Assembly (NCBI GenBank): GCA_001632435.1
Contig: KV424039.1
Span: 1 to 64,000 of the forward strand
Length of the DNA: 64,000 bases
Reading direction: 5' to 3'
Origin: Calocera cornea HHB12733
Lineage: Eukaryota > Basidiomycota > Dacrymycetes > Dacrymycetales > Dacrymycetaceae
Each line of letters starts with the position of its first letter. Position 1 is the first letter of the stretch. Shown here piece by piece: positions 1 to 64,000 of this stretch. The notes below the pieces were generated by a model. That model was not told the origin of the DNA and searched no databases. It worked only from the letters and a program-made list of their open reading frames with translations. A program made the translations under genes and the position numbers.

Positions 1-95
1 GAAGGGGACGGAGAATGACGGAAAATTACCATAGGCAGGAGCCCGAGCCTCGGCGAGGCTCGGGTGTATAGGTGTGGCCCCAGTGGGGCCCGGGA

Positions 96-197
96 ATGCG
101 GCTCCGGCATGTTGAGAGGGCGTCAGGGATTGCCTGGGTGCACAGCCCCTTGGGGGCTCCGGGGATGCGGCTCCGGCATGTTGAGAGGGCGTCAGGG
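96..197. repeat. Two-copy tandem repeat, 69-bp period
   Basis: A 33-bp block starting ATGCGGCTCCGGCATGTTGA occurs at 96-128 and again, identical, at 165-197, giving a period of 69 bp. The spacer between the copies and the flanks on both sides contain related GC-rich words (CCCAGTGGGGCCC at about 79-91 and 220-231), so the duplicated unit was probably longer and has partly decayed. It sits in non-coding sequence at the left edge of the window. Confidence 0.8.
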
Positions 198-567
198 TTT
201 AGCCCTCGGCATGCAGCCCCAGTGGGGCCCAATAGTTGATGTTCAGGAAATATTAGGAGTGTCGTATATGAAAGTTGTAGGAGTGGTGTGAATGGAATTC
301 TGGGTAAGCAGGGCTTACAGAGGGACTCGGTCAGACATCCACTCCAAGAAATGCGCAAGAGCAGTGAAATCATGTTCCGTTCAAGATCTGTCCTCCAGCA
401 GCAGATTGTCACAAGATCCAGCTGGCAGATGAGGATACGAAGCGCGCCTCTCCGACAACGGTAGCAACACCCTTGCGGTTGGTGAAGTCGAAAGCGGCAG
501 CAGCGAGCTCCCCTCTGCCAATCAAAGACAATGTGGATACAACTCTCTATGTACCATCTACACCTAT

Positions 568-1087
568 GAAGCGTTTTTTGCGGAGAGCTAGGCGTGCTGC
601 TGAGAAGTTCATGTCTGCTGTTCAAGCATCCTGGGCAGGGAAAAAGGCCAAGAAATTGTTCCTGGTTTATTGGAATGTTGCTATGGGACGAGGAAGCTTT
701 CCTGTCACAGATATGTACTCTGCTCTTTGTAAGTCAGTGGATTCTTCATCTTTTGGTTCTGCTCACTCCATCACAGTGAGCATTCTGGGATACATCTATA
801 ATGACAACTCCTTGATGTCAATCGTGGACCTCTTTGTCATAGCCGGATGTTGCATGCATGACCTCTCCGCCGTTGCAGACTCACTCGGGCCACCTCATCC
901 TTGCATGATCTCTTTGATTCTATCAACTACAAGCGAAATACAACTTCCTGTCAACATCTGCTCAATTGAGGCTGGAGAAGGATGGACAATCTTGAGCGGT
1001 CTGTGGACCAATAAGACCAGGTCGTACAGATCCACTAGCTCCCACTCCTCTCTCCATGCTGCAGGGCTGGGGAACTGGTTGAAGTGA
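568..1087 (+). CDS. Uncharacterised possible ORF
   Basis: An open frame of about 173 codons from the first in-frame ATG at 568. It begins with a basic stretch (MKRFLRRARRAAEKF) followed by a hydrophobic segment. A GTAAGT at about 729 and a CACAG at about 776 could bound an intron, so the downstream half may be read in another frame. I recognise no domain. It lies next to a GC-rich tandem repeat, and base composition gives little support for coding. It could equally be a decayed gene or chance open frame. Confidence 0.2.
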
Positions 1088-1619
1088 GCGACCTGAAATG
1101 ATTTGGGACCCTGTTCCGAAGCGGCACGAATCATTTGCGGGAGCAGAACCAATTGGTTTATGGCATTCCCATTCTCGTATTTGGACGTGCGCCGAGGAAG
1201 ACTTCCGTTGGGAAGTACTGTAGTCTGTTCTGTGTGGGGGCGAGTGCGTCGGGTTTGATACCACCCTTGGGAAACGCTGCATAGGTTTGTTCTTCTGGAC
1301 GTTTCGGTTGTAGACCAACTTAAACGACGGTGGACCGAGCTTCAGGATTTCGACCATGCACACTTGCCCCTAGTAAGAACAGCCTTGAAAGACATCGGGT
1401 CTGAGCCACAATACTTTTTTTCACCCGGCACCGGCATAAGTGCCGGAGAAACACAACCAGCGGAGCAAGGGCATTTATTTGACAAAATGGAAGGACAAAT
1501 TGCGACACAAACGCCTTCCACAGCTCGGGTGTCCTCACCCCAGAACCCTGCACCGAGAGTGGTCAGCTTGGACTCGGTCTCCACTTCCAAAGGGCTTCCT
1601 CTCACCGACTGGGTTCATA

Positions 1620-1775
1620 TCAGTCACAGAAGGAAGGCGGGTGGCCCACGCAGTACGGCACACATTCGCCGTCTTCCCAGATGCAGTGAGCTGGGAGCGG
1701 TGTGGCCGCTGCCGAGCCGAACATGGCCGCTGTGGCCGCAACGGCCAGAGCGAGGAAGAGGGTGTTGAGCTGCAT
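1620..1775 (-). CDS. Small secreted four-cysteine peptide (family member 1, subtype A)
   Basis: A single-exon gene for 51 residues, beginning MQLNTLFLALAVAATA. Residues 1-24 form a signal peptide with a strongly hydrophobic core and an Ala-rich end. The expected cleavage is before TPLPA, and the remaining 27 or so residues carry four cysteines spaced C31-x6-C38-x3-C42-x7-C50, with one residue after the last. I chose the internal ATG at 1775 because it starts the signal peptide and matches the MQLN start of the decayed relative at 8233-8393; the in-frame upstream ATG would add a non-hydrophobic extension. A TATA box lies 125 bp upstream. The predicted product is exported and perhaps disulfide-bonded (two pairs). 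Function is unknown and no known family is recognised. Five relatives lie in the same 20 kb. Confidence 0.75.
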   Translation of the reverse strand: MQLNTLFLALAVAATAAMFGSAAATPLPAHCIWEDGECVPYCVGHPPSFCD

Positions 1776-2897
1776 GATTTGGGCGTCGATTCTGGCAACA
1801 TTTAGCACCAAGCAAACTTGGTCGAGGGGACTCACGAGGAGCGGGATCGGGATGGAAGAGTCTTAGCCACTTGGTACCGGTGTAAAATATCGGTTTTATA
1901 CCCCGCAGTGGGCTGCGGTCCACCGGTCCTCCGTTGGAGACCGGCGAAATAGTACCGCCGACCCACAGGCGATACAATGATGTTAGCCTGGCAGCGCATC
2001 AGACCATCTCTCTCACCGGCGTGGCCATCTTTGGGTCGGCGAGGACCTGGGTGGAGAAGAGGGATGACTGGTCATCTCAGTGCCCGCTAGCAGCCTAGCC
2101 ACGACGCACGTTCGGCCATTGTTCGGTCCCTATTGGGACACCGCGCTAACGAGATAGGAGAGGTCCCCGGTTGAGTGCGGACTCGTGTCCGCGATATCGG
2201 AGATGAGTGCTTGCTTTGACAGTGGCAAGAGGGTGTGCGTGCCCCCCCCCCCCCCTCTCTCTCTCAGACTCTTCTGGATAAGCGGCCGATGGATGGATCA
2301 TGGAAACCGTCATCAGACCCTTTGTTGATGCCAAGGCCGCGCTCGGGCATCGGCTCTAAGCGAGCGGAGCCGAGGTAAGCGAGGTGATGATGGGCGGTTG
2401 TCGTGAGGAGGGCAGGGAACAAGAATCGCTTGTTCAGCAGGGACGGAGCTAGGTTGGAGGCCGCCTGCAACTGTGCAGAACCGGTGACTGGTAGGATAAG
2501 GGTGCCCGACAGCAGACGCACTGTGTGGGAAGTCATACCGGGGCACGCGTTCTACACTGTCAACCCTTACTTTTCAGTTTCTTTGCACATGCTGTCCTGC
2601 TAGGGAGTTGAAGCAGCGTCGCCACACACCCGATGACTCACCACCCACTCAACCTAGTTGCCCTGCCTGTGCATTTTCACGGGCGTGGTGGCTGTGTTTT
2701 CCCCCTCCGGCTTTAGCCGCGGAGCCGAGGCCCGATCGCTGAGGCCGCTGCCGCTGTCTCGTCTCACCAACGGCCGTGCAGATCGACCAAAACGCGTCAG
2801 CGACACCGGGGCGCTCCAGCTGCCGAAAGCTAGTCATGGCCCAGGCTCATATCATGGAGGACGAGCGAACAACGCGCTTGCCCCTTGCTCGTTGCGT
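1776..2897. other. Intergenic, with a poly-C/(TC)n run
   Basis: Between peptide gene 1 and UVE1. Apart from the TATA box, the main feature is a run of about 15 C followed by TC repeats at roughly 2240-2266. It looks like intron or simple-sequence material because it follows a GTGTGCGTG and ends in CTCAG. I could not assemble a convincing gene around it. The last 250 bp presumably hold the UVE1 promoter and 5' leader. Confidence 0.5.
1894..1900 (-). promoter_or_regulatory. TATA box of peptide gene 1
   Basis: On the minus strand the sequence reads GGGGTATAAAACCG. Its first T is 125 bp upstream of the ATG at 1775. The same motif at nearly the same distance recurs before the other family members. 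Confidence 0.6.
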
Positions 2898-4973
2898 ATG
2901 CTTGGCCTGCTTGCGAGGAGAGGCATCGCACGTACTACACCCCGCCTCGCCGTCGCCGCCACGTCCAGAAGATCAGCCAGCGCGCTAGCGTTAAACACGA
3001 CGATGCCGAAACGCAAGTCCGCCACCGCGACCGACACCTCTCAACCAGCTCCTGCAGAAGAGCAGTCCACCCCCGTCAAGCGGCCCCGCCGGACCAAAGC
3101 ACACGGTGGGATCGAGCACCTTTCAGCGAGGGAGGTGGACGACATCGCCAAGTTCTCCGTGAAGCTGGTTACAGGCACGGTTGTCGCTGAGGCGATCAAG
3201 GTGGAGGAGGTCTCTACCCCTGCGAAGAAGCGCAGGTCGAATAGGAAGAAGACGGATCCTGTGGCCGAGGCGACTCAGCAGGAGAGCACGCCGGCTTCGG
3301 CCAAAAGGAAGCGCACCCCCAAAGCCAAAGCAGCCGTTCCCGCCGAACCAGACACGCCCGGCACCGCAGTATCAATACCTCGCCGTTCCTCCCGCGCGCG
3401 CAAGGTCCTCCCCTCGGATGCGTACGCCGACTGCCAAGAGTCTGCCCCCGAGGACACCCCCACAAAGCGCCGCCGCCGTCGGAAGGCCGACGAGCCCGTA
3501 ACATACGTAATCCCCCCCGTCGAGCGCCTCCAGACTACATTCCACGGCCGCCTCGGCTACGCATGCCTCAACACCGTCCTGCGCCAGCTGCCTGAGCCGG
3601 TGTTCTGCAGCCGGACTTGCAGGCTTGATACGCTGAGGCGGGAGGGGGTGGAGTTTGCCAAGGAGCTGGGGCTGAGGAACGTCGAAGATTTGGGGAAGAT
3701 GATCGAGTGGAATGAGGCGAACAAGTGCGTGCGCTTTCATGTGTCTTGGAGAATTGCGGCGCCAACGGGCAGGCGCATATAGCAGGATACAGAACTGATG
3801 GGAAGAGCAGGATCAAATTCATGCGCGTCTCGAGCGACATGTTCCCCTTCGCCTCCCACGGCGAGCACGGCTACTCCCTAGAGTACGCCGACTCGGCCCT
3901 GCGCGCCGCCGGTGCCCTCGCCAAGAAGTACGGCCACCGCCTAACCATGCACCCCGGGCAGTTCACGCAGCTCGGTTCTCCCAAGCCGGGCGTGGTGGCC
4001 GCCTCCGTGCGCGAGCTGGAGCACCAGTGTGATATTCTGGACCGGCTCGGCGTGGGTAGGGACGGGGTGATGATCATCCACATGGGCGGGGTGTACGGCG
4101 ACAAGCCCGGCACGATCGCGCGGTTCAAGCAGAACTGGCGGGGGCTGAGCGAGAAAGTGAGGGACAGGCTGGTGCTGGAGAACGACGAGCTGTGTTATAA
4201 TGTTGAGGAGCTGCTGCCGGTCAGTGAGGAGCTCGGGGTGCCCATCGTCCTGGATTGGCACCATGATTGGATTTATGTGCGTCCCCCCCCCCCCCCCACG
4301 CCGTCTCAACCCAGGCACAAAACACCGCTAACCGCCACCCAAGCCCTCCTCCCAGTCCCCAGCAGAGCTCATGCCCCGCATCCTGTCCGTCTGGCAGCAG
4401 AAGGGTATAAAGCCCAAGCAGCACCTGTCCGAGCCCAGGCCCGGCGCCGTCTCGGTCGTCGAGAAGCGGGCGCATGCAGATCGGTGTGAGCGGCTGCCGG
4501 AGGGGATGCCGGGGGACATGGACTTGATGATCGAGGTGGGTCGTCCTTCCCATTGTCATGCCCTCGCCTCCCCGCGCGCTTGTGTGGCGTTGGGCCAGGG
4601 AGGGTGTGAGCATCTATCTGATCAGAAGCGCAGGCGAAGGATAAGGAGCAAGCAGTGTTTCACCTGTGGAGGATCTATGGGCTCGAGGAGCCGTTGCATG
4701 AGAACCTCAGGCCGCCTAAGGAGGTTCAGGAGTTGGCGACGAATGGGCGGAAGGCTAGGAAGGTCAAGAAGTGCGTGCCCATCCAACAGCCATTATAGTT
4801 ACGAAGTATGCTGACGGGGCGTGGGTAGGAAGAAGATGGGCAGTGATGAGGAGCATGAGGAGGTCGTCCTTACTGAGCCGGACAAGGAAGGCGATGAGCG
4901 GGTGCTGGTGGATGCCATACCTGGGGAGGAAGGGGCGGAGAGCGAACTGACTGATATGGAGGAGGAGGGATGA
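2898..4973 (+). CDS. UVE1: UV-damage endonuclease (UVDE)
   Basis: This enzyme nicks DNA immediately 5' of UV photoproducts and starts alternative excision repair. Exons are 2898-3724, 3811-4276, 4356-4535, 4634-4770 and 4829-4973; they sum to 1755 nt, giving 584 residues in one frame. Residues 1-35 (MLGLLARRGIARTTPRLAVA onward) are Arg/Ala/Ser-rich and acid-free, like a mitochondrial presequence. A second in-frame ATG at 3003 starts MPKRKS and would give a nuclear form. Residues about 36-205 are a basic, low-complexity, NLS-rich tail. The TIM-barrel UVDE domain covers about 208-530, with LGYACLN, VFCSRTC, IKFMRVSSDMFPFASH, LTMHPGQF, LDWHHDWIY and SEPRPGAV; these carry the family's metal-binding His and acidic residues. 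The C-terminus is acidic. Intron 2 (4277-4355) contains a 15-nt C run after GTGCGT. Mitochondrial targeting by an alternative start is known for a basidiomycete Uve1 and is inferred here. Confidence 0.93.
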
Positions 4974-5695
4974 GACAGCCACCCGCACACAAAACATATT
5001 AGCCAGCACACTGCAGACGGCCGTGACTATAACGCAACAAGCCCTCGAGGCTCTCGTACCACCTCCCAATACTGAGGCGTATCGATAGTCTGTAACAACA
5101 CTTCACTCTTGCATTTTCTTCGTGCCATCGAGCGCTCCTTCGATATCGCCTCACCGCCCTCCCCCACTCTTCACGGCCCCACTCCAAAGGTGGTGGCACG
5201 TGACGACGACCCATGCCAACGGTCTCCAGCGACGCGCGCCGTCTCTTGGGCCAAGCTCTTCTTCCCACAGCCCACAGCGACCGCCGTGACGCTCCTCGCG
5301 GGCCATCAGCCTATCTCTCCTCCAACTGCAATGGACTGTATGTAATCACAGAAGCCTAAGCGGTTAGTATGCCAATCGTGTGAGCGCTTGGCGTCACCGA
5401 GTACGGTAGTCAGGCAGTCAGGGACCGAGCGGTTATGGTATCATCCCTCCTTCCTCGCGTTGGAGTGTTCACGCACGCCTCTGGGCGTCCCCCTCTCCCC
5501 ACTCTCTCTCCCGTTCTCTCTTTCTCCCTCTATCTACTTCGTAAGGTGCTGGTCACTTGCGCTGGACGCCGAGCTGGACGACTAGGATACCCCCTGCACC
5601 GGAACTCATACCACACTCCTCCTTCCGGTCCTCCTGTATCCCTGCCCCACACCCCTGCCCGGCTAACGTCACGGAGAGAAGGCAACCTCAACAGC
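4974..5695. other. Intergenic region between UVE1 and the dehydrogenase gene
   Basis: Presumed UVE1 3' end and promoter/5' leader of the following gene. It includes CT-rich stretches at about 5470-5540 typical of fungal promoters. The dehydrogenase frame is open upstream to 5435, but that extension is low-complexity and not family-like, so I treat it as leader. Confidence 0.5.
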
Positions 5696-7023
5696 ATGTC
5701 TCCCCACCACCCAAAGAAGCTCTCCGCCCTCGGCCACCTGCAGCAGATGTTCCCCCCCTCCCCGACCTTCTGCCCCGCGCGGGACATGCCCCCCCTCCCC
5801 GGCATCCACTGCATCGTCACCGGCGGCACGTCGGGCATCGGCCTGTCCACCGCACGCGCATTACTGGCCGCAGGCGCACATGTGTGCCTCATGGCCCGCT
5901 CGAGCTGGAAGGGCGAGCGGCTCGCTAGGGAGCTGGAGAAGGAGGGCTTCGGGGGAAGGGTCGAGTTCGTCCCCCTGGATCTGGGGGACCTGCGCTCGGT
6001 GCGCTCCGCTGCAGAAGCGTACATGGTGGCACACGACCGCTTGCACCTCCTGATCAACAACGCCGCTGTGCTCCTCCCCGGCGTGCACGGCGCCCAGGCC
6101 GTCTCGGCACAGGGGTACGACGCCCAGTTCGCGACGAACGCACTGGGGCATTGGCATCTGACCATGCTATTGATGCCCCTGTTGAGGGAGACGCTCTGCC
6201 TGCTGCCGATCTCTCCCAGCCCGGCGAGCAGCACGGACAGCCTGCCGAGCCTGACACGCACCGTCGACAGCGCCTCCCCCTCCGACTCACTCGCCTCCCC
6301 TTCCGAGGCGTGGTCGCCCCCCCAGGCTGAACAATCCCCCGCGCAGCAGGAGCTGACAGCAGCGGCGAGGATCGGCGTGCGCGTCCTCACCCTCTCGAGC
6401 AACGTGCACCAGTTTGCACCCAAGGGAGGCGTGGTGTGGTGGGCTATCCAGCCGTCTGTACCCGGGGAGGCTAGGGAGCTCGTGCGCCGGAGGATCGGCG
6501 GCATGGGCTTGTATGCGATGAGCAAGATGGTGCGCCCTTCTTACTTCTTCTCTACTCTGGGAGTGTGCTGACGGGTGTTGGGGCAGGCGAACGTGCTGAT
6601 GTCTCAGTATCTTGCGCGTACCCTGGGGTACACGGGCATCATATTCGCGACCGTCCACCCGGGAGGGATAAAGAGCTCGCTATTCCGCTCCGCTCCAAAG
6701 TGGCAGAACACGCTCACGGTGCGCCACCTTTTTCCTCCTCGCATTATATGCGGCACTATGCTGACATCGGGCCAAGAACTGGATCCTCTACCCACCCGAG
6801 TACGGCGCCCTGACAGCGCTCTGGGCAGCGACGTGCGAGGGCGGAAGGGAGCTGAACGGAAAGGTACGCCTTTTGGCTATGATGCTGTGGCGTCGGGGCT
6901 CATATATGCACGCAGTATTGTATCCCCTGGGCGAGGGTGGGCGCGGCGAGGGGCGACGCGGAGGACGTGGGGCTGCAGGAGAAGCTCGTGGCGCTCATGG
7001 AGGAGATGCGGGCTGGTTTCTAG
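5696..7023 (+). CDS. Short-chain dehydrogenase/reductase (NAD(P)-dependent)
   Basis: Exons 5696-6529, 6587-6718, 6777-6863 and 6916-7023 sum to 1161 nt, giving 386 residues. The Rossmann fold starts near residue 40. It shows the cofactor loop TGGTSGIG, an Arg/Ser in ARSSWKG after beta-2, DLGDLRS, the LLINNAAVL motif, and the catalytic set Ser (LTLSSN), Tyr and Lys (YAMSK). This fits classical SDRs of the retinol-dehydrogenase/WW-oxidoreductase-like type that act on lipophilic alcohols or ketones; the substrate is unknown. About 55 Ser/Pro-rich residues (SPSPASSTDSLPSL onward) are inserted between the NNA motif and the catalytic Ser, which is unusual for the fold and probably a surface loop. 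The start ATG at 5696 was chosen as the first one leading straight into the domain. The tail YPPEYGALTALWA is typical of fungal members. Confidence 0.87.
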
Positions 7024-7639
7024 CAGCTGTATGCGTATGCGCGCTTGCAAGGGCGTTGTAACATTAACCATCAACATGGGTTTGTGGAACTGCGTTTGTC
7101 AAGTCGGGTTCGGTGGCCAACTACAGTAGTTGGTTCACAAAGCCAACCAAGAGCTTGAAACAGCTGACGCGAACCGGAACCGAACGGGCAACCAGTCAGC
7201 TCTGACATCGGTGAACCATTCGGTTGGCCACCTCGGTGTGCAGACCGAATCCGATTGCGTGAAGGAGTGCAACCAAACTGGGACCGAACCCGGAAACCGA
7301 GCAACCTCTGAGATCGGTGAACCAGTTTGGAACCGATTCCAACCCGCTTTCAAACCGACTTCAAATGGAATTCAAGGAGTGGCCTACACATATTCCGCTC
7401 ATCGCATCCGGTCGGAAACTGATATTCCAAACGATTACAGTCTCTCCGCAATGAAAAGAGAAACTCAGTCTATGTCTATCAGTTGATTGTTGATTGATGT
7501 TTCAAAGCCATGAACTTGTAAGGTAGCTGCTGGGAAACTGCAAAGCGGAGTGTGAGCCGCGTCCGAGCGTGGATTGTCTTAGAAATTTGTGCTTCAGAAG
7601 TTACTATCTGATAGGAAATGTATTAGCTATTGTATTATC
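7024..7639. repeat. Intergenic DNA with an AACCG/CGGTT-rich degenerate repeat
   Basis: From about 7106 to 7360 the words GGTTCGG, GAACCGG, AACCGAA and their complements recur every 10-20 bp. A longer unit, TCTGACATCGGTGAACC at about 7201, is repeated with changes at about 7309 (TCTGAGATCGGTGAACC). A similar composition appears again near 19620-19700. I see no convincing gene here; the open frame at 7130-7486 is made of the repeat and has no recognisable domain. Confidence 0.5.
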
Positions 7640-7676
7640 TCCGGCTAGCACATTCGGTCAGCGTCAGATATTCTGA
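7640..7676 (+). pseudogene. Decayed tRNA-like fragment (5' half)
   Basis: TCCGGCTAGC...ATTCGGTCAG followed by CGTCAGATATTCTGA closely matches the first half of the tRNA-Lys gene 100 bp downstream (acceptor strand, A box, D loop and both sides of the anticodon stem). The anticodon loop is cut to three bases and no T arm follows. It is best read as a degenerate duplicate of the tRNA gene. Confidence 0.6.
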
Positions 7677-7739
7677 AAGCCCGAAAACTGCTTCCGTTAC
7701 GTGTACTTGTAACTTCAGAGTTTATGACGAATTGTTACG

Positions 7740-7827
7740 TCCCGGCTAGCGCAATCGGTCAGAGCGTCAGACTTTTATGCATACGTGTGGAATCTGAAGG
7801 CTACGAGTTCGACTCTCGTGTCGGGAG
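7740..7827 (+). tRNA. tRNA-Lys (anticodon UUU) with a 14-nt intron
   Basis: Cloverleaf read by eye. The acceptor TCCCGGC pairs with GTCGGGA (one G-U), with discriminator G at 7827. The D arm is GCGC/GAGC with a G-A mismatch, and the A box TAGCGCAATCGG fits the consensus. The anticodon stem TCAGA pairs with TCTGA and the loop is CT-TTT-A plus A. A 14-nt intron (about 7777-7790) sits between positions 37 and 38, the canonical site. The T arm ACGAG-TTCGACT-CTCGT is perfectly paired and contains the B box. Only a short TTTT at 7840-7843 follows as a possible Pol III terminator. A covariance search would settle it. Confidence 0.8.
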
Positions 7828-8232
7828 ACAAAAGCTATATTTTGGCGCATGTGTGTTTGACCCACGGTCCTCCTATCCGCACCATGTTGTAGTGGGCGAC
7901 TGCAAGTTCTCTCCGGCAGCCTCTCACATCAAATTACATGCTCCTCCTTCTCGATAATGTAAGACCGCGTCCTGGCGGGGCTCGCAGAAACGCTCCGTGT
8001 GTTATACCACCGCTAAAATATTCGCCATATACACTGCTGTAGTGGGGACGGAACCAAATGCTGTTTGTACTATACGGAGGAAATTTTCACCAAGTCCACT
8101 GCCGTAGTTACATCCCCAAAGGATCAAATGCCATCTGCTGCCAGCAGTCCGTATGCACCTATCTGTTCTATTCGACACGCCCTTCGGCCCACAGATGGGC
8201 CTATCCCACGGTTGCAGCAGAGCAACTTATGC
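7828..8232. other. Intergenic, with an imperfect ~65-bp direct repeat
   Basis: Segments at about 8021-8066 and 8085-8136 share the pattern CCA-n-CACTG(C/T)(C/T)GTAGT...CCAAA-n-CAAATGC, indicating an old tandem duplication. No gene is evident. Confidence 0.35.
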
Positions 8233-8393
8233 TCAGACATCACATTCTTCGGTCGGGTCAGAAGGGCACTTCGGCCCGCAGTCCTCCCCGGTGCAGATGC
8301 GTCGCTCGCCCAGATCGGTGACGAGAACGGGGGACGTCAGGGACGCGCTGAGCAGAGTGAGTGTCAGGACGAGAGGAGGGCGTTAAGCTGCAT
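8233..8393 (-). pseudogene. Frameshifted small secreted four-cysteine peptide (family member 2, subtype A)
   Basis: The ATG at 8393 opens MQLNALLSS and then stops. A shift of one base after codon 8 enters a frame giving VLTLTLLSASLTS (hydrophobic signal core), then a tail with C-x4-C-x3-C-x7-C and a stop at 8233. The MQLN start and the x3/x7 spacing match peptide gene 1. The intact frame has no ATG of its own because a TAA lies just upstream. I therefore read this as a family member broken by a single-base deletion. A sequencing or assembly error is the alternative. A TATA-like box lies 154 bp upstream. Confidence 0.6.
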
Positions 8394-8540
8394 TAGATCT
8401 TGGGCTGCTGTGGACTTCAAGGTTGGTTGTTCCCAGAAGTTGGATTGAATTGGGGTGCAGTGCAGCTCACAGGTTCGATGTGTAATAGCTGTACGTTGGT
8501 GAGGAGCAGTGGGGAGACTACAAGCCAGGCTACCATTCCT

Positions 8541-8547
8541 TTTTATA
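8541..8547 (-). promoter_or_regulatory. TATA-like box upstream of peptide pseudogene 2
   Basis: Minus-strand GAATATAAAAAGG; its first T is 154 bp upstream of the ATG at 8393, slightly farther than in the intact copies. Confidence 0.4.
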
Positions 8548-8995
8548 TTCGAAGCCTTATCATGTACTAATACACAGCCGAATACTACCTCACAGCCAAT
8601 CCTTAGCTTTTCATATGGAAGCGTCGTACGCAGCTGCCATCTAGTGCCTTGGACCCGCGGAGACGGTCTTTGTTCTAGCGCTGATAGGAACTGTTAGCGT
8701 TGATGAAAGAGCACACGGCATGCGGCATGCTTTTCGAGGTATGATCACAGTTTCGTCTGATGCTGGCAACCTGCACACAGTTCGCCTCATGGGAAAAGGT
8801 TGAACAGCTCATGTTTATCCGTGTGCGAATCCCGTAGATAGAGACTTACAGTATCAAACAGCATAAGTTGCTTTCCATAGATGTAGGACGGTACAGCACA
8901 ACTCTGACAGTTCAATTTCTACCCAGTACGTCTCCTTAATCCTTATCTCCCCGCTCTCTGCCTGTGTTGGAAGAACTCTCCACAACGTTTGACTC

Positions 8996-9163
8996 CTAAA
9001 CACATCCAGAAGCAGGACATGTATAGCAAACGCGGCCCGCCACGCACTCAGTATCCGGCTCTTCTTCCGAGAGGGGCATGGGTGTAGGCGCAGGAGCAGG
9101 GGCTGCCATGGCCGTAGCGAAAAGCGCCGCAACAAGGGCGAGGACGAGCGACTTAGTGTACAT
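8996..9163 (-). CDS. Small secreted four-cysteine peptide (family member 3, subtype B)
   Basis: Single exon, 55 residues, starting MYTKSLVLALVAALFATAMA. The first 20 residues form a classic signal peptide ending Ala-Met-Ala. It is followed by a perfect series of X-Pro dipeptides (AP-AP-AP-TP-MP), an acidic patch (LSEEEPDTE), and then C40-x5-C46-x2-C49-x4-C54 with a single Val after the last Cys. The cysteine spacing equals that of peptide gene 4. The coding sequence is intact. Its 5' leader is interrupted 112 bp upstream by the copia element at 9276-13768. The TATA box that would sit 128 bp upstream in the uninterrupted locus is now on the far side of the element. Expression may be lost or driven by the LTR. 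Function unknown. Confidence 0.78.
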   Translation of the reverse strand: MYTKSLVLALVAALFATAMAAPAPAPTPMPLSEEEPDTECVAGRVCYTCPASGCV

Positions 9164-9275
9164 GGCTTGAGAGCTTCCTGTTTATACCATAGGTTATCTC
9201 AGATGGTAGATCTCTTGGGTGGGAACGTATAGGGAGGTCAACGATACGGATACGCTCTGAGCTACCTGGGATGAA

Positions 9276-9408
9276 TGTGGAGATCAGAGCAAGAGTGGTG
9301 ACCGTAGGATAGCAAGCCGCGCACCAGATCAGGGTGGCGGACCGTAGCTACTCGTAGACAAGATCCGCGCGTCGGATCCCTGCTCAATCCAATCGCTTGT
9401 TCATCTCA
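9276..9408 (+). repeat. 5' LTR of the copia element
   Basis: 133 bp, bounded by TG...CA and identical base for base to 13636-13768. No obvious TATA box was picked out. Confidence 0.95.
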
Positions 9409-9420
9409 GGTTATGAGCCC
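9409..9420 (+). other. Primer-binding site (initiator tRNA-Met, half-tRNA type)
   Basis: GGTTATGAGCCC directly follows the 5' LTR. Its complement GGGCTCATAACC is the anticodon stem-loop of eukaryotic initiator tRNA-Met, not the tRNA 3' end. Minus-strand synthesis would therefore be primed from an internally cleaved tRNA, as established for Drosophila copia. Confidence 0.8.
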
Positions 9421-9473
9421 TGATCGTTGCTGAACTACATCCAAAGTCACCGTGAGCGATCCAACGATAGATC

Positions 9474-12400
9474 ATGTCGAACGAATCCGACACAGTCACC
9501 ACCGTGAAGTACACGGTCAAGCCTCTCACAAGAGAGAACTGGATCTCGTGGAAGTTCCAGATCCAGTCCGTGCTTGAAGAACAAGACCTCTGGGAATATG
9601 TCACCGGAGAGATCCTGAAGCCGGACCAGCCAGCTCAGAATGCAAGCGCAAGTGAGAAGCAGACAGCCGAGAAGGCCATTCTGGCCTGGAAGAAATCAGA
9701 TCGAAAGGCGAAGAACCAGATCACGAACAACCTTGACGATGAGATCCTCCTAAACGTGATCCAATACGAGACATCGAAGGAGATCTGGGACGGTCTCAGC
9801 ACGTACATGCAAGACCAAGGTCAATTCGGATATGCAGTCCTCCGTCGCAAGATCATGACCACGCACTATGACGACTCGACCGATATGAAGGACCATATCA
9901 GCACACTCCGCAAGCTCCGGATCCAGCTGCAGCAGACCGGAAATGAGATCCAGGATGTCGACTTTGCTTGGATCCTGATCACGTCGCTCCCACCCGATAC
10001 CTGGCGTGACTTTGTGAGCCGGTACAACTCAGTCAAGAACCCCAAATCCGAGGATGTCATATCAGCTATGATCGGCGAGTACACGCTCCGCAAGGAGGCA
10101 TCTGGAGAGGGGGAGCAGGCAAGCGCACTCTACTCAAGGGAGAGAGGCAAAGGATCCAGGGGTCGGGGCGGAGGTCGTGGTCGAGGCACCGGACGAGGTC
10201 AGGAGAAGGACCGATCCAAAGATGAGTGCTACAACTGCGGGAAGGCCGGACACCATGCAAAGGAATGCTATTCCCGCGGAGGAGGCCGAGCTGGCGAGAC
10301 CCCACCATGGCGTCAGAAGAACTCAGATCGAGCGCAGTTCGCGAAGGAGAAGACCAAGAAGACCGATGGATCTGATACCGTGCTCCTATCATTTGAACGC
10401 GCTCAAGACCGGGCGATGCTTGTGAACTCGGGCCAGCTCACCAGATCTGATTGGCTTGCAGACACCGGAGCATCAGCTCATATTGCATCAGACCGTGATC
10501 TGTTTGAAGACTATGTGACGACCAGCACATCACTCTTGGGTCTGGGCGACAAGTCCAGCACCGTCCTAGGTCGAGGAACGATCCGTCTCACATTCATGAA
10601 TGACGGATCTGAGCACAATGTGATCCTGAAGGATGTGCTCCATGCCCCAGATGCAGGCATCAATCTATTGTCGATCCCCCGATGTGATCTCGCTGGAATG
10701 CATACAGAGATAGGGGGAGGACGGCTCATCATGAAGAAGAAGACCGGGCAGATTGTCGGATCTGGCAAGCTCATGAGCTGTAACCTGTACAAGCTCTCGA
10801 TCAAGAGCTCCGACAAGACCAATCGGGTCTATGTGGCTGCATCCGATCACATCATGGCCTGGCACGAACGTCTTGGACACCTGAACATTGGGTACATCCG
10901 ACAACTGATCAGCAAGAGCATGGTCACGGGCCTGAAGGTCAATCTGAAGACCAATGAATGTGTCTGCGAGGGATGCGCGATGGGCAAGCATCACAAGGCC
11001 CCGCTCCCGAACCATGAAGGCCCGCGGACGCGTGTCAGCAAACGGCTGCACAAGATCCACCTGGATCTGATGGGGCCGTTCCCCCCATCCATCGGATCAT
11101 GCGAATATGTCCTATCAATTGTTGATGATGCGACCAGTTACATGTGGATCTACGTCATGAAAAAGAAGAGCGAAACACTCACAATGTTCAAGCAGTTCAA
11201 GAACACAGTTGAGCTTGAGACCGGAGATCAGATCCGGGTCATACAAGCTGATAATGGTGGCGAGTTCATAAACAAGAACTTCGAATCTTTCCTGGCCGAG
11301 ACTGGGATCAAGCTGATCACGTCTGCTCCGCACACCCCAGCACAGAACGGGACAGTTGAACGGAGCCAGCGGACCGTGGTCGAGCACATGAGGTGCATGC
11401 TTGAGGAGAAGAAACTTGCAAAGGGGCTCTGGGCGGAGATCCTGTCAACATCCGTCTATCTGAAGAACAGAAGCCCGGCTTACGGTCTGGAGATCACACC
11501 ATATGAGGCCTATCATGGCCAAAAGCCAGATCTCTCACACCTACGCCAGATCGGATGTCAGTGCTATGTCTTGATCATGGATGACAGCCGAAAGAAACTC
11601 GATCCGAAGTCGCAGAAGTGCATCCTGGTTGGATACGAGCAGAACATGAAGGGCGTGTACCGGTGCTGGGATCCATACACCAAGACAATCCGCAGATCAC
11701 GCAGCGTGATCTTCAATGAAGCATTTACTCAGCGCGTACAGCCAGATCCGCTCATAGAGGTCACCTCCGTCGAGGGGGAGCGGCAACCTCAGAGCGACGG
11801 AGATGACAAGATTGATCGGACCGAAGACGATGAAGTCGAAAGCCTGCTGAATGGACCTCCTGAGCCAGAACAGACCGGACCAAGAGTCCGCCCAAGGATC
11901 GATTATGGACCTGCAACCAGAGTCAGTGCCCGGATCAAGGAACATCGCGAATGGCAGCTTACTGAAGGCGATCCAGCAGATCTGGAGCGAGCCAAGATTG
12001 CAGTCGAATATGCATTCCTATCCATGGATATGGACCGAGACCATGAGGAACCACGATCCTACACAGAGGCGATCCAATCCGAGCAAGCAGAACAGTGGCA
12101 TGAGGCTGCACAGAAAGAGATTGACCAGCTCGAGCAGCGTGGAACTTGGGAACTGGTCAAGCGGCCCAGCAATGCAAAGATCATTGGATCTAAATGGGTA
12201 TTCAAGATCAAGCGCGACAAGAACGGAAAGATCGTACGTTACAAGGGCCGGCTCGTTGCCCAAGGATTCAGCCAAGTTCACGGTGTGAACTATTTCGACA
12301 CATTTGCACCAACCGTCAAACCAACCACAATCCGGATCCTCCTGGCCCATGCAGCAGTTCATGACTGGGAGATCCACCAGATCGACGTGGTCGGAGCATA

Positions 12401-13628
12401 TCTGCATGGCGAGCTCAAGGAAGAGCTGTACATGCGCCAGCCCGAAGGATTTGTTAAGCCAGGATCCGAGAACAAGGTCTGCAAATTGATCAAAGGTCTG
12501 TATGGACTGAAGCAGGCCGGACATTACTGGTACAAGAAGCTCGCCGGAGCTCTTCAAGAACTCGGATTCAAGATCCTCGAGACCGATCGAGCATGCTTCA
12601 TCCGCAAGGATCCGTTCTGCATAATCACAATGCATGTGGATGATGGATGGATCTTCACGAAGACCGGACCTGAAGACATCATCAAGATCAAGAACCAGAT
12701 CAAGAGCATGTTCCAGCTCACGGATGAGGGCGAGCTCCATTACTCGCTAGGTCTGGAGATTAAGCGTGACCGGCGAGCCCGCCAGATCACAATCTCACAG
12801 ACCGGACACATCAAGCATGTCCTTGAACGATTTGGTCTGGCCAACGCAAATGCAACGCGAACCCCGCTAGACCCAAGTAACCCAATCTCAGGACAGGACT
12901 GTCCGGACCTAGAGATCATGTCAGATCATGAACGATGTGAACAAGAAGATCGCAAGGCGCACTATCAAGCCATGATTGGCAGTCTGATGTACATCGCGGT
13001 CATGACCAGACCGGACATTGCCTATGCGGTCCAACACCTGAGCCAATACCTGATCAACCCCGGTCTGGCCCATATCACAGCAGCAAAGCGAGTTTTCCGC
13101 TATCTGAAGGGAACGATCAGCTACAAGATCACGTATGGGCAGATCCAAGAGCTTGTACCAATGCTCTACTCCGATGCAGACTGGGGGAGCAACACAGATG
13201 ACCGACGATCCATATCTGGATATGTGACCATGATCGGAGGCGGAGCGGTCTCCTGGTCCTCAAAGAAACAGCCGACTGTGGCTCTAAGCAGTGCGGAGGC
13301 CGAGTACATGGCTGCGGCCCATGCAGCAAAGGAAGCTCTCTGGATCCGGAACTTCATGGCTGAGATCACTGACCAGGAGCAAGACCGGGCCATCCAGATC
13401 CTAGTAGACAATCAGGCAGCGCTCAGTATGACCAAAGACAGTGCTCACCCAGCACGAACCAAGCACATTGATATCCGACACCATTTCCTCCGCCAACACG
13501 TCTCTGATAACCAGATCTCATTCAGCTACTGTCCGACAGACCAGATGATTGCAGATATCATGACCAAGGCCCTCGGATCCATCAAGCACTTGCAGTTTGT
13601 TGAAGATCTTGGATTGGGCGCGTCTTGA
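9474..13628 (+). CDS. Copia gag-pol polyprotein
   Basis: 1384 codons in one uninterrupted frame. Gag (UBN2-like) covers about 1-220, an RG-rich stretch about 222-245, and the zinc knuckle CYNCGKAGHHAKEC about 250-264. The aspartic protease has DTGAS near 328. The GAG-pre-integrase zinc region contains HERLGHL and CEGCAMGKHH at about 462-510. The integrase core has Asp at about 529 (LDLMGPF), Asp at about 592 (DNGGEF) and Glu at about 628 (NGTVERS). The reverse transcriptase spans about 900-1110, with KWVFKIK, RLVAQGF, LYGLKQA and the active-site box MHVDDG near 1052. RNase H has DADW near 1232 and SSAEAEY. All catalytic residues are present. No frameshift separates gag from pol, as is usual for copia-type elements. 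Confidence 0.97.
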   Translation: MSNESDTVTTVKYTVKPLTRENWISWKFQIQSVLEEQDLWEYVTGEILKPDQPAQNASASEKQTAEKAILAWKKSDRKAKNQITNNLDDEILLNVIQYETSKEIWDGLSTYMQDQGQFGYAVLRRKIMTTHYDDSTDMKDHISTLRKLRIQLQQTGNEIQDVDFAWILITSLPPDTWRDFVSRYNSVKNPKSEDVISAMIGEYTLRKEASGEGEQASALYSRERGKGSRGRGGGRGRGTGRGQEKDRSKDECYNCGKAGHHAKECYSRGGGRAGETPPWRQKNSDRAQFAKEKTKKTDGSDTVLLSFERAQDRAMLVNSGQLTRSDWLADTGASAHIASDRDLFEDYVTTSTSLLGLGDKSSTVLGRGTIRLTFMNDGSEHNVILKDVLHAPDAGINLLSIPRCDLAGMHTEIGGGRLIMKKKTGQIVGSGKLMSCNLYKLSIKSSDKTNRVYVAASDHIMAWHERLGHLNIGYIRQLISKSMVTGLKVNLKTNECVCEGCAMGKHHKAPLPNHEGPRTRVSKRLHKIHLDLMGPFPPSIGSCEYVLSIVDDATSYMWIYVMKKKSETLTMFKQFKNTVELETGDQIRVIQADNGGEFINKNFESFLAETGIKLITSAPHTPAQNGTVERSQRTVVEHMRCMLEEKKLAKGLWAEILSTSVYLKNRSPAYGLEITPYEAYHGQKPDLSHLRQIGCQCYVLIMDDSRKKLDPKSQKCILVGYEQNMKGVYRCWDPYTKTIRRSRSVIFNEAFTQRVQPDPLIEVTSVEGERQPQSDGDDKIDRTEDDEVESLLNGPPEPEQTGPRVRPRIDYGPATRVSARIKEHREWQLTEGDPADLERAKIAVEYAFLSMDMDRDHEEPRSYTEAIQSEQAEQWHEAAQKEIDQLEQRGTWELVKRPSNAKIIGSKWVFKIKRDKNGKIVRYKGRLVAQGFSQVHGVNYFDTFAPTVKPTTIRILLAHAAVHDWEIHQIDVVGAYLHGELKEELYMRQPEGFVKPGSENKVCKLIKGLYGLKQAGHYWYKKLAGALQELGFKILETDRACFIRKDPFCIITMHVDDGWIFTKTGPEDIIKIKNQIKSMFQLTDEGELHYSLGLEIKRDRRARQITISQTGHIKHVLERFGLANANATRTPLDPSNPISGQDCPDLEIMSDHERCEQEDRKAHYQAMIGSLMYIAVMTRPDIAYAVQHLSQYLINPGLAHITAAKRVFRYLKGTISYKITYGQIQELVPMLYSDADWGSNTDDRRSISGYVTMIGGGAVSWSSKKQPTVALSSAEAEYMAAAHAAKEALWIRNFMAEITDQEQDRAIQILVDNQAALSMTKDSAHPARTKHIDIRHHFLRQHVSDNQISFSYCPTDQMIADIMTKALGSIKHLQFVEDLGLGAS

Positions 13629-13635
13629 GGGGGAG
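13627..13635 (+). other. Polypurine tract
   Basis: GAGGGGGAG lies directly before the 3' LTR and overlaps the gag-pol stop codon (TGA). This is the expected plus-strand primer site. Confidence 0.85.
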
Positions 13636-13768
13636 TGTGGAGATCAGAGCAAGAGTGGTGACCGTAGGATAGCAAGCCGCGCACCAGATCAGGGTGGCGG
13701 ACCGTAGCTACTCGTAGACAAGATCCGCGCGTCGGATCCCTGCTCAATCCAATCGCTTGTTCATCTCA
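13636..13768 (+). repeat. 3' LTR of the copia element
   Basis: 133 bp identical to the 5' LTR; followed at once by the second ATGAA. Confidence 0.95.
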
Positions 13769-13782
13769 ATGAACGGGCTGTG

Positions 13783-13789
13783 TTATATA
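13783..13789 (-). promoter_or_regulatory. Displaced TATA box of peptide gene 3
   Basis: Minus-strand TATATAA lies 16 bp beyond the right-hand target duplication. If the element and one ATGAA copy are removed, its first T is 128 bp upstream of the ATG at 9163. That equals the spacing in the paralogues (121-136 bp). It is now about 4.6 kb from the gene. Confidence 0.6.
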
Positions 13790-14462
13790 CTATCTCAGGC
13801 TAAAAGTCCATGTGTACTACTCCCCACTCACCAAAGGCACTGCGGCCGCGGATCTTAGCAGCGTGCCTGTGAGGCGGCGATGATACGCATATTGCTGTGT
13901 ATCATGCTGGCATCCCTGGCACGCGTTACATGTCAGATGGGTGCATAAGTTACTTCCTCGAACTGGAGAAATACTGTAACTGGAGCACACGACGGACCGA
14001 CAAACAGCTGCTAGACCCGTACCGAGCACTTTGAACCCTCTCAAACCCATGCAATGGTAGCACGGTCTTAGAACAGCCAGAACTACAATCAATCCGCGGA
14101 CAAACCTATGCGGTGTAACAAAATCTAAGAAAATCGTTGGAAAGCCAACACGGGTACATTCGCCACGGGCAACAGCGTTCACGCTGATATATGCTAGCAT
14201 TCCTTTATCATCTACAGTATGTGGTGCAGCCTTGACATGTCCAAACACTTGTGCCCATTGGGATACTTGAGGACGAGTCATGCTGCTACATCTCAGGCAT
14301 GCTGTATTCGAAACAACGACTGTGGTCTACATACCGACTGTGGAATGATATGTAGAACACCATACACCACTCCGCAACACCGCCCACAACTTGACGAGGA
14401 ACTTTCATTCTTTAGAAGCTGGCAATTGCCCGGTTTAATCGTTCGGCAGGACAGCTCCCGAG
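13790..14462. other. Intergenic, no gene identified
   Basis: Former upstream region of peptide gene 3 and 3' flank of peptide gene 4. A 154-codon minus-strand open frame (13817-14281) has a Cys-rich patch but no signal peptide or domain that I recognise. Confidence 0.4.
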
Positions 14463-14621
14463 TCAACTGTCGCATTCGTCACCAGGGCAGGTTGCGCACG
14501 TATAACCAGCAGGACAGTTTGTATCAGTCCCAGACTCAATGAGCAGAGCAGGAGCAGGCGTCGCCATGACGCTGGCTACAAGCAATCCGGCAAGGATTAT
14601 GAGGCCGGAATGAAGGTTCAT
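14463..14621 (-). CDS. Small secreted four-cysteine peptide (family member 4, subtype B)
   Basis: Single exon, 52 residues, starting MNLHSGLIILAGLLVASVMA. A 20-residue signal peptide ends Val-Met-Ala, followed by TPAPA, a short linker, and C36-x5-C42-x2-C45-x4-C50 plus two residues. The core pattern C-x-AG-x2-C-x-T-CP is shared with peptide gene 3, so the two are the closest pair in cysteine spacing. A TATA-like TATTTAA lies 121 bp upstream. Predicted to be secreted and disulfide-bonded. Role unknown; candidates include a signalling, competition or host-interaction peptide, but nothing in the sequence decides between them. Confidence 0.78.
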   Translation of the reverse strand: MNLHSGLIILAGLLVASVMATPAPALLIESGTDTNCPAGYTCATCPGDECDS

Positions 14622-14735
14622 GGCTTGTGGAAATCCTGCTTTGCGGTCAGCTTGATGTTGGATGGTAAAAAGTATGATAACGCACTGAATGGTGAACGGG
14701 GGACTTGTGGACGGGTGGAACGCCTCTGTGATGCG

Positions 14736-14742
14736 TTAAATA
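14736..14742 (-). promoter_or_regulatory. TATA box of peptide gene 4
   Basis: Minus-strand GGGGTATTTAACGC, first T 121 bp upstream of the ATG at 14621. The GGGGTA prefix is shared with the box of peptide gene 1. Confidence 0.5.
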
Positions 14743-15054
14743 CCCCTGCAGTTCACAGGGTTTCCTGAGAGTTTCCCCTGGCTGATCAGTAGCGATGCCG
14801 CGGAGCTCGATGGGGTACATTTATTCGCATATGGACCCACGCGACGCTGGCAAGTACAGTCTCGAGGGCCGGCGTACGGGCAAAGCCGTGGGTTTGCTGC
14901 TCCATGCGAGCAATAGCGTACAGCCAGCAACATTCCGTCTTCTCGATCGAAAGACATCTGTAAATTGCTAAGTACACATTCAGGCTGTAAAACAATATGC
15001 GAAAGGCAGGGAATTATACGGAAAGACGCGGATACACCCGTCTGAACTGGCGCC

Positions 15055-15723
15055 TCAGCGCTCGCCCAGCACCAACTCCATCTCCTCTGTCGTTCGTCGC
15101 CGGCTGCTCTCGTCAACCGATGAGCTGAATACGTCCGCTCCCGAAGCGAGAGAGTCAATGAGCATCTCGAGACGAGATTTTGTCATCGAGGGCTCCTGAA
15201 AAGCATAAGTTCCAGGCACCCAAAGCACGACATTCGGCTGAAGTGCGCGCACCTTACGGATCTCGTCCAGATCGTCCGCAAAACCATCCGCGAGGCTTGC
15301 CATCCAATATTTTCGGAACCGTGCCTTGAGTTGCTCCTCCTTCTGCTCTCGATCATCCTGAGGAACGAATGGCGGTAGAGCGGGAGATGGCGGGGATGGA
15401 GAGCGGGACGTGAGCCGTTTTTGTGGTCGACGGGCCTCAGGTCCCGCCTCTGTGGGCAACGTCTCCGCCTCTACATTATCTGTAGCAGGTGCATCCATGT
15501 CCTCATCAGAAGAGTCCGAATCGTCCGAGTCGGTGTCGTCTGAAGATTCGACGGCTGGCAGTGCTGCTTGAACCGGCGGAGGAGCATCCTTTTTGGGAAC
15601 AGGTATCCGGGCATCACTTGCCTCTGAGCCAGTGTCATCGTCAGAGGAAGACGACTCTGACACCTCTCTTCTCTTTCTCCGCCTTGTTCTGCGCTTTTTT
15701 GAGGCAGCCTCTGCTTTGGCCAT
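15055..15723 (-). CDS. RSA3: Ribosome assembly protein 3 (Rsa3-like)
   Basis: 222 residues, apparently without introns. Residues 1-40 are very basic (KKRRTRRRKRREV), followed by a long Ser/Asp/Glu-rich acidic region and a Pro-rich linker. The conserved domain is at the C-terminus: ARFRKYWMASLADGFADDLD followed by EIRK, a further 60 residues including SRLEMLIDSLASG, then the end. This matches the Rsa3 domain, a nucleolar factor of early 60S assembly in yeast. I chose the ATG at 15723. An in-frame ATG 11 codons upstream lies just after a CAG that may be the acceptor of a 5'-leader intron. The acidic/basic N-terminus is typical of nucleolar proteins. Confidence 0.8.
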   Translation of the reverse strand: MAKAEAASKKRRTRRRKRREVSESSSSDDDTGSEASDARIPVPKKDAPPPVQAALPAVESSDDTDSDDSDSSDEDMDAPATDNVEAETLPTEAGPEARRPQKRLTSRSPSPPSPALPPFVPQDDREQKEEQLKARFRKYWMASLADGFADDLDEIRKVRALQPNVVLWVPGTYAFQEPSMTKSRLEMLIDSLASGADVFSSSVDESSRRRTTEEMELVLGER

Positions 15724-15823
15724 CGATGTTTCTGCGTGCTGTACAAGAACAAACACGGCTTGAAGGTGGAATTTTGTTCAGGGCGGACGGAAGCAAATCA
15801 ATATTTTAGGTCCGAATGGGCGC

Positions 15824-16639
15824 TTGAGGGGCGACGGCGCTTCTTTCCACTTCGGTCATCCGTGTCTTGCTAGCCGACGGCCACCCAGCTTTCTATGTCG
15901 ATCTTTACCGCCGCGCTGTTTGGGAGGTTGTGCGCAGTTGTCAAGAGATTCCGTGCTCTGCGTAATTAGACTGGCTCTCAGACCGAGCAATCCTCCGCCT
16001 ATGCCGGTGTTTCGTACGAATTCTGTCTGGAACGCGAATGGTCCTCTCAGCGCGCATGCCTCACCGACGAAAGGGTACCAAACTCCGGATTCCAGGCGCT
16101 GGTGTACAATTTATAGGCATTTCTCTACCTCTACGTGTTCCGCAAGTGTGGGTAACGGCCAGCTCAGGCCGCGCACGGACATCTCCGAGTCATCCCGAGC
16201 TTCCCCAACGCCAGTGGTCGCATCTTCCTTTCTACAGTCTCTCGCTGTAAGTCCAATGTACACAAGCCCCATATTACCGATGTTCTACTACCTTCATATC
16301 TGTGCCGCGCGGCTCGCCGCAGTCACCGAGTCTCGCCCGGAGGATCAGTCGGTCATCCCAGAATGGGTTCTGATGGGCGTTTACCGAGCCGCGACCATCA
16401 TGCGCTGTGGCATTCTCGGCTATACGGCCATGATTTTACTGCGCGCGGCGGCATGCCGTGGCTGCGCGTCACGCTTTACAGTCTGGCTTATGTCGATGTC
16501 ATCGTCCGGGGACAACGCCGACAGTGCTGCGCTCATAGCCTGCCCTTTCTTCCTGTGCTTCTGTACCTTACGGTGTCTGCGGAGTTGTCCGTTTCGAGCC
16601 TGCGGAGCGATAAGCTCTTTGCGGAGATTTGCATCCTGA
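15824..16639 (+). CDS. Uncertain open frame, possibly a decayed or spliced gene
   Basis: An open frame of 271 codons from the ATG at 15824, with another ATG at 15999. The middle (ESRPEDQSVIPEWVLMGVYR followed by a hydrophobic segment) reads like protein with one or two membrane spans. A second plus-strand frame (16363-16812) is also open and equally plausible in its last 60 codons. GTAAGT at 16250 is a good donor, so exons may switch frames. I recognise no family, and neither reading is well supported. Confidence 0.22.
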   Translation: MRGDGASFHFGHPCLASRRPPSFLCRSLPPRCLGGCAQLSRDSVLCVIRLALRPSNPPPMPVFRTNSVWNANGPLSAHASPTKGYQTPDSRRWCTIYRHFSTSTCSASVGNGQLRPRTDISESSRASPTPVVASSFLQSLAVSPMYTSPILPMFYYLHICAARLAAVTESRPEDQSVIPEWVLMGVYRAATIMRCGILGYTAMILLRAAACRGCASRFTVWLMSMSSSGDNADSAALIACPFFLCFCTLRCLRSCPFRACGAISSLRRFAS

Positions 16640-16812
16640 AGCCTTCTACCGACGGTCAAGCTGGCTATAAAGAGGGAGTGCACAAACTTGGTTTCGACGC
16701 AAGCAGTCTCATCGGACCACTTGACATCTCTTACGAACATCTGCCTGTCTCCCACGACCACCGAGTACTATCACCAATCTTACATATTCACAAGGCGAGC
16801 AGCTCTAAATAA

Positions 16813-18000
16813 TGTAAATGGGCCCAACTCATAAAGTTGAACAGATGGTCTCCGCTTCCACCCATCTCGGATTCAGCGCCTTCCTGGCTTTCGCCTTCCC
16901 TTCGCCCTTCACTTGCAATCTTGCGGCCCGGGCGGAGCGTACTCGTCAGCGTAGGGTTTCTAAACAGCTGATCTCTGTTTCTGAGAAATGCTAAGGTATG
17001 ACATCAATGATTTGGAGAGGCTCTGATTGTTCACATATTTGTCATTTGTAGCTGCTTTATCCGATTTCACTGTCGTCGGAACAACTGCAACGACCCCTCA
17101 TGACGCATATCCAATTCAGCTTCTTCGCGAGTCAACCCCTATCCCTTCTATCTTCTGTTTGTCAACGTAGATAGACTTGAACTAAAGAGTCACATTTGAT
17201 TTACGTCCTTTGAACTTGGAAACACCATGCATGAGGAGAAGCACGTGCACAATCACATTCACACGCGAAGTCCATAGCGGGGCAGGTACCCTTCACCCTC
17301 CCCGGAGCCGACATGTTCCCCCCTCGGTTCGCAAGTGGGCCACGTCATCTGTCTCCCGCGGCTTCGTCTTTCCGACACAGCAGCTTATTTTAGTATTTTG
17401 CGAGCCGAGGCAAGCATTCGAACCTCCAGGAGTCCAGGAAGCGAGTGAATGGTAGCTCACCCCAGTCATCGTGTTCCGGCACCTTCATGCTTGCTGTTTT
17501 CGTGGCATGTGTGACGCCTGGGCCCACGTCAGTTCCCGCGGATAAGCAATGGCACTCGAAGCGACTCGTGTACTTTCACGAGGCTTTTGCGGTGTATCAA
17601 TGCTGGATAACTCGAATTCCAGTTCGTCCATAATGCACTCAGCGGGACCGATTCTCTCACGAATTTCCAGAACGAGAAAGTGGATTCAAGGTACGAGAGT
17701 TCTGCGAGCGTTCTCAAAAAAGTATGTTCAAGGCATTCGTTGGACACAATTGACATGCTGTGATTTCCAGAACGCGTGGCGTGGGCGGGCGATATCTTGC
17801 TGGCTCTCAGTAGCGAGCAGGCGCATGCCTTCCACACGCGTGCCTTCAGCTTCCAGATGAACATTCTTCAAGACGATGACTGGACAACATACATTCACCC
17901 AAAACAGAAACGAGTGACTCGTGAGTTGTTACACTATCCCCTGGTACGAGTGCTGTGTAGATGACCCTGCGGCCGGATGAAGGCATGAAAACCCTCTGAT
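16813..18000. other. Intergenic, no confident gene
   Basis: Contains several intron-like words (TTTCCAGAACG at about 17665 and 17767) and short open frames in different phases around 17450-17960. I could not join them into a recognisable protein. Confidence 0.35.
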
Positions 18001-18017
18001 AATAATGATGGCTGGGA

Positions 18018-18023
18018 TATAAG
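18018..18023 (+). promoter_or_regulatory. TATA box of peptide gene 5
   Basis: GGGATATAAGAAGG; first T of TATAAG 129 bp upstream of the ATG at 18147. Confidence 0.55.
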
Positions 18024-18146
18024 AAGGACCAATCTCACCCCCTGGGCCATCCAGCAGCCCGTCGTTCAAAGTGGGGTGTTCGTCTTCTTGACCCAACTTG
18101 CAGGAAACCCGCTGACGATAAACCAGGTTATATTCCTTCCCGAAAC

Positions 18147-18296
18147 ATGAACTTCACCTCAATTGCCCTTGTTGTCGCCATGGCTTTTGCTGCTACCGCG
18201 GTTGCTGCGCCAGCTCCGGTCCCCATCCCCGTCGTGGAGCCAAAATGCTTTGCTGGAGACTGTAGCTGTGAGGACGCACCTGCCTGCATCTGGTAA
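18147..18296 (+). CDS. Small secreted four-cysteine peptide (family member 5, subtype C)
   Basis: Single exon, 49 residues, starting MNFTSIALVVAMAFAATAVA. The signal peptide (about 1-20) ends Ala-Val-Ala. It is followed by X-Pro dipeptides AP-AP-VP-IP, then VVEPK and C34-x4-C39-x1-C41-x5-C47, ending Ile-Trp. The CxC centre distinguishes this subtype. It is closely related to peptide gene 6, 1024 bp downstream, in start (MNF), length, cysteine positions and 3' flank, so the two are a tandem duplicate. It is predicted to be exported; function unknown. A splice donor-like GTAACT at the stop could extend the frame, but the paralogue ends at the same place. Confidence 0.78.
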   Translation: MNFTSIALVVAMAFAATAVAAPAPVPIPVVEPKCFAGDCSCEDAPACIW

Positions 18297-19034
18297 CTTG
18301 AAGAGAGCCTGTGTCGAGTCTTCGCTGTATGTCCTCAACACAACAACATGGCTCATGGACTGACTCAAGTGGGATGTTTTGGCAGAGGACGCTTTCTCAA
18401 CGGCATGGACCTAACCCCGGCGTAGAGATACAATGTGATATAAAGCTCGTCAATGACCCCTATAACTGGCACACCTAGTTATAGAACGACAACCTGTTAT
18501 TGATTCCTCCATATTGCTACTTTACACTTACCCACGGCTCCTGCGCTGGAACGCATCCAGCCGGTTTGAGCTGCTGTCCCCGTCCGAGAACTCGGTTCTT
18601 TCCGTGGGAGATGCGATGTCTCCACTTTTGCATGAGCCAGCATCGGCCACTTAAATGTCGGCCGAATACAGACTTCTGAAGGTACATATCATCGGCCTCC
18701 ATGGCTCCGCAATCCATGTGCAACGTAGTGCTACTACACCAGCACTGGTCCAGCAGCAGGCTGTAATTGGTCAAGAGGGGGGGGGGGGGCATGCAGAAGC
18801 TAGCTTGCTGACTCGAGGCGGTGAATAGAGACATGCTTTCCAAGGCATCCATGCCCATGCCAGAATGATTCCCACGAACTCTTTCTTCTAGGGAATGACT
18901 GGACAACATGCCATCTCCTAAAATGGAAGCAAGTGAGTCGTCGCACGATACGATGGGGCAAGCATTGTGCCGATACGGCTGCTGCGGGAAGAAATATAGA
19001 CACAATCTTCCCCCAAAATAACTCGTCATTGAAG

Positions 19035-19041
19035 TATAAAA
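19035..19041 (+). promoter_or_regulatory. TATA box of peptide gene 6
   Basis: GAAGTATAAAATG; first T 136 bp upstream of the ATG at 19171. Confidence 0.6.
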
Positions 19042-19170
19042 TGTGGCCAGACGAGCCCTCACAGACTACCAGGAATCCCTCCTTTAAAGCAATCTGTTCG
19101 TGCCGTTTACATACGTTGGCCACACAGAAGCGAATTGACCATACAGCAGGCTCCAATCTCAACCCACGCC

Positions 19171-19317
19171 ATGAACTTCAACTCGATCGTCCTTTTCGTT
19201 GCCATGATGTTTGCTGCTGCCACCATGGCAGCCCCGGCTCCCGCTGGTCTTCCCGTTATCGAGGAAAGATGCAACACCGGCGCCTGCGGCTGTGGGGGTG
19301 CCCCTCCCTGCCAGTGA
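19171..19317 (+). CDS. Small secreted four-cysteine peptide (family member 6, subtype C)
   Basis: Single exon, 48 residues, starting MNFNSIVLFVAMMFAAATMA. The signal peptide is followed by APAPAGLPVIEER and C34-x4-C39-x1-C41-x5-C47-Gln. The four cysteine positions are identical to those of gene 5, while most intervening residues differ. That is the pattern expected for diversifying secreted peptides. An in-frame ATG 12 codons upstream would spoil the signal peptide, so 19171 is preferred. Function unknown. Confidence 0.78.
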   Translation: MNFNSIVLFVAMMFAAATMAAPAPAGLPVIEERCNTGACGCGGAPPCQ

Positions 19318-19881
19318 GAGCCTGTCTTTAACAGTTGCGGTATGTCCCTTGATCGGACAGGTTGAAAGCAAAGTGACAAGTGGTGTTCTCTCAGAGGATT
19401 GTGCTTTCGTACGCCTGGACTTGGGCAATAGAAATACGACACAATATATGGCTTGTCAATGGCCCCTATGACCACTTCCCTGTTGTAGAACCACAGCCTG
19501 TTATTGAAGCCTCTGCGATTTGTCGTCCATATTCAAAGGGTACTCTGTCAAGTTTCAGCCTCTGTCTGTGTGGCCCCCGACTGCCCTATACCCCCTCCCA
19601 TCTAAACACGGCACACCATGGTTCGGACCGGCTCGGTTCCACACCATTCCATAGTTTCGAGAAAACACCGTCCCAGTTCAGTTCCAGTTCCGAAGCGGTT
19701 CTGCCTGAATATTGGAACATGCTCAGGACGGCGATGATACATGGTCAGATTGCAAGCCTCGGTTGCTTTGCGGATGTGGTGGTATCGGCGCTTGCCGTTG
19801 AGCGCTCGAGTAGTGCCTCTTTATAACCATCATGTCGTAGAGCCACAGTCTCATTGATCTGCTCGCACCGCTGCCGTCCAT
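19318..19881. other. Intergenic between peptide gene 6 and GRC3
   Basis: Holds the duplicated 3' flank (to about 19518), a CGGTTC-rich stretch at 19620-19700 similar in composition to 7106-7360, and a third partial copy of the flank at about 19838-19860. No further gene seen. Confidence 0.5.
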
Positions 19882-22255
19882 CTACAAATGACTCCTGCGC
19901 ATAAGGTTCCTCCTCACCCTGGCCCTCTCGCCCCCAACGCCCCTGCTCCCGCCCCACTCGAGGTACGGCACCTTCCCCCACTCCACGCCTCCCAGGCCCT
20001 TGGCGCGCTCCTCCTCCGTCTGCCGGTGATCGAGGAACCCGTAGATGGGCAGCTCGAGCTCGCCTTTGACAAGCACGCGGGCGCGGGAGAGCTGCGAGGG
20101 GCCGAGGGGCGTGAGGACGTGCATCAGTCCTGTGGTGGGGTGGAAGGAGCGGACGACGCCCAGCCCTAGGCAGGTCGAGGAGAAGGGCGAGGGCGGCGCG
20201 CGCCGTTGCTCGTAGGGCAGGGTATGCCCCGCATGCGCGGCGGGGCGGTGCTCTGCCGGCTCGTCCAGAGCGACGAAAGCGACCAGCGCGCCGTTCAGCA
20301 CCGTCCCCACCTCGCTTGGTACGACGTCCTCCGCGCCGGGGCCGACGAGCACGACCTGGTCGAACGCGAGCTTCGGGTCCACGGCCCAGGGGAGCATCGC
20401 ACACAGCGGGAGGGCGGTCGTCCACTTCACTGTCCCTTCTCCCGCAGAGTGCAAGTAGGACATGACCCCCAGCGCCCGCAGCAGGGGCGCGCTGTACTGC
20501 GCCAGCCTGGGGCTGGGCGGCACGGGCTCCAGCGGGATCACTTGCCGCTCCCTGCTCGCCCAGGCGCTGCTGGGCTGGAAGGTGTCTAGCGGGTTTGTGC
20601 TGCCGTCAAGGGAGGAGAACTCGAATATGTGGGTTGGGGAGGCGAGGTCCTCGACCTGCTGCATGAGGCGCGCACCGAGCCCCTTCGTCCAGCCCATACT
20701 GTTGATCACCAGCGGCACCACATCCGCAATGCGCGTGTCGGCCTGATCCGCCTGCGCGGGAGAGTCCGAGTCGGCGTAGGCGGGGATGAACTGCACGTCC
20801 AGCCTGAACGTCTGCAGCAGCGCGTCGATCGCGGCGAGGTAGTGGGAGGGGTCGGCGCGCGGGGAGGAGGAGCCCACGTAGTGCGCCTTGTACGGCTGGA
20901 GGAGGTGGGTGAAGGACGGGCCGAAGTGGGGGCAGGTGAGGATGTGCAGCGCTACGAGGCCGGGAGGGGTGAACTCTGATTGGCCGACGTCGCATTCCAG
21001 GAAGGCGACGCGCTGGTACCTACACGGCCTTGATTAGAAACACTCGAAGGTCTCTGTTGTATGAGGCGTACCTCGTCGTCAGCTGATTCGCCAGCCCCCG
21101 CGCAAAAGTACTCTTCCCAGAGTTCTTCATTCCCCTCACTAGCGCAACACGACCCTTGAGCTTCTCCTCCAGTGGGTCCCTCTCCTGGGGGACGAATCCG
21201 TCCACGGCCCGAGCCCAGGAGCCGGGGAGGGTGTACGGCTGGAGGGCGTACGTGTCTGATGTGAGGGGCTGGAAGCCTGCGAGGCCCCAGTCCTCTGAGG
21301 TGGAGGATGAAGGGGAGAATATCCCCTCGAAGGGAGGGACAACCAAGCCTAGGCCTTCGACGCCCGAGCGGAGTTCTTGCAGTATTACGACCGCGTCGGC
21401 TTGGGCGCAAGTTTGCTCGAAGTGTTCTGGGAGGGCGAGCACTTTGAGTGAAGACGAGGGGGAGGCGGGGAGCGCGGTGATGATAGGAATCGCGTGACTC
21501 CTGGGCGCGAAGACGGGGTAGTTCGAGCGGCTCGCGGTGAGGGTCGTCCCCAGCAGGTCGACACCGCCTCGGCAGACGAGCAGGCGGCACGTGCCGAGGA
21601 ACGCGATGGTCTCCTCTGCTTGTAGGGCGAGCAGGGTTGCTGGTAAGTCGGGGAGGCCGAAGTGGGCTTTGTCCGGAGCGGAGAGGGGGACGAGCGTGCT
21701 TGATGAGGGCATGAAGGTCGAGCCTGGGACGTACGGAATTGTCGGTCGGGACATCCTGTGGGTAGTCAGCATATATGCTCTTCTTCCGAGGAAATTAAGA
21801 ACGTACGGAACAGGCTCGGGCATCTCATCCAGCTCGCTCACCGCGTCCTCGTCATCTTCCATCTCCGATCCATCCAGCCCAACCGGCTCTGCAGGGGAGT
21901 ACGCCCTGCCCACCAGAGGCCCAGGAACAGCAACAGCAACAGAAGGGAACACGGGCCTCGTCTCGTCGTCCAACGCACCGACCAGCGAGGGCTTTCGTTT
22001 CTTCCTCGACTTCTGCTCGGGGACGGACGTGCGCTTGCGCTTTTTGGGTGAGGGGGAGGGCGGGGGAGGGCTGGAGCCTGCGTCGGAGGGGGAGGAGCTG
22101 GAGGGGACTGCTACAAAGTCGGCGTCTTCGGCTGGTGGAGTGGGAGCGAGAGAGGTCACAGCGGACGCAACGGCGTCGACCACAGGCACGACCGCCGTAG
22201 CTGCCACCAGAGCAGCCGCCTTGGCCGCCTTTCTGGCCGCGACGGCGCTGAGCAT
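19882..22255 (-). CDS. GRC3: Polynucleotide 5'-hydroxyl kinase Grc3/NOL9
   Basis: Exons (minus) 22255-21807, 21755-21072 and 21019-19882 sum to 2271 nt, giving 756 residues. The N-terminus is Ala-rich, then low-complexity with a basic NLS (PKKRKRTSV). The kinase core contains the P-loop VRGMKNSGKSTFARGL at about 353-368 and, across intron 2, FLECDVGQSEFTPPG at about 384-398, the family's Walker-B-like DxGQxExxPPG motif. The C-terminal domain includes LVINSMGWTKGLG, another conserved motif. In yeast, Grc3 phosphorylates the 5'-OH left by Las1 cleavage at ITS2 during 60S maturation and also acts in Pol I termination. It acts in the nucleolus. It is divergent with TSR2 (starts 227 bp apart), another ribosome-biogenesis gene. 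Confidence 0.92.
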
Positions 22256-22481
22256 CGCAGGCGGACGATTGCAAGGGCTGGCCGTGTGGGGGATGCAGCG
22301 ACGCCTGCCTTCCGAAAACAGCAGGACCCCTGCACAGCCCCCCGCTCCCAAATTTGCGCGGTGAGCGCTTAGCTCGGACCAGCGCCTCCTGATCCTGCCC
22401 ACCACACCAGCGAACGCGGCCCTAGTTCCACGTCTCCAGCGAACAACCACCAGCACCTCCCCGCTCTCCCCGAACTTGATA
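22256..22481. promoter_or_regulatory. Shared divergent promoter, GRC3/TSR2
   Basis: 226 bp separate the two start codons. The segment is GC-rich and I see no clear TATA box. Both genes serve ribosome biogenesis, so co-regulation from this interval is plausible but inferred. Confidence 0.5.
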
Positions 22482-23233
22482 ATGACATCATCCACCCCGG
22501 CGCCCACCCCGGCCCAGCTGACCCTCTTCGCCCGCTCCGTCCTCGCCCACCTCCGGCTGTGGCCCGCCCTCCGCCTCGCACTCTCCAACGACCTGCCCCC
22601 CTCCTCCTCCACTTCCACCACACCCTCGTCGTCGTCGCAGAGCGTCCAGCTGTTCGCGAGCGAGATCGTGGAGCTGTTCGCTGCTGCGAAGGGCCAGGGA
22701 CCGGGGGAGGAGGACGTGGAGGATCTTCTGCTGCAGGTGCGCCTGCGCTCCTCCTCCTCCTTTCTCTCTTCCCTTCTTCCCTTCTTCCTGCCGGGCTGGC
22801 GTTCCGCTTCCCACGTCCCGCTTGGGCGGGTTTGATGGGGATTGGCATGGGCTGACCATCGCGGCAGGTCATGGACGAGGAATACGAGACGCTCGTCGAG
22901 GACGACTCGGCGGAAGGCATCGCCCGCGGGCTGATAACCTCCTGGCGCGGGCTCGCGGACCCTTCCGCAGAGGCTGCGGTCAAGCTGCTCGAGGAGCAGG
23001 CGGACCGGGCGGGGCGCACCAAGCTGCAGGTGCAGAGGAGGGAGGAGGTCGAGGAGACTAGTGAGGATGGGGAAGATGAGGGCGAGGGCGAGGGCGAGGG
23101 AGTGGGAGAGGGGGACATGGACGTGGAGATGACAACGGAGGAGGCGCCGCAGTTGGTTGAGAGGACGGAGAGGGCAGAGCCGGTGGTGGACGATGATGGG
23201 TTCACCTTGGTGCAGAAGAAGGTGCGGCGGTAG
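22482..23233 (+). CDS. TSR2: Pre-rRNA-processing protein Tsr2
   Basis: Exons 22482-22736 and 22868-23233 sum to 621 nt, giving 206 residues. The N-terminal domain LFARSVLAHLRLWPALRLAL and the exon-2 start VMDEEYETLVEDDSAEGIAR match the Tsr2 (WGG-type) family; the rest is an acidic tail ending DDDGFTLVQKKVRR. Tsr2 is a dedicated chaperone that escorts ribosomal protein eS26 to pre-40S particles. I start at ATG 22482; the two codons upstream would need a TTG. The usual Trp-Gly-Gly after the domain is replaced by a Ser/Thr-rich stretch here. Confidence 0.85.
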
Positions 23234-23484
23234 TCTTCGCCTTCTTCTCGTGTACTCCATACCGCACAGCGAATTGAGCGTCGATCACTGCATTCACTTC
23301 TGCTGCGTCTCGATAGGCTGAGCGGTGTCAACACGCCATCGTTGCCGCGACTGGTGCATTACGAGAACGAGGTAACGAATGCAAACATGATACAATGCGC
23401 AGCGCAAACCAAAAAGTGTCCGCTCCCCATCCCGCTCTGGATCTATTCCCCCCCTTCCCCTTCCCCTTCCCGCCCAGGCCCAGC

Positions 23485-26400
23485 CTAATCAAGCGTCTCC
23501 ACGCCCGCATCGGGGCTCGAGTTCTCCGGCTCATTCGCAGGCAGGGGCGGGGGCGCCTCGGTCGCCGCCTCCGCGGCCGCCTCCTCGGGGTCCGCCGCGC
23601 GGCTCGTCTCGGGTCTCTCGGCCGGGCCCTGCTCCTTCTTCGCCGGGCTGCTGGACGCGCTGAGCGGCTGGATCACGTCCGGGTGATCTTGGAACACGTC
23701 CCTGCCGGGCTGGGGGACGTTGCCCGCGCTCTCGGCCGTCGCGAGCGTCGCGCTGTCGTCCTTCTCTGCGGCGGGGGCTGAGGCGGCGTGCGAGGCTTCG
23801 GCGGCGACATTTTGCTGCGGGATGATGTGCCCCGGCTGCTGCGCGTCCGCGACCATCGTCATGCGCGGCGGGGTGGGCTTGGCGCTCGCGCCGGTCACAT
23901 AATCTCCGTACTATCCCCCAGCCCCGGTCAGCAATATCCCACGACACAAGCAGCAGCGATCGGGGACGCACCGTCTGTGGGAAGTCGCCGCAGGCAAAGT
24001 CCCAGGTCTTGAGCCACTTTGAGCCCTCGCACTTTGGCCTCGTCCACTGGCTGGCGTACGCGAGCGGGCTGAAGTGCCAGTAGGTCCAGACGGCGAGGGC
24101 GACGAGGGCGAGGGCGACCTGGGCCCTGTACCGTGGCTTGAGGCGGGCGGTGGCCAGGTCGTACACGGCCGCGCTGAGCAGGACGGCGAACCACAGGGCG
24201 GGGAAGTAGTGGTGCAGGAAGAGCTGGCGGGCCATGAGGAAGAAGGGGAAGTAGTGCAGCGCCCAGCCGAGGACGAGGAAGCCGCACATGTTGTCGTAGA
24301 AGACCAAGCCAGAGTTGTTGAAATCCTTGTACCCGCGCTTGGCGCGCAGGATGAGCAGGCCGCGCGCGGCCAGGTAGAGCGCGACGGCGAGCGTGGAGAG
24401 GTACCAGACGACGGGGTTGCCGAGCAGGTAGATCTGCCGGTGGTCTTTGACCCAGAAGTTCTGCGTGGCCCGTCAGCATCTCGTTCCAACCGCCTCCTTG
24501 CAGCCCCTCCTTCCAACTGCCTCCTCCCCCCGAAACAAGAAAAGCACTCACGATCCCCCTCCTAAGGACCGGCCACGAGTGGGGGCGCGAGTCGAAGGCG
24601 TGGCGCTCTGTCAGGCCCGCGTTCGTCGTCCACATGACCTTCTGCAGCTCGAGGAACTTTGCGACGAACCCCGGCTTGCGGTAGTTGACCTTTGGGGAGG
24701 TGGCTGGCACTGCAACAGAACCGCACCCGTCAGTGTCAGCATCGGCATCGGCATCGGCAGCTCCCACGCTCCGGCTGTAGAAGAAGCGAAGCGGGGGGGG
24801 GGGGACGCACACTTCTCATGCTCGTTCCACTCTACGAACCAGAGGCTGTTTGCCCGCACGGCATTCTTGTTGCAGGTGACCTCCTGCTGCTCGTACCCCC
24901 AGTCTGGGAGCTTGACCTTGTGTGAGAAGAGGTAGCAGCCGGTGAGTGCGTGGCGGAGCTTGAAGAGGGTGCGGAGGGTGCGGACGCGCTTGAAGCTCTC
25001 CCGGTCCCGCGCGTCGCCCTCGGCAATCTCCACGATCCAGTTGTCGTTCGCGTCGCCGCCGAAGCCGGGGAAGCCGTAGCCCGAGACCTCGTTCTGGAAG
25101 TCGACTTCGCTGACGGGCGGGCGGATGTCGTGCGAGTGCAGTTTCTTCGAGGTGACCACGTGGTCGAGCCGGATCATGTCCCCGTCGTAGAGCGGCCGGA
25201 AGGGCTCGGAGGTGTGGTCGTACCCCGGGGAGGAGGCGTCCCAGGTCGCGTTGAGGATCCGCCAGTCGTTGTTCGTGTCCATGTGCGGGTAGAGCGTGAT
25301 CTGCTGTTCTGCACGCGCGGTCAGCACCCGCCCCCCCCCCGTGTTGCCAGTCAGAGCAGAGCAGAGCAGGACGCACGCTTGGACCCGCCCGGGTAGTTAT
25401 GATCATGCGAGTGCAGGTACCCGCCGTTCGTGTTCCAGTGCCTGAGCACGACCTTGCTCCCCACGCCGACGTCCGCATACGTGTCCTGCATCTTCTTCCC
25501 GTTGAGCGTGTGCTGGAACTCGGCGCTCATGAACCCGTCCCCGTCGCCACTGTTGGAGAGGATGAGGAAATGCAGCTCGAACATGGCCATGTAGAACAGG
25601 GCCGGGACGGCGATGAGGCACAGGGCGCGGGCGAGGAAGTGGCGTGCCCAGAGCTGGAGGGAGACTTTCGGGTCGCCCAGGAGGAGCCAGAGCTGCCGGA
25701 TCGTGCACAGGCCGATGGTGGCGATCGTGAACAGGCCGACCCACTTGCAGCTGACGACTGCGCCGAGGGCGAGGCCGACGGCGGTGAGCCACGCCCACCA
25801 GCCCTCCGTGAACGGTGCCGCGCGGTTCTCGTTGCAGAAGCCGACCCAGAAGAAGGTGGTGAGGGCGGTGAAGAAGATCAGGGGCGAGTCGAGCAGGATG
25901 TGCCGGGACTGGGTGATCAGCCCGTTCTCGAAGGTTATGAAGAGCGAGCCTAGGAGGGCGGTGTCCGTGCGGCAGTCCAGGCCGCGCAGGGTCAGGTAGG
26001 TTAGGGGGACCAGGAGGACGCCCAGCGTCGCGGGCAGGGAGCGCATCGCTACGTACGGCACGTTCTCGTACGCCCTGCACAGGGCATCAGCACCGTCCCC
26101 AACGGCGTGAGACAGAGAGAACGCACTTTCCGATGTCCTTGAAGTCAAAGTTTCCGTCGTAGCCGCTGAGGAAGGCGGCGAGGGTGATGAGCAGCTTTGC
26201 GAGCGGGGGGTGCACGTCGACGTAGTACTGGCTCTTGATGTACTTGCTTGCGAACTTTCCAAAGTGCACTTCGTCGAACCTGCGATAGCCCCACCAGCAT
26301 CAGCACGGCCGTGGTGAGAGAGGAGGAAGAGGGAGACGACGGACACGACGGAGTCTGGCCATCCGAGCCTGTAGTACCTGACGCCGAGTGCGAGTGCGAG

Positions 26401-26634
26401 GACGGCGAGGAGGAGGGTGTAGTCGCGCTTGGCGAGCTTTATGCCGCCCGGGGGGTGTGGCCTGCCCCTGCTGCCCGGGTGGCGGGGGCCGAGTGGGCGG
26501 GGCTTGTAGGTGTAGTGTGCAGCGGCGGGCGCGGCGAAGGGGTCGGCGGGCGCGGGCAGCGGCGGCGGGGAGAGCGGGTCGGCCGTGTAGGCTTGGCGGG
26601 GCCGGAACGTCGACGGGCCGTGCAGGGAGGCCAT
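23485..26634 (-). CDS. PMT2: Dolichyl-phosphate-mannose-protein mannosyltransferase (PMT2-like)
   Basis: Seven exons: 26634-26345, 26279-26127, 26074-25377, 25308-24811, 24709-24552, 24460-23972 and 23910-23485. They total 2712 nt, giving 903 residues. This ER membrane enzyme adds the first O-mannose to Ser/Thr of secretory proteins. A Pro-rich cytosolic N-terminus (1-75) precedes the first span. The luminal catalytic FDEVHFG (Asp-Glu) is at about 97-103. Multiple spans run to about 330. Three MIR repeats cover about 345-545, with [30 protein letters not shown] and [11 protein letters not shown]. The C-terminal four-span domain runs to about 760. The acidic, Ala-rich tail of about 140 residues is longer than usual. 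PMT2 subfamily assignment is from MIR motifs and is less certain than the family. Intron 4 contains a 12-nt C run. Confidence 0.93.
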
Positions 26635-26912
26635 CCTTTGGGGCAAGGAGGGACTGGGGTCAAGTGGGAGGGTGGGCGGGATGTAGCTGCGTTTGACAGT
26701 GTCCGACCGGATCGCCCTTTGGCCAGGACGGGACGCTGCACGCGTCGGGACGTTGCAGCGCGGAGGCTTATCCGCCGCTACTTTTAGACTTCGGACTCGC
26801 CCACTGATACTGACGGTATCAGTGCACCAAAGCGCGCTATATGCGCCCGAGTCTAGCAGTTCAGAACACATGCATTAACCCCCGGCTCTCTCCCGCCCCG
26901 CCCCCGCCCCGC
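26635..26912. other. Intergenic between PMT and CCT2
   Basis: Upstream region of the PMT gene and 3' end of CCT2. The PMT frame stays open upstream to 26871 but that extension is not family-like. No other feature seen. Confidence 0.5.
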
Positions 26913-28766
26913 CTAATGCGCCTCCCGCCTCCTCGGCGCGCTCCTCAGAATCGTATCAACGCGGAGGATCATCTCGGCGGCCTCGCTGGCGCTGCTGACG
27001 ACCTGGCGCTTGAGCTTGAAGCTCTCCGTGACGCCCAGCGCGCGCATGTCGCCCACCCGGCCCAGGTCCAGGTCCAGCCCCGCGTCCCGCGCAGGCGGCG
27101 TGGAGAAGTGCGCCGCGCGCAGCTGCGAGACGAGCTCGGAGCTGTCCAGCCCCGCGTTATCCGCCAGGATGGTCGGGATCTGCCGGAGCGCCCGCGCAAA
27201 GGCTTCCACCGCAAGCGCCTTCTTGCCCGCCGTCTGCGCCGCCAGCCGCTCCACCGCCACCGCCATCGTCATCTCCGCGCACCCGCCGCCCAGCACCGTC
27301 CGCGTCTCCTGCACCGTCTGCGAGAGCACGGACAGCGCGTCGTGCAGCGAGCGCTCCGCTTCGTCCACCATCTGCGTCGTCGACCCGCGCAGGACGACCG
27401 TGCACGCCGAGCCGGCCGCGACGCCGGAGAATTTTATTAGCTGCCGGCGGGGTGTTTAGTACCGTCCTTGCATTCAGAGGCAACGGGGGTAGGAGGCAAG
27501 TGGGATGGGATGGGAGATGGGCGGCGGGACGCACCTTGTCCTCGCCGATCATGATCTCCTCGACGACCTCGCATTTCCCGAGCTTGACCTTGCCCGCCTC
27601 GGCGCCGTCGAACGTGCTGACGACGTCCCCGCCGGTCACAAGCGCGAGGCGCTCGACGCCCTCAAAGTCCGCGTGCTCGATGCACATGATGCCGTGCTCT
27701 GCGAGCAGGTTCTCGGGGTAGTTGTACACCAGCTGCCGGTTCACAAACACGTTTATCCCCAGCGCCGCAATCGACTTGACCTTGGCCTTCATCTTCTCGC
27801 GCTCCGCGCGCTCCAGCTCGGCAAGCTTGCCCGTCGAGTCCACCTTCACCCGCGCACCGAAGATCTTGATCTTGTCCGTGTCCATTGCTGGGGGGAGGGG
27901 TCAGCGTTAGCAGATGCGAAAATAGGGGGGGGAGGGGGGAGGACGCACAGGTGTTGGCAATCAGGATCTTGGCATTCTCCATCCGCTTCGGGCAGTTGAC
28001 GCCGATCGTCTTGTCCAGAATGAACCCTACAGATCGCTCAGCATCCCTTTCCCAGCAGCCGAACAAGCGGAAAGTAGCGCACCCTCATCCAGGTAGCTGT
28101 CCGTGAGCTTCCCGCCCATCTTCTTGATGACCTGCACGTGGTCCAGGTCCGTGCTCCCCTTCAAGCGGAGCACGGCGTCCACGGCGAGGTTGGCAAAGTA
28201 CTCCTTATCCGCGCTGAGGACCTTGCTGCTCAGCGTCGTCCGGGCGATGTTGAACAAGTCCTTGCGAAAGCGCTCGGTGTCGGCCTGGTGGTCGACCGCG
28301 CTCGCCTCGAGCGCCTTGAGCGCTTCGAGGGAGGCGAGCCGGTAGCCCTCGACGATGGTCTGCGGGTGGACCTTTGTCCCGACGAGCCGCTCGGCCTCGC
28401 GCAGGAGCTCGCTGGCAAGCACGCACACGCTCGTCGTCCCGTCCCCGACCTCGTCGTCCTGCACCTTTGAGATGTTCACGAGGATCTTCGCCGCCGGGTT
28501 GTCGAGCGCGATCGACTTGAGGATCGTCGCCCCGTCGTTGGTGACGTTCACGCTGCCCGTCGACGCCGACTGCAGGATCTTGTTCATCCCCTTGGGCCCG
28601 AGGGTGGACTTGACCAGGTCGCCCAGGGCGGTGGCGCCGACGAAGGAGGAGAGCCGGGCGGACTCGGCGCGCTCTTCTGTCGCCTGCGGGCCGTCAGCGT
28701 CCTCCTCGACCGCGAGCGTGCAGGAGGGGCGGGACGCACCTCATCTGCGAAGATGTTCATCGACAT
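26913..28766 (-). CDS. CCT2: T-complex protein 1 subunit beta (CCT2)
   Basis: Group II chaperonin subunit of the cytosolic eight-membered TRiC ring that folds actin, tubulin and WD40 proteins. It begins MSMNIFADE, is split after codon 9, and then reads [19 protein letters not shown] and [11 protein letters not shown]. The ATPase motifs NDGATILKS and [19 protein letters not shown] and the C-terminal GGGCAEM are intact. The CCT-beta signature is the N-terminus and the [27 protein letters not shown] end (quoted in part). About four introns, near 28739, 28085-28023, 27955-27890 and 27535-27435. About 525-530 residues, normal for the family. A start two codons later (second Met) is possible. Confidence 0.94.
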
Positions 28767-29252
28767 TGTCCGACGTCAGCACGAGCGAGGAATGAGTAAC
28801 AGATGAGAAGAGGCAGGCCGGAATGTGGTCGTGCGTGTGTGAGTGCTTGACGAGTCTGCGCCTGGAATGCGCGCCCAATAATTTCGCTGCGCGCGTGCGC
28901 GTCTCCCGTCCTTGCTTCTCCGCCTCCGTTCACCCCATCTGCCTCCGCGACGGAGCCAGACCCTATGTGCTTAGATTAGCCTCCGGTGATGATGGGCGTG
29001 TGGATCGCGTGTTGCGACAGCCAGGGAGGGAACCCCTGGTAGGGCGGAGGGAGATTGAAGCTTGCTTGACGACAACAACGTAACCAGGCGGGCAGGAGTG
29101 GACTCGACTCGACTCCCCTCTCTCCCCTCGATCGCTAAAAGAAAACGGGCGCTTGGCTGCCTGCTTGCTGCGTCTGTTCGCGGGACGGCACCACTGCTTG
29201 ACCGCGGGCCACTGACACCACACTACCCAGCACACTCCAGCACACTCACCTC
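28767..29252. promoter_or_regulatory. Divergent intergenic promoter, CCT2 / SH3-RA gene
   Basis: 486 bp between the two ATGs; CT-rich segments at about 28900-28930 and 29100-29130. No TATA box identified. Confidence 0.45.
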
Positions 29253-31444
29253 ATGGCCACCACCGCCCGGCGCGCAGGCGCCTCCCACTCCCCGCTCGAC
29301 CCCAATCTCGGCACCGGCACCGGCACAGCAGCAGGCGGCGCCTCGCCCGCCCGCTCACACTCCTCCGGCTCCCCAAGCGCCTCCGACTACGCCTCGGCCC
29401 ACACCTCCGTCCTCTCCCCCGAGCCAGAGACGTCCGACATCGACGACCCCGCGCTCGTCGACGGCAGCGTCGAGGACGAGGACGACCTCTACTCGGACGG
29501 TTCGAGCTCCCTCGAGATCCCGAACGAGAGCATCGACTTTGATGTCGTATACTCCCTCCGCCACTTCGTCGCCACCATCGAGGGACAGGCCAGCGTCAGC
29601 AAGGGAGACGCAATGTGCCTCATGGACGACAGCAACAGCTACTGGTGGCTCGTCAAGGTTCTCAGGAGCGAGGATATCGGCTATATCCCCGCGGAGAACA
29701 TCGAGACGCCCATTGAACGCCTCGCGAGATTGAACAAGCATAGGAATGTTGATGTGCGTCTCCCATTGCTCCCTGACTGCTCTGTACTGACTCGCGCTCG
29801 TTTCAGCTCGCCTCGGCCACCCAAGCGGAGCGCGACGCCCACCCGGCCCTCTCCACGCTCTCCGCCCGCCGTGCACGCGACATTCACGCCTCGACCCCCC
29901 GGCGGGGCACGCCCACCGCGGTCCCTCCCAAGCCCAGGGTCATCTTCTCCTCCAACTTTGTGATCCACAACTACCCGCCCGCGGTGTGGGACGTCCCCCT
30001 CGGTGAGGAGGGCACGGAGCTGGAGATGGAGGGGGAGATGGAGGGCTCGAGCGGAGAGGAGGAGGAGTGGGACGGCGAGGACGGCGACGGCGACGGGGGG
30101 GCTGTGGCCAGGGAGCAGGAGATGGAGGTAGACACGGAGGGGATGGACGCGCATGCGAATGGCGTCGGCGCGTTCGACGAGGAGATGGAGCCGGATGACG
30201 GGATCCCCTGGTCGGGCGATGCTGTGGCGCCACAGCAGCAGCAGCAACAGCAGCAGCAACAACACGCACAACAGCAAGGGCCGAACGGCATCGTCCGCGG
30301 CCCCACACCCCCCGGCGCCGCGCACCACCTCACAGCCAGCAACGGCACGAGTCCGCAGCAGCAGAAAGCGCTGCGCCAGGCGCAGCTAGGCAACGGCCAG
30401 GCGCCGACCCTGCGCCCCGCCGCCCAGGACCCCAATGCGAATGCGAATGCGAGCCGGGAACGCCTGCTGGGCGACCCGAGCCCCGCGCCGAGCATGTACT
30501 CTGCCAGCGCGGAGAGCGGCGTTGTGGACCCTGCTTATGCGCTCGATCGACAGATGCAGCAGATGCAGACCCAGATGCCTATGCAGATGCAGATGCGGGC
30601 GACTCAGCCGCTCCAGCAGCAGACCTTCCAGCCCGGGCCCACGGCCTCCCGCGGCGCACCCGCTACGCGGCAGACGGGACCCGGCGCTACCCCGGGACTG
30701 GGGATCACCCCTCCCCCGCTCTCCGCCTCCTCCTCCGCTTCTACCCTGCAGCCGCAGCCGCAGCCGCAGGCCCAACCCCAAAGCAGCGGCCCGGCGAAGC
30801 CCAGCCAGATCCTGCAGGCGCAGCAGGCGCGCGAGGAGGCGCGCCTCCGGCAGGCGTCGGCTGGCGCCGAGAGGGATGTGAGGCAGCGGCAGGGGAGCGG
30901 GGTGAGTGCCACGGGCAGCACGCTGACCCGGACCGGGTCGGACGGGAGCGGCTCGACCCCCAGCTCGGTGAGCCGCGGGAGCGGGCTCGGGCAGGCTGCC
31001 GTTACCAGCCCTGCGCTGAGCGAGAGCGAGGTTTCTGCTGGGGGGAAGCGGGCGCGCGGGCAGGAGCAGGGCCCGCGCAAGCTCCGGAAGCAGACGAGCG
31101 AGGATTTCCGCGAGCGGGAGAAGGAGCGCGTGGACCGCGAGCGGGAGGATGCGCCTGGCGGGGCGGCCGGCGGGGGGAAGAAGAAGGGCGGTGGGGGTCT
31201 GCTGAGCGGGCTGTTTGGACGGAAGAGCAAGGAGAGCAAGGAGCGGGAGCGGGCGGAACGGGAGCGCGTCGAGAGGGAGGAGAGGGAGCGGCAGCAGGTC
31301 CAGATCGCCGAGCGGGACCGGGCAAGGGAGAGGGAGAAGCTGCTCCAGCTCCGGGAGCGGGAGAGGACCGGCGAGCATACGCGCGAGGCGAGCGACGAGA
31401 GCCAGGCATCGTTCGTCTCCCCCCCGCCGGCTTCGCTCCAGCAA

Positions 31445-31485
<41 letters not shown>

Positions 31486-34452
31486 CCCGCAACCACCCCC
31501 CCAGCCACAGGACACGAAGCGCAGCAACTCGCTCGGGCAGCGCGCGCAGGAGACCTCCCCCGCTACGCCCTCCTTGGTTTCGCTGTCGAGCGCGGCGACG
31601 TCCCCCGCGCCCAGCACGCAGGCCAGCTCCCGCGTGCAGCAGCTCGACAAGGAGCAGCAGGAGCGCTATGCCCAGTACCTCGCTACCAAGTCCCAGTCCG
31701 CCTCCTCCGGCCTCAGCACAATGTCCAGCGCCGACTTTGCCACCCAGTCCGCCGCCGCCGTCGCTCAGAACGGCGCTGCGGCGAGGCTCCAGCACGCGCA
31801 GGCGCTTGCGGCTGCCCCCGGCCCGCAGAAGCCGAGCCGCCCAGGCAGCTTGATCCTCATGAGCAGCATGCTCCCGCCCGACTCGCTCCCGCAGGAGCTG
31901 TCCGTGCTCCGCGTGTTTGCCGGCGAGGAGATCGCAAACCTCACAGAGGCGACGTTCAAGACTGTCCTGCTCGCGGCGAACACGACCTCGCGCGAGCTCA
32001 TCCGCCAGGCCGTCCAGCGCTTCCGCCTCCCCGAGGACGACACGGACCCGGCCCCGCTCGACCACCCGGGCACGGAGGGCGAGCTGCACGGCGAGTACTT
32101 CCTCACCGTCAAGCAGTCCGACGGCGGCCAGGAGGCAGTCCTCATGCCGGACGAGAAGCCGCTCGCCGTGTTCGAGGAGCTGTCTGCTGCCGCCCCGCCG
32201 CACGTGAGCAAGCGCGCGAGCTTCGGGAGCATTAACAGCATGGTGAGCAACCTCTCCGCGCTCCCGGCGATCGCCAGGCTGCCCATGAGCGACTTTACGG
32301 ACGACTCGAGGGTCAAGTTCTACCTCCAGAGGAGGAAGAGGGACGACCAGGGCGTGCCCACGCTCAGCGGGAAGGGCCTCACCATGGACGGCAGCCTGAT
32401 CAGGGACGAGAGCGGCATCATGAGCGCCTCGTCGTCGGGGCTCGTCTCCGAGGACCTGATGCACAACAACACCACGCTCGAGAGCAGCTTCTCGTTCTCG
32501 TCCAGCTCTACCGTGGGGCAGAAGCGCCTCTCGTCCGACAGGTTCTCGGCGACCTCGGCAAGATTTGCACTCCAGACCGTCATCCACCCTTCGGATCTGC
32601 CGGATGGCATGATCTTCGACCCGCACACAGAGGCCATCGTCCCTCGCTCTGCCCTCGCCCATAGGTCCGGCACGGCCAGCGCGAGTGCAAGCCCCGGCGT
32701 CAGCCAGACGGAGAGGAAGAAGGTCTTCATCTTCGCACGTAACGCTACGGTTGCCGAGGTGATCGAGACCAGCTTGGACCGCTTCGGTATCGCTGAAGGT
32801 GTCGTTGACGGCGGCGACGATGTGGAGGACCGTGTCGCGAAGCGGCGCTCCATGACCCGCGTGCGGTATGGTCTGTCCGTGGAAATCGACGGCGAGGAGC
32901 GCATTTTGCCCCCAAGCAGCAAGATCATCGACGCGTTCCCGCGCCAGCCAGCGTTCAAGGTCCTCGACTTCCGCCGTTCGATCGACTCGAAGCGCCGCTC
33001 GATGGACGAGCCCTCGGTACTCGGCTCGATGGAGGACATCCAACCAGACGACCCCGTTTTCATCCTCCGCCGCGCGCCCGGCAACGCGCCCTTGCGCAAC
33101 TCGGGCTCCTCCAGGCACTCGCGCCATTCCGTCCCGCTGGACGATGTCGCACTGGCCAGGCTGCACGCCGAACGCCGCGCGAGCGCAAGCATGCTCAGCA
33201 TGTCCTCTGACCGCGGAAGCAATGCCACCGACACGGACACTGCCGCAATGTCCAGGCAGGAGATCATCCGCGAGCAGCGAGCTCAATCCCGTGCCAGGCA
33301 GCACGGGTTGCTCAGCGCGCAGACGAGCGATCAGGGCACCAACCTTGTCCTCCCCGATCGGTCACAGCTCCGCAGCACAAAGAGCCCGAGCAACTCCAAG
33401 GTTCGCTATTCGTACATTCACCCCGATGGCGAGACGTACGACATCAGCGACATCATCGAGGATGAGCTCGGTGCTTCGACTTCGGAGAATGACACCATTC
33501 GCCTGTCGCAAGCGTTGGATCTGGGCAACATGAGCGGGACTGAGGATTTGCTGGAGGAGGTGCTTGCTGCTGCCAGCCAGGGCAGAGATCCGAGGAGTGG
33601 TGTCGAGCAGCGGCTTGAGAGGGTGCTCAACCGGGTCCAGGAGAAGCGCATGTCCAGCTCTCTCGCACTGCCTACCGTCGGAAACGCAAAACGCCTCTCT
33701 GCAGGCTCCGCTCACTCCGGCTCATTCTACTCTGACGAGGATCAACGCAGTCCTCGCATCAACACGTCGTTCACCCAGCAGCAGCAGCCGGATCAGCAGG
33801 AGAAGCATGTTCACCAATCAAGGCAGATGCAGCCATCCGCTTCGCCGCCATCGCCTACCGCACCGAGCTCACCAACGAGTGGCCGCTCTTCAACTCCTTC
33901 GCCAAAACCTGCTGGCCCGCGGCAGCAACACCAGGCGCATTCTCGTCAGCAGCCGTCGATCGCATCTGTCCTATCGGACTTGTCGATGTACGATGCGGGC
34001 TCCAGTGCCCCTGGCTCACCTCGGTCGCCGGGGTCCATGCCCTCGCCCACCGTGCCACTCACCACCACACCCACGACGATGACCTCGAGCAGCCAGACCA
34101 GCTCAAGCACGGTCGCCACCTCTTCCGGGGTGCATAACGCCACTCGGAAACCTATGGTGATCAAAAGCGACTTCGCAGGCTTGAGCCGGATGATGGCACT
34201 TATTCAGCTGCGTGCGGATATGGAGCGCCCACCGAAGAGGAAGGAGGATCATGAGGTGGACAAAATGATGTTCGGCCCGCGCGTGAACTTGGAGGATTTG
34301 CACCCCAGTGTGCGTGAAGTATTCAAACCGCATTTCAAGCAAATGGAAGAATATGATCAGGTGCGTTAGATTTGAAGCTAATTACATTCTGAGACTGACA
34401 TCATTTATAGCGGCTGGACCGTCTTTTCATGTCCACTATCCGCTCCCAGTAA
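29253..34452 (+). CDS. Large SH3 and Ras-association domain scaffold protein
   Basis: Exons 29253-29753, 29807-34360 and 34411-34452 sum to 5097 nt, giving 1698 residues. The last exon of 14 codons ends RLFMSTIRSQ. One SH3 domain lies at about 95-155 (VVYSLRHFVATIEGQ, SNSYWWLVKV, GYIPAENIETP), followed by the fungal signature ERLARLNKHRNVD. A long disordered middle carries poly-Gln, a charged coiled-coil-like Arg/Glu run at about 590-690, and Ser/Pro clusters. A Ras-association fold lies at about 860-1010 (LSVLRVFAGEEI to KFYLQRRKR). A second ubiquitin-like or RA-like segment lies at about 1137-1240 (KKVFIFARNATVAEVIE). The C-terminal motif HPSVREVFKPHFKQMEEYDQ follows. The architecture suggests a cortical polarity or signalling scaffold that binds a Ras-type GTPase. 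The exact orthologue is not identified. Confidence 0.85.
30229..30270 (+). repeat. CAG/CAA repeat (poly-Gln) in the scaffold gene
   Basis: Mixed CAG/CAA codons give a run of about ten Gln followed by His/Ala/Gln. A second, longer tract is at about 31439-31483. Confidence 0.8.
31439..31483 (+). repeat. Long CAG repeat (poly-Gln) in the scaffold gene
   Basis: Nearly pure CAG codons after CAA-CAC-CAG encode about a dozen consecutive Gln. The pure CAG run is the kind that varies in length between strains. Confidence 0.85.
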
Positions 34453-34789
34453 TAGCATTCGTTTGCACGTTTCTCGCTCGACTCATTCGACGCTCTTAGA
34501 TCATTGGAGACACGCTCTTTGTTTTGTCGTCTTTCTTTCTATACCTTACATTAGCCCTATCTGGTCTTGATTATTGTTGTCTTGTTCGCAAGCCTGTATT
34601 GTAGCCTCGTAGCGACACCAATCTTTATGTGCAATTGATGCATTTCCCATTCGGCGCTTTGTCGGAAGTAATCTCGAGAGCACGTGCCAGCTCATCCTTG
34701 TCGCCACCGGCTGTTCAGTCCCTGACCCTCACCGACTTCGTCCTCAGGCGCCAATAGTTCGTTGCAACTACGCGCCGAGCAGCACCAAC
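34453..34789. other. Intergenic between the scaffold gene and CTR9
   Basis: 337 bp of 3' flank and CTR9 promoter. No TATA box or other feature stands out. Confidence 0.45.
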
Positions 34790-37700
34790 ATGGCGACCTC
34801 CCGCACGCTCGAGATTCACCTTGACGGTGACGAGATTAACATTGACCTCGATGATCTCGATGACGATCCCGAGGAGGTCTACGTCGTGCTCGAGGGGTCC
34901 CAGTCGCCGGCATGGATGTGGCGGACGGTCGCGGCCGAGTACTGGAGCAAGGGCGACATGGAGCGTGCTGAACACACAATGCGACGGGCGATGAACCGTG
35001 CGTGCTCTGTGTGTACCTTGCTATGATCAGTCTGCTGACCATGTTATAGTCTTTGAGGGGAAGGGCAGAGACGGCATGGAAGACTGGCAGGCGATGCAGA
35101 CGATCTGGGCGAATTTCCTGCTTGCCAAAGCAAGACAAGCTCCGAAGCTCATCATACGGACGGCAAAGCAGGACAAGCTGGATTCGGACACCAAGGACAG
35201 GGCGTTCTACATTAATGAGGCTGCTACTAGCATGGCACGTATGGATGCCGCCGTATCGAACCCGTCCATCTTGCAACTGCTCTCGAAAGGTATGGGTGTG
35301 TTCTTCAAGCAGCGCCAATATGGCTCACACTCCATATTAGCTATCGCCCAACTAGCAGAGAATGCCATCGAAGCTGCAGGTCGTACTTTTGACGAGATCC
35401 TCAAACGGCAACCAAACAACACGATTGCACTAATGGGCAAGGGACGTATACAATATGCTCGGAAAGGGTATCGAGAAGCCGTCAAGACATTCCAACGTGC
35501 CCTTTCGCTGGCGCCAACCATGCTTCCCGATCCACGGGTAGGCATCGGCTTGTGTGCATGGTCGCTGGGCGATCACGAGCGCGCAAAGCACGCGTGGGAG
35601 CGGTCACTAGAAGTACACCCGAACCTCGAGGCACCACAAATCTTGATCTGCCTCAGCTTGCTGAATGACGCAAAGGACAAGCGCCGGAGTCAGAAGGAGC
35701 GAGCACGCGCATATGGCGAGGGCATTCGGGGCATGGCTGCCCTTTTCAAGGACAAGGGAAGGCACTGTGCGATCGTCGCCGATGCCCTTAGCGCTTTCCT
35801 CACTGAGAAGAAAGACTGGAAAACGGTATGCAGTGTACATCACCGCTCCCTTGACCTGTGCTGACTCGTTTTGCATAGGCGGTGAAAGCTGCTGAACGAA
35901 CCATTCAGTACGCTGACCTGCGCTCTGTCGTCTCCGATGGATACATGCGTCTTGGGCGCATAGCACATCTTACGGGAGACTTGTCCGGTGCAGTTGAGCA
36001 GTACGGGGCGGCTCTGGACAGGAATGACAAGAACCAGCTCGCAAGAGTGGGACTTGGTCAAGTGCATATCCTTACAAGTGAGTTGTCTAGCAAACGTGTT
36101 GGCCGTTCGCTCATGCGATACATAGACGAGATACCCGCAGCCATCCACGATTTCGAACTACTGCTAGGAGAAAACCAAAATCTGCTCCAAGCCATTCTAC
36201 CACTTGCTTCGCTGCAAGCCTCAAGTTGGCCTGGCGCAAACCAGGCAGAACAAGATGCGGGGAAAGTCAGGGCTCGTCAGCTGTTCGACCATGCCGCACG
36301 GATCATCAAGGGCAAGGAGATTGAGACGGAAGGAGAGGAGGAGCCAGAACTCTGGGTTGACATCGCCAAGTTGTGGCAAACGGAAGACGCGAACAAGGCC
36401 CGAGAAGCGTATGCTCGTGCTGTTGAATTGGCGCGCGAAATTGCCGATCCAGAAAAGGGCGTCGACCCAAAGTTGCTGAATGCGCTTGCGGTCATCCGGC
36501 ACATACATGGTGGCGAGACTGGTCGTGCAGAAGCCAGAGATCTCTACCAGGAGGCACTGGTGATTGCATCAAAGGATGGTGAAGATACCACGAACGAAAC
36601 GGTCCAGACAGTCACTCTGTACAATCTGGCGCGGTGTTGGGAGGCACTGGGAGAGGAAGATCAGGCGCGAGAGGCATACCAAAAACTGCTCAGCAGACAC
36701 CCTGAATACGTCGATGGTGCGTGAATTTGGATATATTGACGAGAACGCTGCTGACAAATGAACTCTAGCCAAGGCGCGCCTTGCACATATCTACCAGGGG
36801 CAAGGCCGCATTGATGAGGCTCATGCTCTCCTGAAGGACGCTCTGGAGTCTCAAACGGACAACCTGGATCTGCGGGCGTACTATACCTACTTCCTGGCGT
36901 CGAACAAGCAGTCTCGCCCAGCTTCCAAGTTCGCTCAGCTTACACTGTCCACCTACGACAAGCACGACGTCTACTCCTTGTGCGCTGTCGCGGCGGATCT
37001 ATACAACTCCGCGAGAGAGAACAAGGAGAGCGGAAGCGAGGCGATCAAGGTCCGGAGAAAGCATTTCCAGAACTGCGCCTTGGCATTCGACAAGGTGCTC
37101 AGCATAGATCCTACATGTGCGTATGCAGCAATGGGTCTGGCTATCGCAATTGCCGAGGATGCCCTTGGAGGGCTCGCTGGCGCTCCGGTACCTGGCGCAG
37201 ACGAAGCGCTTGTGAGGGAGAGAAATGCGGCAGAAGCGCTGAGCGTGTTCGCCCGGGTCAGGGAAAGCATCAACAACGGGAGCGTGTTTATTAACATGGG
37301 CCATTGTTACTACACTCTGGACCAGTACCAAAAGGCGATCGAGAGTGTAAGCGGCTCTCCCATTTTCTGCGTGGCATGAAGTCTGATTATGTGAACAGTA
37401 CGAGCTTGCCTCCCGTTTCTACGGTGGCAAAGACTTTGCCGTCCTCCTGCATCTCGCCCGATCATGGTACGCCAAAGCAAACCTCGAGCAAAGCCCAGAA
37501 GGGATGGAGACGGCACTGGACTACGCAAAGCAGGCACTGGCCCTGGCTCCAGAAGACAAGGCGACCCTCTATGATATCGCTGTCATCCAGCAGAAGTTTG
37601 CCGAGCTTCTTTTCTCTCTCGCGCCTGACCGTCGAACACTGGCTAAGCTGGAGGAGGCAATCGCTCAAGCTAACGAGGCTCAGACAACATTCGCCGCGCT

Positions 37701-38397
37701 CGTCGACGACAAATCACCTGTCCTGCCCTTCGCACGCGATCTGCCCGACCAGCGTCGCCGTTATGGCGAGACGGTGCTGCGGAAGTCGAACGACCATATC
37801 GACGCGCAAAAGGCGGCCGAAGCTGAGGTACTTGCGAAGGCCGAGGCAGCCCGACAGATGCGTGAAGAGGAGCGTCGGAAGAAGCAAGAGGAGGAAGATG
37901 CTCGCATCGCCGAGATCCAGAAACAGGCAGCTGAGCTGTCAGAACAGCGTCGCCTGGCTAGAGAACAAGCCGCCCTCTGGAACGCTGCTTCCCAGCTGGA
38001 GAAGGACGAGGAGGATGAGCTCGAGAAGCGCAAGCCTGCGCGCGGGAGCCGGAAGAAGCGGCAGTCTGCTGTCAATGGGTCGGGAGCGAACAGCGAGACG
38101 GACGGCCCGCCGCCGGAGGGCAGGAAGCGCAGGAAGGCGAAGCGCTCGAAGCTCAGCCAGAGCCGGGCCGAGCAGAGCGACGACACGGAGGACGACGCGC
38201 TCTTCACTGACACGGAGCGCGAGCCCGCGGCTGCTGGCGAGGTGGACGGTGTCGATATGGACGCCGAGCCGGCTAAGCCTCGGGCGAAGCGGGTGATTCG
38301 GGAGGATGACGAGGAGGCGGAGCCGACGAGCAAGAGGAGGAAGAAGATCAAGAGCAAGGCGACTATTTCAGATTCGGACGAGGACATAAGCGACTGA
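34790..38397 (+). CDS. CTR9: RNA polymerase II-associated Paf1-complex subunit Ctr9
   Basis: A TPR scaffold of the Paf1 complex, which couples Pol II elongation to histone modification. It starts MATSRTLEIHLDGDEINIDL and AWMWRTVAAEYW. There is a long series of TPR helices, e.g. RTFDEILKRQPNNTIALMGK followed by GRIQY, then PRVGIGLCAWSLGDHERAKH and AVEQYGAALDRNDKNQLARV. At the C-terminus a coiled coil (KAEAARQMREEERRKKQEEE) leads to a basic/acidic tail ending SDSDEDISD. About six short introns interrupt it (near 34998-35049, 35290-35350, 35826-35879, 36081-36125, 36718-36769 and 37350-37400), several with CTGAC branch sites. About 1080-1100 residues, normal for Ctr9. Exact splice sites were not all checked. 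Confidence 0.93.
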
Positions 38398-38861
38398 GTA
38401 GTTACGCTTGCATCCTTCTTGATCGGCGGCGTTTGTAATCTCGTCATGCGTGCATGGCGGTGCACTCCCTGTATCCTTACCATTTTTCTCTATAATCCGC
38501 ATTGATCGTATCATGATTGCCCAGCATACCTGCAGATGACTACCAAGTACCGACTGGTAGGTATTCGGTGCACAGGCAGGAAAGCGAGCAACGAACGTGC
38601 CCATTGTCCGTGTTCGTCGCGTTCCCGTCACGTCCCTGATGGAATAGCCTAAACGAGAGGGCGCATACATCCTCGATCTACACCATCGCAGGCCTCGAAC
38701 TCTAGCCGTGCAACTTCCTTCTCTTCTTCCACGTAAAACGTAACCCCCTCGCAACTCTACGCCATTCGCGAACGCATCGCACGGAGATTCAGCTCCCTCC
38801 CCTCCGTATATCTGATCACTGAGCATCTGTCTCCTGTTGACCACCTAACGCCTCCAGCACC
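38398..38861. other. Intergenic between CTR9 and the mannose-6-phosphate isomerase gene
   Basis: 464 bp, no additional gene. Includes a CCTCCCCTCC pyrimidine stretch just before the downstream ATG. Confidence 0.45.
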
Positions 38862-40254
38862 ATGACCAGCAAAGTCTTCCAGCTGCAGGCTGGCGTCCAG
38901 TCATACGACTGGGGCAAGCTCGGCTCCGCCTCCAAGGCCGCAGAGTTCGCGACCACTACGGGTTTCAAGGTGGACGAGAGCAAGCCGTATGCCGAGGTGC
39001 GCTTGCCCTTGCTTACCGCTCTTAGTACACTGCTGACCTACCACGCCGCGCTGTCTAGCTGTGGATGGGCACCCACCCGAACTCGCCTTCGTCCATATAC
39101 CCCGACGGCACGCCACTCCTCTCCTACCTGCAGGCGCACCCCGAGCTGCTCGGGGCTAAGGTGAAGGAGCACTTTGGTCTGGACCTGCCGTTCCTGTTCA
39201 AGGTGCTCGCTATCCGCAAGGCGCTGTCGATCCAGGCGCATCCACACAAGGCGCTGGCACAGAGGCTGCATAAGGAGAGGCCGGATCTGTACAAGGATGC
39301 TAACCACAAGGTGCGTATCTCCCACCACTTCGACAAAGACGATGCTGATGCCTCCCGTAGCCCGAGATGGCCATCGCCATCACGGCCTTCTCTGGGTTCT
39401 GCGGCTTCCTCCCGCCCGCCGACATCCAGAAGTATCTACAGCTCGTCCCCGAGTTCGCGGCGCTCATCGACCCCTCCGCACGTGAGGCGTTCGTCGCCGC
39501 CGCCTCGCCGAGCAAAGATCAGCTCAAAGCCGTCTTTGCCAGCCTGATGGAGGCGCCCGACGCGGAGGTGAAGAAGTGGGTCGGCACGCTCATCCAGCGG
39601 TATATCACTGGCAAGGCGGTGAAGCCTGAGGAGAAAGGTGTGGAGCAGCTGGCGATCACGCTCGACAGCCAGTTCCCCGGCGATGTCGGCATCATGTGCA
39701 TTTTCTTGCTCAACGTTGTGCATCTCAAGCCTGGCGAGGCGGTCTTCCTCAAGGCGGATGACCCGCATGCGTACATTGATGGAGGTAACCACTGGTTTAA
39801 TTAACTTGACATGACATGCTAATATATAACAACAGACATCATCGAATGTATGGCCACCTCCGACAACGTCGTGCGCGCTGGCCTGACCCCCAAGATCCGC
39901 GACGTGCCTACGCTCGTGAACATGCTCACGTACGATACCGCGCCCGCCGCCGAGCAGCTTCTCCCTCCTCAGCCGTTCCGGGGTTCCAAGCACAGCTTGC
40001 TGTATGACCCCCCGATCGAGGAGTTCAGCGTTCTCCTCACCCAGCTGGCCGAAGGCGAGGAGGATGCATACGGTGCCATCGACGGGCCCAGCATCCTCAT
40101 CGTCACAGAGGGCGAGGGCGAGCTGGTAGCCGACGGCAAGACGAACGCCATCAAGAAAGGCCAAGTGTGGTTCATCGGCGCGGACGTCGACGCCAGCTTC
40201 AAGGGTACCAGCGGCGGTCTAGTCCTCTACCGCGCCTTTGCTGTCGCTCCTTGA
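38862..40254 (+). CDS. PMI40: Mannose-6-phosphate isomerase (type I, zinc-dependent)
   Basis: Interconverts fructose-6-phosphate and mannose-6-phosphate, the entry to GDP-mannose for N- and O-glycans, GPI anchors and cell wall. Exons 38862-38996, 39059-39310, 39361-39784 and 39836-40254 sum to 1230 nt, giving 409 residues. Motifs: VQSYDWGKLG at the start, ELWMGTHPNSPS, KALSIQAHPHK (Gln and His zinc ligands) and KPGEAVFLKADDPHAYIDG (Glu region and His ligand), then the C-terminal cupin ending VLYRAFAVAP. Length and order are normal. The stop codon is only 14 bp from the stop of the convergent Rab escort gene. It supplies the donor pathway used by the PMT enzyme in this window. Confidence 0.95.
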
Positions 40255-40268
40255 GGTGAGTGCCCCGC

Positions 40269-41995
40269 TCACCACTCCTCGTCGCCGCTCTGACCCGCGT
40301 CGTCGTCTTCCTCATCTGCCACCTGATCGTCTAACGCCGCCCACATCCCCTCCTCTGCCACCTCCGCACCCACGATCTTTGCGAACATCTCCTGTGCCAC
40401 CTCCGCCGCTCGATCGGCACTATCGACCAGCCCCTCCCCCAGCCCGCTCAGAACGTACACGCCCTCCCTCTCCTCCACCCCGTTCCCACTCTGCGACCCC
40501 CCACCAACGAAGTTGTAATAACAAGCAAGGAGTGGCTCTTGCTCTGGCTTTCCCGTCAGCTGCACGAACGCCTTCAGGTATGGCTCGAGCAGCGCCTTCG
40601 CCTCCCTTGCGTCGCCGGCGTCGCAGGGCACGGACAAGTAAACAGCATCTAGATACCAAGTATAAGAATGTTACCGTGTAGCTCGAAATGAAATGAGTGG
40701 GATACGCACATCGGCCGTAAGGGGTGGACTTGGAGCCCTCGCCCGTCCAGAGACACGTCACAGCCCTGTCCACACCATGCTCCCCCAATGCGTCGGGCGG
40801 GAAGACCAGCAGCGCCGTGTCAAAGTTCTCGTCCTCATCCACGATGATCTCCTCCAGGATGGCGAGACAATGCGCAGTCCCGTTCCCCTGCTCTCCGCGC
40901 AGTTCCTCCGGTGCCAGCGCAGGCTCGATAACCACCTTCTGCGCCCTGAACACCTCGTCAATGCCCTCCAGCTTGAGGTCCACACCCTCTCCCCCCTTGC
41001 TGGGCAGCTCCAGCCGCTCCACTGCGTGCTGCAGGATGTAAGGCGTCCCCCGCACAGCGGCCATGCGGCAGAAGAGCTGCGCCAGCTCGCCCGCGCCGCC
41101 GTAATGCCCCACCAGGTAGGCGGAGGGGCCGTACCGTCCTGTGCCGAGTAGATGCTGGCGGATCGCTTTGATCCCTGGGAGAGCTGGGTCTAGGTCTGTG
41201 TCATCTGGTGCTGGGATGGGGTAGAAAAGAAGACGGGCGTACCGCTCACCCGCACGCGCTGCGCCACCGCATAAACGAGCGCCCCCGCGCCCTCCTGGTC
41301 CATGCCGAACACCTCCTGCAGAAACTGTACAAGGGGCCAGTCCTCCTTCCCTTGCAGCTCGGGAAGGTCCTCCACGGGCACGGTGGGGGAGGCGGCCCAG
41401 AGGAGGAAGCGCATGAGCTTGCGTTTTGCGAGTAGAGGGAGGGGGGAGGTGAACACCGCTTCTTTCGAGGCAGGCACTTTGATTGCGCGCGGTGTGCCTT
41501 GCGCGGTTGTGGATTCTGTACCTGTGGGAGGGGAAGAAGCGGAATTGGGGGAGCCGGGGGAATAGAGGAAGAGCCCCTGCAGCAGCTGGAACGCACACTG
41601 CTTGCTCAGTCGACTCCCCGTGAGGGCGTCGATTAGCGGCGAGAAGGAGCGGATGAGCATTGGCCGCAGCGCCAGGGCGTACTCCCTTGAGCGCTTCTCC
41701 AGCTCTGAGCGCGCGTCTTCCCGCACCTGTAGGGAGAGCTGGTTGAGGTAGGGTGGCGTGCGGGAGGAGAGGGCGAGGAGCTCGTTGATGGTTAGGGAGG
41801 CGTCGGAGGAGCCGTACGACGGTGAGGGGTCGACATGGAGGAGTGTTAGTCCGGAGAGCGCGAGGGCGCTGGGAGGTGGGTTCAGGACGAGTATGAGGGC
41901 ACAGGAAAGGGGAATTGAACGGACGCGGCGAGGATTGACTGTGGGAGGGAGGTGCCCAGGAGGAGAACGTCGAATGACGCTGGGAGGGTGTCCAT
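40269..41995 (-). CDS. MRS6: Rab escort protein (REP/Mrs6, GDI family)
   Basis: Presents newly made Rab GTPases to geranylgeranyl transferase II and delivers them to membranes. It starts MDTLPASFDVLLLGTSLPQS and ILAA. A short intron (donor GTCCGT) interrupts the first Rossmann strand-helix, after which ALALSGLTLLHVDPSPSYGS matches the GDI/REP FAD-fold region. Next come DASLTINELL, FLLWA, VQFLQEVFGMDQEGAGALVY, the MRS-type GTGRYGPSAYLVGHYGGAGEL, and a C-terminal acidic tail ending GDEEW. A Ser/Pro-rich insert lies near LYSPGSPNSASS. The start at 41995 is chosen because the fold begins at once. About four introns, giving about 500 residues; splice sites partly checked. REP is preferred over Rab GDI because of the inserts and divergence. 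Confidence 0.85.
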
Positions 41996-44967
41996 CGCTC
42001 GTATCGTCGTATACAAAGGGGATCAGCTCGCGGTATGGGTGTGTATGTGGGTCTGCTGTAAGTGTATGTAGGCCAGTAGGAGGAGGGAAGCGGTGGGGAG
42101 GTTGTTGGAGAGGTTATGAGGAGAGGAGAGGAGACGGCCGCACGGGATTGCCAGTACGATCCAGGGTCTAAATTAGGCGCCCACCGGCTACGCACTGTAG
42201 TCGGACAACGCACTACGACACCAGTACCTAACATGCCCTGCTAGTATTCGATTCACACTGTCTTTGATTTCTCACCCATAGTTGCATGACTGGGTGTACT
42301 TTGGTGCTTCGTACAAAGTTGCAATACGGTAGTGCCCACGGGCATGATTAGCTCCACCGGGCCTTCTCAGGAAGGAGGAACTGCTCGGCCACGCGCCCGG
42401 TCTCTGTATGAGAGCATGTTCAAGAGCGTAGGCACATTTTGAGAAGCGGGCCAGCGAGCGCGAGATACAACCATATTTTACAGTACAGGGTGGCCCAGCA
42501 TTCGATTGTGACCAGTCAAGCTAACATCGTCTCGTCGCGCGTCAGACGCACGAACCATGAATCGTCGAGAGCCGTGCTTCTGTTCCGGAGCTGTGCCTGC
42601 GGTGAATTGTCCCTCTCAGCCGTCACGTCCTCACTCGCGGCTCTTTTCAGACGTCGGAGGTTCAAGTACATGCGACATGACTGATAAAACGATTTAGTCC
42701 GTGGGGTCCTCTAGGCTCATTTGCTGAACCTTTACCGAAATGGGAACCAGGACGAACCACCTGTATAGATCAGGCCAACCTAGAAACACTGGAGGGAAAA
42801 AGAACATACGGAAAGACGTAGCTGGTATAGCTGGTGAGCATTTGGATTCCAAGTGCGACTGCATTGACTTGAGAACGCAGCTAGTATGTGAGCGTCACAC
42901 AGCCTACCAGATACACTACCGTTTTGGTAAGTCAAGAGATGCGTGCCCTCTTCCATCGTACTCACATAGCAAAGTAGATAGAACCATCTCGTAGGAACAG
43001 ACTGAAAAGTCGTGTGTACTGCGGACTGCCCTGATTCCACGCTGTCCGAAGGTGGAGCAAGGTACAGCCGAAAAGCACAACTGTGCCACGTGTGTTCAGA
43101 CTCCAGAAGGCGGTAGGCTTTATGGATGACAGACCATTGAACAGGAACATGGGGGTGCTGTGAAAAGACTTAAGTCCCGCCTGAAGGGATTCTATGAAGC
43201 ACAAACACTGCAAGTCCGGAGTAATCTGCAGCAGCAGGGCTAACAACTGTTCGCTGGCAGACCGGTTGTGAAATCAATGGATCTCCTTTCACTATCCATG
43301 TGAACGCTATGATGAACTCGATCTGTTCTCACAATTGAATCATGTGCGGAATTTTAGTGAAACCAAATACTCACGAACCACGTCACTAATACTCGTTGAC
43401 TCTCCAGCAGAATTTGGAACAGCGGTGTATGCTTACCACAGTAGAATGAGATAAGCCCTCTTTGCACTGCAAGAATGAGCTACTCTCTATCCGCTCCTTG
43501 GAGAGGAGACATACTAGCAGGTGATTCCCAGTAAAACGCGATCACTCGCAGGAGCAGCAAGATATCGGCGGTGCTCGCTGTAAGAGAAATAAGACTACCA
43601 CATAACATACATGGAGCTCAGTGGGCGGGCCGAGACGAGGGCTGTAGAGAACATACATGCAGTGAATTGGGGCCAGAATTCTGCAGCTATGAATATCGCT
43701 CCATTAACGCGCCTGTCAGCTGAAGATCGAGCATACATCTACAAGAAACTCTAAGCAGGTTTGATAAACGCTCAACCGGAGCCTTACGTGGCCAGAATCC
43801 AACAAAGCGGCTGATGAGCTGTAGTAAGGTTTCCGCCCAAGGGCCAAACGCAAAATAGAATGATTCACTCACTCAGCATATCAGGCACACTTGAACTCTC
43901 AGAGCATGCTGCCAAACTTTGTTGAATCTTTCTTACAGGAAGTTCAGAAGACCGGAATAGCGGCAAAAGAGGTAGAGATATTTTGGAAAAGACCACTCCG
44001 TGCTGCTTTTCGTTAGAAGCAAGTTTAAGGTCAGGCGGTCATCTCTTACAACCAGATCAAGTACACCTAGGAGGTGATTAAGGATAGACACAAAGACGAC
44101 AGCAACGAAGGGGAATCACCTCTGATTCCAACATGAGTATCCAGTCATACACCAGCAGGGTGAGGGCTGCCCCTGCACACCGGCTAAGCTCCAATTCGGT
44201 TGAGAACGCGCTCACGCACATTGGACAATATAGCCAGCCTCTAGCGGGACAGAGCTCCCGAGCACCATGGCTCTCTTCAGGACTTGAATACAAGCAGAGC
44301 TCGTTGACCAACGGCTTATAGGCCGCTCGAACCATACGTCTGAAAATGTTCGAGTCAATTGTTATTGGGCCGGCCTCAGACTAGTGTGAAGGCACCATCG
44401 CGAGGGCTGTGAAGGCTCTTGTGAGACTATTTTGAGACACAATCTGACAGATGCAGGCACTTGCTCTCCATCCTGTCAGAACATTAGCTCATCGCACGCC
44501 CAATGCTTGTGTATACTGATTACCTATGCTCGAACCCTCAGGCGGTGTGTGAAACGTGTCAGACAGCAGTACACCGGGAGGACAGCAAGCGGAAGACCCC
44601 GATGATTAGCTCCTCGCGAGTCCGCGGCGCCAATCGCCAATCGCCAATCGCACTCGGGGTTGCCGAGCCAGCGCAGGTCGCAGACGAAGAGTGTAAACAT
44701 AAGGAATGGAGAATGAGAGGAGCCCGGCTGTCCTGGGTATTCCGTCCAACCACAGCCTAATTTAGCGCGCTCCACGGGCGACAGCTGCGAACGAGATAGG
44801 CGCTCGGTCCTGTTCCGACCACACGACATCCTCCCTGTCTCCTGCTCACCGCCCTCATCGCTCACGTACGATCATAGAACAGGTCGCAAAGTGATGCATA
44901 GTGTACAGATGCAGTATGGTCGTACAACCGAGGAGAAAGTACGGGTACTTCAAGCTCGCAAGGGTTA
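41996..44967. other. Long intergenic stretch, no gene identified
   Basis: About 3 kb between the Rab escort gene and MED10, less GC-rich from about 42250 to 44500. Only short open frames occur in all phases; none shows a domain, a signal peptide or a believable exon chain. It may hold remnants of old mobile DNA, but I could not identify termini, target duplications or catalytic motifs. Confidence 0.45.
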
Positions 44968-45949
44968 TCATGCAGCCTCCTGCGCCGGCGGGCCCGAGGC
45001 GGGCGGGAGGTCAACCTCCATACCTACGTCGAGCGGCTCCCCTTCCGCGCTTTCTCCTCCCTGTCCCTCCTGCGCATCCCCACTCCCACTTATCCCCGCA
45101 CCCACCGCTACAGCGTCCACCTTCCCGACCCCACCATCTGGCGGCTGCTCTACCGCCTGCACGTGCGACCGCAGCTCCCTCTCCTTCTCCTGTGCGGGCT
45201 CGCCATCACCGTCCGAGAGCGGGATCTGAGGCGGGGGGACGTACGGCGCCATAGCGGGGAAGGCGTCTGCGAGTCCTGCGGAGAGGTGCTGCAGGTATGA
45301 CTGTGAGCGCGTGAGAACCCTTGTCAGTGCGTGCGGGGAGGAGGGATGCGAGGAGAGGGCCCGTACATGCACCGCGTGAACTTTGCCGTTCGTGAACTGG
45401 TTTTCGGCCGCCGTGAGCTCCAGCATCGTCCGCGTGTAGTCATCCGGGTTCCTTCCTTCGTCCAAGTACCTGTCCCGCACGTCAGCTTGGTGCACCCCGA
45501 AGCAAGGAGATGACGCACTCCAAGACCTGCACAGGCACCCACTCCTCCAACAGTGGCGCGAGCTCATCAAGCTGCACCAAGCTGTCCACGACCTCCCTCA
45601 CCGTCGCCTGGATCAACGGCCCGTCCTCCTCCCTGCGCGGCGCATACACGGCCTCTGCGCGCGTCTGGAGGGTATTGAGCTCCTCGGCCAGGCCCTCGAG
45701 CAGCAGCTCGACCTTGCCGAGTGTCCCCTCGGGCCGGCGCCTGTCGGACGCTTTGAGCCCGAAGCGGGGTGCTGAGGGCGTTGTGGGGGATGCTCCGGGG
45801 GAGAGGGCTGAGTCCCCAGGGGTGAAAGGTGTGTAGGGGGCCGCGTCGCTGTCCGAGGAGTCGTCCGGCGAGGACGCGCCTGGTGTTTGGGGGGCAGAGG
45901 GTGCGGGGGAGCGGGCGTGGGGGGCCGGGAGAGGCGAAGGGGCGGACAT
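44968..45949 (-). CDS. MED10: Mediator complex subunit 10 (Med10/Nut2)
   Basis: Exons (minus) 45949-45519, 45469-45367 and 45300-44968 sum to 867 nt, giving 288 residues. A Ser/Pro-rich N-terminus (1-70) precedes the Med10 core: VELLLEGLAEELNTLQTRAE, REVVDSLVQLDELAPLLEEW, VPVQVLE and YLDEGRNPDDYTRTMLELTA followed by AENQFTNGKVHA. The GRNPD-Y motif is the family hallmark. The C-terminal 100 residues are extra, acidic and low-complexity. Med10 sits in the Mediator middle module and is needed for Pol II transcription. Both core introns fall at positions that restore the family reading, which supports the model. Confidence 0.88.
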
Positions 45950-48900
45950 GCTTGGATGGTATATTCCGTGCCCGCGAGTCTGGGATGGAGGAGACGACGT
46001 CGGGAGCGGACTGAGGATGGCGAGGAGCGCGAAGGACTCGTGCGGCGCGTTGATGCTACGAGACGGGGGCAGATAACCAGCGGACGAACTCGACTCAACG
46101 CATATACAGTACGTGCACAAATGTCCGGCCTCTTCGAATTCGCTGTCCTGCTTTCTGTTACCTTACTCGGTGACAACATACAGAGGCCAGGCTGCCCAAT
46201 GAATCAGTTGCACTGTGTTGCATCCAACCCTTGGTCTCACCATGCCATGCCCCACTTCACAGCACCCTCAGTGTTTCCCCTTCCCTCCCACCTCATGTGA
46301 TACTGTTCCTGTGTCCAACCACGGCCCGCTTTTTGCCTTTGTCAATCACAGAGGGAAAAAGATGGCATGAAGATGACAGGCCCTCATGACCTAATGCCCT
46401 GTCTAAGAGGACAAAATTGTCTCTCTAGCCAAACACACATGCCAGGCTTGAGACTATGCCATTGGACCACATGTGCCCCGGTACCAGCAGGTGATCAAAC
46501 TTGCATCAATGCAAGTATTACTTACCCTGACCTTTGTTCCTTCCCCTACATTTGCTGAAAATAATGTATACCTGTAACTGTACCTGCATACAACTACTGG
46601 TTACATGCAGGTAACAAGCTGTACTGTACTGGATGCTGATGCTGTGGGCCGAATTTGACAGGCTTGGCAAGGAACGAAGTATCTGGAGGGTGCGCTCCCA
46701 GGTTGCAGGGAAGTGAAGGGGGAGGCATTGTACCTTGGAGGGTACAGAGTGCGCTCAGATGAGTGGTCCGACACCCGCTGGAAGGTTGCTATCAACTACC
46801 TCGACAGCCGGAGCAGAGCAAGAGGCGCAGGCAAACGTGGTCCTCTGCACCGAGGGCCCGAGCTCGAGCCGGAGGGACGCGCACGTTCCGGAGCAGCCGT
46901 TTGGAAGGCATCGGAAGCAGGATACTTAATTACGGGGGTGGCCGATATGGACCCGATTTGGTCCATGGCATGACAGTCCATGGTCAAGTGCCCAATGTCA
47001 TGATCATGCGTGAGCCGCACAAGCCACCAGTCTCCAGCACAGTGATGCACTGTCCTTTGTGTGCGCGCTGCGCCATGCAGGAATGGTATACGTGGTGGTG
47101 TCGGTCTCGTGACAGCGACGTCCTCATGTTCCAACCTCGTAACCAGGGCTAGCAAGGTCCAGTCCAGTCCAGCGGCACGTACGCCGCGGGCGGCGCTGTG
47201 CGAGCTCATCAGCGCCTCGCTGTGCTACGGTAGTCCACGGGAAAATTCCGGCGTATTCCGACAGCTTCCTCATTGTCCCAAGCAGCGGAAGCTCGTTCAC
47301 TCGGCACGGCCCATTGTCCATCCTGTTCTGTCCAGCGCGCCAACAGCTGCAACAGGCCGACGCGAAGCAGCCTCCGCCCAGGGGGCCGAATGAACACTGC
47401 GGAATGCAGAAGGGCAACGGACGTGCGTACTATGATAGTTACTGTATCCCGTCCAATCCCCGCCCGAGCGCGCGATGCGCATCAGCGATATGCCGGATAC
47501 GCACCTTGCCGACGGGCGACCGACCGCGCGCGCTTCTTCATCTTAAAGCGACCGCGCCTGCTTCTTCGTTGCCAGGAGTCAGGTCGGAGCCTGGTTGCGA
47601 ACGCGCGCTTGCGTAAGTGGTGATTAGAAGGCGGAGGGCTTCGGGAATTAGGAACGAGCAATATCATATCGCGCACGGCGCGTGCGCGCGCTCGGCGAAT
47701 GGCCAGGAATGGACACTTGCCGTCCTTCTTCCCCTCTCCTCGCAATCTTGCCCAGATCTAACCGGTGCTGGTGCTGGTGCTGGTGCTGGTGCCCGTGGCC
47801 CCTGTCACGCGCAACATGAAGTCAGGCGGAGCAGGCGGGCTTACCGGTCGTCAGGCCTCCTCCAGCGATGCCGGCACCGCACGGGCGATGGAGGTGCCCG
47901 CCCGGAACTTAGATGACCAGGAGGTGCCGTGACGAGATGGCGCCCGGCCTGGGCACGCGCTGCTCTCGTATACCGTAAGCTACGGCTGACAGGCGTTGTA
48001 AGAGTAACTTCAACTGTTAGTACTTCACTTATTTGTAAGTTACCGGTTATGTAGCACTCATTAGCAGGGAAAGCAAGATCGGGAGAGACCCTTCACAGAT
48101 CCCTCGGTGCCCGCTGTCGCGGGTGCACGGCTGGACGGCCGATCCCCCGAATCTACTCGATCGCCCCCTCATAAGCTACCGATACAGTTATCGGTACGAC
48201 TACTACTAACTCATATCAGTTACAGCTATGATAACATCCACTGCCCCCCCCCGGCCTCAGCAACCGGACGGCCCAACGGGACCAAGCCTAGTGCGTACAG
48301 CACAGTGCGCCCGGAGGAATGCCGCTCCTGCCAGTGGGGCGCAATCAAGCTCCCTCTGGCCACGTGGGGAGCGGGGTCACGTAACGACCGGCTCGGCTCG
48401 GGGAGGACGGGAGGAGGAAGGGCGCCGGCCCGGGGGGTCGGTCGCGTAAGAGCGAGCAAGGGGGGGCGATCACTGCGTGATCAGTGTACAGTACAGTACA
48501 GTAGTCGATGGGGATGTGTTAAAGTTGGATGGGCATGCGATTCTTGGCTGTGCCGAACGGCTGGGGAGTTGGGGTGCTACTGTGTACTGACAGGAGGACA
48601 AGGACAGGGACAAGGACTGGGGCTGCCGGGTGTGATGATGGGAAGGTGACAATAGACAATGGGCGAGGGGCCGAATGGATGGTGGGGCGTGGAGGGCCCG
48701 ATTGGGAGATTGCAGAGGGGGTGCGCTCCCACGCGCGCAATGTACAGACGGACGAGAAGCCGTGCCGGACGCTGTACTGTACTATTGTAGGACGATACTG
48801 ACTGAGCGAGAGAGGCACGGTACAGTAAGAGGGTGGGAGTAAGCTCCTTTCGCATTGGGTTTTGCGATATGGACATGGACATGGCAAAGCTTCGGGGTGC

Positions 48901-49454
48901 GCTTACGCCGGTGGTTGTCCAATAGATACTCGACTCTAGAGACGATATCGATGTGGATATTGAATGGGGAAGAGCCGGGAAGGGCAGAAGACAGGGTAAA
49001 GTGACAGCGGAGGAGGCAGGAGCAGGACCCCGGGGAGCATGGCAACGGCCCTAAGCCGTGAGGGGCCCATGAAACGCCTCGGGAAGCACACGCGCCCGGC
49101 AGGCACGACGACGACGGGGACGACTGGCGGCTCGCGGCTCGCGTGCGATTCTGCACGAGCGGGTCTCGAGACTGCCACCCAGCCGGCTTCCTCTCCTCTC
49201 CCCTCCAGCAAGAGGCTTCTGCTTCCCCCATTGCCCTCCCAATCGCCCCTCCTCTCGGACCCTTTTCAGACGCTCACTAATTGCACATTTCCTCACCTCG
49301 TCCCTTGCCCGCCTGCCCCGCTCCTCCTCCCCGTCACCCCTCCTCTTCCTCCTCCCCATTATCACCCTCCCTCTATCCCCCCCACCAGCACCCAGGACCC
49401 ACCCACCCCACTCCCTCTACCCTTCCCCACCACCTCATGCGCATCCCCCCCACC
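45950..49454. other. Long intergenic stretch with microsatellites, no gene identified
   Basis: About 3.5 kb. Features seen are an inverted repeat ACCTGCAT/ATGCAGGT near 46582-46612; a (GGTGCT)n run at 47764-47790; an AT-rich patch at 47990-48240 with a perfect 8-bp hairpin (48177-48196); and (ACAGT)n-type repeats near 46619, 48485 and 48772. CT-rich DNA at 49190-49440 leads into RIC8 and is probably its promoter. No open frame has a recognisable domain. Confidence 0.45.
47764..47790. repeat. Hexanucleotide microsatellite (GGTGCT)n
   Basis: Four and a half head-to-tail copies of GGTGCT in non-coding DNA. Confidence 0.9.
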
Positions 49455-51547
49455 ATGGCCACCTTCGCCTCCTACACCTCCCTCGGCCCAACCGACAAGT
49501 CAAAGGTCTCCTCCGCCCTCCAGTCAATCATCCTCGCCGGCGCAGGCGCGCGCGACAGGGTCCCGCTCATCCAGGTGCTGCTGGACGATGTGGCAGACGG
49601 GCGGGGCAGGATAGGCCAGAAGGGTAAGTCCTTGTGCGGTGTATCCTGTTGTAGGACCGGAGGGCTGACGTGAGGCCCAGAAACGGGCCAGGCGCTCCTG
49701 GCTGCGAAGGTGCTTGCGCGCGTGCCGGAGGGCGCGCAGGTGTTCGGCCAGACAAAGGTGCGCCCTCTCCTCCGTCCCATATCCGTTTCTGTAGCACAGT
49801 GCTGACCTCGGAGCAGAACCTCCGAGCATTCCTCAAGGTCATCAAGTCCGTATCGCTACCCGCGGACGCTCAGACCGAAGCGATGCGCTGCGTGGCGAAC
49901 GCGCTGCTGCTCGTGCCCTCGGCCAGGGAGGAGTGGATCAGCATCGGCGGGGCTGATGCGTGCATAGACATCCTAGACGTGCGCCTTTCCTCATCTCGCA
50001 AAGGTGCCGTGGGACTGAACGAGGCACAGAGAGACAGCTACGGCCCGGAGACGTACTTCCCCGCAGCGCGCATCGTATACCTCATCACCGTCGCCCGCAC
50101 GCCCTACATCCTCAAGATGGTCGACCAGTACCGCATCGTGGACACGCTCTCCCGGGTATGCGCCTGTCCTACTCAGGAAGCGGTACCGCTGCTGACTCGC
50201 GGTGATACAGCGCTTGGAAAGCATCTTTGACAACTTCCCCATTTCGCAGCCGTGGACGAAGGAGGCCTTGACGGACCTCCTCAAGCTCACGTTCAACATG
50301 ACGCTGCAGTATCCGCGCATGATCGACGAGACGCCCGGAGGGAGCAACCGCGTGCTAGGCGAGCTGTGGGACGACAAGTTTGCAGTGTATGTGCTGTGTT
50401 CCCAAAAGTGCAGTATATGCGCTGACCTGACCATGCTGTGGTAGAATTGTTCCAACCCTTCTGAGATTGTACCACGGCCTTCCCCCCACCTCCGTCCCGC
50501 TCACAGCCCCGCTCACGCACGTCATCCACGTCCTGCTCAACGTCCCCGTCGAGCCCTTCACGACGCTCTTCTTCCCCTCGCAGGGCTCGCCCACGGGCTC
50601 CTCGCATGGCTCGGCCGGGCCCTCTCCGAACGGCTCTTCCGCGCACCCGCCCGAGTCGTTTGGCCAGCGCGCGCTCAACTACCTCCAGCGCCGCTCCATC
50701 TCGAGCGACAAGCACCCGTTCATCGGCCGCCGCTCTTCGCCCCAGCCAAGCACGGACGCCTTCAAGCGCAGTATGGACCTGCTCGACAGCGCGCTCGCGC
50801 ACTATTTCCCCGCCTCGGACAGGGAGATCACCGAGCCGGACGACCTCAAGGTGCGGCTAATGGCGAAGAAGGAGGACGTGAATGTGGACGAGGCGCTCTC
50901 CCCGCTCGTCCTGTTCATACAGAGGCTCATAGCGGGGAACGAGCATGTCAGGGAGCGCATCAGGACAGTGCTGCTCCCCCCGGACTTGTGCGTCTTCGTC
51001 TCGTGTTTGTGCGAATGGGGGGCGATGTGTGCTGACCAGCCGGACAGGGACCGCTCGGTGCCGCTCCAGAGACGGCCGGACCTCGTGGGCCGGCTTGTCA
51101 GGCTGCTCACGTCGGTGCATATGCCGCGGCTCAAGGACGCGGTCGGGGAGATGCTGTACGCTATGTGCGACGCGAATGGTCCGTGCCTCCGCCTAACCAG
51201 TCGTGTGATGCGATCTGACCCCCAAACCAGCCGAACAGCTCGCCTCCGCAATCGGGTACGGCAACGTCGCGGGCTTCCTCTTCAACAAAGGCATAATGAT
51301 CCCCCCGCCCGACTCTGGCGACAACGGCGTGAACCCCATAACGGGCACGACGAGCAGCAGCAGCAGCAGCAACCACACCTCCTCCGCACCGCCCATAGTC
51401 GACATGGACACGCCCATGACGGAGGAGGAGAAGGAGGCCGAGGCGGAGCGGCTGTTCGTCCTGTTTGATCGGCTGGAGCGCTCGGGCTACGGGGTCAACC
51501 CCGTGAGGAGGGCCCAGCAGGAGGGCCGGTTTCAGGAGATCGAGTGA
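49455..51547 (+). CDS. RIC8: Synembryn / Ric8, chaperone and exchange factor for G-alpha subunits
   Basis: Ric8 folds nascent heterotrimeric G-alpha proteins and promotes their nucleotide exchange. It is present in filamentous fungi and absent from budding yeast. The first exons 49455-49623 and 49681-49757 are in phase, followed by 49817 onward. Armadillo-like helices include ALLAAKVLARVPEGAQ, DAQTEAMRCVANALLLVPSA, FPAARIVYLITVARTPYILK and LTFNMTLQYPRM, then VPTLLRLYHGL. The hallmark near the end is AIGYGNVAGFLFNKGIM with NPITG. A Ser-rich loop (HGSAGPSPNGSSAHPPESF) separates the halves. ATG 49455 lies in a good CACCATGG context; an in-frame ATG six codons upstream is possible. A 51-nt in-frame segment at 49979-50029 has intron ends and may or may not be removed. 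About 530 residues. Confidence 0.9.
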
Positions 51548-52655
51548 TCGCCGTCTCCGCCGCTGCTACCGCCGCTTTTTCTACCGTGCCCGAGCTGCCG
51601 TCGCCGAAGACCATCGCTACAGCGCAATAAGGAACTCGGCGCCTTGATCGGCTTCGAACCATACGATCGCTGCACCCGCACTCGCACCCACAATCTACAT
51701 ATGTCACTGGGAACCTCGCTTGACTACTTGGCTCTCTCTCGCTCTCTCTCTCCTCCCCATCATACCTCTTGTTCTCATCCTGTTGGAACACTCCCCCGCT
51801 CGTCTCCCCTTTCGTAATTATTGATACACTAATGCGTGTCTTCCCTTCCTCTTTCTTGTCTTCCTCTTCGTCTTCTCTTCTCATCTCGTATCTTCTGACC
51901 CCCCACCCCGCAGCACCGCACCGGCACCTCTTGCTACCACCACCCTCTCACCTCACCTCACGTACCATCACATACGGGCACTGACGTAGAAAATCCTCTA
52001 ATTACTCCATGTAGCGCTCTACCGTACAGTAGGCAAGATGAAATTACTACTCTAATGACATGATCTGTCGTTGTAAACCTGTGGTGTATTACATTGGCGC
52101 GGCACACGCCGCGGATTGCCCGACGCGTGCCGTGCCTGTTTGGTACGCCGCATCCCATCCATCCCTCCGGGTATACAGTTCCCCCAACCCCGCTGCGTGC
52201 ATCGTGCCGACGTCGACAATGACCACGATAATGTCATGTGCTGCCCGTGCACAACCCCAAAGCGCATCAACCACACGCGCATCCCGCACTCCCGGTCGAG
52301 GAACTGAACGCGTAATCTAATCTCCGCTCATGAGTCGCGCGCGCTCTTTAGGGTGAGGGCCACCACGGCCGCAGGGCAGCAGGGGCACCAGGGCTGGGTG
52401 CTCTAACGTTCACGCGGCCTGCGGTTCGCTGGGTCACACGGGCGAAAAGGGGGGAATGGAATTGCCTTTTGATGCTGCCGGGCGGTGCTGGGGCTGGGAG
52501 GGGAGGGGATAAATGGAGGGCTGGACGGGCGGGGATTACCCCGCACTCGCACTCGGGGTGTTTGTCCCTTGTCCAGCGAACGAGTTCAGTACACGACCTG
52601 CGACAGCGCGAGCTACAGAACGGCCAGGAAGAGAAGTAAGACAAGCAAGTACAAA
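51548..52655. other. Intergenic between RIC8 and the SnoaL-like gene
   Basis: 1.1 kb. A CT microsatellite lies at about 51729-51751. A pyrimidine-rich stretch runs to about 51950. No gene seen. Confidence 0.45.
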
Positions 52656-53612
52656 ATGGCGACAACTACGACAGAAGACCGCCTCGCCGCGCTCGAAGCG
52701 CGCATCGCCCTGCTCGAGGACCACAACGCGGTGCGCAAGCTGCAGCACGCGTACGGGTACTACATCGACAAGTGCCTGTACAACCAGGTCGTCGACCTCT
52801 TCACCGAGGACTGCGAGGTCCAGTTCCACGGAGGCGTGTTCAAGGGCAAGGCCGGCGCCAGGAGGCTGTATGTCGAGCGGTTCCAGAAGGCGTTTGTGGG
52901 GGGGAGGAATGGGCCCGTGTTTGGGTGCGCTCGCCGGCTCGCCGAACTGACATACAGCAGCTGATACTCTGGTGCGTGGGGCCGCACAGGTTCCTCCTCG
53001 ACCACCCCATGATGCAGGACATCATCGACGTCTCGCCCGACCGGAAGACGGCCAAGGCGCGCATGCGCTGCCTGATGCAGGCCGGCACGCACGACAGCGC
53101 GCTCGACCCGAACGCCAAGGCCGGCGGGCCGGCGCTCAGGCAGTGGTGGGAGGGCGGCATATACGAGAACACGTATGCGCGCGGGGAGGACGGCAGGTGG
53201 AGGATCAAGGTCTTGAACTATAGGGCCCTGTGGCACGCAAAGTTCGAGGAGGGGTGGGCGCATACGAAGGTGGGCTGCCGCTCTTGCACTGCTGGGCGAC
53301 GTGACTGACGACGGGCGTGCCAGCCCACGTTCGTCCCCTTCCTCAGCAAGACTGTCGGCGAGGGCGACCCTCTGGGACCAGACGAGCTCTACTCGGACAA
53401 ATGGGTGCGCATTTCATTTTTCATTACAGTACGACAAGGACGTAGCGGCTCATTCTACCCTCCCTCCCTCTTTCTAGCTCTGGCCGGAGACCCACACTGT
53501 GCCGTTCCACTACCCGCACCCGATCACGGGCGAGTGGGTCACTGCGGAGGAGCTGCACGCGCCGCCCAAGGTCGACAATGGGATCAAGGCGTTCGCAGAT
53601 GTGAAGGAGTGA
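52656..53612 (+). CDS. SnoaL/NTF2-fold domain protein (possible hydratase or isomerase)
   Basis: Exons 52656-52924, 52990-53269, 53324-53404 and 53478-53612 sum to 765 nt, giving 254 residues. It starts with a short coiled coil (RLAALEARIALLEDHNAVRK), then YGYYIDKCLYNQVVDLFTED and VQFHGGVFKGKAG, typical of the SnoaL_4 branch of the NTF2 superfamily: a helix pair followed by the cone-shaped beta sheet. Further matches are FLLDHPMMQDIIDVSPD, ARMRCLMQAG and WRIKVLNYRALWHAKFEEGW. The acidic and His residues in the cavity (Asp in LFTED, His in DHPMM) could serve acid-base chemistry as in related dehydratases. The substrate is unknown. There is no signal peptide, so it is probably cytosolic. Confidence 0.72.
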
Positions 53613-54075
53613 GGATGTGGTGGTGTGGTGGTCCGGTTGTACAGCGTGTTAAAAGGATAGAAGATGAATGAAGCAAGTGAAGAAGAGAACGTGCTCGTCA
53701 GAATTGCAGAAGGTTGCATCCACAGCAGGCCATTCGACCTTTAAGACTGTTGAGCTTGATAATAATGTGATCTGTGTATCATCACTCGAGCGTAGGAAAG
53801 CGCTCTCCCCCAGCATGCCCCTCATATACTATTTTTCGCCGCCGCCCGGGCCCAATTAATATTGCCTCCGTGCCCGTGCTCGGCAGCAATCCGGCCCCGC
53901 GCGCGTACGCCGATGATAATATTTGCATCCACGCTGAAATTTGCCCCTTCAAAAAAGTCAAAGAGCCGGCCCTCATTGCCCTGACGCAGTCAACGCTCCT
54001 ATATCTCCTTCTTCCCTCCCTCCTCCTTCCACTTCCACTCCCTTTCCTTCCCCGTTCCAAACAACTACCACTGCA
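53613..54075. other. Intergenic, NSR1 promoter region
   Basis: 463 bp. The last 100 bp are CT-rich (TTCTTCCCTCCCTCC) just before the ATG, as in many strongly expressed fungal genes. No other gene. Confidence 0.45.
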
Positions 54076-55948
54076 ATGGCCAAAGATCCCCAGGCTAAGA
54101 AGGCGAAGAAGGTCGCGAAGGTCGCGGCAAAGCCCGCCGCGGCGCCCGTAAAGGCTGCAAAGGCAGTCAAGGTGCCCAAGGGCCAGGTCGCCCAGGTGCC
54201 AATCTCATCCAAGGAGATCCTCGCAAAGGCGAAGAAGACCACCCCTGCCCCCGCTGCGGCTGTCCCTGCTGTACGTTACCCCTTTCCTCGCAGCACTCCC
54301 GGCTCGAAAATGCTTACAATTTGCGCAGAAGGCCGACAAGAAGGATAAGAAGGCTAAGAAGGCTGCTGCGCCGCCCCCGCCGCCTCCCCCTCCTGCGGCC
54401 GACTCCGATGAGGACGACTCTGAGGAGGAAGAGGACTCGGACGAGGAGCCCCCCAAGGCGCAGCAGGTAAAGCCTTCCCTGCCTGTCGGGAAGAAGGCTG
54501 AGGAAACTTCCGACACTGAGGAGGACAGCGAGGATGGTGATGACGAGTCCGACGAGGAAGAGGCGAAACCCGCGGCCAAGTCCACCCCTGCCAAGACTGC
54601 TGCACCTGCTGCGAAGGCCACTGTTGAGGAATCCTCCGAGGAGGAGGAGGACAGCGAGGAGGAAGAGTCTGACGACGAGCCTACCCCGGCCGCCGCTGTC
54701 AAGACCAATGGGAATGGGAATGGCAAGGCCGCTGTTGCTGCTGCGGCTGATAGCGAGGAGGAGGACAGCGAGGAGGACTCGGAGGAGGAATCCGATGATG
54801 AGCCTGCCCCTGCTGCTGCCGTGAAGACGAACGGCAAGGCTGCCCCTGCTGTTACCGCTGAGGACTCCGATGAGGAGGACTCTGACGAGGAGGACGATGA
54901 TGAGCCCAAGGCTGCCAAGATGGACGTTGATGAGGAGGACAGCGACGAGGATGATGATGAGGACAGCGACGAGGATGATGATGAGGAGGACTCTGATGAG
55001 GACGAGGTGCCTGCGCCCAAGACTGGCAAACGCAAGGCCGAGGAGGAGGTCGCCCCTCCCAAGAAGGTCGCCAAGACCAAGGCGGACCAGACTGCGGGTG
55101 CCGCCGCGGCCGACGCGGACGAACCCAAGACAATCATCGTCAAGAACCTGTCGTGGAACGTGGACGAGGACTGGCTGCGGACCGAGTTCGCCGCATGCGG
55201 CGAGATCACCGGTGTGCGCATACAGCTCGACCGCGACACCGGCCGCTCCCGCGGCTTTGGATTCATCGACTTCACCGAGCCTGCCGCGGTTACCAAGGCG
55301 CTCGAGACGCTGCAGGGCCACGAGATCGACGGGCGCGAGGTGACGATCGACAAGTGCGAGTCGAACCCTCGCAACAAGGAGGCGCGCGCGAACAAGTTTG
55401 GCGACACGCCCTCGGCGCCCTCGCAGACGCTCTTCGTCGGCAACGTCTCGTTCGACTGCGACGAGGACACTCTCTGGCAAGCGTTTGCCGACTTCGGCTC
55501 GGTGAAGAGCGTCCGCTTGCCCACGGACCGCGATACCGGCAAGCCGAAGGGCTTTGGATACGTCGAGTTCGAGGACCAGGCCGGTGCGACGGCAGCGTTC
55601 CAGGCGGGCACGCAGGGGCTCGAGATCGCCGGCCGCTCCGTGCGGCTGGACTACTCCCAGCCGAGGGACAACTCCGGTGGTGACCGTGGTGGCCGTGGTG
55701 GCTTCGGCGGGCGTGGTGGTGGACGCGGCGGGTTTGGCGGTGACCGTGGCGGCCGTGGCGGGTTTGGCGGACGCGGTGGCGGACGCGGCGGTTTCGGTGA
55801 CCGGGGGGGTCGTGGCCGGGGAGGCTTCCGTGGTGGTGACCGCGGTGGCGACCGCGGCCGGGGCGGGTTCCGCGGTGGTGACCGGGGCCGTGGGTTCCGG
55901 ACTGGCGCCGCTGTGCCCGGGGCGGGGAAGAAGATCTCGTTCGACTGA
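54076..55948 (+). CDS. NSR1: Nucleolin-like protein (Nsr1/Gar2)
   Basis: Exons 54076-54270 and 54329-55948 sum to 1815 nt, giving 604 residues. Residues 1-65 are Lys/Ala-rich and basic. Residues about 85-320 are repeated acidic Ser-Glu/Asp blocks (SEEEEDSDEE, DSDEEDSDEE and similar), candidate CK2 sites. RRM1 is about 331-405 (TIIVKNLSWNVDEDWL, SRGFGFIDF). RRM2 is about 428-510 (TLFVGNVSFDCDEDTLWQAF, PKGFGYVEF). An RGG/GGFGGRGG box covers about 513-600. This is the standard nucleolin/Nsr1/Gar2 layout for pre-rRNA processing and 18S production in the nucleolus. The acidic blocks produce a long serine-rich open frame on the opposite strand that is not a gene. Confidence 0.93.
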
Positions 55949-56601
55949 GCCCTGCGCCCAGCCGATCGCGAGATCGAGGACCCGTCCGTTGGCTGTCGGT
56001 TGACGATTGACGATTGATGCTGATCTGCGCCCCGCTTGCTTGCTTGCTTGCCTTGATTATGATTGACGACTTGGATCGTTCTCCGCGCTGTTTCCGTCTC
56101 CTCTCCCGTTCTCCCGCTCGCACTCGCACTCCTCGGTACAAAAGGCCGCATACATATGTCTTTAGGGCCACAGCAGTTTATGACTGCTGACTACTACTCC
56201 GTGTTTCCTGTTCCTGTCCATGATGACTCTTGTTTGATGCTAGCACACTTGACCTAATCGACTCGTGGACAATCCCGTCCAGTCCGTCCATGACTCACTG
56301 AAGGTTATCCTCCAAACTTTTCCCTAAATAAAATTGCATCAAAAGCGTGTTGAGCATTGTTGAAGAAGCAGCTTCCACGAGGGAGCTGGCGTGCTCCGTG
56401 TTTGGTTTTAGCAAAAGCTTCCACGTCGACTAGCCCCCTACATCGCCACGCCCCAGGTCCCTTCATTACACGTCTCCAGTCGAAATTCCGGTGCCGCATC
56501 CCGACGCGCATACATCTGCCTCGTCCCTCGCCTGACTCCCTCCTTCACAGTTACTTTCATTCTTTCCCCCCGTTGTCGTCGTCGGGATACACTAGCACAC
56601 C
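55949..56601. other. Intergenic between NSR1 and SEC63
   Basis: 653 bp. Contains a (GCTT)n microsatellite at about 56034-56051 and a CT-rich promoter stretch before SEC63. No gene seen. Confidence 0.45.
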
Positions 56602-58979
56602 ATGGCCCAGTACTCGTACGACGAGTCGGGCAGCATGGCCTCCTTCCTCGTCCTCACCTTCCTCGCCGTCGTCCTCGTCCCCCTCACCTACTCCTTCGTC
56701 CCCAGCAGAGGTCCGTCGCGTGCCCTTCCCGTTCTCTGTTCTTATACTGAAGTACGGCAGGCAAATCGAAGGACGAGCACTGCACGTGCTCAGAGTGTCG
56801 CGCCAAGGAGCAGAAAGTGCACAAGCGCAAGCAGAGATCCCTCCTCAGCTTACGCGTCGGACCAAAGTGCGTGCCCGCTCCCTCCTCCCTTGCGTGGAAA
56901 GTCGCTGACCAAACAGCGTGGCAGAGCGCTCCTCACGCTTTCGTTGTGGGGCCTGTTCGGGTACACGCTCTACAGAGTCGCGACGATGGACGTGGACTCG
57001 GCGATCTACGACCCGTTTGCGATCCTGGGGATCCGCACGGGGACCAGCGAGGCGGATATCAAGCGGCATTATCGGCGGTTGTCGTTAAAATTGTGCGTTA
57101 TACCCCTATGTTCAGCATCGGGCAGTGTCTCACGCGCTGCAGCCACCCGGACAAGGTCAAGCTCGCGGTGAACGAGACGCTCGAGATGGTGCAGGAGAAG
57201 TTTGTCGACCTCACCAAGGCCTACAAGGCGCTCACCGACGAGACTGTGCGCCGCAACCTGGAGCTGTACGGCCACCCGGATGGGAAGCAGGAGTACAGCG
57301 TGGGCATCGCGATCCCGCGGTGGATCGTCGAGGGGCAGAACAACATCTGGGTGCTGGGCGTGTACGGGGTCGTCTTCGGCGTGGGGCTGCCGTTCCTCGT
57401 CGGGAGATGGTGGTTCACTTCGAGGAAGATGACGCGCGACCGCGTGCAGGGCGCGACGGCCACGCTGTTCTTTAAGAACATGCGGGACAAGTCGGACTAC
57501 CCTGTGCTGGTGGAGCTGCTCGGGAGGAGCTGGGAGCTGGAGCGGCCCGTGGCTAAGCGGTCGCCAGCGGCTGAGGAGGCCCTCGATGGGATCGTCAAGA
57601 GCGTGAGGGAGAAGGTGCCGCTGTGGACGCCGGTGGGCGAGTTTGATAGTGCCCGCACGAGACGGGCGACGGCGCTGCTGTGGGCGCATCTGCTTAGGCT
57701 GCCTCTATCGGACCCGTCTCTGGAACATGGTAAGCTTCTGCCTTTGCGCTTCTGGGCAAAGAGCTCCAGCTGACGCTGCCTGCAGAACAAGACGACCTCC
57801 TCCTGCAAACGCGCGACATGCTCAAGTCGATGCTCTCCATCTCCCTCGCACACAACTGGCTCTCCCTCTCCCTCAAAGTAATGCGCCTCCAAGCCGCGCT
57901 CGCCCAGGCCGTCCCGCCAGCCTCGCTAAACGGGGCGGTGCTGCAGCTGCCGCAGATCCGGAATGAGGAGGTGGCGGACGACGAGAGGGAGGAGCTGGAG
58001 GGGCGGTTGTTGCAGTGGAAGAAGCTCGAGGATGAGAGGCTGGAGGAGGCACGGAAGGCGTTTGGAAGGTGGGGGAGACTGGAGGTCGTGGACGCTTATT
58101 TCAAGGGTTTGTGCCTTTTTTTTTTCCCTCAGTGCTCTGGCTGACAGTGGTGCGAAAGTCATCGACGAAAAGGTCGTCACTCCGGGGGCGATCGTCTTCC
58201 TCGTCCTGAAGCTGCGGCTGCAGCCACCGGCAGTGCTGGCGACGGCTAATGGTAGCGCGTCTGCCGCGAGCACAGAAAAGGACACGTCCAAGCCGAGCAA
58301 CGATGACGAAACGGCATTCTTATTGTCCAGGAAGGAGGCGGAGGACCTGCCGAAGGGTGCTGTGACGCCTGGGTTGGCGCATGCACCGCGGTGGCCCGAT
58401 GTACGTTCCCAGATCCTCAATCTATGCAGCACAAGCTGACAACGCCCCGCAGGACCGACGCCCAGGCTGGTGGGTTTTCATCGGCGACCGGCGCACAGAC
58501 CGGGTTGTTGTCCCGCCCATCCGGATCGCCAACATCCCCCTGTCGGACGAGAGTCGCGGGGCGCACAATTACCGCATGTACAAGATGCAGTTCCAGGCGC
58601 CGCCGCAGGTCGCGATATACCCGTTTAGCGTGCATATCATCAGCGATACGTACATCGGGGAGGATGCGGTGCGGGATGTCAAGGTGCCTGATTTTGCCCT
58701 GCATCTGTTGCGTTGGCTAACGGCGTGTGTTATTAGCTGCAAGTGGTCGATCCCGCAGTGCTCGGCGCAGATGCGGACGTGGAGGAGGACGACATCTCCG
58801 ACCCGGACGAGGACACGCTCGAGGGCCAGCTTGCAGCCATGAAAGGCGGGCGGGTCAAGCCCTCCCCCGTGCACGGCGAGTTCGCGGACGAGGACGACGA
58901 GGAAGAGGAAGAGGACGACGAGGAGAGCGGGACGGACGACGATAGCGATGATGATAGCAGCGATAGCGATAGCGACTAG
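56602..58979 (+). CDS. SEC63: Translocation protein Sec63 (ER DnaJ-domain membrane protein)
   Basis: Works with the Sec61 channel and the luminal Hsp70 (BiP/Kar2) in post-translational import. The N-terminus MAQYSYDESGSMASF is followed by span 1 (FLVLTFLAVVLVPLTYSFV). A Cys/Lys-rich cytosolic loop (CTCSECRAKEQKVHKRKQ) and span 2 (LLTLSLWGLFGYTLY) follow. The luminal J domain is DPFAILGIRTGTSEADIKRH and YRRLSLKL, then an intron immediately before HPDK, then FVDLTKAYKALTDE. The HPD motif is intact. Span 3 is WVLGVYGVVFGVGLPFLV. The Sec63/Brl domain follows, and a very acidic tail ends SDSDSD. About eight introns from 56710 to 58735. Roughly 640-660 residues, normal for the family. Confidence 0.94.
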
Positions 58980-59003
58980 AGGGCGGTCGTGTAACTAATG
59001 GTA

Positions 59004-60953
59004 TTACTGCGCTAATGAGGCGTGCCGCCAGCCCGCTTGGGCGATGGTGCTGGCATCGAGCGTTTGCTCTGTGGGCGGCTCTATGGCGTCTAAGGAATCT
59101 TCTTCCTCCTGGGAGACCTCTTCGGGCCTTGGGATAGGCAGTACCGTGCACGCTCCATCTTCCGAAACCGCCACGACAGTAGCGAGGTGGAGCATAATCT
59201 CCGGGCTGAAAGTGAGGCGGTTCAGCCCTAGCTCCTATCGCGCACATAAGGTCAGTATCCACGAGCGTTCCGCAATATGGAACAGGACGAACCTTCCACG
59301 CTACCACCTCACCCACCGTGAGCTCCTCGCCGGACAGCACAGGCTTGAGGCCGTCCCATGCCCGCTCGACCTGCGCCCAATCGAGCCCCGTACCCTCTTT
59401 CCCCTCCCTACCACCACCACCGGTGACACCATCGCCCCGGCCCCCTCGCTCCTGAGGGAGCACCGCAACCACCTCCCTCGCCGCGCAGTCCACGCTGGTC
59501 ACAAAGACGTTCCCCGGCAGGCCCTCCCTCTCCGAGGGGGGGACGAATCGCGGCCGTTTGTTGCGCGGGCCCGTCTCCGTCCCCGGGCTGTGGCCAGGGC
59601 TGTCGAACAGCGTCTTCTGCCCGTGCTTGCCCGCCATGGACTTCTTGAACCCCTTGCGCTTGTTCTTGTTGCTTAACGAGGAGCCGACCTCGGGCTGAGG
59701 CGGGTGTGGGGTTTGGAGGGAGGAGGGCGCGGAGGGAGGGGGCGTGTCGTACGGCAGGGTGAAGGGCTGTTCTTCCGGCCCGTCCGCCTCGTGCTCCACC
59801 GTGTCCATTTCTCGGAGTTGCAGGGTGACATCAACCGCCTCGGTCAGGGAAGGGGCAGCAGGCTCCCCAGCCCCAACCCCAACCTTGCGCCGCACCTCCA
59901 GAGCCTCGAGAGCAGCACCAGAGCCCTCCACAGCACCGTCACCGGCACCCTTAAGCAGCGCCCTCCTCTTCCTCCGCCTGGCGTTCCTCGAGTGCGTCGA
60001 GGGCTTGCCCTCTCCGGGAGGGACGGGCTCGGCGGGGGTGCGGAGGACGGCGGGGGTCGGCCTGCAGGAGATGGATGATGGTCAGCGGGGTTGGGGGAAG
60101 GGAGGGAAGGGAGGGGGGGAACGCACGTTTGCGGTGTGAGTCCGTTGCGGGTTTGGGCGGGGTGGAGCGTTGCGGGTTTGGGGAGTGCAGCGGGGGAGTC
60201 GGCTGAGCTGGTTTCTGAGTCTGAGGAAGAGTCTGAGGAAGACTCGCTTTCCTCCTCCTCCGCCTCCTCCTCTTCCTTTTCCTCAGACTCTCTCTCTCCT
60301 TGTGAGTCGCTGGAGCCGTCCGATTCCTCTGAGGACCTTGATTCCTCTTCGGACGAGTCCTCGACAGACTCGGTAGATACGGACTTGGGAGCGCTGGCCG
60401 GGATGAGCTGGCGGGAGCTGAGTGGAATAGCGTCGGCTCGCTTCGGAGGATTGAATGCATAAGGGGATGAACGCACTTTTCTGGGAGTGGGAGGACCGCT
60501 GGGGGCGGCTCTATCCTGCGCCGCTTCGGGGCTGATGTGCTGCCCTCTGCTCCAGTGAGCGTCTCCAAATGGTGCGGAGACCCAGGGGACGCACCTTCAG
60601 TCTCTCGTCTTCTCTTGATCTGTTTCCCGTTTACTTGAGGCCGGGCTTTCACGCTAGCACAGAGTCAGCACGACGGTGGACGCAAAGCCCGCAAGTGCGC
60701 ACCTGAGCAAGTCCCCCTCCTTCAAGATGCCCACCGCACTCTCATCAAGCAGCTCGAACCCCTCGACGTCCAGGAGCACCTCGCCCGCGCTGACGCCCGC
60801 CTGAGCAAACGCGGGCACATCCCTGCAGATGTCGTCCTTGAGCGCGCGCACGGTGTCGCGGCGGAGGAGGGCGGGTGCGAGGTCGTACCATACCCTGCTG
60901 GGAGGCAGCGGGGGGTGGCTGGTGAGCCTGATGCGGAGGGAGGGGGCGGCCAT
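59004..60953 (-). CDS. Coilin-like protein (Cajal-body marker homologue)
   Basis: Three segments fit coilin. (1) The N-terminal self-association domain, about residues 1-80: SLRIRLTSHPPLPPSRVWYD, TVRALKDDICRDV, VLLDVEGFELLDESAVGILK and EGDLLRC, a ubiquitin-like fold. (2) A central disordered region with NLS-type clusters (KQIKRRRE, NARRRKRRALLKG) and long Ser/Glu runs. (3) A C-terminal Tudor-like domain with WDGLKPVLSGEELTVGEVVA and WK, then LGLNRLTFSPEIMLHLATVV and VLPIP. Several short introns (near 60710-60650, 60590-60480, 60125-60065 and 59280-59235). Coilin organises snRNP/snoRNP maturation in Cajal bodies and is well described in animals and plants but not in budding yeast. The assignment rests on by-eye similarity at both ends. 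An unrelated nuclear protein cannot be excluded. Confidence 0.68.
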
Positions 60954-61170
60954 CGCGGGTGCGCTCGAGACTGCAGTCAGGGACGGGAGGATGAGACTAC
61001 TTTTACTGCACCAGAGTATCACGCGCCTGTGGCTGGGGCTGGACCCTGACACGGTGCAGGCACGCTGGGCAGCCGCGTGCCCTTATAGGCTATCTCCCTC
61101 CCTCCCTCCCTCCCTCCCTCTCCCCTCCTCGCCCACTCTGCCCCCCCACACGATAAGTTAACACTGCACT
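60954..61170. promoter_or_regulatory. Divergent promoter, coilin-like gene / FUR1
   Basis: 217 bp between the start codons. Contains a (CCCT)n pyrimidine tract at about 61093-61121 just before FUR1, plus CTTATAGG at 61081-61088, a weak TATA-like word. Confidence 0.5.
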
Positions 61171-62634
61171 ATGGCAACCGCAGAGCACAGGTCCTCCCAG
61201 ACCTCCCCCGCTGACCTGCCCCCGAACGTAATCACCCTCCCACAGACCGCCCAGCTCGAGGCCCTATACACAATCATCAGGGATAAGGACACAAAGCGGT
61301 GCGTCAGTGCCCTGCTCTGTGGGAGTACGCGAGGAGTGCGCTGCTACTGATGCTGCCAAGGGGCGACTTCATCTTCTACACGGACCGCATAATACGCTTG
61401 CTCGTCGAGGAGGGTGCGTCCTCTCCTCCACTCTGTTCCTCCCAGATCGGCTCGGCGCGTCCCCTCGCTCAATCCTGAACGTTGGATAGGACTCAACCAC
61501 CTCCCCGTCGTCCCCAAGAGCGTCGTCACCCCTACCGGTGTGTGCCCCTTTTCCTTCGCCTCGTCAACATTGCGCGGCTCGCTCAGCACGTTCCTGACCC
61601 TGCACAGGAGAGACATACGACGGCGTGGGGTTCAAAGGCCGCATATGCGGCGTGTCGATCCTGCGTGCAGGAGAGGTGCGCCTCTCCTCTCCTATTCCCA
61701 TCTCCACATTCTCTGATATGGACCATGCGTGTGTGCTTGGTCTAGGCGATGGAAGCGGGCTTGCGAGAAGTGTGCAGGAGCGTGAGGATCGGGAAGATTC
61801 TTATACAGCGGGTGCGTGCCCCTTCTTGCGGTCCACTGGACTCGGTGTCCTCCGGGACGGGGGAGGTGTTGTGCTGACGGGTTGGGGATTCGGTAGGACG
61901 AGGAGACGGCGGAGGCGAAGCTGTTTTACTCCAAGGTGCGTCTCCACTCCCCCGAGGACCCGGAGATCTGGATCTGGATCTGGATCTGGAGCCCCGGGAG
62001 TCGCGACTCAGGCCCCCGCACCGGGCTCACGGGTACCCGGTTCGTAGCTCCCGGACGACATTGCGAACCGCTATGTGCTCTTGCTGGACCCGATGCTGGG
62101 TGCGTCCTGCGCTCCGCTTTCCTGTTTCGTTTCAAGCAGGGGCCCCCACACTCACACGAGCTCTCCAACAGCAACGGGAGGGTCGGCGATCAAAGCTGTC
62201 GAAGTGCTGCAGCAGGCTGGGGTGCCCGAGGAGCGGATCATCTTCATAAACCTCGTGCGTCCCCTTCCCCCTCCCCTTCCCTTGCGTGCCTGGCCGGCTA
62301 AGCGGTATCCTTCTGGGGTTCAGGTCGCAGCACCAGAGGGCATCCACGCCTTCTGCTCGAAGCACCCTACAACGCGTGTCGTACGTCCTCCTTCCCAGCT
62401 ACACATGAGCTGGAATGGACAGCTGACGAGCACTCGTGGCCGCGTCGGGCATGGATAGATCACGGGCTGGATCGACAGGGGCTTGAACGACAAGGCGTAT
62501 ATCATCCCCGGCCTGGGAGACTTTGGCGAACGCCGGTACGCAGCTCTCTTGTCCTCTGTCTTCTGTCTCCTGTCTTTTGTTCTGTGGCGTGGTGGGGTCC
62601 GAGCTGAGCACGGGGTTGTAGGTACACCTGCTGA
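61171..62634 (+). CDS. FUR1: Uracil phosphoribosyltransferase
   Basis: Salvages uracil to UMP with PRPP. About 225 residues spread over eleven small exons with ten introns in 1.46 kb; joining at GT/AG ends restores the family sequence throughout. It starts MATAEHRSSQTSPADLPPNV. The core reads DFIFYTDRIIRLLVEE, GLNHLPVVPK, GETYDGVGFKGRICGVSILR and AGEAMEAGLREVC, then the PRPP loop LLDPMLATGGSAIKAVEVL and the end GWIDRGLNDKAYIIPGLGDF and GERRYTC, which is the typical uracil-binding C-terminus. The last intron splits the Arg codon before TyrThrCys-stop. Nothing is missing. The gene is the usual determinant of 5-fluorouracil sensitivity in fungi (established knowledge). Confidence 0.95.
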
Positions 62635-63311
62635 GAGGAAGAAAAGCGAAGCGCGGAGCGCGGAGAAGGGGAAGAGGGGCGGCGAAGCCGTACTGTACTG
62701 TACCGCCTGGAGTGCGGCTGGGGCGATCGGCTCTCCTTTGAAGCTGTTGACGAACTGAAATGGCCAATTCATGATGCATTCACACGGTTTCACAACTTTT
62801 ACAAACTCCAGAAGGAGCCGTGTAGCCGACCTGCTAGTCGGGAGCGAGGGCTCACTGTAACCGTCGGACTGGTCGGAGAACAGTCAGAGAAACACACCGA
62901 GAAGGTCGCACTTCGTAGACCTCGGCCAACGTGTGCATCCCTCAGATGACAATACCGGGCCAAAGTCCGGAGTGGTGACGAGCGGCAATCATGGATTGTA
63001 GGCCCCAAAGACAGGCGGCATGAGGACCTCACCCGCAGGCCGAGTGAACAGCCAGGATTGCTCAGAGAAACGGGAAAATGGTAGCGAACTTGATAGTGCC
63101 CTCTTCGCCGCCAAGCTACCTGCGATACAAAGCAGGTATTGGGATAGTGCGGCTGTGAGGCGTTATCATGCAGCTCGGGGGAGATGAAGATCATATGTCA
63201 TTCATATCTGCGTAGCGCATGCAGCATATCCGACCCCTCTCCGAGCTACACCACACCGCACCCACACGGGCGCGCGTTCAATCATCCCGGGGCCCCTACA
63301 GCAGTGTCCGC
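62635..63311. other. Intergenic between FUR1 and the eL36 gene
   Basis: 677 bp, no gene seen. A (GTACT)n repeat lies at about 62690-62703. Confidence 0.45.
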
Positions 63312-63764
63312 TCAGTGCGCTCTCCTGCTCTCGGCGATGACGTTTGTGAGCTCCTCGAGCTTGCGCTTGGAGCGGAGTAATGTGCCGAGGCGCTTTTTGG
63401 TCAGCTTGCGCGCCTTCTTGTCCTGCGCCAGAGGTCAGCACCGCATCCCAATGCCGTCGCTAGGGAAGGGAAAGGGAAGGGAAACTGTGATAAGAAAAAG
63501 CACGCACCTTGCTGTTCCTCAACAGCTCGAGCACGCGGCGCTCGTACGGCGCAAAGCCCGCAACCTCCCGAACGACGGAGCGGACAAACTTTGTCTTCTC
63601 GCTCTGCACACCCTTGCGGTGCGACGGCTTGGCCACCTTGTCGATCGCGGTTGTCGGGCGGCCGGTGGTCGTGCCGTATCGGAGGTCTGTGAGGACGAAG
63701 CGTGTGTTAATGTACGTCCAGGGTTGGAGGTAACGGAAAGCTCACTGTTGCGGGTGACGGCCAT
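63312..63764 (-). CDS. RPL36: 60S ribosomal protein eL36
   Basis: Exons (minus) 63764-63746, 63686-63508 and 63422-63312 sum to 309 nt, giving 102 residues. The sequence starts [20 protein letters not shown] and continues through [20 protein letters not shown] and [20 protein letters not shown], then [20 protein letters not shown], ending ESRRAH. This is the complete eL36 family pattern and normal length. The first intron falls after 19 nt of coding sequence, an arrangement common in fungal ribosomal protein genes. Confidence 0.97.
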
Positions 63765-64000
63765 CTTGATCGATACTGTCGGTTGTCGGTGGACTGCTGA
63801 GTGCGCGAGATACTATGCAGAATGCTTCCGAGTAGGGCGCCCTACATTTGCAGTTTCAAGCCACAGCTTTGTTTAGGGCCGGCTAGGATCGCCACCTCAG
63901 ACGCGCTGCGGATTAACCGCCGCGCTCGGGAATACCAGTCGTCGCAGAGGGGAAAAGAGTGGAATTCTGCATAATTATGTACGGCGATGCTCCTCCCCGT
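63765..64000. other. Upstream region of RPL36 to the window edge
   Basis: 236 bp, presumably promoter. No further feature recognised. Confidence 0.4.

What the first reader, a model, noticed from the sequence alone, without database searches (positions are those of the whole stretch)
1620..19317. Dispersed family of tiny secreted four-cysteine peptide genes
Seen: six loci in 18 kb (1620-1775, 8233-8393, 8996-9163, 14463-14621, 18147-18296, 19171-19317) encode 48-55-residue products. Each has a signal peptide, a Pro/Ala-rich junction and a core C-x(4-6)-C-x(1-3)-C-x(4-7)-C within the last 21 residues. They fall into three pairs by spacing: x3/x7 (1 and 2), x2/x4 (3 and 4), x1/x5 (5 and 6). Except for the cysteines and the signal peptide the sequences have diverged strongly. 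One copy is broken and two are a tandem duplicate. Known: rapidly turning-over, species-restricted secreted Cys-rich peptides often act outside the cell. Inference: this is an undescribed peptide family expanding in an accessory region that also received a transposon. Genes this short are easily missed by annotation.
Basis: partly seen in the sequence, partly recalled or inferred. Interest (0 to 1): 0.88.

Follow-up and report, generated by a model that had tools for sequence, protein, structure and literature searches.

The report
Tandem family of tiny secreted peptides
A fungus of the mushroom-and-rust division carries a small local family of genes that look like tiny secreted peptides with four cysteines, lined up in tandem, and a very young jumping gene has landed between one of them and its likely start signal; it seems a real but fairly ordinary kind of fungal gene family without recognised relatives.

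Summary
Five intact ORFs of 48-55 codons (signal peptide, four cysteines within the last 15-21 residues) and one frame-broken copy lie in 1620-19317. A strict motif scan finds these five, none elsewhere in the 64 kb and none in 60 Markov-shuffled windows. Six cysteine cores ending at a stop contrast with 2 in 176.9 kb sampled from the same 32.1 Mb basidiomycete assembly.

Corrections and additions. (1) Not dispersed: without the copia insertion, loci 2-3-4 form a same-strand array with ATG spacings of 770 and 960 bp; 5-6 are a second array (1024 bp). (2) A TATA-like box lies 121-154 bp before the ATG in 6 of 6 (5 of 6 by strict forms). For gene 3 it lies beyond a very young Ty1/copia element (133-bp LTRs identical, 5-bp target duplication), which separates the ORF from it. 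(3) Divergence within 5/6 and 3/4 shows purifying selection (pN/pS 0.26/0.58 and 0.40/0.60), not diversification.

Best reading: secreted, anionic, probably two-disulfide peptides, trimmed through X-Pro dipeptides, acting outside the cell. No credible relative was found in Pfam, NCBIfam, PDB or 5.8 billion proteins. A new orphan member of a well-known class, fungal small secreted proteins.

The parts
1620..1775 (-). Peptide gene 1, 51 aa: signal peptide to about residue 24, TP-LP, core C-x6-C-x3-C-x7-C, one residue after the last Cys
   Evidence: TATA-like box at -125
8233..8393 (-). Locus 2, broken copy: the start resembles gene 1, the frame from the ATG ends after 9 codons, the cysteine tail C-x4-C-x3-C-x7-C lies in another frame
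   Evidence: TATA-like box at -154
8996..9163 (-). Peptide gene 3, 55 aa: 20-residue signal peptide, AP-AP-AP-TP-MP, core C-x5-C-x2-C-x4-C; ORF intact, likely promoter cut off by the copia element
14463..14621 (-). Peptide gene 4, 52 aa: 20-residue signal peptide, TP-AP, core C-x5-C-x2-C-x4-C; nearest relative of gene 3
   Evidence: E 1.4e-4 in the whole genome; E 0.008 in the reverse search; TATTTA at -121
18147..18296 (+). Peptide gene 5, 49 aa: 20-residue signal peptide, AP-AP-VP-IP, core C-x4-C-x1-C-x5-C
   Evidence: TATAAG at -129
19171..19317 (+). Peptide gene 6, 48 aa: tandem duplicate of gene 5, core C-x4-C-x1-C-x5-C
   Evidence: (E 2.3e-11); TATAAA at -136
9276..13768 (+). Ty1/copia-type retrotransposon with identical 133-bp LTRs (9276-9408, 13636-13768) and a 1384-codon gag-pol ORF (9474-13628), target duplication ATGAA at 9271-9275 and 13769-13773; lies between the gene 3 ORF and its likely TATA box
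17864..18509 (+). Unit 1 of the tandem duplication that holds gene 5; outer matches to unit 2: 17864-17922 (76%) and 18478-18509 (84%)
18883..19513 (+). Unit 2 of the tandem duplication, holding gene 6

Best explanation
A family of small secreted peptides in a basidiomycete, so far seen only here, amplified by tandem duplication into two short arrays (2-3-4 and 5-6) plus gene 1. Shown: intact ORFs, common architecture, similar TATA-to-ATG spacing, coding constraint in the two testable pairs, tandem order, and a very young copia insertion between the gene 3 ORF and its TATA-like box. Inferred: each gene is driven by a TATA promoter with a leader of about 100 nt. Signal peptidase cuts after A-x-A or a similar site. 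The exposed X-Pro dipeptides (two to five per intact peptide) are removed stepwise by a dipeptidyl aminopeptidase of the DPP-IV/Ste13 kind. The remaining acidic 21-28 residue peptide closes two disulfides and is released, and it most likely acts outside the cell on another organism (host, prey or competitor) rather than as a structural protein.
For: Motif scan 5 against 0 in 60 shuffled windows and 6 against 2 in 176.9 kb for the bare core. ORFs of 35-200 aa with a hydrophobic start followed by A[AT]PxP: these five and no other in the window plus the 19 fetched stretches. Coding constraint: 5/6 pS 0.58, pN 0.26, Fisher p 0.0009; 3/4 pS 0.60, pN 0.40, p 0.03 (rounded counts); the third codon position has the largest share of differences, 23 of 49 and 29 of 69. 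Genes 3-6 related beyond segment composition. TATA-like box at -121 to -154 in 6 of 6, against 1 of 336 ATG-ORFs of 100 aa or more in the window and 2.8% of 45-bp stretches of 1-20000 without the element. A DPP-IV-type gene is present (two pieces of 148 and 145 bits; two weaker matches elsewhere). Predicted mature parts of the five intact peptides, cut by me, are all anionic, net -1 to -5.
Against: No transcript or peptide data. No relative in another species, so conservation across species is untested. Signal peptides were judged from hydrophobicity and the A-x-A rule, not by a trained predictor. Gene 1 is tied to the others mainly by architecture; by sequence it stands out only against gene 3. 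Gene 4 has TATTTA, not a strict TATA form. X-Pro runs after signal peptides are, from recall, common in fungal secreted proteins, and DPP-IV-type enzymes are widespread, so trimming is a guess. The AlphaFold model is uninformative (pLDDT 64, pTM 0.27), so the disulfides are unproven.
Confidence: 0.72

Rival explanations
1. The peptides are signals between cells of the same species (quorum or mating peptides), matured by dipeptidyl trimming as yeast alpha-factor is (recalled), and not weapons or effectors.
For: X-Pro dipeptides right behind the predicted signal peptidase site in 5 of 5 intact copies; purifying rather than diversifying selection; small acidic product; a secreted signal peptide, Qsp1, is described from Cryptococcus (PMC7537855, abstract start seen in search listing).
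Against: Several divergent cysteine frameworks side by side fit a single signal-receptor pair poorly; no repeats of the product within a precursor; no mating-type or receptor gene among the 11 other ORFs scanned against Pfam, which are not all genes of the window.
Confidence: 0.15
2. Secreted metal-binding peptides (four cysteines plus acidic residues) that scavenge zinc or copper.
For: C-x-C, C-x2-C and C-x3-C pairs, acidic residues around them, all five mature parts anionic.
Against: Cysteines passing through the secretory pathway normally become disulfides (recalled); no metallothionein model among the Pfam matches; no metal-related gene among the ORFs scanned.
Confidence: 0.06
3. Antimicrobial peptides against bacteria or other fungi.
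For: Size, secretion, disulfide-type cores, tandem amplification.
Against: All five predicted mature peptides are anionic (net -1 to -5), whereas typical defensin-like or antifungal peptides are cationic (recalled); no credible match to such a family (the closest is a Pfam 'Fungus-induced protein' at E 0.73 for gene 6).
Confidence: 0.12
4. Not genes: chance ORFs or relics of a single decayed gene.
For: No homologue found outside the locus; one copy is broken and one has probably lost its promoter.
Against: 0 of 60 shuffled windows give even one such ORF; substitution pattern of coding DNA; shared TATA spacing.
Confidence: 0.05

Closest known systems
Orphan fungal small secreted proteins (SSPs), PMC7105643 (abstract start seen in listing)
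   Same: Short, signal peptide, no known domain, no relatives found; [quoted passage not shown]
   Different: At 48-55 residues far below the 300-residue limit given there; four cysteines only, all within the last 21 residues; X-Pro run; similar TATA spacing
Clustered secreted-protein genes of the smut Ustilago maydis such as mig2 (recalled; papers seen only as a listing)
   Same: Basidiomycete, tandem arrays of small secreted cysteine-containing proteins (recalled)
   Different: Those proteins are longer and have more cysteines (recalled); not compared here by sequence beyond the general searches; expression in a host is unknown here
Qsp1 of Cryptococcus neoformans (PMC7537855, abstract start seen in listing)
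   Same: Small secreted basidiomycete peptide
   Different: Described there as a quorum-sensing peptide that is imported to act inside the cell; no cysteine-framework family or tandem array is known to me for it
IGY-motif SSP family of Dikarya (PMC4367982, title and abstract start seen in listing)
   Same: Expansion of small secreted proteins in a fungus
   Different: Defined by an N-terminal IGY motif, which none of the six loci has in any frame of its coding strand

Membership tests
Fungal small secreted proteins (broad class) | Under 300 residues with a signal peptide (as in the abstract of PMC7105643) | tested here: met
   48-55 aa, hydrophobic start and A-x-A-like site in five intact copies; no trained signal-peptide predictor was run
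Fungal small secreted proteins (broad class) | Mostly no known domain | tested here: met
   Pfam: nothing over a cut-off, best E 0.072; NCBIfam: best E 0.023, one of five members
Effector | Made during contact with another organism and changing it | not testable with these tools
   No expression or assay data
Hydrophobins / CFEM proteins | Eight cysteines in set spacing (recalled) | tested here: not met
   Four cysteines; no Pfam match
Basidiomycete lipopeptide mating pheromones | C-terminal CAAX box, no signal peptide (recalled) | tested here: not met
   Last Cys followed by 1-2 residues; signal peptide present
Cysteine-stabilised defensins and antifungal proteins (AFP/PAF type) | Six or more cysteines, usually cationic (recalled) | tested here: not met
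   Four cysteines, net charge -1 to -5, no credible match in Pfam or PDB
One homologous family (all six loci) | Sequence similarity beyond composition | tested here: inconclusive
   Met for pairs among genes 3, 4, 5, 6 (0-1 of 500 segment shuffles; with Cys fixed 0-1, but 18 of 500 for 4-5); gene 1 with gene 3 only (4 and 1 of 500; with 4, 5 and 6: 75, 52 and 24 of 500); locus 2 tail with 1 and 4 at 8 and 13 of 1000, with 3, 5 and 6 at over 600 of 1000

The most novel reading that the evidence does not exclude
A new class of basidiomycete peptide messengers or weapons: 21-28 residue, acidic, two-disulfide peptides released by X-Pro dipeptide trimming, in three cysteine frameworks derived from one ancestor, under one promoter design, and caught in the act of losing a member to a transposon that separates its ORF from its TATA box.
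Probability: 0.15. Interest if true: 0.65.

Novelty: new member of a known kind. Interest (0 to 1): 0.42.

Why it matters
Genes of about 50 codons are easily left out of fungal annotation, and this case suggests that they can be recognised from DNA alone by architecture, promoter spacing and substitution pattern. If the peptides are secreted as predicted, they are a ready-made set of natural variants of one scaffold with three cysteine frameworks. The young insertion gives a natural promoter-loss test within one array: gene 3 against gene 4.

Tried and rejected
Relatives elsewhere in the genome: protein searches with all five intact peptides found only the local copies and one further match, C23:162982 (E 0.011). 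That one was rejected as chance: the matched frame is an Ala/Pro-rich stretch with one cysteine, antisense to a 652-codon open frame (my first look read only the other strand). The first look of that search is coarse: it did not join 5/6 with 3/4, nor gene 1 with locus 2, so distant copies could be missed.

Relatives in other species: a profile search over 5.8 billion proteins returned one hit, the window's own gene 4 product (52 aa); it needs shared 5-residue words, and short unannotated genes are not in protein collections. Two searches meant to name the organism (best 120 of 244 and of 446 hits listed, length-limited) fit a basidiomycete without a close named relative (best named hits 66-67% and 59-61% identity; one unnamed metagenome protein 79%). 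The species stays unknown.

Structure: the model from A1 is too poor to use; no fold search was made. PDB sequence search gave nothing credible (best E 0.32 cytochrome c, then 5.2 and 7.3; none).

A seventh copy at 19751 (core C-x5-C-x1-C-x5-C) was rejected: no signal-like start found, and about 0.7 such matches are expected in 64 kb at the rate of the sampled stretches.

Global identity of the 5/6 upstream flanks is uninformative, since shuffled sequence gives the same 0.62; only the local matches and the local score (48 against a shuffled maximum of 29) were used. For genes 3 and 4 no flanking similarity remains. In one search genes 1 and 6 also score above the shuffles (34 against 28); not followed up.

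AA9 oxidases: none found in the genome, but nothing rang in the control genomes either, so no conclusion. Searches for papers naming the assembly gave nothing useful, nor did one on dipeptidyl trimming of fungal peptides.
Full report
What the window is. The window is the first 64,000 bases of a 99,945-base contig in a 32.1 Mb assembly of 302 contigs. Its UvdE and nucleolin-like genes have mostly basidiomycete proteins among their best named matches, none of them close. In 2-kb bins, 1-20000 has 52-57% G+C apart from 2001-6000 (62%); of the 22 bins after it, 18 have 59% or more. The peptide genes alternate with ordinary genes: UvdE (pieces within 2658-4489), a short-chain dehydrogenase (5435-6571), Rsa3 (15055-15756) and a GRC3/NOL9-type kinase (21020-23260). 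So this is not an island of accessory genes only.

The observation. ATG-to-stop ORFs of 35-90 codons were tested for a hydrophobic start, a small-x-small cleavage site and a four-cysteine end. The five intact loci pass, nothing else in the 64 kb passes, and none of 60 order-2 Markov windows gives any. Without asking for a signal peptide, the core followed by a stop occurs seven times in the window, six of them the reported loci, and twice in 176,900 readable bases from 19 stretches of the same genome. A hydrophobic start followed by A[AT]PxP in an ORF of 35-200 codons occurs five times in window plus stretches: the same five. The looser form, a hydrophobic start with three or more later cysteines, is common: 12 distinct ORFs in the stretches and 7 in the window. 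The 19 stretches are the rest of this contig (with 4,000 bases of overlap) and one each from 15 other contigs, one of which reads N throughout; together they are about half a percent of the genome. They show that such genes are rare, not that they are absent elsewhere.

One family. Genes 3, 4, 5 and 6 have a predicted signal peptide of 20 residues, ending AMA, VMA, AVA and TMA, and then AP or TP pairs (sequences). Segment-wise shuffles that keep signal and mature composition apart are reached 0 of 500 times for pairs 3-4, 5-6, 3-5, 3-6 and 4-6 and 1 of 500 for 4-5. With cysteines held in place the counts are 0, 0, 0, 1, 0 and 18. Gene 1 is close only to gene 3 (4 and 1 of 500); against 4, 5 and 6 it is reached 75, 52 and 24 times.

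Tandem, not dispersed. Loci 2, 3 and 4 are on the same strand. The copia element plus one copy of its target duplication takes up 4,498 bases. Without it the ATG-to-ATG distances are 770 and 960; for 5-6 it is 1,024. The 5/6 units still share flanking blocks (59 nt at 76% and 32 nt at 84%).

A common promoter design. A TATA-like box lies at -125 (1), -154 (2), -121 (4, TATTTA), -129 (5) and -136 (6). For gene 3 the search over the joined flanks put one at -128, on the far side of the element; a second, at -23, lies on the near side. Controls: 1 of 336 ATG-ORFs of 100 codons or more in the window, many of them nested or spurious, has such a box at -160 to -115, and 2.8% of 45-bp stretches in 1-20000 without the element. 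The motif came out first among 222 8-mers shared, with one mismatch, by the six upstream regions, so the choice was partly after the fact, and TATTTA was admitted to include gene 4; with strict TATA forms it is 5 of 6. Two LTRs of 133 bp, fully identical, and the duplication ATGAA show a very young insertion. Inference: gene 3 has an intact ORF but has lost its normal promoter. The box at -23, or the LTR, might still drive it.

Selection. For 5/6, pS is 0.58 and pN 0.26 (Fisher p 0.0009); for 3/4, 0.60 and 0.40 (p 0.03). Differences by codon position are 14, 12, 23 and 20, 20, 29. In the part after the signal peptide pN/pS is 0.31/0.63 (5/6) and 0.37/0.68 (3/4). These are Nei-Gojobori counts on about 50 codons with dS above 1, so only the direction is safe: constraint, not neutral drift, and no sign of diversifying selection on average. 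Orthologues were not available.

How it probably works. From the anatomy: secretion, removal of the signal peptide, then loss of the X-Pro pairs (TP-LP; AP-AP-AP-TP-MP; TP-AP; AP-AP-VP-IP; AP-AP for genes 1, 3, 4, 5, 6) by a dipeptidyl aminopeptidase. A DPP-IV-type gene is present on contig C31; such genes are widespread (recalled), so this is permissive only. The resulting peptides have 21-28 residues and net charges of -4, -4, -5, -3 and -1 for genes 1, 3, 4, 5 and 6. Two disulfides are the simplest state for four cysteines in a secreted chain. Action outside the cell on another organism is the most likely use given local duplication, several cysteine frameworks and loss of members, but nothing here tests it. 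A signal within the species is the main rival.

Compared with what is known. No Pfam model reached its cut-off and no NCBIfam match was credible; no PDB sequence and no protein in the 5.8 billion search is a credible relative. By class they are small secreted proteins. An abstract (PMC7105643, start seen in the listing) says that most such proteins are coded by orphan genes. That makes the find a new member of a known kind. What is less usual, to my knowledge, is the very small size, the similar promoter spacing, and the snapshot of promoter loss by a transposon. Whether this family has been described in print was not settled; the searches made were made, all seen as listings only, and the organism is not known.

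Noticed in passing
9276-13768: Complete-looking Ty1/copia element: identical 133-bp LTRs, ATGAA target duplication, one 1384-codon ORF with gag, integrase and reverse transcriptase domains.
   Followed up: partly
1-320: The contig begins in a dispersed repeat with 43 matches listed in the genome (this one included), 90-100% identical, 13 of them within 2 kb of a contig start; it may have broken the assembly here, so the peptide family may continue on an unlinked contig.
   Followed up: partly
7740-7827: tRNA gene with a four-base anticodon call (atgc) and a length of 88 bases that may mean a short intron.
   Followed up: no
19751-19800: A C-x5-C-x1-C-x5-C frame ending at a stop, without a signal-like start, about 430 bp behind gene 6; taken as chance.
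   Followed up: partly
7185-7324: Two 34-nt direct repeats 106 bp apart (76% identical) between the dehydrogenase gene and the tRNA.
   Followed up: no
L031, L032 (contig C31): DPP-IV-type peptidase gene in two open pieces, a candidate for trimming X-Pro pairs.
   Followed up: no
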